35,748 nt of DNA from a virus. Both the position numbers and the translations under genes were made by a program. The stretch is from IMG/VR virus record IMGVR_UViG_3300020163_000009, positions 1 through 35,748 of that record. One strand, written 5' to 3'. Below are positions 1 through 35,748 of this stretch, in pieces (the stretch's first letter is position 1; each line of letters begins with the position of its first letter). The notes beneath the pieces were generated by a model. The model was not told the DNA's origin, made no database searches, and saw only the letters and a list, made by a program, of their open reading frames with translations.

Positions 1-657
1 ACAAAAACTGTAGACGATACACTTGTATTAGATCAAACAGTTTTAGTAGGTATAACAAAAACTGTAGACGATACACTTGTATTAGATCAAACAGTTTTAA
101 CAAATATTATAAAACCTATAAGTAATACACTTGTATTAGATCAAACAGTTTTGGTATATAAGAATATATTAAGACAAGTCAGTAATACATTAATATTGAA
201 TCAGTGTGTTAAAAAAGATAATATAAATAGTTTACATAATGTACTTATTATTTCACACAATTCACGGTGTATACTTATTAATAAATATATACAATTAGTA
301 TTACAAACACCATACTCTGATACATTAAGTACTATATATTTACCAAAACCTTTATTTGACGATAGTGAAGGGATTATTACTGATTTGTTATTAAAGAAAT
401 CAATGTCTAATAGAACTAGAACATTGATAAAAAGAACAAAAAATAAAGGACTAAATTATACTCTAAGTCTTGATAGAGCAAAAGGTATATTGTTAAAAAG
501 TTTTATAGATTCGTATAAATCAGACTATATTAAATTACAGAATTGGAAAGGTGAAGAGTGGAAAGTAAGACTAGTAACAAACCCTATTGAATATGTAATA
601 TCAGATAGGCATGGAACTACAGAAGTTAATTTAGTTTTTGAAGGTATTAGAGTATGA
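1..657 (+). CDS. Tail-type structural protein with internal repeats, 5' partial
   Basis: The frame is open from base 1, so the N-terminus lies outside the window. The first ~50 residues are repeats built around T-L-V-L-D-Q-T-V, and bases 1-45 recur exactly at 55-99. The C-terminal ~110 residues, ending N-L-V-F-E-G-I-R-V, resemble the C-terminus of the 12564-13397 product, which ends N-L-Q-F-E-G-T-L-V. The two are therefore paralogues. A virion role, probably in the tail or connector, is inferred from the neighbours; I do not recognise the family with certainty. It overlaps the next gene by ATGA, indicating translational coupling. The repeated DNA also contains short inverted repeats such as ACAGTTTT with AAAACTGT. 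Confidence 0.7.
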   Translation, partial: TKTVDDTLVLDQTVLVGITKTVDDTLVLDQTVLTNIIKPISNTLVLDQTVLVYKNILRQVSNTLILNQCVKKDNINSLHNVLIISHNSRCILINKYIQLVLQTPYSDTLSTIYLPKPLFDDSEGIITDLLLKKSMSNRTRTLIKRTKNKGLNYTLSLDRAKGILLKSFIDSYKSDYIKLQNWKGEEWKVRLVTNPIEYVISDRHGTTEVNLVFEGIRV

Positions 658-1124
658 CATTAACAGATTTACCTACTGAAGAAATATATGGTACTTTAGT
701 AAGAGCGAATATATATTTTGCTACTATACTTAATACTGATGCTTGGGATAATGCTATAATTACAGATAGACAAAAGTCACTTATAATGTCTACTAGATTA
801 ATTGATAGGCTTAACTTTGCTGGATTTGTTGCTGAAGAGCAGCAACCACTGCAATTTCCAAGAGGTACTGATACTACTATACCTTTAGACATTGAGTATG
901 CTTGTTATGAGATTGCACTTGCATTACTCAATGGTTTTGATGCAGAACAAGAGACGTTGTCTCTTGGAGTTTCGTCGGATGCCTTTTCGGGTGTACGTAC
1001 TACCTACGACGGTGATACCCATATGGAACACATAAGAGCTGGAATTCCAAGTATAACTGCTTGGAACTATCTTAAGCCTTATTTAAGTGATCCTAGGCAA
1101 GTTTTAATTAGTAGGGTTAACTAA
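654..1124 (+). CDS. Head-tail adaptor, DnaT-like/connector family
   Basis: This 156-residue protein has the pattern of phage adaptor proteins often labelled DnaT-like: an N-terminal helix with Y-F-A-T, an A-W-D-N segment, a helix with S-T-R-L-I-D-R-L-N-F-A-G, then Q-P-L-Q-F-P-R-G and a helix with E-Y-A-C-Y-E-I-A-L-A-L-L. In that family the protein lies at the portal/neck and joins head to tail. Its place just before scaffold and capsid genes fits. The start overlaps the previous stop as ATGA. The product name rests on pattern recognition, so the exact neck position is uncertain. Confidence 0.65.
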   Translation: MTLTDLPTEEIYGTLVRANIYFATILNTDAWDNAIITDRQKSLIMSTRLIDRLNFAGFVAEEQQPLQFPRGTDTTIPLDIEYACYEIALALLNGFDAEQETLSLGVSSDAFSGVRTTYDGDTHMEHIRAGIPSITAWNYLKPYLSDPRQVLISRVN

Positions 1125-1127
1125 CTC

Positions 1128-1149
1128 ACATGCGTGTACCCACGCATGT
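1128..1149 (+). promoter_or_regulatory. Hairpin before the scaffold gene
   Basis: ACATGCGTG and CACGCATGT form a perfect 9-bp stem with a TACC loop. It sits between the adaptor stop and a strong ribosome-binding site (AAGGAAGG, 1150-1157) for the scaffold gene. There is no T-run, so it is more likely an RNA-processing or stabilising hairpin for the scaffold/capsid message than a terminator. That role is inferred. Confidence 0.5.
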
Positions 1150-1163
1150 AAGGAAGGACTGTT

Positions 1164-2003
1164 ATGTTTAACAAAAGTAGTCTTAGGAAGAAGTTTTTCA
1201 CGTTGGTATATGATGGAGAAAATGATGCAGTCACAGCCGCAGCAGCTGCTACAGCCGCAGCAGCAGCAGCAGCAGCGGCAGCAACCGCAGCCACGGAGGA
1301 TGGAAAGAAGTTAACTTTAACACAAGCAGAGTTAAATAAAATGATGGCTGACAACCGTAAAAAGTTGACTAGCCAAAACCAAGAACTTATAACTCAGTTG
1401 GAGACACTTAAGGAACAGACTAATTTAACTGTTCAACAAAAAGAGGATCTTGAGACGCGTATAGGTCAACTAGAAGCGTTGAATATGACCAAGGAAGAGT
1501 TACTTAAGAAAGAAAATGCTAAGAAAGAAAAACAATTTCTAGCGGACCAGCAAAAAGTTGCTACGGAACGTGATTCTTGGAAAACACGTTATGCTAGTGC
1601 AACAATACAACGATCATTAACAGATGCAGCTATTGAAGCTAAGGCTGTTAGCCCTGAACAAATTGTTGCCATACTTGGACTTAGTACTCAGTTAACAGAA
1701 ACTTTAACTGAAGATGGTAAGCCCAGTGGCCAGTATGGAGCAATAGTTAAATTTAACGATATTAATGCGGACGGGAAATCTGTTGTTTTGGATCTTACAC
1801 CCGCTCAAGCTGTTAAACGAATGAAGGAATTAAAAGACCGATTTGGTAATTTATTCCAGTCAGATGCAACGGGTGGTGTTGGTGGTCATGGTGGGTCTGG
1901 TACAGGTACTACCCCAGCAGTTGGTGACCTTAAAGACCTGGGTAAATACGCTGAATGGCGGAAGAAGAATCCTGGTATGGTATTACCAGGAAGTAAGCGA
2001 TAA
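1164..2003 (+). CDS. Capsid scaffolding protein
   Basis: The protein has 279 residues and lies immediately upstream of the major capsid gene, the usual place for a scaffold. A basic N-terminus is followed by a nearly pure Ala/Thr tract (about residues 23-44). Next comes a long charged coiled coil (about 50-150) rich in K, E and Q. The C-terminal region has a Gly-rich linker (about 238-250) and a basic end (W-R-K-K-N-P-G). Scaffolds direct capsid assembly and leave or are degraded afterwards. The assignment rests on position and composition; no catalytic motif is present. A consensus ribosome-binding site AAGGAAGG precedes the ATG. The Ala tract is encoded by a GCA/GCC microsatellite (about 1230-1295). 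Confidence 0.72.
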   Translation: MFNKSSLRKKFFTLVYDGENDAVTAAAAATAAAAAAAAAATAATEDGKKLTLTQAELNKMMADNRKKLTSQNQELITQLETLKEQTNLTVQQKEDLETRIGQLEALNMTKEELLKKENAKKEKQFLADQQKVATERDSWKTRYASATIQRSLTDAAIEAKAVSPEQIVAILGLSTQLTETLTEDGKPSGQYGAIVKFNDINADGKSVVLDLTPAQAVKRMKELKDRFGNLFQSDATGGVGGHGGSGTGTTPAVGDLKDLGKYAEWRKKNPGMVLPGSKR

Positions 2004-2052
2004 TAGAGTTATCGCAGGTGTAACTAGTTACAGTAAATTTAACAAAGTGAGA

Positions 2053-3528
2053 ATGACCATGCGTAAAGGTAACTTGCGGTTGTCGAAGAGTGGTAACGTG
2101 GCTCGTGAATTAGTGTATGCTAATTCTTTAGATGCATACGTTCCTGAATTATGGGCTAATGAGTCCATCCTGGTTTTGCAAGAAAACATGGTGGCCGCCA
2201 ATATGGTTCATCGTGATTTTGAGAATCAGATCGCTAATTTCGGCGATGTTGTTAATACTCGTAAGCCCGCTGGTTTCACGGCTAAGCGAAAACTTAATGA
2301 TGATGATGTTACCGTTCAGGATGCAACGGCTACTAACATTCAGGTTCCTCTTAACCAACACATTCATACGTCTTTCATGATTCGTGATGGCGAGGAATCC
2401 AAGAGTTTCAAACAACTGGTTGTTGAATACTTGACTCCGGCTGTTCAATCGCTGGCCCGTATGTTAGACCAGATTGTTTTGGGCCAGGTGTACCAGTTCT
2501 TGGCTAATGCTGAAGGTGCTATTGGTCTTTTGACTGATAGTACTGTTAAGGGTTATATTGTTGACACGCGTAAGCGTATGAACATCAACAAGGCATATGA
2601 AGATAATCGAAACTTAATTTGGACGCCGAATTCTGAAGCGTCTGCTCTTAAGTTAGATTGGTTCATGAATGCTGAAAAAGTTGGAGATAACGGAACTGCC
2701 TTGCGTGAAGCAAGTTTGGGACGTAAATTCCAATTTAACAATTTCATGTGCCAGAATACGTCATCTGTCTCTAATGGATTAGTTGTTGCGGCTGCTACTA
2801 GGGCTATTGCAGTCGATCTTGCTGCTGGGTACCCTGTTGGTGCTACTACTGTTCATATGGATGGTACCGGCGGTCGTCTTATCGAAGTTGGAGATTTCTT
2901 TAAGTTTGATAGTGAAGGTATACCTCATCAAGTTACTGCTACAGCTAACTTGTCTACTGATGATGTTGATGTTACCTTTACGCCAGCACTAAAACGTGCT
3001 GTGTTGCAGGATGCAACTACTTCGTGGTATGCTACTGGTCTTGTTAATCAGGCTACTGGTAGTCCTACTGGTTATGCTGCTGGTTGGTCCAAAGAAATTG
3101 TTATGGATGGACTGACTGGTGCTATTGAACCCGGTACTATGATTCGGTTTGCTACGGATGGTACTCCGAATGTTAACTTGGCTGGAACTTATTGTGTTGT
3201 CCAAGTTACCAATAATTCTGGTAATACTATTGGTATTACTCTTGACCGACCCTTGGCTGTTGCAGTTCTTAACAATGATGTTATCTGCATTGGACCGGAA
3301 GGTGACTATAACTTCGCATTTCACAAGAATGCGTTGGCTTTAGTTTGCCGTCCTTTGGCTCAAGCTCCGGCTGGTTTGGCTCTGTCATCTGTGCAGAGTG
3401 CTAATGGTGCTTCGGTACGTGTCACGATGACCTATAACGGACTCAAACAGGGTACGTTGGTTACCGTTGACCTTTTGTGCGGTATCGCTACTCTTGATAC
3501 CGACCTTGGTGCTGTTCTTTTGGGTTAA
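2053..3528 (+). CDS. Major capsid protein, P22 coat-like
   Basis: The frame is open upstream from 1843, but that part overlaps the scaffold gene out of frame. I place the start at ATG 2053 (491 residues), with an in-frame ATG at 2059 as alternative, after AAAGTGAGA. The N-terminal part carries the pattern V-P-E-L-W-A-N-E, then N-M-V-A-A-N-M-V-H-R-D-F-E, I-A-N-F-G-D-V-V-N-T and a Q-D-A-T segment, typical of P22 gp5-type coat proteins with the HK97 fold. The central region (about 250-430) contains beta-rich insertions with I-E-V-G-D-F and I-E-P-G-T-M, like domains found in these coats. Codons are richer in GC than in neighbouring genes, as expected for a highly expressed product. It is followed by a dispersed-repeat hairpin. 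Confidence 0.85.
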   Translation: MTMRKGNLRLSKSGNVARELVYANSLDAYVPELWANESILVLQENMVAANMVHRDFENQIANFGDVVNTRKPAGFTAKRKLNDDDVTVQDATATNIQVPLNQHIHTSFMIRDGEESKSFKQLVVEYLTPAVQSLARMLDQIVLGQVYQFLANAEGAIGLLTDSTVKGYIVDTRKRMNINKAYEDNRNLIWTPNSEASALKLDWFMNAEKVGDNGTALREASLGRKFQFNNFMCQNTSSVSNGLVVAAATRAIAVDLAAGYPVGATTVHMDGTGGRLIEVGDFFKFDSEGIPHQVTATANLSTDDVDVTFTPALKRAVLQDATTSWYATGLVNQATGSPTGYAAGWSKEIVMDGLTGAIEPGTMIRFATDGTPNVNLAGTYCVVQVTNNSGNTIGITLDRPLAVAVLNNDVICIGPEGDYNFAFHKNALALVCRPLAQAPAGLALSSVQSANGASVRVTMTYNGLKQGTLVTVDLLCGIATLDTDLGAVLLG

Positions 3529-3534
3529 TCCCAG

Positions 3535-3578
3535 GCCAGTGCCCAGTGTCCTTTTTATAGGACACTGGGCCAGTGCCC
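3535..3578. repeat. Dispersed repeat hairpin after the capsid gene
   Basis: This holds an exact copy of the 13-base repeat GCCAGTGCCCAGT at 3535-3547. GCCCAGTGTCC (3541-3551) pairs perfectly with GGACACTGGGC (3560-3570) around an 8-base loop. The arm then diverges to CAGTGCCC. It lies 6 bases after the capsid stop. It could attenuate transcription or define the 3' end of the capsid message; there is no strong T-run. Confidence 0.85.
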
Positions 3579-3635
3579 TTGTTACCTTTGCTAATTTTAT
3601 TAAATAAAGATACCAAGGCCACTGAGGGTGTAACC

Positions 3636-4109
3636 ATGAATCATACTTCAAGATCGTTATATAAACTAAAACGTAGATTCGCTACAAGTGTAACATTAAA
3701 TAAAAAGTCAAATATAACAACCAATACTAAAACAGGTCGTAAATCCTTTGAACTTAAAACTATAACTATAAGACAGGCAATAGTTATGCCTGCACGTAAT
3801 TATAGAACGTTTGTGTATGATTTAGCTTTTATATCCGCTAATAAAGATTTCACTACTGGCGGTTATTTTGATCCCAATGATCGAAGAGTTGTTATTGATA
3901 AAAAAGATATTCCGTCAGATTGGGTTATAACTAATGACCAATATTTAGTTATAAAAAATAAACATTATCAAATATTAGAAATACAAGATAATGAATCAGC
4001 TTATTCTATTCTTGGTAAAATGTTGCGTGGTGAGTGTAGTGTAATAGGCATACCTGTTATTAGTGTATTAACTCTTGATCACAGTTCCGAAGGAACGCTA
4101 AATGTCTAA
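3636..4109 (+). CDS. Head closure / neck protein
   Basis: ATG 3636 follows GAGGGTG and gives 157 residues. The longer open frame from 3573 runs into the hairpin region and is less likely. The protein has a basic, poorly structured N-terminus. A beta-rich core follows with G-Y-F-D-P-N-D-R-R-V-V-I-D, then S-D-W-V-I and Y-L-V-I-K-N-K-H-Y-Q-I-L-E-I. That order is familiar from small phage proteins encoded between capsid and tail-terminator genes. The function is inferred from position and this pattern. It overlaps the next gene by 8 bases. Confidence 0.5.
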   Translation: MNHTSRSLYKLKRRFATSVTLNKKSNITTNTKTGRKSFELKTITIRQAIVMPARNYRTFVYDLAFISANKDFTTGGYFDPNDRRVVIDKKDIPSDWVITNDQYLVIKNKHYQILEIQDNESAYSILGKMLRGECSVIGIPVISVLTLDHSSEGTLNV

Positions 4110-4725
4110 TACACACCATGTAACAGTTAATAGTAATATATCATTACTGGGCACTGGATTAGTTTCCAGACCAGCAGATGTATCTAATTTATTAAGTCTA
4201 TCTAGTTTTACTAGTGTAAACTTCAAAGAACATTTTATAAATCCTAATTGGTTACGGTGGGTTCATGCTTCTATATGTACTCATTTCGATACATATAAAA
4301 CAATATATCCTTTATATATCGAAGGGGATGAACGTACTACTGGTGATAATGCAGAATTTGCAGAATTACGTGTAGATGGACCTTTAATAAAAATACCACA
4401 AAAAGGGTTATTTTATTTGGATTATGATATAAACATACTTATACAATCTCATATGGACCCTAATAGTTTATACAAAATGTACGATGCTATGGGTACTTTT
4501 TTGAAAGCAATGATATTAAATATACAAGTGTACAAGTATGGGGACGGTCCATTGGATGATCAATCTTTTATAGGTTGTCTACGCTATATACAATCTGACC
4601 GGTCTGCTGGTAGAGGAATAGAAATAAATACTTTTGGTATCATACGGCAGGATACTAGAATTACACAAGCAACAGTTGAAAGTCATTTTTGTTTAGAGTT
4701 AACTGATCCGGCTATCTTTGGTTGA
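4102..4725 (+). CDS. Tail terminator/tail completion-like protein
   Basis: The 207-residue protein is encoded between the neck gene and the tail-tube genes, where siphophages encode tail terminator or completion proteins. It has a helix with N-W-L-R-W-V-H-A-S-I-C-T-H-F and beta-strand-rich sequence with G-L-F-Y-L-D-Y-D-I-N-I-L-I, a general feature of terminators. I see no diagnostic motif. Near the start, bases 4146-4157 (ACTGGGCACTGG) match 12 of 13 bases of the dispersed repeat and are read in frame as part of S-L-L-G-T-G. The name is inferred from gene order. Confidence 0.45.
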   Translation: MSNTHHVTVNSNISLLGTGLVSRPADVSNLLSLSSFTSVNFKEHFINPNWLRWVHASICTHFDTYKTIYPLYIEGDERTTGDNAEFAELRVDGPLIKIPQKGLFYLDYDINILIQSHMDPNSLYKMYDAMGTFLKAMILNIQVYKYGDGPLDDQSFIGCLRYIQSDRSAGRGIEINTFGIIRQDTRITQATVESHFCLELTDPAIFG

Positions 4726-4764
4726 CCTATTTTAGTAACCCTCTGTTTAGATAAGGAATGTGCA

Positions 4765-5544
4765 ATGGCTGTAATTGATATTCGAGAAGCTACTATTAAA
4801 TTGTGGGATGGTACGTTGCCCACTAAGACTGTACTGACAGACGTTGTTATAAACGCTGCTAGTAAACACATGGGTTCTCAACAGATTTCTGTAACTATTG
4901 TTGCACCCACTGGTGGTACTGTTACTTTAGGTGCTACTGTTTCAGGTTATGATATAACTATTACCCTAGGGTATGCTACTGGGGCTATAACTACTACTCG
5001 TGCACAACTTGTTACATTTATCAATGCAACGGCTGTTACTAAGGCATTAATTAGTGCTACTGGTACTACTGCTACGTTATGCGCAGGCGTTGCTAAATTT
5101 TATCTTACAGGTCAACAGAGTCTTACCTGCAAGATAGGTGAAGGTAACTTAACATATAGTGAACAACGAAAAGTTAAGTTTGTGTTAGATCGTGGAGAGA
5201 TGGACACTGTTAAATTGGAGAACGATGAACCTGTTGATTTATCGTTCGACTTCACTTGGGAGTTTCTAATTGCTAGTAGTGGCGGGGTTGAGACTATTGA
5301 AGAAGTTCTTAAGAAACAAGGTGAAGGTGCTAGCTGGTTATCAACGGCTGATGACCCTTGCCAACCTTACTGTGTTGATGTTGAGTTGTTAAATGTACCA
5401 GGGTGTGCTGGTATAGATAACGAACAGATTATGTTTGAAGAATTCTATAAAGAATCCTTAGCCCATGATCTAAAAGCTGGTACGGTTGCTTGCAAAGGTC
5501 GTTGCAATCGTGTTAATGCTACTATTCGCCGAGATGCTGCGTAA
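4765..5544 (+). CDS. Major tail (tube) protein, copy 1
   Basis: This 259-residue protein starts after AAGGAATG and has a paralogue of the same length directly downstream. The N-terminal segment (M-A-V-I-D-I-R-E-A) and C-terminal half (E-G-N-L-T-Y-S-E-Q, then F-D-F-T-W-E-F-L) read as a tail-tube fold. Between them (about residues 40-115) is a beta-rich insertion with the phrase S-G-Y-D-I-T-I-T-L, a type common in phage virion proteins. Five Cys residues are shared with the paralogue (D-D-P-C-Q, Y-C, P-G-C-A-G, A-C-K-G-R-C). Position before the chaperone and tape-measure genes supports the tube role. Confidence 0.7.
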   Translation: MAVIDIREATIKLWDGTLPTKTVLTDVVINAASKHMGSQQISVTIVAPTGGTVTLGATVSGYDITITLGYATGAITTTRAQLVTFINATAVTKALISATGTTATLCAGVAKFYLTGQQSLTCKIGEGNLTYSEQRKVKFVLDRGEMDTVKLENDEPVDLSFDFTWEFLIASSGGVETIEEVLKKQGEGASWLSTADDPCQPYCVDVELLNVPGCAGIDNEQIMFEEFYKESLAHDLKAGTVACKGRCNRVNATIRRDAA

Positions 5545-5591
5545 CAAATAATACTTAAGTACATAACTAATTAAGTACAAGGAGACTTGAA

Positions 5592-6371
5592 ATGGCTGTG
5601 ATTGATATTCGCGAAGCTGTTATTAGGTTATGGGATGGCACAGTTCCTACTAAAACTGTGTTGACTAATTTGTTACTTACTGCTGTGCCAAAGCATCTTT
5701 GTTCGCAACAGATAAGTATAACTATTATTGATCCGGCACAAACCACTACTTTAGGTGTGGTTACTACTGGTTTCGATATAGTTGTTACACTTGGTTGGGC
5801 AACTGATGCGGTTACTACTGATCTCGACGCAATAGTAACTTTACTTAATGCTGACGCTGATGCTAAATTATTAGTGTTAGCTTCTTGCGCTACTGGTGGC
5901 GATGTTTTAGCTGCTGCAGTTGTTAAGACTTATCTTACCGGGCAGAACAATCTGGAAGTTAAGGTAGGTGAAGGTAATTTAACTTATAGCGAACAAAGCA
6001 AAGTTAAATTTATTCTTGATCGTGGTTCGTTAGATTCTGTTAAAACAGAGAATGACGAACCTGTTGATTTGTCGTTTGATTTCACTTGGGAGTTTTTGCA
6101 AGCTAGTACAGGCGGTGCTGAAACTATCGAAGATGTTCTTAAGAAAACTGGTGAAGGTGCTGGTTGGGTTAGTTCGGCAGATGATCCGTGTCAAGCATAC
6201 TGTATCGATGTCGAATTGATGAATGAACCAGGTTGTGCCGGTATCGAAAGTGAACAAATTCTATTTGAGGAATTTTACTACGAAAATCTTTCACATGATC
6301 TGAAAGCTGGAACTGTTGCGTGCAAGGGGCGTTGTAACCGATCTGTTGTAACTATAACACGGGGAGCGTAA
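5592..6371 (+). CDS. Major tail (tube) protein, copy 2
   Basis: This is a tandem paralogue of the preceding gene, also 259 residues, with its own strong ribosome-binding site (AAGGAGA). The last ~145 residues are highly similar, including the block N-D-E-P-V-D-L-S-F-D-F-T-W-E-F-L and all five Cys. The insertion domain in the N-terminal half has diverged much more. One copy may form the tube while the other forms a minor or decorated variant, or both may mix in one tube. The spacer at 5545-5591 contains the direct repeat TTAAGTAC twice. Confidence 0.7.
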   Translation: MAVIDIREAVIRLWDGTVPTKTVLTNLLLTAVPKHLCSQQISITIIDPAQTTTLGVVTTGFDIVVTLGWATDAVTTDLDAIVTLLNADADAKLLVLASCATGGDVLAAAVVKTYLTGQNNLEVKVGEGNLTYSEQSKVKFILDRGSLDSVKTENDEPVDLSFDFTWEFLQASTGGAETIEDVLKKTGEGAGWVSSADDPCQAYCIDVELMNEPGCAGIESEQILFEEFYYENLSHDLKAGTVACKGRCNRSVVTITRGA

Positions 6372-6376
6372 GTATT

Positions 6377-6847
6377 ATGAAGGTTAAAGGTAAAAAACTA
6401 GAGGGTAGGAATAAGGTTATTATTCCTATCCTCAGGCCGGAAGGTAATATTATACTAATAGCAGAGGCTATAGATAATTTTAATGAATTCGATAAACTGG
6501 TGCAGTTTCCTATAGCACCAATAAGAACACTACCAGGTGGTGTTAGAGAATCACATACAGCCGATCCGGCATACTTGGTTAAGGTAGACGAATTTTCTAC
6601 CATGCGATCTAATTATATGATAATTAGGTCATTATCTGCAACTCCTGATCTTGAATGGGAAACTGTTGATATAACTAAGCCAGAAACATGGCAAAATGTG
6701 CGTCAAGAATTGCTTGATTCTGGACTTATTGAAACTGAAATTATTCGTATAATTAACTGCATTAGTGAGGCTAATGGGTTAGATGATTCTGTTATAGAAA
6801 GGGCGCGAAAAGATTTTTTAGCTGGGGTGGTCAAACAAGTAAGTTAG
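6377..6847 (+). CDS. Tail assembly chaperone, gpG-like
   Basis: The protein has 156 residues and lies between the tail-tube genes and the tape measure, the usual place for the lambda gpG equivalent. It folds into an N-terminal beta-rich part and a C-terminal helical part. In other siphophages this protein binds the tape measure and recruits tube subunits. The assignment is strengthened by a slippery heptamer near the 3' end that joins it to an open -1 frame (see the GT product). It begins 5 bases after the tube gene stop. Confidence 0.72.
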   Translation: MKVKGKKLEGRNKVIIPILRPEGNIILIAEAIDNFNEFDKLVQFPIAPIRTLPGGVRESHTADPAYLVKVDEFSTMRSNYMIIRSLSATPDLEWETVDITKPETWQNVRQELLDSGLIETEIIRIINCISEANGLDDSVIERARKDFLAGVVKQVS

Positions 6848-7035
6848 TAATACCAGATGGTCGGTCGTATCTATATTCAGTGTGGAGGGTCTACGAAAGA
6901 TTTGGGCAGATACCTCCAGGGTTTGGTAAAAATAACGTACTGGATTTTGATACATTGACTAGTTGGCAGAAAGCTCAATTGTTTGGCTACGAACAAATAA
7001 GACAGATGGAATTTGTTCCTGGTGGGATATTATAG
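6377..7035 (+). CDS. Tail assembly chaperone fusion, gpGT-like, by -1 frameshift
   Basis: At 6814-6820 the chaperone frame contains T_TTT_TTA in the correct phase for -1 slippage. After a slip, translation continues in the -1 frame from AGC 6820 to a TAG at 7033-7035, adding 71 residues (total about 219). The added part has no start codon of its own. It reads like a gpT domain, with V-W-R-V-Y-E-R-F-G-Q-I-P-P-G-F-G and S-W-Q-K-A-Q-L-F-G-Y-E-Q-I-R. G/GT frameshifting before the tape measure is well established in siphophages. I infer it here from the heptamer and the coherent downstream frame. Confidence 0.8.
6814..6820 (+). promoter_or_regulatory. -1 ribosomal frameshift slippery site
   Basis: TTTTTTA is read as T_TTT_TTA in the chaperone zero frame (codons GAT TTT TTA), a classical X XXY YYZ heptamer. 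The zero frame stops 27 bases downstream (6845-6847), while the -1 frame stays open to 7035. A weak CTGG/CCAG pairing lies downstream; I see no strong stimulatory stem. Confidence 0.8.
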
Positions 7036-7043
7036 AGTGTTCC

Positions 7044-7631
7044 ATGATTCACGCAATAGTAACATATAATAAAATCGATTTGAATAGAATTAAGTATTTG
7101 CGTGACTTAGAACGAGCACTTACTTTAGGCTTTCGTATCGCTATTGCTGAATGGTTACGTGCAGTGCTAAAAGAAATACCTGTATTTACAGGTACTGCAA
7201 AAGGAACATTTGCTCCACTTGCAAGAATAGTAAATAGATATATACCAGATAAAGTAAAGTGTGATTTTGTTCCAAATAACACTTGGAAAAAAGTATTCAA
7301 ACACAGTGGTACTAGTTATGCACTTGGATTTAATCAAGGTGCTAATTATTCAAAATTCTTACTAAATATAGGTGTTACCAGTTTACCTGGCGGCGTAGGT
7401 GGGGATAGATCATTTAATTTTATGTTCGATGAACAGTTACCTTATGTTTTATGGAATGATCTATCTCCCGGTCCAGCATATTTAACACACCCAACACCGT
7501 GGAATGCTTTTTATGCCGGTAGAGATGCTTTTAACATACATATATCTAGAATTAGATCAAGTATACCGCAGTTACATAATTATCTTACATCGGTAGTACT
7601 TCGTACCAATAGTTCTGGTACAATTATTTAG
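7044..7631 (+). CDS. Minor tail protein of unknown family
   Basis: ATG 7044 gives 195 residues; the longer frame from 6963 overlaps the gpT extension and is unlikely. The N-terminal half has a helix with F-R-I-A-I-A-E-W-L-R-A-V-L-K-E-I-P followed by V-F-T-G-T-A-K-G-T-F. That 'P-V-x-T-G' pattern is seen in some neck and tail-completion proteins. The rest contains N-Q-G-A-N-Y and a W-N-D-L segment. The gene sits between the chaperone and the tape measure, 8 bases before the latter. I do not recognise the family with confidence. Confidence 0.5.
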   Translation: MIHAIVTYNKIDLNRIKYLRDLERALTLGFRIAIAEWLRAVLKEIPVFTGTAKGTFAPLARIVNRYIPDKVKCDFVPNNTWKKVFKHSGTSYALGFNQGANYSKFLLNIGVTSLPGGVGGDRSFNFMFDEQLPYVLWNDLSPGPAYLTHPTPWNAFYAGRDAFNIHISRIRSSIPQLHNYLTSVVLRTNSSGTII

Positions 7632-7639
7632 GATTTACT

Positions 7640-10600
7640 ATGGCTGCTGAAAATAATCTAAATTTTACTGTTACTGGCTTAAATAGTTTAGACCAAGCTG
7701 TAGCGGCGTTAGGTAAATTAAATACTGCTGGCAGTCAGTTAGCTAGTGCACTTAGTAGTATGGCTACTAAGTTATCACCTATAAATAATCAAGTAACTGT
7801 GTTGGCGGTAACGTATAGTGATGCCTCAAATAAGGTAAAAACATTTACAGGTTCTATTGAGTCATCTGGAGCAAAACTTGATAGTACTGGAAATAAGGTT
7901 AGGACATTAAAAGACTATATAACAGATTTGGCTAAAAAAACAGTAGAAGCAAACATACAGTTAGGAAAATTGGGTGCTGGTAGTGGTACAGGTAGTGGTA
8001 GTTCTCTATCTGGATTAGTAGGTAGTATTAAAGCATCAGCAGATGCTTATATGGGTGTAAATACTGCTATACGTGACCAGATAAAACTTGTAACTGAATT
8101 AAATACCATCGGTCGCCCCGGATATGGTTTTCAATCTGCTGGAACAGGCGTAGGTAAGAGAGGAAAAAATACTCCAGAATATAATGCAATGCGAGCGGCA
8201 GCTATAGCTGCTGGCGAACCTGTTATAGCTGCAACACCGTTCCCCAAACATAGAACAGGTGATACTAGAAGTATAGAAGTAGAAGCTGCTGCCTATGATA
8301 GATTATATCAAGCAAATATACGAAATATTGAGGCTGAGAAAGCTGCGAAGATTACACTTGCAGCCACTGACTCACAAAGAAAATTAGATATAATAATGAT
8401 GAAACAGCAAGCTGAACAGCTTGAAATACTTAATACTTTACGTCTAAAAGAAACTTCTATCGCTAATGCACGCACTTCAGCAGCCGCTGCGAGGTCTAGA
8501 GTACTTGATTCATCTGCTGGACAAGTATACGGTATAACTCCTGGCCAAACTACTGGTGGAAAACAAGTTTATGGTATTAGTGGAAGCCCAGGGCCAAGTC
8601 TTAAAGATAATTTAGACCTTCAGACAATGGCTTTTCAAAATCACAAAATAGCAAGTGATAAATATAATAAATCTATATCAGATGCTATAGGTCCTAAAAA
8701 ATCATACAATCAAATTACACAAGATATGCGTAAAGCTATACAAGATACTACTGGTACATTAAATAGTGCCAATGGTGCAGTTGAAAATCATGCTAATTAT
8801 TGGCATCGTTTTGCTATACGCATGATTGCTATAACAGTTGCTTACAAAGCATTATCAGCTATTATATCTGGTATAAAAGATGCCAATGAATTACTAGTGC
8901 GTTTAGGTGAAATACAAACAGTTTCACAAAGATCACAACAATCATTGGGAGCTTGGAGTGATCAAGTTAGAGGACTTAGTGATACTTTTGGACAGTCCCA
9001 ACTTAAACAAGCGGAGGGTATGTATCAAACTATATCTAATCAAGTAGCTAAAGGTGCTGAAGCTACTATGTTTATGAATGAAGCTAATAAATTAGCTGTT
9101 ATAACAGTATCCAGTGTTGATAGTGCTGTGCAAGCATTAACAGGTGTATTAAATGCTTATGGGATGTCTGCAAGCCAGTCAAGTTATGCCAGTGCGGTAC
9201 TATTTAAAACTGTAGAATTGGGCCGTGTAAGATTGGATCAAATGGGTCTTACTCTCGGTAATTTAATGGTTGTTGGTGCCGAGTTAAATATAACATTAGA
9301 AGAATTAGCTGCATCTATAGCTCTTATAACTATAAAAGGTGTTACCTTTCCTATGGCCGCTACGCAAATGCGTAACGTAATGATGAAACTTATAAGTCCT
9401 AGCGATGCAATGAAAAAGACTTTTAAAGAATGGGGCGTTGAGAGTGGCCCCGAAGCTCTTCAAACTTTTGGATTAGTAGGAGTATTTGATAAATTATTAG
9501 AAAAGGTAAAGACTAGTACTGATCTTGCGAAAGAAATGGGGAAAGAATTTAAGAATATAAGGGCAGTTACTGCTGGTATAACTATTGGTGGCAATATAAA
9601 AGAATTTAAGGAAACTTTGAAGGATATTAAAAATTCGGAAGAGTCAGCAGCAAAAGCTACTGAACTAATGTTTAATAATCCTGGTTTTAGAAACAAACGA
9701 GAATGGGAACGTTTAAAAAATGTATTTATAGACTTAGGAGTAACTTCGTCTCTTGTATTTGATCATATTAACACAAAAATAGTTTCAGTTACTTCTGCTT
9801 TGAAATTTTTAACATCATATACAATTGGCCCATTTTATAGACTTGGTGAAGAGTTAGCTTTACCATTTATACCTGAAGAAAATAAAGGAATATATGCAAT
9901 AGAACAATATAAGTCCAAACACTTAAATGCTGCATTAGAAGTAACCGCCACCGAAGAAAGAAAATCTGCATCAATTCTTAGATTAAATACTGAGTCTGCT
10001 AACGCTGTTACACAAGTATGGATGCAGGCTTATGCTAAACAGAGAGCCGGGTTAAATGAAATGCATGATGCCCAAAATATACAACGTACATTAGGTGAAA
10101 AAGTTATGGATATAAAGTTAAAAGCTGCAACTCCTAAAGAAAAAGAAGAATTAATAGTAAATAGGTTGAAAGAATTAAATAAAGAAATAGCTATTGAATT
10201 AACTAATAAAACACCTTTGGACGCTGCAGTAATGGAAAATCTTATATCAAAATTTGAAAAATATGCAAATATGGGCCCGGAACTTAAAGATAAATTGTAT
10301 TTTAGCAGTATGCGAACAGTTGATAACAAACCTGAGGATTATTGGTCTGGTTTTTCTGGGCGTAATAGAGAGACTGAACGCGTAGATAAACTAGCTGGAC
10401 GCAGGTCTGAAAATATTAATAAGCAATGGTGGCCTGATACAGCGGGTGCAGCAAAAGGCGATGCTCGAATCAATATAGAACGTAGAAAATATGAACAAAT
10501 GTTATTTGATTTACAGAAAAAACAAATAGAAGCACACGGTAATTTACAAGATAAAAATTTAACGATACTTGATAAAACAGCCGATGCTTATAGAACTAAT

Positions 10601-11872
10601 TTAGATATAATCGTTAAAATAAAAGAAGAGCAAGCAGCTCTAAATAAGTTAACAGATGAAAACCGTTCTAGTTTAGCAACAACAGGAGTTGATCTTGCGG
10701 CTAGACTTGATACACTTATTAATCGTCGTAATAGATCAGTATTATCTATGACTCCTGCTGAATTATTATCGAAGGATCAGACTAATTTACCAAAATTTTC
10801 AAAAATGATAGATTATGCAGAAACTGTTAAAACTATACAAAAGTTGCCTTATGATGATGCAACAAAACTCGAACTTACCAAAAGGGCATTAAAGGGACTT
10901 AGTGAAGAGTGTATTAAATTAAAAGATATTATGTCACCTACAATGCGTAAAAGTATGGAAGATTTATTAGGAACTATTGGCAAATATAATTCTAATACTT
11001 TTGATTATAGTAGTTCGACTAGATCATCAGAACGCAATAGAGAAATGTTACAATTTTATATAGACAAAACTGCTGAATTAAAAAATATGTTAGATGGTTT
11101 CGCAAAACCTGCAACTATGAAACAAGCAACAGATCAGTTAAAACAAATGCAGGATGCTTTTGATAACATTACTTCTTCTGCGATTGGAAAAGATTCTAAA
11201 AAATTAAGAAACATTATAGCATTACAAAAAGAACTAGGTAATGTTCCTGTTGATTCTAAAGGAAATCCTATACCGTCAAAAATTGATAAAACTAGAATAC
11301 TCGAAGTAGACTTAGACACAAATGAAATTGTACCACAAAGAAAATATAGCCAAGAACAATTAGACACTTTTAAGGCTAAAATAATAGAATCTATAAATAA
11401 AGTTAAAGAGTTAAATACTCAGCCTCCTATAACTGTCCCTACTGATCCAACGGGTATTAATAATATTAATACTTCTTTAGATAGTGTTAATGCAAACCTT
11501 GAATATACCATACAATTAGCTTATACTGCTAGTGCTGCTTTATCTAGTGTTGGTGGTACTGGTGGAGAGGGAGAGTTTGCTTGGACTGGTGGGCGATTTG
11601 CTAGTGGTGGACTCGCCAGTGACCAGATACAAGCAATGTTATCACGTGGTGAATTCGTAGTGAATAGTGCGGCCGCTCGTAGAAACATGCCTAGATTAGT
11701 TGCTATGAATGCAGGACTTAATACTGGTGGAACTACCGCAGGTAGTTCCACTACAAATGTTGGTGATATAAATATTACTCTACAAGGGGGAAATAATACT
11801 GATACAACAGTTAGACAAATAGGAGAAAAATTAAGAAGAGAAATTCGGCGAGGTACGTTGCGTCTTAATTAA
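7640..11872 (+). CDS. Tail tape measure protein
   Basis: At 1,410 residues this is the longest gene in the window. It follows the chaperone block and has the expected architecture: a coiled-coil N-terminal third, a hydrophobic segment (about 388-412), and a TP901-type core (about 415-690). The core has E-I-Q-T-V-S-Q-R-S, V-L-N-A-Y-G-M-S-A and L-G-N-L-M-V-V-G. Long charged helices follow, then a C-terminal A-S-G-G-L motif with L-S-R-G-E-F-V-V-N-S-A-A-A-R (about 1320-1345), common at tape-measure ends. It sets tail length and probably assists DNA entry. The start follows TAGGA. Bases 11727-11751 inside the gene form a perfect 11-bp stem with a 3-base loop. Confidence 0.9.
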   Translation: MAAENNLNFTVTGLNSLDQAVAALGKLNTAGSQLASALSSMATKLSPINNQVTVLAVTYSDASNKVKTFTGSIESSGAKLDSTGNKVRTLKDYITDLAKKTVEANIQLGKLGAGSGTGSGSSLSGLVGSIKASADAYMGVNTAIRDQIKLVTELNTIGRPGYGFQSAGTGVGKRGKNTPEYNAMRAAAIAAGEPVIAATPFPKHRTGDTRSIEVEAAAYDRLYQANIRNIEAEKAAKITLAATDSQRKLDIIMMKQQAEQLEILNTLRLKETSIANARTSAAAARSRVLDSSAGQVYGITPGQTTGGKQVYGISGSPGPSLKDNLDLQTMAFQNHKIASDKYNKSISDAIGPKKSYNQITQDMRKAIQDTTGTLNSANGAVENHANYWHRFAIRMIAITVAYKALSAIISGIKDANELLVRLGEIQTVSQRSQQSLGAWSDQVRGLSDTFGQSQLKQAEGMYQTISNQVAKGAEATMFMNEANKLAVITVSSVDSAVQALTGVLNAYGMSASQSSYASAVLFKTVELGRVRLDQMGLTLGNLMVVGAELNITLEELAASIALITIKGVTFPMAATQMRNVMMKLISPSDAMKKTFKEWGVESGPEALQTFGLVGVFDKLLEKVKTSTDLAKEMGKEFKNIRAVTAGITIGGNIKEFKETLKDIKNSEESAAKATELMFNNPGFRNKREWERLKNVFIDLGVTSSLVFDHINTKIVSVTSALKFLTSYTIGPFYRLGEELALPFIPEENKGIYAIEQYKSKHLNAALEVTATEERKSASILRLNTESANAVTQVWMQAYAKQRAGLNEMHDAQNIQRTLGEKVMDIKLKAATPKEKEELIVNRLKELNKEIAIELTNKTPLDAAVMENLISKFEKYANMGPELKDKLYFSSMRTVDNKPEDYWSGFSGRNRETERVDKLAGRRSENINKQWWPDTAGAAKGDARINIERRKYEQMLFDLQKKQIEAHGNLQDKNLTILDKTADAYRTNLDIIVKIKEEQAALNKLTDENRSSLATTGVDLAARLDTLINRRNRSVLSMTPAELLSKDQTNLPKFSKMIDYAETVKTIQKLPYDDATKLELTKRALKGLSEECIKLKDIMSPTMRKSMEDLLGTIGKYNSNTFDYSSSTRSSERNREMLQFYIDKTAELKNMLDGFAKPATMKQATDQLKQMQDAFDNITSSAIGKDSKKLRNIIALQKELGNVPVDSKGNPIPSKIDKTRILEVDLDTNEIVPQRKYSQEQLDTFKAKIIESINKVKELNTQPPITVPTDPTGINNINTSLDSVNANLEYTIQLAYTASAALSSVGGTGGEGEFAWTGGRFASGGLASDQIQAMLSRGEFVVNSAAARRNMPRLVAMNAGLNTGGTTAGSSTTNVGDINITLQGGNNTDTTVRQIGEKLRREIRRGTLRLN

Positions 11873-11877
11873 CTTAA

Positions 11878-11916
11878 GCCAGTGCCCAGTGACCTTTATA
11901 AGTCCAGTGGCCAGTG
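11878..11916. repeat. Dispersed repeat after the tape measure gene
   Basis: An exact GCCAGTGCCCAGT lies at 11878-11890, 5 bases after the tape-measure stop. It is followed by an A/T-rich centre with GACC...GTC pairing and a degenerate second arm (GTCCAGTGGCCAGTG). It separates the tape-measure gene from the next gene (ATG 11959). Confidence 0.75.
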
Positions 11917-11958
11917 TTAGTAAGTGTTTATTGCTTAATATTTCCAAGGAATTGCAAA

Positions 11959-12513
11959 ATGAGTGAAAAAATGTGTCTGTCTCAAAGTACTGGTGTTAAT
12001 ATTACTCGTGTTCGCAAAGCCGATCAAGACTTTCAGCCTAAAGGCCGCTATATTGTTGAACACGTTCGTGATGGTAAAGTTATCGCCACGTACGAAGGCA
12101 ATAATGCTATCACGAATGAAGGAAAGAATCTAATTCTTAATACGTTATTCTATGGTGCTACCCAAATACCGGCTAATAGTTGGTTCTTGGGTTTGATTGA
12201 TTTAACTAGTTATACTGCCTTGGCTGCGGCAGATGTGATGAATAGTCACGCTGGCTGGGTTGAGTTCACTGACTATACGGAAGCCGCCCGTCAAGCCTGG
12301 GGACCAGGTGCTGCATCTAGTCAGATTACTACTAATGCTGCCGCTGCTACTTTTAACATTAACGATACTGGCACTGTTAAAGGTATCTTTGTTACGTCTA
12401 TTGTTACTCTTAGCGGTGCTACTGGTAAACTATGGGCTACTGCTTTATTCTCTGGAGATATTGCGGTTGCTAGTGGTGACCAGTTGAAGATTACTTATAG
12501 TGTTAGCTGCTAA
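11959..12513 (+). CDS. Virion-associated protein of a widespread phage family
   Basis: ATG 11959 follows CAAGGAATTG and gives 184 residues; upstream codons in the same frame overlap the repeat region. The features are N-A-I-T-N-E-G-K-N-L-I-L-N, W-F-L-G-L-I-D, A-D-V-M-N-S-H-A-G-W-V-E-F, Y-T-E-A-A-R-Q-A-W-G, a T-V-K-G-I-F segment and a C-terminal S-G-D-Q-L-K-I-T-Y. This order recurs in phage structural proteins encoded near tails or heads. The exact role is not known to me. Codons are GC-richer than neighbours, suggesting high expression. Confidence 0.55.
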   Translation: MSEKMCLSQSTGVNITRVRKADQDFQPKGRYIVEHVRDGKVIATYEGNNAITNEGKNLILNTLFYGATQIPANSWFLGLIDLTSYTALAAADVMNSHAGWVEFTDYTEAARQAWGPGAASSQITTNAAAATFNINDTGTVKGIFVTSIVTLSGATGKLWATALFSGDIAVASGDQLKITYSVSC

Positions 12514-12515
12514 CT

Positions 12516-12565
12516 GTTACTGCTAATTAAGGTGCCAAATGTTACTGCTAATTAAGGTGCCAAAT
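12516..12565 (+). repeat. 25-base perfect tandem duplication carrying a start site
   Basis: The 25 bases at 12516-12540 are repeated exactly at 12541-12565. Each copy contains AAGGTG and the beginning of AATG, so ribosome-binding site and start codon are both duplicated. The first ATG (12539) opens only a 23-codon frame. The second (12564) starts the 277-residue gene. The duplicate start could act as a decoy or regulate initiation. Confidence 0.85.
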
Positions 12566-13397
12566 GTTATTTTACCAAGATATACTCAGCGAATTAAGTG
12601 TGGTTCATAGTAATGAACCACACGGTAATACTAGTTATATCTTGGTAGATGAACTAGTACTAAATCATTCGGTTGAGTTAACTCGTACTATAAGTAATGT
12701 GCACGTTACGCAAGCGATTACACTTGCGTCACGTGCACAGAGATGTATTATAGCCAGTGCCCAGAACTCTCTTAGTCTTACACAAGAAGGGAGAGAAGTA
12801 AAATGGGAGGAAGTAGATAGTGTACTTAGTCTTGTTTCACTGGGCACTGGCTTTTTAACTAATCCTGTGAGCAACGACTTTGTCGTTGCTCACACAGTAA
12901 GTATTTCTGTTTTATATAATAGAACTAGTTCGCTAGTGTTGACTAGTCTAGTCACTTGCCAATTAATATCTAAAGCCTATAAAGTACAAACAGGTCCACC
13001 ATATGTTCCCCCACATAATTCTAGAATACAGTTGACTTATTCTCCAGTTGGATATGGTAGTATTATACTAACTCTTCGCAACCCTATATTTACAGATACT
13101 GACACGGTAGAATATAGACGTATAAATCGTAGATCAAGAGGTAACACGTTACAGATATTTAGAGATGCTATATGGCCTGTAGCTAATAGGTTAAATTATA
13201 CTTTTAATGATTTGTCAGATAGCGAAAAAAGTGACCTATTATCTTTTATGGAAACTAGTATAGGAAAACAAATAACATTAGTAGACTATGAACAACGTAA
13301 CTGGTTAGGTATAATTATTACACCTTCAGCAGATATAAAACAAACTTTTGAACAAAATAATAGTGTTAATCTACAGTTTGAAGGAACCCTAGTGTAG
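12564..13397 (+). CDS. Tail-type structural protein, paralogue of the first gene
   Basis: This 277-residue protein ends in a ~110-residue domain resembling the end of the first gene in the window (S-D-L-L-S-F, Q-R-N-W-L-G-I-I-I, V-N-L-Q-F-E-G). The N-terminal ~110 residues are beta-rich repeats with L-V-L-N-H-S-V-E-L. That part of the DNA is packed with inverted repeats: 12573-12584 with 12636-12647, 12598-12607 with 12614-12623, 12699-12714 with 12723-12738, 12753-12764 with 12840-12851, and 12867-12878 with 12882-12893. One pair is the genome-wide dispersed repeat, read here as A-S-A-Q and L-G-T-G. A tail or distal-tail role is inferred from position between tape measure and hub. Confidence 0.6.
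   Translation: MLFYQDILSELSVVHSNEPHGNTSYILVDELVLNHSVELTRTISNVHVTQAITLASRAQRCIIASAQNSLSLTQEGREVKWEEVDSVLSLVSLGTGFLTNPVSNDFVVAHTVSISVLYNRTSSLVLTSLVTCQLISKAYKVQTGPPYVPPHNSRIQLTYSPVGYGSIILTLRNPIFTDTDTVEYRRINRRSRGNTLQIFRDAIWPVANRLNYTFNDLSDSEKSDLLSFMETSIGKQITLVDYEQRNWLGIIITPSADIKQTFEQNNSVNLQFEGTLV
12753..12851. repeat. Dispersed repeat pair inside a coding gene
   Basis: GCCAGTGCCCAG (12753-12764) and ACTGGGCACTGGC (12839-12851) form an inverted pair enclosing about 75 coding bases. Both are translated in frame. The second arm is followed by TTTTT, so on RNA it would resemble the downstream half of a terminator within the gene. Confidence 0.85.
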
Positions 13398-13408
13398 GGT
13401 AGTTTATA

Positions 13409-16264
13409 ATGCGTATAATACCGCCAGCTACACGTGAACTATTGAATAATCCTTATGGGTTAGAGCCTGTAACTATATTTGCAATACAGTGGGTTAAAGA
13501 CGGTGCATACTACTATTATGCTGATAAGGACATCACCGAAGGTGATGTTACTATCCCGGGATCAATACTTGAAGTAGGTGTATTAGAAAGTGTTGTTAAA
13601 GTAGATTCTAAAGGACATAGTCAGTCCATAAATATAAAATTATCAGATACTGATAGTATAATAAAAGAATTATTTAATAATTATGATCTACAAGGTAGGC
13701 CAGCTAAAATATATCAATGGTTTGATAGTTTGCCTTTAAGCGAGAAATTTGTTATATTTGAAGGTGAAATAAATAGTGATATAGTTTGGAGCGAAGGTGA
13801 TAGAACTATAGAAATTTCTGTTATAACAAAAGTAAATTTAACAGAGGTTGGCTTTAGTCCAGAAGAAGGCGAGTTTGAATATATACCAGATGGATTAGTA
13901 GGTAAGGCGTGGCCATTAGTTTTTGGCACTGTTAAAAATGTACCTTGTGTTAATTTATCAACTGTACCTAAAGGGCAGTTAGGTACTGCCCACGGATTAG
14001 TTGATCCTACCCTACAAGCAAAAATATCTGAAAACGCTAGTAAAGCAAAAATAGCACACGATTTAGGGGCATATTATATTGCGCAAGGTCTTACTGCTGG
14101 TGGTATAGCTATGAGTCTTAAGTTTGATATAAAAAATAGTACAAATACTGATTATACACAAAAATTAATTAATCAATGGCAGGCTGCTGTTAACTATCAA
14201 GAATCTTGTAGACAAAATGCTAGTACTGCTTTAACCCAAGAAATCACAATAAATAATGCTACTCAAGAATTATTAAAAAGTAAAAGAACACAAGATGCTT
14301 ATTATTATGATAATATGGAGTTAATAAATGGCAGTTTATATCCACAAAATAAAGAAATAAGTTTAGATATAGGTGATGTAACTTATGTTGGTACATTAAA
14401 CGGTTCTACTTTTACTATAAATAAGACTACGTTACATAATTTTACTAATGATATGACTCAAACTTTTGGTATGACATACCAACAAGTAGGTAAAACAGTT
14501 GTACTTACATCTTATTTAAGAACTGTATATATTGTTAATATATTGCCTTCTACTATTATAAATGTTAAAGCATTTTATGGTAGTGCTGGTGCGAGAATAA
14601 TGACATATATACCAACTAGTTGGTATACAACACAAATAGTAAATATAGGTGGTTATACTGTTACTGCTATTATATTTGAAAAACCGCCATCTGCTTATGA
14701 TGAAAAATTTGAAAACGATGTATATGTAACTTTAACATCCACTATTGGTCCAAATGTAATAAGTATAATTAGATGGTTAATAACTACATATACTGATTTA
14801 GAGATAGATGAAACATCGTTTACCTATGTAGACAGTAAACTTACAAATTACCCAGCTAATTTTGCATTACTTAGTAGGCAAGATGTTCTAAAAACAGTTG
14901 AAGATATAGCTTTTCAATCAAGGTGTGCTACCTGGATCAGCGACAATAAAGTACATATAAGATATCTTGCAGAAACACCTACACCAGTATCTACTATAAC
15001 TGAAGATGATATAGACGCTGGCACTATGCAAATAGTAACTACATCATCTGAAGATTTAGTTACTAAAATGATAGCTACATGGGTAGATGATTATTCATTA
15101 CCAAGTAAAAATAAAACAGTTATAAGATATAATGTATCTAAGTATGGGTTATATGAGAGAGAAATAGATTTTTATATTTATAGTGATTTTAACTTAGTAT
15201 ATAAGTCCGCTACATTTTGGATGATACGTTTTGCTAATATATGGAAGAAATTAAAATTTACTACATATCTTGATAAATTAGAGATAGAAACATTTGATAC
15301 TATTACTTTAGATTTTAATACAAATTATGTATCAGATACTGACGTTCCTACTGAAGTTATAAGTCTATCCTATGATTCCAGTGAAAGACTTATTACTGTT
15401 GAAACACAGACTCCTGTACGTGCAGGAACGATGGTACCTTATGAATTTTTCTACCCAGCAGACCTAGACGCTACTATATTATTCCCAGGACCGTTTGATT
15501 TAGTACAAAATTATCCTGGTGGCACACTACCTGGTAAAGATACAAGCGACACTAATTTAGAACCTTCTGGAATCGGTGTAAATACTTCACTTTATGATAT
15601 AATGCCAAAACGTAGAGATTACGGTAAAAGACATATATCTGATAAATATGATACTAGTCCACCCGTAGCACCTGGTGCTCGTGATCCTATAGCTGGCGTT
15701 GATCCGGGATATACTGGTGGAAATATTTATCCAATATATACAACATCTACTGTAAGTCCTAAAGCTAATACAGTGCTAGCTAAAGCACTAGCAGTATACT
15801 ATGGTAAAATTATTAGCGGGTCTGGTGAAACTTATAAAGTAAATGTATTTGTTAATGGACAAAGTGTCACGCCAAAGGAAAAAACTGTAACACGTATAGG
15901 TGATACAGCAGACGATTTAGAACCAGATTCTTGGGTGGAATGTTCACTAATTTACAAGTTTGATATAGATGAAGACGATAAATTAGTGGAAATTGAAGTA
16001 TGGACTATGTTAGTCATAGTTGGTGGTAGCGGTGCCAGTACTTATCCTGGCCAAATACAGAGTGGATCAGATGATAGTTATACTGTTAATGTGTATATAG
16101 ACGGTATTAACGAAACACCTACCAGTAAAACAGTTAAACAGTTACAAATTGATTCTAGTGAAACTATACCAACTGGTACTTGGGCGATGTGTAGTCTTAA
16201 TAATGTTACTATAAATGGTGAACCTGAAGAAGAATGGACTATGCAAGTAGCTGTATGGTTGTAA
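13409..16264 (+). CDS. Tail hub / baseplate-type protein
   Basis: The protein has 951 residues. The N-terminal ~160 residues (A-D-K-D-I-T, W-S-E-G-D-R-T-I-E-I) resemble distal-tail and hub proteins that contact the tube end. The middle (about 480-660) has D-V-L-K-T-V-E-D-I-A-F-Q-S and a beta-rich domain with F-D-T-I-T-L-D-F, like gp27/gpJ-type hubs. The C-terminus holds two similar ~75-residue beta repeats, G-K-I-I-S-G-S-G-E-T-Y-K-V-N-V-F and G-Q-I-Q-S-G-S-D-D-S-Y-T-V-N-V-Y, each ending W-x-x-C-S-L. Position after the tape measure supports a tail-tip role. The gene contains a 20-base perfect palindrome at 14608-14627. Confidence 0.62.
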   Translation: MRIIPPATRELLNNPYGLEPVTIFAIQWVKDGAYYYYADKDITEGDVTIPGSILEVGVLESVVKVDSKGHSQSINIKLSDTDSIIKELFNNYDLQGRPAKIYQWFDSLPLSEKFVIFEGEINSDIVWSEGDRTIEISVITKVNLTEVGFSPEEGEFEYIPDGLVGKAWPLVFGTVKNVPCVNLSTVPKGQLGTAHGLVDPTLQAKISENASKAKIAHDLGAYYIAQGLTAGGIAMSLKFDIKNSTNTDYTQKLINQWQAAVNYQESCRQNASTALTQEITINNATQELLKSKRTQDAYYYDNMELINGSLYPQNKEISLDIGDVTYVGTLNGSTFTINKTTLHNFTNDMTQTFGMTYQQVGKTVVLTSYLRTVYIVNILPSTIINVKAFYGSAGARIMTYIPTSWYTTQIVNIGGYTVTAIIFEKPPSAYDEKFENDVYVTLTSTIGPNVISIIRWLITTYTDLEIDETSFTYVDSKLTNYPANFALLSRQDVLKTVEDIAFQSRCATWISDNKVHIRYLAETPTPVSTITEDDIDAGTMQIVTTSSEDLVTKMIATWVDDYSLPSKNKTVIRYNVSKYGLYEREIDFYIYSDFNLVYKSATFWMIRFANIWKKLKFTTYLDKLEIETFDTITLDFNTNYVSDTDVPTEVISLSYDSSERLITVETQTPVRAGTMVPYEFFYPADLDATILFPGPFDLVQNYPGGTLPGKDTSDTNLEPSGIGVNTSLYDIMPKRRDYGKRHISDKYDTSPPVAPGARDPIAGVDPGYTGGNIYPIYTTSTVSPKANTVLAKALAVYYGKIISGSGETYKVNVFVNGQSVTPKEKTVTRIGDTADDLEPDSWVECSLIYKFDIDEDDKLVEIEVWTMLVIVGGSGASTYPGQIQSGSDDSYTVNVYIDGINETPTSKTVKQLQIDSSETIPTGTWAMCSLNNVTINGEPEEEWTMQVAVWL

Positions 16265-16282
16265 TTCTATAGGTTATAATTT

Positions 16283-17017
16283 ATGACAAAATTAATATTA
16301 GGTTCTAATGTATCAGGCGTGTGTTCACAGATTGGTAATTTAGTACCATCTGCATTAGTTAACCCTGATAGTTTAGAACGTACAGAAGATTTAACAGGTA
16401 AATTATTACTGGCTAGTAACATATCCGCTTTTAATGATGCTTTTTATAATCCAGAAATATGCAATGAACCTATAGCTAATAAAATAATAAGTTTATGGCT
16501 AAAACGTCAATTAGGCCGACCTCAATTAATAACTGGAGGTTGTGCTTTTTTTATAAGTTCATCTTGGCCTATTGTAGAAGATGGTGTACAAGAAACTATT
16601 TGTAATAAAATGTATAGGTTTTTATTAGGCCAAGATTATTATATGCAGGCTGCTTCAGTGTCTTGGGGTGTAGAATGGCGATTACGTAAATGGACATATG
16701 ATGAATCTAGACCTTATCCATATACTGATCCATTTCCAGCTGCTATAGACCCAGGAACAGGTACTGAACTTAGTGGAACTATTAAACTACATACAGATGG
16801 TTATAGTTATATTTTGGATGGATGTCCCGATACTACTGATATTCAAAAATATAAGGCCGATATGACAGGTGATTATCCTGTAAATCAACCAGAAAGAAAT
16901 ATTGGATCTTATTATAAATTAGAAGTTAAGTCAGATATTTGGCCTGATTATACAGACCCTGACCCAAATTCTTATATTAACCTAGGTAGTGCAACATATA
17001 GTATCTGGCCTGAGTAA
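16283..17017 (+). CDS. Tail tip-associated protein, unknown
   Basis: This 244-residue protein lies between the hub and fibre genes. It contains seven Cys and many aromatic residues: W-L-K-R-Q-L-G-R-P-Q-L, G-G-C-A-F-F-I-S-S-S-W-P, V-S-W-G-V-E-W-R-L. It also has a Pro/Asp-rich stretch (Y-T-D-P-D-P-N). I do not recognise the family. No signal peptide or membrane segment is visible. A role at the tail tip is inferred only from gene order. The start follows AGGTTATAATTT. Confidence 0.5.
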   Translation: MTKLILGSNVSGVCSQIGNLVPSALVNPDSLERTEDLTGKLLLASNISAFNDAFYNPEICNEPIANKIISLWLKRQLGRPQLITGGCAFFISSSWPIVEDGVQETICNKMYRFLLGQDYYMQAASVSWGVEWRLRKWTYDESRPYPYTDPFPAAIDPGTGTELSGTIKLHTDGYSYILDGCPDTTDIQKYKADMTGDYPVNQPERNIGSYYKLEVKSDIWPDYTDPDPNSYINLGSATYSIWPE

Positions 17018-17047
17018 TTGTTTCTTTTACCTTAATGGAGATTAGTG

Positions 17048-17833
17048 ATGTCAACGATTCTTGTTTCTTCTTTTCCTACTAGTGTTTGGGATGGAACTTC
17101 TGCAAGTCGTACTACTAGAGGCTTAGAATTAGCCCCTGATTGGAAAGACTGGGACCGTATAGTAGCTGAGTTAATTAAGACCCAAACAGTTGTTAATGCT
17201 TTGTCAGGCGGTGATAGTAGTCTTACTGCTGCTGATATTGTTAATGTTGCCGCTGGTGCTATAGCTGCTACCAACGTTCAAACTGCTCTCAATGAACTAG
17301 ATAGCGAAAAAACTAATCTTGCAGCAGTTAAGGCCGATTCTGATGTAGCTTCAGCTATTAGTCTTAAACATGCTGAGTCGCATACGCATATGACGTATGC
17401 TGCTCTAGCACACGATCATACTTATGTGTCAGTAGTTGGTGCATTATTAGGCGGAGGATTAGTTAGACAAGTTAAATCAGCTCAAGGTACTGCAACTGCA
17501 GCTGCTACATTTAATATTCCGGTACAAGTACCGGCTGGAGCAGTAATTTTAGGTGCTCAACTCAGAGTAGATGTTGCATTGACTGCCGGTACTGGTACAT
17601 CTTGGGAAGCAACTTATAATACTGGTGCTTCTCAGGTGATTGCAACAGGTAAAGCTTTTGCTATAAATACAAAAGCAAATGCACCTTTTGATCATAAAAC
17701 TGATACTGATATAACAAGTAATGTAACAGATATAACTATTACCTGTAATGCGGCTGATTTTATTGCTGGTGGTAAAATAACTGCTATAGTATATTATGAA
17801 GAATATACCCCCTTGGGCAATTACGTGCCCTAA
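17048..17833 (+). CDS. Tail fibre / receptor-binding-type protein
   Basis: I choose ATG 17048 (261 residues), 7 bases after GGAG; a GTG at 17045 is an alternative. Residues about 65-110 hold the stretch A-A-T-N-V-Q-T-A-L-N-E-L-D-S-E-K, followed by S-D-V-A-S-A-I-S-L-K-H-A-E-S-H-T-H. These repeat-like helical linkers are typical of fibre and spike proteins. The C-terminal ~120 residues are predicted beta-rich. It is the last gene of the virion block, before the terminator, where receptor-binding proteins are often found. The receptor is unknown. Confidence 0.58.
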   Translation: MSTILVSSFPTSVWDGTSASRTTRGLELAPDWKDWDRIVAELIKTQTVVNALSGGDSSLTAADIVNVAAGAIAATNVQTALNELDSEKTNLAAVKADSDVASAISLKHAESHTHMTYAALAHDHTYVSVVGALLGGGLVRQVKSAQGTATAAATFNIPVQVPAGAVILGAQLRVDVALTAGTGTSWEATYNTGASQVIATGKAFAINTKANAPFDHKTDTDITSNVTDITITCNAADFIAGGKITAIVYYEEYTPLGNYVP

Positions 17834-17868
17834 ATTAGTCCCTAAGCCAGTGCCCAGTAACTAAATAC

Positions 17869-17903
17869 GAAAAAGCCCGCACATGACATGTGTGGGCTTT
17901 TTC
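17869..17903. terminator. Bidirectional intrinsic terminator
   Basis: GAAAAAGCCCGCACAT (17869-17884) pairs with ATGTGTGGGCTTTTTC (17888-17903) over 16 positions with one G-T and a 3-base loop. A and T runs on the two sides make it work in both directions. It separates the convergent virion operon and minus-strand operon. The stop codon of the small minus-strand gene begins inside its right arm. Confidence 0.92.
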
Positions 17904-18073
17904 TATCGTAAATCAGCATCATCACTTAAAGGATTAGGTGTAAGGTCTGGAATTGGTAATTTAGCATTAATAAACTGTACCTTTATGAACTCAGTTATTT
18001 CTGAATAATCACCCATCCACCCGTATGCCTTTGCACGTTTTACAAGTTCGTTTAGGAACTCTTGTTCAGTCAT
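17903..18073 (-). CDS. Small hypothetical protein, 56 aa
   Basis: ATG at 18073 (minus strand) follows AAAAAGGTG with good spacing, and the frame runs 56 codons to TAG at 17905-17903. The product begins M-T-E-Q-E-F-L-N-E-L-V-K-R-A and has an acidic C-terminus. It is probably helical. Family unknown. It is the last gene of the minus-strand block and ends in the terminator. Confidence 0.7.
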   Translation of the reverse strand: MTEQEFLNELVKRAKAYGWMGDYSEITEFIKVQFINAKLPIPDLTPNPLSDDADLR

Positions 18074-18113
18074 GAATACACCTTTTTACAAATACACTGG
18101 GCACTGGCTTAGT

Positions 18114-19271
18114 CTATTCTAAATATAATTTTTCATTTCTTTCATTTTCTCTTTGTTCTGCTAATGCTCCAAGTAAACTATCAGCACCTAAAGGTAATCT
18201 ACCTTTAATAAGTTCTTTATACACTTCTAAGGTAGCTAAACAATCGCCTAGTGCCGTATGTGATCGTTCATGCTCAACTCTTAATTGTGCTGCTACATAC
18301 GGAAGATTAACTTTTGGAAATGGTATTCGCATACTATTATTAAATGCAATATCATTTTCAAGAAGTACTGCCGACATAGTATCCCGGCAATTATCATGGA
18401 AAAACTCATTATATTTAACACCAAATAATTTCTTTAGAAACGTACTATCAAACGTCCAGTTATGTGCTAAAGGTGTTATTTTATTATAGTCTAAATTGTG
18501 TAATTTGTCAAACCACGTATCAATCAAATCTTGAGCGATATCTGAGTCAAGACCTTCTTGCATGATTCTCATAATATCCAGTTTAGTAGCTTTCATAGCT
18601 TCTGGGTCAATTTCTCCACGCGGGCGTATTTCTATATCTACAGGAATAATATCTCTTCTAACAATCCAGGCACTATCTACTGGTAGGATACATAATTGTA
18701 TAATTTCGTGTTTATTTGGATTTAGACCACTTGTTTCTGTGTCAATTACACATATAGTGTCATTACTATCAGTTTTATCTACTTTATCAAAAAGTCTATT
18801 TATAAGGTTTCTATAGTAATAAGTTGTGTCTTTTGCACATACAGGTTGAGGGGTATTTACTAATACTAATCCCTCCTTACGGTATATTTTATCACACTGA
18901 TAGGTATGAGCAGCGGTAAAGTCACGAACACGACCGTCAATGAAGCACTCATAAGTTGCATTTCCTAACCAGTCTAATAATAATGGACGTTCTTTAGTCC
19001 AATTAAAACCTAATGGGCTGATACGTTTGTTTGGCGGGAACCTAAATTCAGTAGCCCAACTATCAAACATATCAGCAGCATCTGAACCTGGAATTCCATC
19101 ACTAATGCCATGTACTTCTATATCAACCATAAAAGGTCGATAATTAGGATGTGTTTCTAAGGTAATAGTTAAAGGTCGTACTTCAACCTTACTAAGACAA
19201 TCTTCTCCACTTTTATCTTTTTTTGTCTCAAGGTAAAATGAACAAAGTATATTATTATTTAAGTGGTCCAT
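18114..19271 (-). CDS. DEDDh 3'-5' exonuclease with an N-terminal extension
   Basis: The C-terminal ~210 residues are a DnaQ/RNase T-type exonuclease. Counting from the upstream ATG at 19283, the motifs are D-T-E-T (Asp181, Glu183), H-N-W-T-F-D-S-T-F-L (Asp279) and H-T-A-L-G-D (His342, Asp347). These bind two metal ions. The enzyme probably proofreads or trims DNA or RNA ends during replication. The N-terminal ~170 residues are unrecognised. I prefer the ATG at 19271 because GAG lies 7 bases before it; ATG 19283 is possible and adds four residues. Both overlap the end of the upstream gene, implying coupling. Confidence 0.82.
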   Translation of the reverse strand: MDHLNNNILCSFYLETKKDKSGEDCLSKVEVRPLTITLETHPNYRPFMVDIEVHGISDGIPGSDAADMFDSWATEFRFPPNKRISPLGFNWTKERPLLLDWLGNATYECFIDGRVRDFTAAHTYQCDKIYRKEGLVLVNTPQPVCAKDTTYYYRNLINRLFDKVDKTDSNDTICVIDTETSGLNPNKHEIIQLCILPVDSAWIVRRDIIPVDIEIRPRGEIDPEAMKATKLDIMRIMQEGLDSDIAQDLIDTWFDKLHNLDYNKITPLAHNWTFDSTFLKKLFGVKYNEFFHDNCRDTMSAVLLENDIAFNNSMRIPFPKVNLPYVAAQLRVEHERSHTALGDCLATLEVYKELIKGRLPLGADSLLGALAEQRENERNEKLYLE

Positions 19272-19473
19272 CAGTAGTCTCATTTCCTATTAATAGTAGT
19301 TTTGGTTCAGCATAAAAGTAACGATTTTTAAGAATAGCAACAGTTGATGGGTCAAAACCCATACGTTGAGATATTTCTTCCCAAAGAATATTAACTGTTT
19401 CTTGGCCTAACCTATCTGTAGCAGTAGCCAACTGTACTGCATCCACACGTGTAAGTCTATATTTCTGCAACAT
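19255..19473 (-). CDS. Small hypothetical protein, 72 aa
   Basis: The product begins M-L-Q-K-Y-R-L-T-R-V-D-A-V-Q-L-A and is largely helical. It contains M-G-F-D-P-S-T-V-A-I-L-K-N-R-Y-F-Y-A. It overlaps the exonuclease start and touches the MazZ-like gene upstream, so it belongs to the same message. The family is not recognised. The R-x-G-F-D-x-x-T-V arrangement could be a small DNA-binding helix pair, but this is speculative. Confidence 0.6.
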   Translation of the reverse strand: MLQKYRLTRVDAVQLATATDRLGQETVNILWEEISQRMGFDPSTVAILKNRYFYAEPKLLLIGNETTDGPLK

Positions 19474-20021
19474 TAATAATCTCCATCTGGGTCAATAATT
19501 TCAGTAGGAACCGGCATAGGCACTGCTTGTATAGGTATTGGAGTGGGTTTCTTACTATTTCTAATAGTGTCAATAGTTGGTATATCGTTTATACAATTCC
19601 ATTCAGGCAGATTATTTAATTCCTGCACTACTTCCGGAGTAAATATACCGTCCTGAATCCGAAGTACAGTATCTAGTAAACACAACACATTCCAACAACA
19701 TTGAGTTAGGTGAGCTTCATCGTTAGCACCAATCATAAATTGTGCCATGTGTCTTATAGCACTATCTACGTACATACCTAAAGCCAGACCTTGTTCCCAG
19801 TTACGTTCACTATACTTTAGTGCACCTGCTTCAAATAATTTTGATACTTCTACCAAAGCTCGCATAGGTAGTAAGTCCATACGACCTTTTTCATTATTAC
19901 GATCACGTTGACCGCCTGTATTCATTACACGTCTTGCACCAGAATCCTTTAGAAAGGCTTCTGGCGATGTTTCTAGTGGAAATACAGGCACATCTTTTAC
20001 TATAAATGGGTCATCACTCAT
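19473..20021 (-). CDS. MazZ-like dATP/dGTP diphosphohydrolase (DUF5664)
   Basis: The 182-residue product carries the DUF5664/MazZ signature in order: E-K-G-R-M-D-L-L-P (44-52), E-A-G-A-L-K-Y-S-E-R-N-W-E-Q-G (64-78), D-S-A-I-R-H (86-91) and D-E-A-H (101-104). In the known family these acidic and His residues coordinate metal in an all-alpha MazG-like nucleotide hydrolase. In phage S-2L the homologue converts dGTP/dATP precursors and supports 2-aminoadenine DNA. The function here is inferred from those motifs. The stop touches the next gene. The start overlaps the upstream stop as ATGA. Confidence 0.75.
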   Translation of the reverse strand: MSDDPFIVKDVPVFPLETSPEAFLKDSGARRVMNTGGQRDRNNEKGRMDLLPMRALVEVSKLFEAGALKYSERNWEQGLALGMYVDSAIRHMAQFMIGANDEAHLTQCCWNVLCLLDTVLRIQDGIFTPEVVQELNNLPEWNCINDIPTIDTIRNSKKPTPIPIQAVPMPVPTEIIDPDGDY

Positions 20022-20167
20022 GAGTAAATCCTTTCGTAGTCCTTTATTGCTTTAGCTAGTTCTTCTAATTTTTCTTTAGCTTGTTCTATTGTTAAAAGAA
20101 GACTTTTACCTGCTGCTGAAATCACCACTCCATCTATATTATGAGTAATAGTTATCTTTACGTCCAT
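20018..20167 (-). CDS. Small hypothetical protein, 49 aa
   Basis: ATG at 20167 follows AAGGAAATAAA. The 49-codon frame ends with a TGA that overlaps the ATG of the MazZ-like gene (ATGA). The product starts M-D-V-K-I-T-I-T-H-N, a short beta hairpin, then an amphipathic helix E-Q-A-K-E-K-L-E-E-L-A. Family unknown. Tight overlap and a good ribosome-binding site support that it is real. Confidence 0.68.
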   Translation of the reverse strand: MDVKITITHNIDGVVISAAGKSLLLTIEQAKEKLEELAKAIKDYERIYS

Positions 20168-20176
20168 TTTATTTCC

Positions 20177-22879
20177 TTAATTCTTAGAATGTAACATATC
20201 ATTAATAACTATTAGTTCTGGCAATTCAATTTCCCCTTCCTGTTTTGGTAACCAACTAATATTGCCAATAGCAAATTGACTATCTTCACGTCTACGACCT
20301 TTCACAAATCTCTGCGGAAGTGCTTTTCCTACAGCGATCTTACTCCAGTTATATGCTTCGGTAGCTTCGATAGACTCAATAAATTTTTCATAAAATTCAG
20401 AAAACTTAATACTTTTACCAAGAACTCTATGACAGTTCTGTTCAATAAATTGATCCAAAACTGACATATTATCTTGTTGTAATGCTTTTTTATCTTCAGT
20501 ATTAATAATTGGTACATTTAACCTATCATTGGATACTGGTATTTCTAGACTCATTATCGATCCTAAAAAATCCGGTGCTTCCTTTTTTAATTTAGTAAAG
20601 ATATCGTGCTTAGATTCCCATTCAGACTTATCTAGTTCTGACACATATATCATTGTTATACGTGTATCACCAGGGAATACCGGGCAAGATGGTCTTTCAT
20701 TACTACATTGTATCCAGTGACTAGTATTCTCTACTAGATAAGGTGTACCACCTTTGCAATGTATTGGCATCTGAGGACTAGTAACCCAATCCTTTACGCG
20801 ATTATATGCCATACGATTCTTTTCAAGATTCCGTTCCTCAATTATACATAAGATAGCATTATCTAACTCACCATTAAATCCGCCTTGACTTAGTAGTGCC
20901 TGATCTGCACGTTTGTAACCAGATGGACTAATAAGTAAAGCTAATGCTTCGTGAAAGATACTTTTACCAGAAGCCTCTGGACCATGTAAAAATAAATAAG
21001 GTAACGGTTCACTAGGTTTTTGGAATAGTGAAGCCACCCATATTTTTAGATACTCATAACCACTTGTTATATTATTTGTTTTACACCAATCGTTAGTAAG
21101 TATACTTGCATCAAGCGACTTACCTACGTGTGTAAGTATTTTCTTCCAGGTTGGATAGTGTAGAGTGTCTCCAGTACTTGGTACAAATAATAATTGACAA
21201 GCATGACGGTTCCATTGACGGTTTCCTAAATACTCAGGTTGAAAAGGGTAGTTTACTAGTACCCATTTCCTTAGAATATTACCACCTATTACGTTATTTA
21301 GATCACTATCTTTAAGTGCCATAGATTTTAACACATATTTAACGTGTGTTAATGGTTCATCTACCCAAACATCGTCTGATTTAATTAACCAACCAATGTC
21401 TATATTTTGACTGTTTACTACATGCCTAATTAGATCGTCATAATTGCATCCGTCTGCTTCTTTAACAGTTGGTAATTGTACGTTAAATATACGTTTCCAA
21501 AGAGTTTTATCTTCTAGCCAATTATTAAGTTTCCTATGATCATCTTCTTTCTCACGAGTCATTTCTACAACTAAACGACCGTCTTTATGTGTCTTTAATT
21601 GTGTCCGGCGAGAAAGTACAAAATTTGGTAACTCAAGATCAATACCAACCAACGCAGCTGCCTTAGCTGCTTGTTCAGCAGTCCTAAAAGAATACCCACC
21701 AGAAGGAGCCTCTATTCCCTCAGCACTACGTGCTGCGATTGGTAAAGATGGCACTAAGTTAAAGTATGTCTTTGTCCAGCCGGATGAATCTTGCTCCCAC
21801 GTTTCATGTTCTCTGACACCTGGAGTAAATCTACGAATACTCCAGCCACCACCACGCATAGGAAAGCAAAAACAATTAATATCCCCTTGTTCTTTTCCAA
21901 CTGCAATAGTTTCAAAAATACCTTTTAAGCATAACTCTATATGTGCACGTTTAAGTGCAGATGTATGAGTTACTAGTAAATTATTATCCTGTTGCCAGTC
22001 CGCTGGTAAATTGTTTTCTTGAAGATATTTGAGAAGTTTAATATGGTTAACATCTAGTTTGATTTTAATACTACTACTAGTAAGTGTATCAAATGCATCT
22101 TCAGTAGTATCTAAATCCGTACTGTTACCTAATTTATCAAAATTTGGCTTAACTTTCTTTTTACTACCTTTAACAACAGCAACATGATCTCTCCAATTAG
22201 GAGATACATCATGCAAGTTATACCCGCGATGAATTAATTTTAACCCTTCACCGCCGGAAGGCAGCATCTTTTTGTGCCAGCACCAAAGATTACCGCCACA
22301 AATATCTACTTTGGTATTAAAATCAAAACCTGTAAGAGCAGCCATTGTACCAAGTATCGAGCGGGCTAGTGCAGCGTGTTCGTTATGGTTTGCGGTACTG
22401 ATAAATGGATCAAGAAACACGTATACGTGTAATCCATTACCAGATGTAGATTTACGAATTGTGAGCCAAGGTACCGAGTATGCTTGTTTCTCTACTTCTG
22501 CTAACTCAGTTGCAGATAACCCAGCACCATGACTAGTAATAGAGTCGAAATCAAATGCAACCCACTGTGATTGTTTATTATACCAATCCCATCCAGTCAT
22601 GCCTATACCAAGTGCATACTTGGATAGGTTAAATTTCATTTCGGAATCTTTATAAGCTGGCTCACTAGCAGCATTCCAAGGTATACGAAACGATTTCCAT
22701 GTTTGTATACCATCTGTATATCCTTGCCAAGATTTACCTTGATATTCTCCCTCAACTCTCTCCCCATTCATTTGTTCTACGAGTATCTGAACTTCCATCT
22801 CAGGTGTGTATAATTCCGCAAGATCAGGCCATGTTGAGGCTGTTAGAAAATTCTTTATGGCAGTTGTTTTTAATACCAT
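20177..22879 (-). CDS. Primase-helicase (AEP/PrimPol domain plus SF3-type helicase)
   Basis: ATG 22879 follows AAAGGATAAATCAA and gives 900 residues; an upstream ATG at 22933 would run through a dispersed repeat and is rejected. The N-terminal primase domain has F-D-F-D (109-112), for the metal-binding acids, and S-T-S-G-N-G-L-H (about 144-151), the S-x-H motif. The C-terminal part has a Walker A G-P-E-A-S-G-K-S (about 633-640) and Walker B I-L-C-I-I-E-E (about 676-682), as in D5/SF3 helicases. It should synthesise primers and unwind DNA at phage forks. It is the largest gene of the minus block and probably the core of the replisome. Confidence 0.85.
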   Translation of the reverse strand: MVLKTTAIKNFLTASTWPDLAELYTPEMEVQILVEQMNGERVEGEYQGKSWQGYTDGIQTWKSFRIPWNAASEPAYKDSEMKFNLSKYALGIGMTGWDWYNKQSQWVAFDFDSITSHGAGLSATELAEVEKQAYSVPWLTIRKSTSGNGLHVYVFLDPFISTANHNEHAALARSILGTMAALTGFDFNTKVDICGGNLWCWHKKMLPSGGEGLKLIHRGYNLHDVSPNWRDHVAVVKGSKKKVKPNFDKLGNSTDLDTTEDAFDTLTSSSIKIKLDVNHIKLLKYLQENNLPADWQQDNNLLVTHTSALKRAHIELCLKGIFETIAVGKEQGDINCFCFPMRGGGWSIRRFTPGVREHETWEQDSSGWTKTYFNLVPSLPIAARSAEGIEAPSGGYSFRTAEQAAKAAALVGIDLELPNFVLSRRTQLKTHKDGRLVVEMTREKEDDHRKLNNWLEDKTLWKRIFNVQLPTVKEADGCNYDDLIRHVVNSQNIDIGWLIKSDDVWVDEPLTHVKYVLKSMALKDSDLNNVIGGNILRKWVLVNYPFQPEYLGNRQWNRHACQLLFVPSTGDTLHYPTWKKILTHVGKSLDASILTNDWCKTNNITSGYEYLKIWVASLFQKPSEPLPYLFLHGPEASGKSIFHEALALLISPSGYKRADQALLSQGGFNGELDNAILCIIEERNLEKNRMAYNRVKDWVTSPQMPIHCKGGTPYLVENTSHWIQCSNERPSCPVFPGDTRITMIYVSELDKSEWESKHDIFTKLKKEAPDFLGSIMSLEIPVSNDRLNVPIINTEDKKALQQDNMSVLDQFIEQNCHRVLGKSIKFSEFYEKFIESIEATEAYNWSKIAVGKALPQRFVKGRRREDSQFAIGNISWLPKQEGEIELPELIVINDMLHSKN

Positions 22880-22897
22880 TTGATTTATCCTTTCTAA

Positions 22898-22933
22898 GCC
22901 AGTGCCCAGTGACAAATATATGTCCAGTGGCAC
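22898..22933. repeat. Dispersed repeat in the primase-helicase leader
   Basis: Exact GCCAGTGCCCAGT at 22898-22910, an A/T centre with GAC/GTC pairing, and a degenerate second arm (GTCCAGTGGCAC). On the minus strand the perfect arm is followed by TTAGAAAGGAT and the ATG 18 bases later, so it forms part of the 5' leader of the primase gene. Confidence 0.78.
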
Positions 22934-22940
22934 TTACTAT

Positions 22941-23225
22941 CTAACCCTTATTACGTAGATCAGGTGATACATAATGTGCTATTCCACGATCATCGTGTCT
23001 GATAAATATAACACACATATTATAACTATCCCTAATATAACTATGTGTCCAGCGTGAACCAACTATATTTTCTAGTATCTGATCTTCCACTTCAAATATA
23101 GCACCATTATGTTCATAAGACAGTTTAGAGTCGTTAAGTTCTCTTATAGATATATTGCATCTTTCTCCTGGCTTTAGCCGTTCAACTAATATACAGAAGT
23201 GGCCGAATTTATTTGATATTATCAT
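22941..23225 (-). CDS. Hypothetical protein, 94 aa
   Basis: The gene has a strong ribosome-binding site (AAAGGAT) overlapping the end of the upstream gene. The product has alternating beta strands (F-G-H-F-C-I-L-V, N-I-S-I-R-E-L, M-C-V-I-F-I-R-H) and a charged C-terminus. No family is recognised. Tight spacing places it in the same transcript as its minus-strand neighbours. Confidence 0.6.
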   Translation of the reverse strand: MIISNKFGHFCILVERLKPGERCNISIRELNDSKLSYEHNGAIFEVEDQILENIVGSRWTHSYIRDSYNMCVIFIRHDDRGIAHYVSPDLRNKG

Positions 23226-23228
23226 TAT

Positions 23229-23564
23229 TTATCCTTTAGGTGAATGATGGATACATCCAAATTTTGGGCCTGGAATCATACCCCAACCTTCATCATCTTC
23301 TACTTTCAAAGTATCATTTTCTTTATTAAAATTACCATAACCATAAATCATTTTTGGGCACGTACATACTCTATGGTAGTGACTACCTGGTGTATAATGT
23401 GTACAAGTATCACATGTACCGTTAAGTATTTGTGGCAGTTCTCTAAGTATAGTTCCGTAAAAGCATTCAATAGCACGGTTACCAGATATCTCATACCCGT
23501 TTACAATAGCTTCTGCAATCTTATATGCTAGTTGTTCTGTTTCAGTTTTTAATTCAGTTTTCAT
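23229..23564 (-). CDS. Cys-rich, probably zinc-binding phage protein
   Basis: I prefer the ATG at 23564 (111 residues); the longer frame to 23600 reads through a dispersed repeat. An N-terminal helix is followed by C-D-T-C-T-H-Y, H-R-V-C-T-C-P-K and a D-D-E-G-W-G-M-I-P-G-P-K-F-G-C-I-H-H ending. This order of CxxC, CxC and a final F-G-C is common in small phage proteins and suggests one zinc site. The role is unknown. A repeat arm lies 17 bases upstream of the start. Confidence 0.65.
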   Translation of the reverse strand: MKTELKTETEQLAYKIAEAIVNGYEISGNRAIECFYGTILRELPQILNGTCDTCTHYTPGSHYHRVCTCPKMIYGYGNFNKENDTLKVEDDEGWGMIPGPKFGCIHHSPKG

Positions 23565-23581
23565 AAATTTATCTTTCAAAG

Positions 23582-23745
23582 GCCAGTGCCCAGTAACCAA
23601 AATATGTTAAGGAAGTAACCCTGATACTGAGTGATAACTGATACTTTTCGCAAAGTTACTTTTCGTGGTCTATCGTGGGCCTCACTTAGTGCCCTATCCA
23701 TACGGCATATTTCAGTCTACTAAATAGTGTTTACTGGGCACTGGC
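23582..23745. repeat. Dispersed repeat pair around a non-coding 134-base spacer
   Basis: GCCAGTGCCCAGTAA (23582-23596) and TTACTGGGCACTGGC (23731-23745) pair over 15 bases, two more than the core. The spacer has no convincing gene. It contains CTGATAC twice as a direct repeat and GTAAC/GTTAC that could pair. Confidence 0.85.
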
Positions 23746-23751
23746 TTAGAA

Positions 23752-23937
23752 TTATACCTCATAGCTAACCTTTATCTCAAACTTAATGTCTTTATCCGGA
23801 CACATTCTACTTTTCGCTTGAATTGCTAAACGTAACATATGCTCATTATGACACAATATTACGTCACCATCAATAGATTTTTCAATTGCATCTGTTAATG
23901 CTGTGGGCCAATTCGCTACCGGTAGTTCTATTCTCAT
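23752..23937 (-). CDS. Small hypothetical protein, 61 aa
   Basis: ATG 23937 follows TTAAGGAATCTACT; the upstream extension to 23988 crosses a repeat and is rejected. The product begins M-R-I-E-L-P-V-A-N-W-P and has a central V-I-L-C-H-N-E-H-M-L helix and a beta C-terminus (F-E-I-K-V-S-Y). Family unknown. The gene is flanked by two repeats in the same orientation (23733 and 23969). Confidence 0.6.
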   Translation of the reverse strand: MRIELPVANWPTALTDAIEKSIDGDVILCHNEHMLRLAIQAKSRMCPDKDIKFEIKVSYEV

Positions 23938-23968
23938 AGTAGATTCCTTAATAGATTTAATAATATTT

Positions 23969-23981
23969 ACTGGGCACTGGC
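23969..23981. repeat. Dispersed repeat, single copy
   Basis: Exact ACTGGGCACTGGC, preceded by TTT and followed by TTA. No inverted partner lies between this and the copy at 23733, so the two flank the 61-aa gene as direct repeats. Confidence 0.85.
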
Positions 23982-24007
23982 TTAACAAACATTTACTTAA
24001 CGATCAG

Positions 24008-24091
24008 TACCGGGGATGGGGATCGAACCCACACGCCCTTACGGACAAGGGATTTTAAGTCCCTTACGGCTGCCTATTACGTCACCCCGGC
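24008..24091 (-). tRNA. tRNA-Leu (UAA)
   Basis: The minus strand folds as a class II tRNA of 84 bases. It has acceptor GCCGGGG with CCCCGGT, a 3-bp D stem, an AGGGA/TCCCT anticodon stem with loop CTTAAAA (anticodon TAA), a variable arm GTCC/GGGC, and T arm GTGGG-TTCGATC-CCCAT. CCA is not encoded. It reads TTA, a codon used very often by this AT-rich genome. Confidence 0.93.
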
Positions 24092-24098
24092 CACCTAC

Positions 24099-24578
24099 TT
24101 AATCCTCATTTACTCCCATTTTCGTCAACCATTCATTATAAGTGTTACAACCTAATTTCTTGATAGCGTTATCAACTGCACCATCAATACCATCGTTATG
24201 ACCTGCCTTGGCATCAAGAATAGCATCTGCCGGATCGTCGCGAATTGGACCAGAACCACAACGATAACCAAGCATGATTCCTTTATGAGTTTCAATACTT
24301 GGTCCTACTATACCTCCACGTATTGCTTCCATAGCTGCGTGGTCTTTATCAAACTGATCTAGTACTGTTACTACTGTTGCAGGAATATTAAGATATCCTG
24401 AATCCAAGAAAGCAGTATATAGACTTAATCCATCAATTAGCGTATAATACTGTGGTCGTAACTCACCTAGTATAACATAATCAGTCTGTTTAATTTCGTA
24501 CGGCCCGCGTTTCCTGACTGCATCTACTAGAGTTGGAGTAACGTAAATTTGTGACATCGGTACTTCTGTAACTTGCAT
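24099..24578 (-). CDS. ParB-like domain protein, divergent
   Basis: ATG 24578 (159 residues) follows GGGTAATTAT; longer frames overlap the upstream gene. Residues about 45-75 (Y-Y-T-L-I-D-G-L-S-L-Y-T-A-F, then G-Y-L-N-I-P-A-T-V-V) align by eye with the ParB-type segment of the 27271 gene (Y-G-L-V-D-G-L-H-R-F-T-S-A-S, then G-L-T-T-I-P-A-Q-V-I). The Arg/His pair of that motif is absent, so any nucleotide-binding activity would be altered. No helix-turn-helix is evident. The role is uncertain. Confidence 0.55.
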   Translation of the reverse strand: MQVTEVPMSQIYVTPTLVDAVRKRGPYEIKQTDYVILGELRPQYYTLIDGLSLYTAFLDSGYLNIPATVVTVLDQFDKDHAAMEAIRGGIVGPSIETHKGIMLGYRCGSGPIRDDPADAILDAKAGHNDGIDGAVDNAIKKLGCNTYNEWLTKMGVNED

Positions 24579-24582
24579 ATAA

Positions 24583-24915
24583 TTACCCAGGTCCTTCCTT
24601 AAGTTCAAGTGCCCTACCTTTAATAATAGTATCAGCATAAGTTTCACGCCAACGTCGTTCTTGGTTAGCAAAGAAACTTAGCCAAGCTTGGTTCCATTCA
24701 GGAAAACCATATTCGTTTTGACACTGTTTAGTAATAGCTTCTTCTATTACTTTTGGTAAAGGAGGTGCATGTGCAATAAGATATGTCCGTTCTGAGATAC
24801 CATTTGCAATATTAATAAATGCTTTTTCCGGTATAGGATCATTTGGTCCCTCTGATTTGTGATGCATAATAAAACCATTAGGTACTGGAAATGCAGGTCC
24901 GGTTGTATCTTTCAT
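24583..24915 (-). CDS. Conserved phage protein of unknown function, 110 aa
   Basis: The product has F-P-V-P at the N-terminus, then N-G-I-S-E-R-T-Y-L-I-A-H-A-P and a C-terminal R-R-W-R-E-T-Y-A-D-T-I-I-K. That arrangement, with a G-x-(S/T)-x-R-x-Y segment followed by A-H-A-P and a Y-A-D-x-(M/I) end, recurs in small proteins of many tailed phages. No biochemical function is known to me. A good ribosome-binding site (AAGGG) precedes the ATG. Confidence 0.62.
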   Translation of the reverse strand: MKDTTGPAFPVPNGFIMHHKSEGPNDPIPEKAFINIANGISERTYLIAHAPPLPKVIEEAITKQCQNEYGFPEWNQAWLSFFANQERRWRETYADTIIKGRALELKEGPG

Positions 24916-24934
24916 ATAATTACCCTTTATTATA

Positions 24935-25249
24935 TTACCCTTGATTTTGCAATTGTTCTATTTCTTTTACCATCTTTTCGTGGTCATTAAGAAACTTAAC
25001 AATAGCCAATCTTTCTGTTTCTGGCACAAGATCGCGATATATTTTTTCTTCAAATTTAAGTAGTACTGTTTCTATATATACTTCTTCTGGTTTTTCACCA
25101 GGCACTCCAAACATTACTTTTATATATTTAGTATCTCCAGTCATTATATTAAAAAGTTTGATAAATATTTCATGTACGCGTGACTGTAGTTCTTCACGTG
25201 CACGTTTTTTGATAATAGAATCAAGACTCTGTGTAGTGGGTCCAGACAT
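24935..25249 (-). CDS. Hypothetical helical protein, 104 aa
   Basis: The product begins M-S-G-P-T-T-Q-S-L-D-S-I-I-K-K-R-A and is mostly charged helix, with a short strand region (Y-I-K-V-M-F-G-V-P-G) in the middle. It ends in a Glu/Gln-rich helix that may form a coiled coil. Ribosome-binding site AAGGA lies 7 bases from the ATG. Family unknown. Confidence 0.6.
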   Translation of the reverse strand: MSGPTTQSLDSIIKKRAREELQSRVHEIFIKLFNIMTGDTKYIKVMFGVPGEKPEEVYIETVLLKFEEKIYRDLVPETERLAIVKFLNDHEKMVKEIEQLQNQG

Positions 25250-25263
25250 AATATGTTCCTTAG

Positions 25264-25500
25264 TTAATTTTCACCTATACTAACACCATAAGCTACTTTA
25301 AGATCATGAATAGTTGTGTTGTTGTCTATAACAAAATCGTCTGATGCATCTACACCAGTAATATCAGTCATAGATGATAATATATTTAACACTGACAAAC
25401 TATCTAAATCAAATTTAGTAAGTTTATCAGTATCTTTATGTGGGCCTATTTCTAAACTAAGAAACTGGTTAACGCAAAATTTTGTTTCTTGCATTGTCAT
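25264..25500 (-). CDS. Acyl carrier protein-like
   Basis: This 78-residue acidic protein carries F-D-L-D-S-L-S-V-L-N-I-L-S-S-M (about 30-44). The D-S-L at 33-35 matches the phosphopantetheine attachment site of acyl carrier proteins, with Ser34 as the expected modified residue. It is followed by D-I-T-G-V-D-A-S-D-D-F and T-T-I-H-D-L-K-V-A-Y, like helices III and IV of ACP. The N-terminal helix is less typical. The ATG overlaps the stop of the upstream gene (TAATG) and follows AAGG. The fold assignment rests on this pattern, and activity is unproven. Confidence 0.55.
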   Translation of the reverse strand: MTMQETKFCVNQFLSLEIGPHKDTDKLTKFDLDSLSVLNILSSMTDITGVDASDDFVIDNNTTIHDLKVAYGVSIGEN

Positions 25501-25664
25501 TATTTACCTTGACTCCTACGCAGCCCACGTGCAGTAGTAGGTTTCTTAGGTTCTTCTGAGTTCTGATTAAATGTACCAAGTTTACCGTAACACTTGTTAC
25601 AGGTACCATGAATAGAGCCAGCAGGACGATCACACTTGCACGGATGATTTGATTCTTTAGACAT
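25500..25664 (-). CDS. Small zinc-finger-like protein, 54 aa
   Basis: ATG 25664 follows AAGGTAAATTT. The 54-codon frame has P-C-K-C-D-R and G-T-C-N-K-C-Y-G (Cys at 9, 11, 22 and 25), enough for one zinc site, then a basic tail (T-T-A-R-G-L-R-R-S-Q). It probably binds nucleic acid or a partner protein. The stop TAA overlaps the ACP-like start. It is too short for most gene callers. Confidence 0.72.
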   Translation of the reverse strand: MSKESNHPCKCDRPAGSIHGTCNKCYGKLGTFNQNSEEPKKPTTARGLRRSQGK

Positions 25665-25671
25665 AATAAAT

Positions 25672-25845
25672 TTACCTTAAAACAGTGTGTAAACTCTCGC
25701 AAACAAGTAGTAACCTAAGATACTCATTCATTGAAAGTTTTGCTTCTTTAGATTTTTTAACTAATAAATCTTTTTCCTCCTTGTTTAACCTAAGATAAAC
25801 ATCATTAGATCTGTTAGTTGGTTTGTATATCTTTTTCTTTGACAT
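25672..25845 (-). CDS. Ribbon-helix-helix DNA-binding regulator
   Basis: ATG 25845 follows AAAGGAAAGTAGT (57 residues). The product has a basic N-terminus, a strand N-D-V-Y-L-R-L-N, a helix E-E-K-D-L-L-V-K-K-S-K-E-A and a second helix M-N-E-Y-L-R-L-L-L. This is the Arc/MetJ/CopG-type order. Such proteins bind operators as dimers, with the strand in the major groove. It may recognise repeats or operators in the control region; its target is not shown. Confidence 0.72.
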   Translation of the reverse strand: MSKKKIYKPTNRSNDVYLRLNKEEKDLLVKKSKEAKLSMNEYLRLLLVCESLHTVLR

Positions 25846-25846
25846 A

Positions 25847-26110
25847 CTACTTTCCTTTATTATCTGACTCCCAGGTACATGTTCCACATAAATGTTTGTT
25901 ATCTTTACTAACAGAACAGGACAGTGCAAAGGTATGTTCTGGCGTAACCTCATCTTTCTCTGGTCTATAATCTATAGCACCACGTACAGCATCCTCAGCA
26001 ACCTCATATAGAGACCAGCTTCTTGGTGGCTTGTATGATGGTTCAAGTTCTACTGTAAACTTTTCTCCACATACATCACACATAACTTTGGCTTTTATAT
26101 TAACTAACAT
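25847..26110 (-). CDS. Cys-rich hypothetical protein, 87 aa
   Basis: The product has C-D-V-C-G-E-K-F near the N-terminus and H-L-C-G-T-C-T-W near the C-terminus, giving two CxxC pairs that probably bind zinc. Between them is an acidic helix region (Y-E-V-A-E-D-A-V-R-G-A-I-D). Family unknown. A repeat arm (GGGGCACTGGC on this strand) ends 15 bases before the ATG and runs into TTAAAGG. Confidence 0.65.
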   Translation of the reverse strand: MLVNIKAKVMCDVCGEKFTVELEPSYKPPRSWSLYEVAEDAVRGAIDYRPEKDEVTPEHTFALSCSVSKDNKHLCGTCTWESDNKGK

Positions 26111-26125
26111 ATACTATACCTTTAA

Positions 26126-26337
26126 GCCAGTGCCCCTTAAACACACTTTTTGGACAAGAAAATAGTTGGTAAATTAAACAGTTTGTATTCTATGGTTGGT
26201 AAATCTACTAAGCCAGTGCCCAGTACACAATACTAGGTGTCGTTGGTAAATTTATTCAAAGCGACACATACTTTGTTAAACTTATCACTAGTACTATTCT
26301 TACCATATACTGGGCACTGGCTTAGTAAATTTACCAA
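26126..26337. repeat. Repeat cluster with TTGGTAAAT sites
   Basis: There is no gene in 26111-26340. A truncated repeat (GCCAGTGCCCC) lies at 26126-26136. An inverted pair has 29-base arms at 26196-26224 and 26309-26337, matching at 28 positions. Each arm is TTGGTAAAT, then CTA-AGC-type linker, then the 13-base core. TTGGTAAAT also occurs at 26166-26174 and 26243-26251. GTGTCG/CGACAC may pair in the spacer. The sites may be operators or iterons. Confidence 0.8.
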
Positions 26338-26340
26338 TAC

Positions 26341-26571
26341 TTATTTGTTTAATATATCTACTAAAAACTCACTTGCTGGACTTGCTAATTTTACAAGTTT
26401 ATTGATATAGGTATCTTTATCAATAGGAGTATCTAACAACCATGATGGTTCGTGTTCTGATAAAAATACCAATGCTTCTCTTATCAATTTGTAGTATTGT
26501 CTACCGTACTGTTTGGTATACTTATCGACTTGTTCAGATATTTGTTTAGAAACTTGTTCGTCAGCTAACAT
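26341..26571 (-). CDS. Hypothetical protein, 76 aa
   Basis: This is the first gene of the minus-strand operon beside the divergent control region. The product has an N-terminal helix (V-S-K-Q-I-S-E-Q-V-D-K-Y), then Y-Y-K-L-I-R-E-A-L-V-F-L, and a C-terminal helix (L-V-K-L-A-S-P-A-S-E-F-L-V-D-I-L). AAGGAA precedes the ATG by 7 bases. Its leading position could suit an early regulatory protein, but I recognise no family. Confidence 0.62.
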   Translation of the reverse strand: MLADEQVSKQISEQVDKYTKQYGRQYYKLIREALVFLSEHEPSWLLDTPIDKDTYINKLVKLASPASEFLVDILNK

Positions 26572-26697
26572 AGTTAAGTTCCTTTGGTAAAAATGTTTGA
26601 TAAATTTATTATAACTTTTTTCTAAGCCATACTGGAAAGGGTTCTTCTGACATCATATAACCGATATTCAACCAAAAATAAAGCGGAAAATTTGTGG

Positions 26698-26849
26698 CAA
26701 GATAGGCAGTCTACTGACAACTAGAAAGGGTAGTTCCCCTATTCTACTCTATATATAACGACTTTCCTACCCTTTCTTTCTTACTTGCACTTAAATAGGG
26801 GAAACAGAGAAATTCAGTTATCGGTAGACCACCCATCTTGCCTATCTTG
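26698..26849. ncRNA. Predicted pseudoknotted structured RNA element
   Basis: One continuous left strand pairs with four right segments. P1: CAAGATAGGCA (26698-26708) with TGCCTATCTTG (26839-26849), 11 bp. P2: 26709-26722 with 26816-26829, 12 pairs plus one G-T and one mismatch. A: AGAAAGGGTAG (26723-26733) with CTACCCTTTCT (26767-26777), 11 bp. B: TTCCCCTATT (26734-26743) with AATAGGGGAA (26794-26803), 10 bp. A' and B' come in swapped order, so A and B form a pseudoknot inside P1/P2. Strand and transcription cannot be decided. It may be a structured leader, an antitermination-type RNA or an origin structure. Confidence 0.55.
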
Positions 26850-26891
26850 ACTAGATCACCTATATTGCCTAGGTCACCTATTTTGCCTAGC
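26829..26891. repeat. 18-base iterons in the control region
   Basis: TCACCTATATTGCCTAGG (26856-26873) and TCACCTATTTTGCCTAGC (26874-26891) are adjacent, with a third degenerate copy at 26829-26846 and a half copy TTGACTAGA between. The period of 18 is not a multiple of the DNA helical turn. Iterons like these often bind an initiator or repressor. The first copy overlaps the end of the pseudoknot element. Confidence 0.7.
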
Positions 26892-27032
26892 TTAACCCCT
26901 CTTTTGGGGGACACAACTATATACATGCTACGCGAGAAAATTTTCGGATTTTATTTTTGTTTCTGGCCGTTTTCGGTTATATGATGTTGCAGTTTGTAGT
27001 GGTCTGGAAAAAAGATATGTTAAATAGTTAGT

Positions 27033-27081
27033 TTTATCAAGACAGTGTTATTAAAAGATGCTGTTGATAAAGTTAACACTG
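27033..27081. promoter_or_regulatory. Second interleaved inverted repeat (A-B-A'-B')
   Basis: TTTATCAA (27033-27040) pairs with TTGATAAA (27064-27071). CAGTGTTA (27043-27050) pairs with TAACACTG (27074-27081). All 16 pairs are perfect and the order is pseudoknot-like. It ends 4 bases before GTGAGGG, the ribosome-binding site of the three-codon leader. It could fold in the leader RNA or form a compound protein site in DNA. Confidence 0.6.
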
Positions 27082-27098
27082 AAAGTGAGGGTATTAAA

Positions 27099-27110
27099 AT
27101 GACCGATTAG
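27099..27110 (+). other. Three-codon leader frame (Met-Thr-Asp-stop)
   Basis: ATGACCGATTAG follows a strong GTGAGGG ribosome-binding site at 27085-27091. A good initiation signal on a three-codon frame just after an interleaved repeat is unusual. It may regulate translation or be a remnant of a lost gene. Confidence 0.4.
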
Positions 27111-27126
27111 TTTCTTTTATTTGAAA

Positions 27127-27180
27127 GCCAGTGCCCAGTTATACTTAACTACTATATGTTATTTATAACTTGACACTGGC
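27127..27180. repeat. Dispersed repeat hairpin upstream of the ParB gene
   Basis: The arm 27127-27143 (core plus TATA) pairs with TATAACTTGACACTGGC (27164-27180) at 15 of 17 positions. Inner bases match beyond the core although two core bases differ, and the loop is A/T-rich. Confidence 0.82.
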
Positions 27181-27270
27181 TACTGTTGTTTGTTTCTGTT
27201 TGTTTCTGTTTCTTTTATCACGCGTAATACACGCGGGTACTACACCACTTGGTGGGAAAGTTTATTTATC

Positions 27271-28257
27271 ATGGCTCAAACTGTTTTGAAACACATCGCC
27301 CTTTCTGATATTGTTCCCCCGGATGAAGGTTTGCGTAAAGTCAACCTTGAAGGTGAGAAGTTTATGGGGATGGTTGAATCTGTTAGGTTGAAGGGTATTA
27401 TGAACCCTATCAACGTTCGTGAGCTGCCTACGGGTAAGTATGGATTGGTTGACGGTTTGCACCGTTTTACTAGTGCAAGTTTTGCCGGTCTTACCACTAT
27501 CCCTGCCCAGGTTATTGAGTGTAGCGATGCTGAACTTATGGAAGCTCAGATTATTGCTAACTTGCACAAAGTTGAAGTGCACCCTGTTGAGTATAGCCGC
27601 GGTTTGCTGACTATCTTGCAGTCCAACCCTCTTTTGACTAGGGCAGAACTTTCTGCTAAATTAGCCAAGACTACTAGCTGGCTCAGTGAACGACTTGGAC
27701 TTTTGGATCTCGAAGAGTCTATCGGTACTATGGTTGACGCCGATCAGATCGGTTTGTCCAATGCCTATTCTTTGGCTAAATTGGACCCGGTTGAACAACT
27801 TGAGTTTGTTGACCGTGCTATCTCTATGCCGCCTGCTCAGTTTATGGCAACTGTGAATGGGCGTGTTAAGGAAATCCGTGACGCTAAGCGTCAAGGACGT
27901 GATCCTAAGGCCGCCGAATTTCAGCCTGTGGCTGTCATTCGTAGTCGTGCGGAATTGGTTGAAGAGTCTATTAATAAGACTCAGGCGTCACTATTGACTG
28001 TTAAGTTTAACATTAACGATCCTGTTTCTGCTTTCCAACTTGGTATTCAGTGGGCTATCAAGATGGACCCGGATAGTGTCTTGGTCCAGGTTGCCAAGGA
28101 TGCCGAACGTAAGGCTGAGAAGGCACGTATTAACGCCGAAAAAGATGTCGAACGGCGTGATAAGCGTGCTAAGGAAGCTGTCGCTAAGGCCGCTAAATTG
28201 GCAGAAGATGCTGCTGCCGCTATTGCTGCTAAGATTGCCGCTCACGCTCTTGTGTAG
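27271..28257 (+). CDS. ParB-like partition/DNA-binding protein
   Basis: ATG 27271 gives 328 residues; an in-frame extension to 27190 overlaps the T-rich leader. The N-terminal domain holds L-V-D-G-L-H-R-F-T-S-A (59-69) and A-N-L-H-K-V-E-V-H-P-V-E-Y-S-R (96-110), as in ParB/Spo0J CTP-binding domains. A helix-turn-helix follows (about 124-147, A-K-L-A-K-T-T-S-W-L-S-E-R-L). The C-terminus is a long Ala/Lys/Glu helix. It may bind phage DNA sites for segregation, replication or transcription control. Codons are GC-richer than neighbours. It is the first gene of the right operon. Confidence 0.8.
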   Translation: MAQTVLKHIALSDIVPPDEGLRKVNLEGEKFMGMVESVRLKGIMNPINVRELPTGKYGLVDGLHRFTSASFAGLTTIPAQVIECSDAELMEAQIIANLHKVEVHPVEYSRGLLTILQSNPLLTRAELSAKLAKTTSWLSERLGLLDLEESIGTMVDADQIGLSNAYSLAKLDPVEQLEFVDRAISMPPAQFMATVNGRVKEIRDAKRQGRDPKAAEFQPVAVIRSRAELVEESINKTQASLLTVKFNINDPVSAFQLGIQWAIKMDPDSVLVQVAKDAERKAEKARINAEKDVERRDKRAKEAVAKAAKLAEDAAAAIAAKIAAHALV

Positions 28258-28493
28258 TAACTTTATCTACACCTAGTATCCACACTTGATAGAACTGCTA
28301 GGTGCTAGGACCAGTGCCCAGAGGGATAAGACGCTAGTATTGTTATAAGAACGTGCTAACTCTGGGTATTGGTTTTATTTAACACGCCAGTGCCCAGTAT
28401 TCAGGGATATATAAATATCACTGAATACTGGGCACTGGCAAAGTGATCAAATATTAGTAATGAAAACTAAAATTTAACATTAGAAAGATTAAA
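28258..28493. repeat. Intergenic region with three stem structures
   Basis: There is no gene here. CACCTAG (28270-28276) pairs with CTAGGTG (28298-28304). ACCAGTGCCCAGAG (28310-28323) pairs with CTCTGGGTATTGGT (28360-28373), where the two changes from the core are both G-T wobbles on the plus-strand RNA. GCCAGTGCCCAGTATTCAG (28386-28404) pairs perfectly with CTGAATACTGGGCACTGGC (28421-28439), with GATAT/ATATC adding a further stem in the loop. Confidence 0.85.
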
Positions 28494-29159
28494 ATGTCTA
28501 CCGAACAAACTACTGAACTGATTCCGATGAAAGCTCTTGGCTTAACTCTTCCAAGTGAGTTAAATTTACCCGAAGCTCTTACCAAAACTAGTAGTTTTCT
28601 ACCGCAGGTACGTGTATACGGGAGTGAGAGTAGTCTGGTTAAAGAGGGAAAATTCCCTATGGGGCACTTTGGCCTGTACCATTCTGCTAATCAAATCGTT
28701 GATCTTGGTACTAGTTTTAGTTGTATCAACATCTGGGCACGTTCACGTGCGAGTGTTGTTGTAGGTGAACAACCTATTTCTCACTATAAGTTTGAAAGTG
28801 CTGAGTTTCAAGATTTTCTTAACAAAGCTCAAGCCGGGGAAGAAGGATATCTTGCGGGTCTTGAGTATCTTTTATGGCTTCCTAGTGTTAAGAATTTCGC
28901 GTTATTTTTGTTTGGTAACAAAACTCTTCGACGCGAATCCGCTAACATGAAAGCGTTGATTGGTAGAGCAGCAACTGCTGAGATTAAACTTATCAAAACG
29001 TCTAAGTATACTTGGCACGGTTGCAGTATTTATCCTTGTTCTACTCCGTTTGATATGCCTTCAATGGAAGATATGCAAGCACAGGTGGAAATCTTTAAGA
29101 ATCCTGTGGAATCTGAGATTGAATTGGCTACTGCTAAGAGTAGTGGGCGTAGTCGGTAG
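28494..29159 (+). CDS. Conserved phage protein, possibly nucleic-acid binding, unknown
   Basis: This 221-residue protein has G-H-F-G-L-Y-H-S (about 57-64), then N-I-W-A-R-S-R-A-S-V-V-V and a central helix E-E-G-Y-L-A-G-L-E-Y-L-L-W-L-P. F-A-L-F-L-F-G-N-K-T-L-R-R-E follows, then Y-T-W-H-G-C-S-I-Y-P-C-S-T-P and a final S-M-E-D segment. Mixed strands with many aromatics could suit an ssDNA-binding role in replication, but this is inference. Codons are relatively GC-rich, suggesting strong expression. The last codons and the stop lie in a 16-base tandem repeat. Confidence 0.6.
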   Translation: MSTEQTTELIPMKALGLTLPSELNLPEALTKTSSFLPQVRVYGSESSLVKEGKFPMGHFGLYHSANQIVDLGTSFSCINIWARSRASVVVGEQPISHYKFESAEFQDFLNKAQAGEEGYLAGLEYLLWLPSVKNFALFLFGNKTLRRESANMKALIGRAATAEIKLIKTSKYTWHGCSIYPCSTPFDMPSMEDMQAQVEIFKNPVESEIELATAKSSGRSR

Positions 29160-29221
29160 TGGGCGTAGTCGGTAGTGGACGTAGTAGGTAGTGGACGTAG
29201 TAGGTAGTGGACGTAGTAGGT
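29142..29221 (+). repeat. Five tandem copies of a 16-base repeat
   Basis: The unit AGTGGGCGTAGTCGGT occurs at 29142 and 29158, then as AGTGGACGTAGTAGGT at 29174, 29190 and 29206, with a degenerate continuation. The first copy supplies the end and stop codon of the upstream gene. Because 16 is not a multiple of three, copy-number change would alter only a short C-terminal tail. Confidence 0.92.
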
Positions 29222-29244
29222 AGTTGGTGGGTGGTGTGGCGTGG

Positions 29245-29314
29245 ACCAGTGTGTAGGTAAAGGTACGTCATAGTCCTTGTGGTGTAAGCCTACAAAGAAG
29301 CATAACACACTGGT
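29245..29314. repeat. Inverted repeat in the leader of the exported-protein gene
   Basis: ACCAGTGTGT (29245-29254) pairs with ACACACTGGT (29305-29314); inside, TAGG can pair with CCTA. It resembles a diverged dispersed repeat (CCAGTG core) and lies 28 bases before ATG 29343. Confidence 0.7.
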
Positions 29315-29342
29315 TTTATTTACTCTGAAAGGTAAATTTATT

Positions 29343-29570
29343 ATGAAGAAGACTTTGTTTATTATGACTGTGTTGTGTTTGGGTCTGTGTGCGGATGCTA
29401 GTGCGTGTGGTATTTTGGGCTGGAACTTTCCCATCGCCCGTGCCGTAGCTAATCGTGTACGCTGCAATCGAGTTGTTGTAACATCGGTTGCTCCTACTAC
29501 GGTTCTAGTGCGACCTATTCTGGTTCGGCCTATCTTGCGTGGTGGGTGTGTTGGCGGTGTCTGTCGGTAG
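29343..29570 (+). CDS. Small exported Cys-rich basic protein, 75 aa
   Basis: ATG 29343 follows GAAAGGTAAATTTATT. The N-terminus is a classical signal peptide: M-K-K, a hydrophobic run (T-L-F-I-M-T-V-L-C-L-G-L), then A-D-A-S-A before C-G. Cleavage would leave about 54 residues with four Cys, strongly basic, with a repeat V-R-P-I-L-V-R-P-I-L and a G-G-C-V-G-G-V-C-R end. It should reach the periplasm or cell surface. The A-S-A-C segment is a poor lipobox. A role in superinfection exclusion or host envelope change is possible but not shown. Its stop codon lies in a tRNA-like fragment. Confidence 0.65.
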   Translation: MKKTLFIMTVLCLGLCADASACGILGWNFPIARAVANRVRCNRVVVTSVAPTTVLVRPILVRPILRGGCVGGVCR

Positions 29571-29583
29571 GTTCAAATCCTAG
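29567..29583 (+). pseudogene. tRNA T-arm remnant
   Basis: GTAGGTTCAAATCCTAG matches the T arm of the tRNA 110 bases downstream (GTAGGTTCGAATCCTGC) at most positions. TAGG/CCTA can pair around a TTCAAAT loop. No matching acceptor, D or anticodon arms lie upstream. It also provides the stop codon of the exported-protein gene. Confidence 0.6.
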
Positions 29584-29595
29584 AAGAGTAGTTTT

Positions 29596-29643
29596 GTACT
29601 AGTATACAAGAATTCCTATGAGACAGGCAAAGTATACTAGTAC
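29596..29643. repeat. 12-base inverted repeat upstream of a tRNA
   Basis: GTACTAGTATAC (29596-29607) and GTATACTAGTAC (29632-29643) are perfect inverse copies with a 24-base spacer. The right arm ends 2 bases before the tRNA-like gene, so it may affect 5' processing. Confidence 0.8.
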
Positions 29644-29645
29644 TT

Positions 29646-29716
29646 AGTTCTGGAGTGTACTGGAAACACGTCTCTTATTGTTAGAGGTATTGTAGGTTCG
29701 AATCCTGCCAGAACTA
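29646..29716 (+). tRNA. tRNA-Gln-like (UUG) with non-canonical A33
   Basis: The 71 bases form acceptor AGTTCTG/CAGAACT, D arm GTGT-ACTGGAA-ACAC, anticodon stem TCTCT/AGAGG with loop TATTGTT, a 4-base variable region, and T arm GTAGG-TTCGAAT-CCTGC. The loop gives anticodon TTG (Gln), but position 33 is A instead of the near-universal U and position 37 is T. It may be a degenerate or specialised tRNA. CCA is not encoded. Confidence 0.65.
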
Positions 29717-29732
29717 ATTTAGTAAATATATT

Positions 29733-30281
29733 ATGAAAACACAAATATTAAAAGTAACTGAGACTAATGTACGTTGGCTTGATTTACTTGGGTCAATACA
29801 GTCCGCTATTGGATTATCTATTATGGACCCAATAGACCGTTGTTCTATTAAATTTAGTGATGCAGCAAAATATCTTATACTATTAAATTTACTTGACAAT
29901 AATTATGATGACCCTATAGACGTTCTAAAGATATTAAGAAATACCGATCCTTACTCTCTTAACTTTTTACACTATACGTTTTTGGTAGTTGGTGATGATG
30001 ACTATGTTGAACTAATACAAAAACATAGTCAACTAAAAATAGTATGCAAGTCTACTAGCGATACTAATAGTGGGTTACTTTCACTAGTTTCAGGTTCACT
30101 TAGGGAATGGTACGATTTCATTAATAGTTGTCTTTGTCGGGACAATAAAATATTACCTAATAAAGATACTATTCTGGTAGATATGTTTATGTTAGAGTTC
30201 ATGAATCTTGGGTTGGGCGATCTTTGGTTCAATTATCAACGTAAGTATAAAAAAGATTTTTTCTTGTTGGAGAAGAGATGA
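29733..30281 (+). CDS. Hypothetical protein, 182 aa
   Basis: The product is rich in Leu, Asp and aromatics and largely helical, with L-L-G-S-I-Q-S-A-I-G near the N-terminus. F-L-H-Y-T-F-L-V-V-G-D-D-D-Y and S-L-R-E-W-Y-D-F-I lie in the middle, and L-E-F-M-N-L-G-L-G-D-L-W-F-N near the end. I considered a ThyX resemblance (a helix with R-x-W) and did not find its nucleotide-binding motifs. Family unknown. It overlaps the next gene by 4 bases, suggesting coupling. Confidence 0.58.
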   Translation: MKTQILKVTETNVRWLDLLGSIQSAIGLSIMDPIDRCSIKFSDAAKYLILLNLLDNNYDDPIDVLKILRNTDPYSLNFLHYTFLVVGDDDYVELIQKHSQLKIVCKSTSDTNSGLLSLVSGSLREWYDFINSCLCRDNKILPNKDTILVDMFMLEFMNLGLGDLWFNYQRKYKKDFFLLEKR

Positions 30282-30514
30282 GTAAAACTAACAGTACACA
30301 GAAGCCAGTGCCCAGTGTACAGAAGCCAGTGCCCAGTAACTGGGTACAATTATCTGAACACTTGTCTTTATTGTTTCTACCTAGAAATTTTATTAGACTT
30401 ACACACAGTGCACCAGATAGTAGACAAGAAATAGTAATGACCGACACAGAACTTGATAACTTTATTAAAGAACTATTAAAACGTAAAACTCCAGTGCCCG
30501 GTGTTGAACAATAG
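30278..30514 (+). CDS. Small protein with translated dispersed repeats, 78 aa
   Basis: The start overlaps the upstream stop. Two exact repeats (30304-30316, 30325-30337) lie 21 bases apart and are read in frame as Q-K-P-V-P-S-V-Q-K-P-V-P-S. A third near copy (30491-30500) gives T-P-V-P-G at the C-terminus. The middle is helical (L-S-E-H-L-S-L-L-F-L, L-D-N-F-I-K-E-L-L). The repeats thus supply Pro-rich peptide tails. Family unknown. It may be a genuine gene invaded by the repeat. Confidence 0.62.
   Translation: MSKTNSTQKPVPSVQKPVPSNWVQLSEHLSLLFLPRNFIRLTHSAPDSRQEIVMTDTELDNFIKELLKRKTPVPGVEQ
30304..30337. repeat. Two tandem dispersed repeats in frame
   Basis: Exact cores at 30304-30316 and 30325-30337 with a 21-base period (seven codons). 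The second is followed by AACTGGGTAC, so CCCAGT/ACTGGG forms a tight hairpin. Confidence 0.9.
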
Positions 30515-30542
30515 GTAGACTAACGTCCCTCTTTAGTAGATT

Positions 30543-30555
30543 ACTGGGCACTGGC
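30543..30555. repeat. Dispersed repeat arm in the helicase leader
   Basis: Exact ACTGGGCACTGGC, 20 bases before the helicase ATG and followed by TTTTAGAAAGATAT. A degenerate partner CCAGTGCCCG lies upstream at 30491-30500, within the preceding gene. Confidence 0.88.
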
Positions 30556-30575
30556 TTTTAGAAAGATATATCAAC

Positions 30576-32528
30576 ATGATAGTTAAATTTACGACTGGCA
30601 AGTACCTAGTACCAGTAAATATGACAGTTGTAGGCAAACGTATAGAATTTGAGTTTCCTTATAATAAAATTTTGCTATCTGAAATAAAGTCGATGAAGGG
30701 TGCTAAGTGGCACGGCTACGATGATCCAAATCCACGTAAGATTTGGTCTATCAGTGACTGTGCACGTAACCGTTTTCAGATTGCTTTCTTAACTGGTGTG
30801 GATGTTTATGGAGACTATGATAAGCCTCTGTTAAATATATCTCCAACACGTACTATTCTACGTGTTCACCAGGTCGAAATGTTTCAACACATGGTAACGC
30901 GTGAGCGTTGCATTGTAGCAGGTGAGACAGGCGTAGGTAAAACTCTTTCTGCTATCGAAGCTGTTGAACACATTATCAGTAGAGTCGACGAACAGACTAA
31001 TTTTACCAAAAAGCCAGACATTGTGTGGATTGGTCCTAGGTCTGCTCTGGCTGGAGTGAAACTAGAGTTTCGTATCCGCGGTGCTAAATTTGTGCCACGT
31101 TGGATGACCTATGATCGTATGCGTATCAGTGTCGAAGATGGCACTATGGTTACGCCAGATATTATTATCTTTGACGAGTCATCTAAACTAAAGACACCTA
31201 CGGCTAAGCGATCACAAGCGGCCGCAGATATAGTTGAACGAATGGAAGAAAAATCTGATGGTATCGGGCACTATGTTTTCCTAATGTCTGGTACACCAGC
31301 TCCTAAAGATCCAACTAACTGGTGGATGCCTTGCGAAATAGCAAAGGCTGGCTTTCTTAAAGAAGGTGATATTAACAAACTAAAACAACGCATGGCACTG
31401 ATTGAAAATAAAGAATCGATTAGTGGTGGCGTGTATCCTGAACTTATTACTTGGTTGGATGATGAACGAAAGTGTGCTAAATGTGGCGAGTTAAAAGAAA
31501 CACATAATAGTGATCCATTACTAGGTGACGCATATCATGCCTTTGTACCATCGGTCAACGAAGTTACCATGTTGTACAAGAGGTTGCAGGGTCTGGTATG
31601 TGTTAAACTTAAGAAAGATTGTCTCGACCTACCAGAAAAACAATTCAGAAAGATTATCCTCAAACCTTCAGCCTCAACATTGCGAGCTGCTAGTATTATT
31701 ACTAGAACGTCTCCGAGAGCCATCCAAGCTATTACGCTGCTACGAGAACTGTCGGACGGTTTCCAGTATGAGGACAAACCTAATGGTACAACCATCTGTT
31801 CGACTTGCAATGGCACTAAAGAAATTTTCGAATTTTTCGACCCTGAGTTACCTGATGAGGCGATATCGGATGCAGCGTTACAATCTGGCAGATGTATCCA
31901 AAAAAGTATTAAATGCCCAAATTGTAATGGCACAGGAGAAGTGCCGAAATTTATTCGAGAGGCACAAGAGATTGCGACTCCAAAAGAACAACTGTTTGTA
32001 GATTTATTAGACGAGTACGAACCTTTGGGCAGGTTTGTTACTTTTGCAGGTTTTGAGGCATCTATCGACAGGTGTGTTAGGGTAGCTCTTAAATGGGACT
32101 GGGATGTTATTAGGGTTGATGGTCGTGGTTGGTCGTATATTAGTAAGGTCAACGCTACTAACGTAGCGTTGACTGATGTAGATATGCTAGCCAGGTTCCA
32201 GGATAAAAATAATGAAACCAAACTTGTTTTTATTGGAAATCCTAGTGCTGCAGGTATGGGTATCACTCTTACCGCTTCTCCTGCTGCTTTTTACTACTCC
32301 AATACCTATAATGGAGAGGATCGGTTACAGAGCATGGATCGTATCCATCGCATGGGCATGGATATTAACCGTGGTGCTACTATCATTGACTGTATTCATC
32401 TGACTATTGACCAATTAATTCTGGACAATGTTCAGAAGAAAATTGATCTACAAGCTCTAACAATGGGTGACTTTAGTAAACTTATCAATGACTTGCCAGT
32501 ACTAATTGGTGAGGAGTATGAAACATGA
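30576..32528 (+). CDS. SNF2-type superfamily 2 helicase with zinc-binding insertions
   Basis: The 650-residue product has an N-terminal ~90-residue domain with a G-A-K-W-H and W-S-I-S pattern as in HARP-like helicases. Motif I is G-E-T-G-V-G-K-T (116-123), motif II F-D-E-S-S (about 199-203), motif III M-S-G-T-P (237-241) and motif VI Q-S-M-D-R-I-H-R-M-G (585-594). An insertion has C-A-K-C-G-E (300-305) and two DnaJ-like C-x-x-C-x-G units, C-S-T-C-N-G (408-413) and C-P-N-C-N-G (447-452). Such enzymes remodel forks or recombination intermediates. The stop overlaps an ATG (ATGA) opening a three-codon frame. Confidence 0.85.
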   Translation: MIVKFTTGKYLVPVNMTVVGKRIEFEFPYNKILLSEIKSMKGAKWHGYDDPNPRKIWSISDCARNRFQIAFLTGVDVYGDYDKPLLNISPTRTILRVHQVEMFQHMVTRERCIVAGETGVGKTLSAIEAVEHIISRVDEQTNFTKKPDIVWIGPRSALAGVKLEFRIRGAKFVPRWMTYDRMRISVEDGTMVTPDIIIFDESSKLKTPTAKRSQAAADIVERMEEKSDGIGHYVFLMSGTPAPKDPTNWWMPCEIAKAGFLKEGDINKLKQRMALIENKESISGGVYPELITWLDDERKCAKCGELKETHNSDPLLGDAYHAFVPSVNEVTMLYKRLQGLVCVKLKKDCLDLPEKQFRKIILKPSASTLRAASIITRTSPRAIQAITLLRELSDGFQYEDKPNGTTICSTCNGTKEIFEFFDPELPDEAISDAALQSGRCIQKSIKCPNCNGTGEVPKFIREAQEIATPKEQLFVDLLDEYEPLGRFVTFAGFEASIDRCVRVALKWDWDVIRVDGRGWSYISKVNATNVALTDVDMLARFQDKNNETKLVFIGNPSAAGMGITLTASPAAFYYSNTYNGEDRLQSMDRIHRMGMDINRGATIIDCIHLTIDQLILDNVQKKIDLQALTMGDFSKLINDLPVLIGEEYET

Positions 32529-32662
32529 AATATTGACCCAAGATTAAAAATAACAAAAGAGCGTTGCCCACTCGCATGGACACTATTGCATCCAGAAGAA
32601 GCCAGTGCCCAGTGTTAATGAATCTACAAATATTACTGAACCAGGGGCACAAGGATAAATAT
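32525..32662 (+). pseudogene. Interrupted upstream frame before the 79-aa gene
   Basis: ATG 32525 overlaps the helicase stop as ATGA, but the frame ends after Met-Lys-Tyr at TGA 32534-32536. After that stop the same frame is open all the way through the next gene to 32902. A single nonsense change may have shortened a longer protein whose functional start is now at 32663. No readthrough evidence exists. This could also be coincidence. Confidence 0.35.
32602..32650 (+). repeat. 49-base direct repeat, copy 1
   Basis: This segment is identical to 32846-32894 over 49 bases. It begins with the dispersed repeat (exact core 32601-32613) and ends in GGGGCAC. It lacks the final CTGGC arm, where copy 2 is complete. 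Confidence 0.93.
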
Positions 32663-32902
32663 ATGTTATTCAAAGATATTATGGTTGGTGGTAGTTTTAC
32701 TAGATCAAGTAATGAAACTTTGGTTTGGACACGATCTAATGAATTTACTGCTTACGGTAATATTATAAAACAAAATGCTGCTGCTTACAACAAACCAAAT
32801 GGGCCGTGGCATTACGATAGAATAAGTGATGACGAAGAAGTTAATCCAGTGCCCAGTGTTAATGAATCTACAAATATTACTGAACCAGGGGCACTGGCTT
32901 AG
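32663..32902 (+). CDS. Hypothetical protein, 79 aa, with repeat-derived C-terminus
   Basis: ATG 32663 follows AAGGATAAATAT. The product begins M-L-F-K-D-I-M-V-G-G-S-F and contains N-E-F-T-A-Y-G-N. The last ~19 residues (N-P-V-P-S-V-N-E-S to A-L-A) are encoded wholly by the second 49-base direct repeat and the dispersed repeat. The family is unknown. The tail was probably added by repeat insertion or duplication. Confidence 0.6.
   Translation: MLFKDIMVGGSFTRSSNETLVWTRSNEFTAYGNIIKQNAAAYNKPNGPWHYDRISDDEEVNPVPSVNESTNITEPGALA
32846..32894 (+). repeat. 49-base direct repeat, copy 2, inside a gene
   Basis: Identical to copy 1. CCAGTGCCC (32846-32854) and GGGCACTGG (32889-32897) form the hairpin arms. 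The stop codon (TAG) of the 79-aa gene immediately follows the second arm, and ATG 32914 lies 15 bases downstream. Confidence 0.93.
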
Positions 32903-32913
32903 AAAGTATTAAT

Positions 32914-33096
32914 ATGATAGTTAAACTACAAGTAGGTGATAAAGTTATTAGGCGTGGCGAAGACCCTAATGAAGTTTTTACTATCGAAAAAGAATACGAT
33001 TGTGGTGGAGTATTTCTGATAGGTACAAGAACTTATTTTTGCGATATGGTACCAGAATCACATCTAGTAAAAGTAACAGTGCCTCTATCCCATTAA
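32914..33096 (+). CDS. Small beta-barrel-like protein, 60 aa
   Basis: The product begins M-I-V-K-L-Q-V-G-D-K-V-I-R-R and continues V-F-T-I-E-K-E-Y-D-C-G-G-V-F-L-I-G. This strand pattern suits an SH3/KOW-like barrel, often seen in small phage proteins. No function is known. A dispersed repeat arm ends 15 bases before the start. The next repeat begins after the stop. Confidence 0.55.
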   Translation: MIVKLQVGDKVIRRGEDPNEVFTIEKEYDCGGVFLIGTRTYFCDMVPESHLVKVTVPLSH

Positions 33097-33097
33097 C

Positions 33098-33110
33098 ACT
33101 GGGCACTGGC
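33098..33110. repeat. Dispersed repeat arm before the second ParB gene
   Basis: Exact ACTGGGCACTGGC followed by TTAGTAAACTAATAAAGG and ATG 33136. The corresponding left arm is degenerate (ACAGTGCC at about 33076). Confidence 0.88.
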
Positions 33111-33135
33111 TTAGTAAACTAATAAAGGTATTATT

Positions 33136-34014
33136 ATGTCAACTGAAACCTATATTACAGAACATGCTATAGTCGAAGGTAAAACTGCCTACGAAGTACC
33201 TATGGCAAATATCTTTAGTGATCCCGTATTTAATACACGTGGTGGAGTAGTTCCTATCGACGTGATAGAATTATCTAAAGATATTGAAACACATGGACTA
33301 CTTATGCCTATACTTATCCGAAACCTTAAAGAAGGTGAGGATATGTGTAGCAAATATAAGTTCAAAATTGTTTCAGGTCATCGTAGACATATGGCGTATC
33401 GCGTACTTAAACGCACACATATTCCTAGTTTTATCGAATATAATATGTCCGAAAGCCGGGCACTAATAATTAATATTGGAGAGAATATACATCGTAGAGA
33501 TCTTAATATTCTTCAAGAAGCCTACGCTATACAGCGTCTAAAAATGACAGGTTTCAGCCCAGTTGAAGTAGGTAGAGAACTAGGTAAATCGTCTACCTGG
33601 GTACAAACTCGGTTTGAGTTGTTAGATTTACCAGAAGAAATTAAACAAGCTGCTGCAGCTGGTATAATTAAACAAAGTCAGATTCATGATATATATAAAC
33701 TACCAGACATGGCATCGCAATACGAAGCCGCTAAGAAAATTAAGTCTGCTAAAGCATCAGGTGAAAAGACTCCACAGATTATGAAGCCAAAGAGAGTTAT
33801 GCTCTCTAAAAAAGTGAGAGATAAACGTGAAATCTTTCAGATGATGAGTCACATCCAGGAATCTATAGGTAACAATTTTGGTACACGTTGCCTAGCTTGG
33901 TGTGCTGGTGAAATAATGTCTTTGGATATCTATAATGATATCTACCATGCTGCTGTGGCAGCTGGTAAACTATATAATATTCCACAAGATGAGGCTGCGA
34001 AACCTAATATCTAA
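33136..34014 (+). CDS. ParB/Spo0J-like protein, second copy
   Basis: This 292-residue protein has I-V-S-G-H-R-R-H-M-A-Y-R-V-L (78-91), where G-H-R-R matches the ParB GxRR CTP-binding motif. It continues with I-G-E-N-I-H-R-R-D-L-N (114-124) and a helix-turn-helix (about 140-165, V-G-R-E-L-G-K-S-S-T-W-V-Q-T-R). It is closer to canonical ParB than the 27271 protein. No ParA is present in the window. In phages such proteins may control transcription, replication or segregation, and the dispersed repeats are candidate sites. AAAGG precedes the ATG. Confidence 0.85.
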   Translation: MSTETYITEHAIVEGKTAYEVPMANIFSDPVFNTRGGVVPIDVIELSKDIETHGLLMPILIRNLKEGEDMCSKYKFKIVSGHRRHMAYRVLKRTHIPSFIEYNMSESRALIINIGENIHRRDLNILQEAYAIQRLKMTGFSPVEVGRELGKSSTWVQTRFELLDLPEEIKQAAAAGIIKQSQIHDIYKLPDMASQYEAAKKIKSAKASGEKTPQIMKPKRVMLSKKVRDKREIFQMMSHIQESIGNNFGTRCLAWCAGEIMSLDIYNDIYHAAVAAGKLYNIPQDEAAKPNI

Positions 34015-34026
34015 AGGTAATATAAA

Positions 34027-34284
34027 ATGATATACAAATGTATACAAATAGTAAAAAATAAAGTAGATGGTAATTATCAGTGGGAAGTTAAATTTAAGTT
34101 AGACGGTACAGATAGAGAAGATAAAGAGTGTGTACCAAATCCAATGGGCCATTTTTGGTACCCTACTACAATGTCAGATAGTGGTGCTTTTGATACTCTT
34201 GTAATATGTATGATAAACGCTCATAATGCAGAAATAGAAAAACTGGAAACAAGTCTTATTAGTCTTATTGGATTAACATTATAA
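34027..34284 (+). CDS. Hypothetical protein, 85 aa
   Basis: The product begins M-I-Y-K-C-I-Q-I-V-K-N-K-V-D-G with alternating strands, has C-V-P-N-P-M-G-H-F-W-Y-P in the middle and a C-terminal helix (N-A-E-I-E-K-L-E-T-S-L). AAAGG precedes the ATG. Family not recognised. It is closely spaced between the ParB and methyltransferase genes. Confidence 0.58.
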   Translation: MIYKCIQIVKNKVDGNYQWEVKFKLDGTDREDKECVPNPMGHFWYPTTMSDSGAFDTLVICMINAHNAEIEKLETSLISLIGLTL

Positions 34285-34296
34285 AGAGTAATATAA

Positions 34297-34833
34297 ATGT
34301 TATATAATAATAAATTAAACGAATACGAAAAAGAAATATATGACAGATTTAATAGTTTTCACTCGTATGATTTACGAGATAAGATGGTACAGAAGTACGC
34401 TTGGGCTATACCTAATGAACAAGCAATCAGTAAACTAGTAGAACTGTCCCCGCTAATAGAGATAGGTGCCGGTGCTGGATACTGGGCAAAGTTAGTAGAA
34501 GAAGCCGGTGGTAAAATAGTTTGTTATGATATTGAACCGCCTTTAACGCAGTGGCATCCTATATGGAAAAGTGAACCGCATGTAATAAAACAGAGATATA
34601 TTTTACGTACTCTGTTTCTTTGTTGGCCACCTTATGAAGAATCTATGGCTGCCGATTGTCTAAAATTATACAAAGGACGTACTCTAGTTTATGTAGGTGA
34701 AGGTTATGGTGGTTGTACAGGTGATGATAACTTTCATGAAGAATTAAAGAATAATTGGTTACTATGTGATAGATTAGAGATACCACAATGGTACGGTATT
34801 CATGATTCTATGTATATCTATAAAAGGAAATAA
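34297..34833 (+). CDS. SAM-dependent methyltransferase-like protein
   Basis: The 178-residue product has a Rossmann motif I, L-I-E-I-G-A-G-A-G-Y-W (53-63), followed by the acidic strand end V-C-Y-D (75-78) that would hold the ribose. L-F-L-C-W-P-P-Y-E-E (106-115) corresponds to the motif IV position, as (D/N)PPY in amino-methyltransferases, here C-W-P-P-Y. T-L-V-Y-V-G-E-G-Y-G-G-C-T-G-D (129-143) follows. The methyl acceptor is unknown; a small molecule or protein is as possible as DNA. The usual acidic residue of DPPY is replaced by W. Confidence 0.65.
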   Translation: MLYNNKLNEYEKEIYDRFNSFHSYDLRDKMVQKYAWAIPNEQAISKLVELSPLIEIGAGAGYWAKLVEEAGGKIVCYDIEPPLTQWHPIWKSEPHVIKQRYILRTLFLCWPPYEESMAADCLKLYKGRTLVYVGEGYGGCTGDDNFHEELKNNWLLCDRLEIPQWYGIHDSMYIYKRK

Positions 34834-34839
34834 TTACAA

Positions 34840-34893
34840 GCCAGTGCCCAGTAATACTGATTATATATTTAATACTGATTACTGGGCACTGGC
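34840..34893. repeat. Perfect dispersed repeat hairpin upstream of the HNH gene
   Basis: GCCAGTGCCCAGTAAT (34840-34855) pairs with ATTACTGGGCACTGGC (34878-34893) at 16 of 16 positions. The loop contains AATACTGATTA twice. The second arm runs into TTAGTAAATTTATAAAGG and the ATG at 34920. Confidence 0.93.
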
Positions 34894-34919
34894 TTAGTAA
34901 ATTTATAAAGGTAATTATA

Positions 34920-35189
34920 ATGGATAATAATACTTTTACAATGACAGACGTTCAAGCTGAACGGTTCTGGTCAAAGGTTATGATCGGAGATAAAGATGCT
35001 TGTTGGGCATATCTAGGAGATACTATTGATAAAAATAGCCGTCCTAGGTTTGCAGTAGGTAAACGTACTATCATGGCTCATAGAATAAGTTTCTTTCTAG
35101 AATATGGTGATATGCCTGATAAAGGTATAGAACGTACCTGTAAGAATTCGTTGTGTATGAATCCTAGACACATGCAATTGGTTGAATAG
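34920..35189 (+). CDS. HNH endonuclease-like protein with altered active site
   Basis: The 89-residue product has the order of phage HNH proteins: F-W-S-K-V (16-20), C-W-A-Y-L-G (28-33), M-A-H-R-I-S (52-57) and C-K-N-S-L-C-M-N-P-R-H-M (74-85). In the usual pattern an H lies two residues before the first Cys (H-x-C); here it is Arg72 (R-T-C), while N81 and H84 remain. The enzyme may be inactive or changed in specificity. Such genes are often mobile. It sits directly after a perfect dispersed repeat hairpin. Confidence 0.78.
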   Translation: MDNNTFTMTDVQAERFWSKVMIGDKDACWAYLGDTIDKNSRPRFAVGKRTIMAHRISFFLEYGDMPDKGIERTCKNSLCMNPRHMQLVE

Positions 35190-35201
35190 TATAACAATTA
35201 A

Positions 35202-35274
35202 GGGACTGTAGCTCAGTGGTGAGAGCAATTGCCTTATAAGCAATAGGTCGTTGGTCCAATTCCAACCAGTCCTA
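35202..35274 (+). tRNA. tRNA-Ile (UAU)
   Basis: Acceptor GGGACTG/CAGTCCT, D arm GCTC/GAGC, anticodon stem ATTGC/GCAAT with loop CTTATAA (anticodon TAT), a 5-base variable loop, and T arm GTTGG-TCCAATT-CCAAC with discriminator A. It decodes ATA, a codon very common in this genome and usually rare in bacteria. CCA is not encoded. Confidence 0.93.
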
Positions 35275-35281
35275 CTGGTAA

Positions 35282-35365
35282 GGTTATGGCAACGGTCCGT
35301 ACATTTTACCGTTTTGATATAACCGTAATAACACGGTTAGGAAAGTCCTACGGGACACTCCGTTA
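35282..35365. other. Structured non-coding segment after tRNA-Ile
   Basis: Nested pairings occur: GGTTAT (35282-35287) with ATAACC (35319-35324), and AACGGT (35291-35296) with ACCGTT (35308-35313). An alternative stem AACCGT (35321-35326) with ACGGTT (35333-35338) competes with the first. Downstream GTCC/GGGAC and ACGG/CCGT can pair. No gene is seen. It may be a small structured RNA or part of the tRNA transcript. Confidence 0.42.
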
Positions 35366-35368
35366 TAA

Positions 35369-35421
35369 GCCAGTGCCCAGTATCAAGATATAGTAAATAT
35401 AACTGGATCAGTGGCACTGGC
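35369..35421. repeat. Dispersed repeat, diverged second arm
   Basis: Exact core at 35369-35381. TAAGCCAGTGCC (35366-35377) pairs with GGCACTGGCTTA (35413-35424), while the inner part of the second arm differs (ATCAGTGG). The spacer is A/T-rich. Confidence 0.82.
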
Positions 35422-35455
35422 TTATTTAACAAATAATCTATATAGAAATATTAGT

Positions 35456-35620
35456 ATGAAACTATTACCATTATCAGAAATAAAACGTATACTTGACTGT
35501 AAACAAGTAACAGACAAAAGAAAGATAAAGATATTAAAAGATCAGATGTCTGAGAGACAAGGTATCTATACAAAAGAAATAGTAGTATTAATTCAGTGGT
35601 TGAAGAATTATAGGGAATAA
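35456..35620 (+). CDS. Small hypothetical protein, 54 aa
   Basis: ATG 35456 gives a product starting M-K-L-L-P-L-S-E-I-K-R-I-L-D-C-K, basic and helical, ending W-L-K-N-Y-R-E. The longer frame from 35411 runs through a repeat arm and is rejected. The ribosome-binding site is weak (AGAAAT). Family unknown. It directly precedes the polymerase gene. Confidence 0.52.
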   Translation: MKLLPLSEIKRILDCKQVTDKRKIKILKDQMSERQGIYTKEIVVLIQWLKNYRE

Positions 35621-35626
35621 ATTATA

Positions 35627-35748
35627 ATGCATAATATCTATTTTGATTCAGAAACTTGTGGACTTCATGGACTAGCTGTTCTTTTTCAATATGCTGAAAA
35701 AGATGGTCCAATTATACTACACAACATTTGGGCAACACCTATTATAGA
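35627..35748 (+). CDS. DNA polymerase, exonuclease end, 3' partial
   Basis: Only the first ~40 residues are in the window. They begin M-H-N-I-Y-F-D-S-E-T-C-G-L-H-G, with D-x-E as the first metal-binding motif of a 3'-5' exonuclease. L-F-Q-Y-A-E-K-D-G-P-I-I-L-H and N-I-W-A-T-P-I follow. This start is familiar from phage family A-type polymerases that carry an N-terminal proofreading domain. The palm domain is outside, so an independent exonuclease cannot be excluded. It starts 6 bases after the previous stop. Confidence 0.68.
   Translation, partial: MHNIYFDSETCGLHGLAVLFQYAEKDGPIILHNIWATPII

Follow-up and report, generated by a model that had tools for sequence, protein, structure and literature searches.

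An array of dispersed, inward-facing heptad-dimer repeats in the genome of an uncultivated virus

Several systems of short repeats resemble the array described here. The ribbon-helix-helix protein omega of pSM19035 has heptad operators, in which 7-bp units adjoin in direct or inverted orientation, and T4-type phages reportedly carry mobile promoter/stem-loop cassettes whose stem-loops lie at gene junctions and have been copied within phage genomes. The stoperators of cluster A mycobacteriophages are 13-bp, asymmetric, dispersed sites, bound singly by the phage repressor to lower transcription. The REP/BIME elements of bacteria are short, intergenic, facing inverted repeats, often located past stop codons, that form stable hairpins and occur in many copies, with REPs of 20-40 bp (REPtron). 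In cluster K mycobacteriophages a dispersed 13-bp repeat, the start-associated sequence (SAS/ESAS), is biased to the right half of the genome and to larger intergenic gaps, and has some inverted repeats; the SAS, GGGATAGGAGCCC, lies in a single orientation at 3-7 bp from start codons, and RNA pairing is not supported by the inverted repeats (PMC3203893). The STRR/TAACTGA repeats are built of 7-bp units with an ACTG/CAGT core, are intergenic and have no conserved target genes. TAACTGA heptamers form tandem direct arrays in the cellular genomes of Beggiatoaceae, cyanobacteria and Bacteroidetes, where a role in translation regulation has been suggested; phages are not mentioned (MacGregor 2015, PMC4679880).

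The window analysed here is the whole of a 35,748-bp uncultivated virus record. It contains 22 exact copies of GCCAGTGCCCAGT, the number that the original prediction had counted, with 13 on the plus and 9 on the minus strand, and 32 copies when up to two mismatches are allowed, against 0.31 expected from dinucleotide shuffles (largest shuffle 2). The predicted enrichment towards the right end is also evident, with 19 of the 22 exact copies located from 17846 rightwards. No other dispersed word repeated in this way was found in the window. The array is real and virus-borne, and is not an artefact. The 13-base unit first proposed has the right sequence, but two 7-bp units describe it better: in an autocorrelation of the window, CAGT is followed by CAGT at +7 on 30 occasions, against about 2 at other offsets, which makes the 13-mer a dimer of heptads, CCAGTGN CCAGT, often with AAG or TAAG directly before it. 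At 30302-30341 the heptad phase runs through five units, of which one is degenerate, and several right arms reach a third unit (ACTGAAT ACTGGGC ACTGGC in the hairpin at 28386; ACTGATT ACTGGGC ACTGGC in that at 34840). The window also carries two tandem repeats, a 16-bp repeat (GTAGTGGRCGTAGTNG) at 29140-29235, where gene 28494-29159 ends, and a 54-bp coding repeat at the left edge (1-162; TKTVDDTLVLDQTVLVGI).

When core sites are merged, 24 remain in the window, with the strand order ++-+-+-++--+-++-+-++-+-+. The arms face inward (CCAGT...ACTGG). Gaps from a plus site to a minus neighbour are 40-935 bp, gaps from minus to plus are 489-7,733 bp, and close +- neighbours exceed -+ neighbours (permutation P 0.00065), in agreement with the inverted pairing first proposed. 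Because the arms face each other, a transcript of either strand would fold into a similar stem of 12-30 bp. Measured between their outer edges, six hairpins are 53-54 bp long and the other elements span 39 to ~960 bp, the compact forms being 39-54 bp and the spaced pairs longer. Five of the six are 54 bp in length: 27127..27180, upstream of the first ParB-like gene and with two mismatches in its right arm; 28386..28439, with 25-nt arms and two exact copies; 32601..32654, with a degenerate right arm; 32845..32898, which makes the C-terminal codons of a small gene and abuts its stop; and 34840..34893, with two exact copies, which begins 7 nt past a stop. The sixth, of 53 bp (35369..35421), is downstream of tRNA-Ile. 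A short hairpin at 22898..22937, whose left arm is exact, lies between two minus-strand genes. Among the longer forms are a pair with 30-nt arms at 26196..26337, 97% complementary and with exact copies at 26212 (+) and 26309 (-), and a 164-bp pair of exact copies at 23582..23594 (+, left arm) and 23733..23745 (-, right arm), the latter 7 nt past a minus-strand gene stop. Another exact copy, 23969..23981 (-), is positioned between a minus-strand gene and tRNA-Leu. Folded as RNA, the compact perfect hairpins are very stable: that at 28386 gives -43.4 kcal/mol (z -11.0) and 26194-26339 gives -69.4 kcal/mol (z -11.7). For 32595-32657 and 11873-11916 the fold is no more stable than that of shuffled sequences. 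No common sequence was found in the roughly 240-bp loops, the longest shared word being 10 nt.

The sites in the window are mostly intergenic. With a gene list that we derived from ORFs, six of the 24 sites begin within 13 nt past a same-strand stop (6, 6, 7, 7, 7 and 13 nt), whereas sites placed at random between genes give a mean of 1.23 (P 0.0006). An exact 13-mer with a short hairpin at 3535..3578 (+) begins 7 nt past the capsid gene stop (-30.1 kcal/mol, z -6.1), and an exact copy with a second direct copy (CCAGTGGCCAGT) at 11878..11915 (+), an element 89% like 22895-22931, begins 6 nt past the tape-measure stop. At the convergent junction 17833/18114 one arm follows each stop: the left arm, an exact copy at 17846..17858 (+), is 13 nt past the plus-strand gene stop, and an exact copy at 18096..18108 (-) is 6 nt past the convergent minus-strand stop. 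Between these arms lies a two-way intrinsic terminator-like hairpin (17870..17902), read by eye and missing from the terminator scan. A further exact copy, 33098..33110 (-), is 1 nt past a plus-strand stop and has 19-nt complementarity to the 32845 arm.

The original prediction placed most of the repeats at gene boundaries; a few, at 4146, 12753/12839, 30304/30325 and 32845, lie within genes or at their ends. The one-mismatch copy at 4146..4158 (-), which faces 3535, falls within a 17-residue N-terminal extension. A one-mismatch copy at 12753..12765 (+), with no indel at the motif relative to related viruses, and an exact copy facing it at 12839..12851 (-) are both coding. Two exact copies in heptad phase at 30304..30337 (+) encode QKPVPSVQKPVPS close to the beginning of a 78-aa ORF, and are faced by an exact copy at 30543..30555 (-), directly before the helicase gene start. 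The 3' flanks of the hairpins, read directly, contain no U tracts, so that these are not ordinary terminators. Intrinsic terminators (GC stem plus U run) were likewise rejected in a terminator scan of 17000-35748, which returned no site of the repeat family. An Rfam search of the window found tRNAs only, and no other curated RNA family. Rfam places a third tRNA at 29646-29716 (+), absent from the ARAGORN output.

By the membership tests run, the array is outside the known families. It shares the features of REP/BIME elements given above, with compact forms of 39-54 bp, but its sites are viral, heptad-built and without TnpA-REP (Y1), and direct reading revealed no regular GTAG/CGTC foot beside the arms. 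Like the STRR repeats it has tandem 7-bp units, mostly two in the window and up to eight in the closest relative found, but its units are CCAGTGN, with only the CAGT/ACTG core in common with TAACTGA, and its dimers stand in facing pairs rather than in direct arrays. It differs from SAS in sequence, in occurring in both orientations and in having matching arms, and from the stoperators in sequence and in the pairing of its sites. The T4-type cassettes are similar in having stem-loops at junctions that are copied, but the phage is unrelated and no early promoter is shown linked to the stems in the window. The omega operators also consist of adjacent 7-bp units, but their sequence differs and the array has no conserved ribbon-helix-helix protein.

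Relatives were gathered by a primase search, which gave L128 (54% primase identity to the window, motif absent), by alignment of the window and L128, which gave 68 loci, and by a helicase search, which gave further loci. Phage records held no near DNA match to the window. The closest relative found, G001 (L129; 54,819 bp), is co-linear with the window and 51-59% identical to it in the helicase, ParB-like proteins, primase and capsid. It has one gene where the window has two adjacent paralogues (4765-5544 and 5592-6371; 77% identical over 300 nt), and its orthologue of the gene with the 4146 copy is without the N-terminal extension. G001 also carries the heptads: 25 exact matches to the core fall into 22 separate sites, and one array has ~8 units. 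Polarity is again inward (P 0.0012), at positions that differ from those in the window. Hairpins are missing at the orthologous junctions checked in G001, those of the capsid gene with the next gene (15 bp), of the tape measure with the next gene (overlap) and of the helicase start (overlap), and no single site is therefore needed. Gene boundaries kept by relatives without the repeats, which the original prediction had named as an outcome that would count against it, are thus seen at several G001 junctions, with the motif elsewhere in that genome. Four G001 pairs, 237-392 bp apart, lie wholly within one gene and one pair extends across two genes. In the three G001 genes checked, the copies are in aligned protein stretches (VPVTSGDQ vs VPVSNGDQ; HWSLGQEI vs IQSIGQEI in L128) with no indel at the motif, and they therefore arose by substitution, not insertion.

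Among about 85 other relative loci, many of them partial, none has CAGT heptads at the density of the window, with the exception of G004, where six weak CCAGTNNCCAGT sites compare with 0.29 expected. At least 17 relatives carry a dispersed 13-15 bp palindrome of their own, mostly TGATTT-N3-AAATCA, as revealed by an unbiased paired 5-mer scan. These include G005 (69,052 bp; L435-L438), with 51 copies against 0.3 expected, as well as L146, L147, L156 and L421. Dispersed palindromes of this type are absent from the window and G001. Other repeats were seen in further loci: L131 has a different direct heptad dimer, AGGCNNNAGGC, with 11 copies over 11.5 kb, on both strands (background 0.6), and L176 and L177 have up to six copies of GGATTACTTAAAC, several of them promoter-like in lying shortly 5' of start codons.

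We consider the repeats best read as the arms of dispersed REP-like stem-loops that would punctuate viral mRNA and multiply within the genome, with a probability of about 0.4. Each arm is a heptad dimer (CCAGTGN CCAGT), and the stem-loops might protect 3' ends, act as RNA cleavage points or insulate adjacent genes. The pairing of the arms is supported by their partner-specific complementarity: in the window, flanking bases beyond the core match more between true partners than between swapped partners (P 0.009), and in G001 the variable middle base is the same in seven of eight adjacent pairs (P 0.012), the eighth of which would form G-U. Copying of one arm from its partner, without selection for pairing, could give an equal signal. 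One duplication is clear, the first 50 bp of the 32601 hairpin being identical at 49/50 positions to 32845-32894, with unrelated flanks, and the elements are therefore copied; they may multiply and turn over through copying or conversion of existing arms. It is our inference that the elements act as RNA and punctuate transcripts, and so is their mode of copying. REP-like punctuation would account best for the placement after stop codons, the pairing and the copying, but fails for the in-gene pairs of G001. The options first listed (operator array, RNA processing, mobile hairpins) already held this reading, but the binders named there did not gain support.

A DNA-binding protein acting on adjacent 7-bp half-sites, in the manner of omega, might instead bridge facing sites, looping or compacting the genome or regulating genes. 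This accords with the 7-bp phasing over two to eight units, and the in-gene G001 copies that arose by substitution point to selection for a site, not to insertion. The palindromes of the at least 17 relatives are as expected if each virus has one drifting site type; one dispersed site type per virus fits a protein reader with drifting specificity, and an operator array is for this reason retained as a possible, if doubtful, explanation. No matching binder was found among the candidates, however. The ribbon-helix-helix protein (25675-25845, -; Pfam NikA-like) has no counterpart in G001, which carries the same heptads. The two ParB-like proteins are present throughout the family, also in members from which the motif is missing, and the motif is not followed by changes in their HTH: L192 and L193 share the helix of the window's ParB1 but not the motif. 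Nor would a protein site need the match of the middle base between partners. A ParB/parS system was rejected for the window, where the 13-mer lacks palindromic symmetry and dispersed palindromes show no enrichment; the palindromes of the relatives may be parS-like and serve the conserved ParB-like proteins. It is also conceivable, but unlikely, that the facing heptad-dimer sites, kept by substitution even in conserved genes, constitute one cis-signal with its own conserved reader, and that the other dispersed sites of the relatives do the same job, the signal being swapped whole between lineages.

We consider it equally improbable that a host rich in CAGTNNN arrays seeds the viral repeats through slippage or template switching, with little function. 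CCAGTGN arrays were found across many bacterial phyla, for example as (CCAGTGC)n in a Phycisphaerales genome, and 278 three-unit windows were counted in the cyanobacterium G150. An 800-kb part of that genome contains 44 arrays of at least three units, nearly all intergenic; a same-strand stop lies upstream of 29/43, often only a few bases away, and opposite-strand neighbours less than 800 bp apart are inward in 4/4 cases. The eight-unit array of G001 (CCAGTGA/CCAGTAA/TCAGTAA) is made like those of G150, and two unrelated viral contigs hold inverted heptad arrays, one of them around a terminator. On the other hand, 194 cyanobacteria contain the exact 13-mer about as often as chance predicts and the perfect hairpin occurs in 0/84,980 species genomes, so a host-wide repeat was rejected; the window has dimers, not arrays; an uninformative primase search in 377 cyanobacteria gave no match and no host link; and dispersed copies in conserved coding sequence are not easily explained by a neutral process. 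Eight heptad-bearing cyanobacteria yielded no heptad hairpins whose arms are separated by 12-42 nt, and 14-mer matches in other viral contigs were single only, at chance level. In the unrelated viral contig L363 (561-624), inverted heptad arrays surround an intrinsic terminator past a stop codon, an arrangement comparable to 17846-18108 in the window.

Finally, mobile foldback or REP/MITE-like elements served by a transposase in trans are very unlikely: the precise 50-bp duplicate with motif-defined ends, the recurrent 53-54 bp size and the presence or absence of elements at orthologous junctions speak for them, but a search with positive controls found no Y1/REP transposase (PF01797) in the window, G001 or G004, the coding copies of G001 show no change of length at the motif, and no target duplication was seen.

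Dispersed hairpins, like heptad repeats, are widespread in bacteria, yet how they function and spread is poorly understood. Here a small viral genome has about 25 sites, and a relative with 50-60% protein identity has the motif at new places. The window, G001 and the relatives with other motifs are thus a compact case for following the gain, loss and arm pairing of such repeats.
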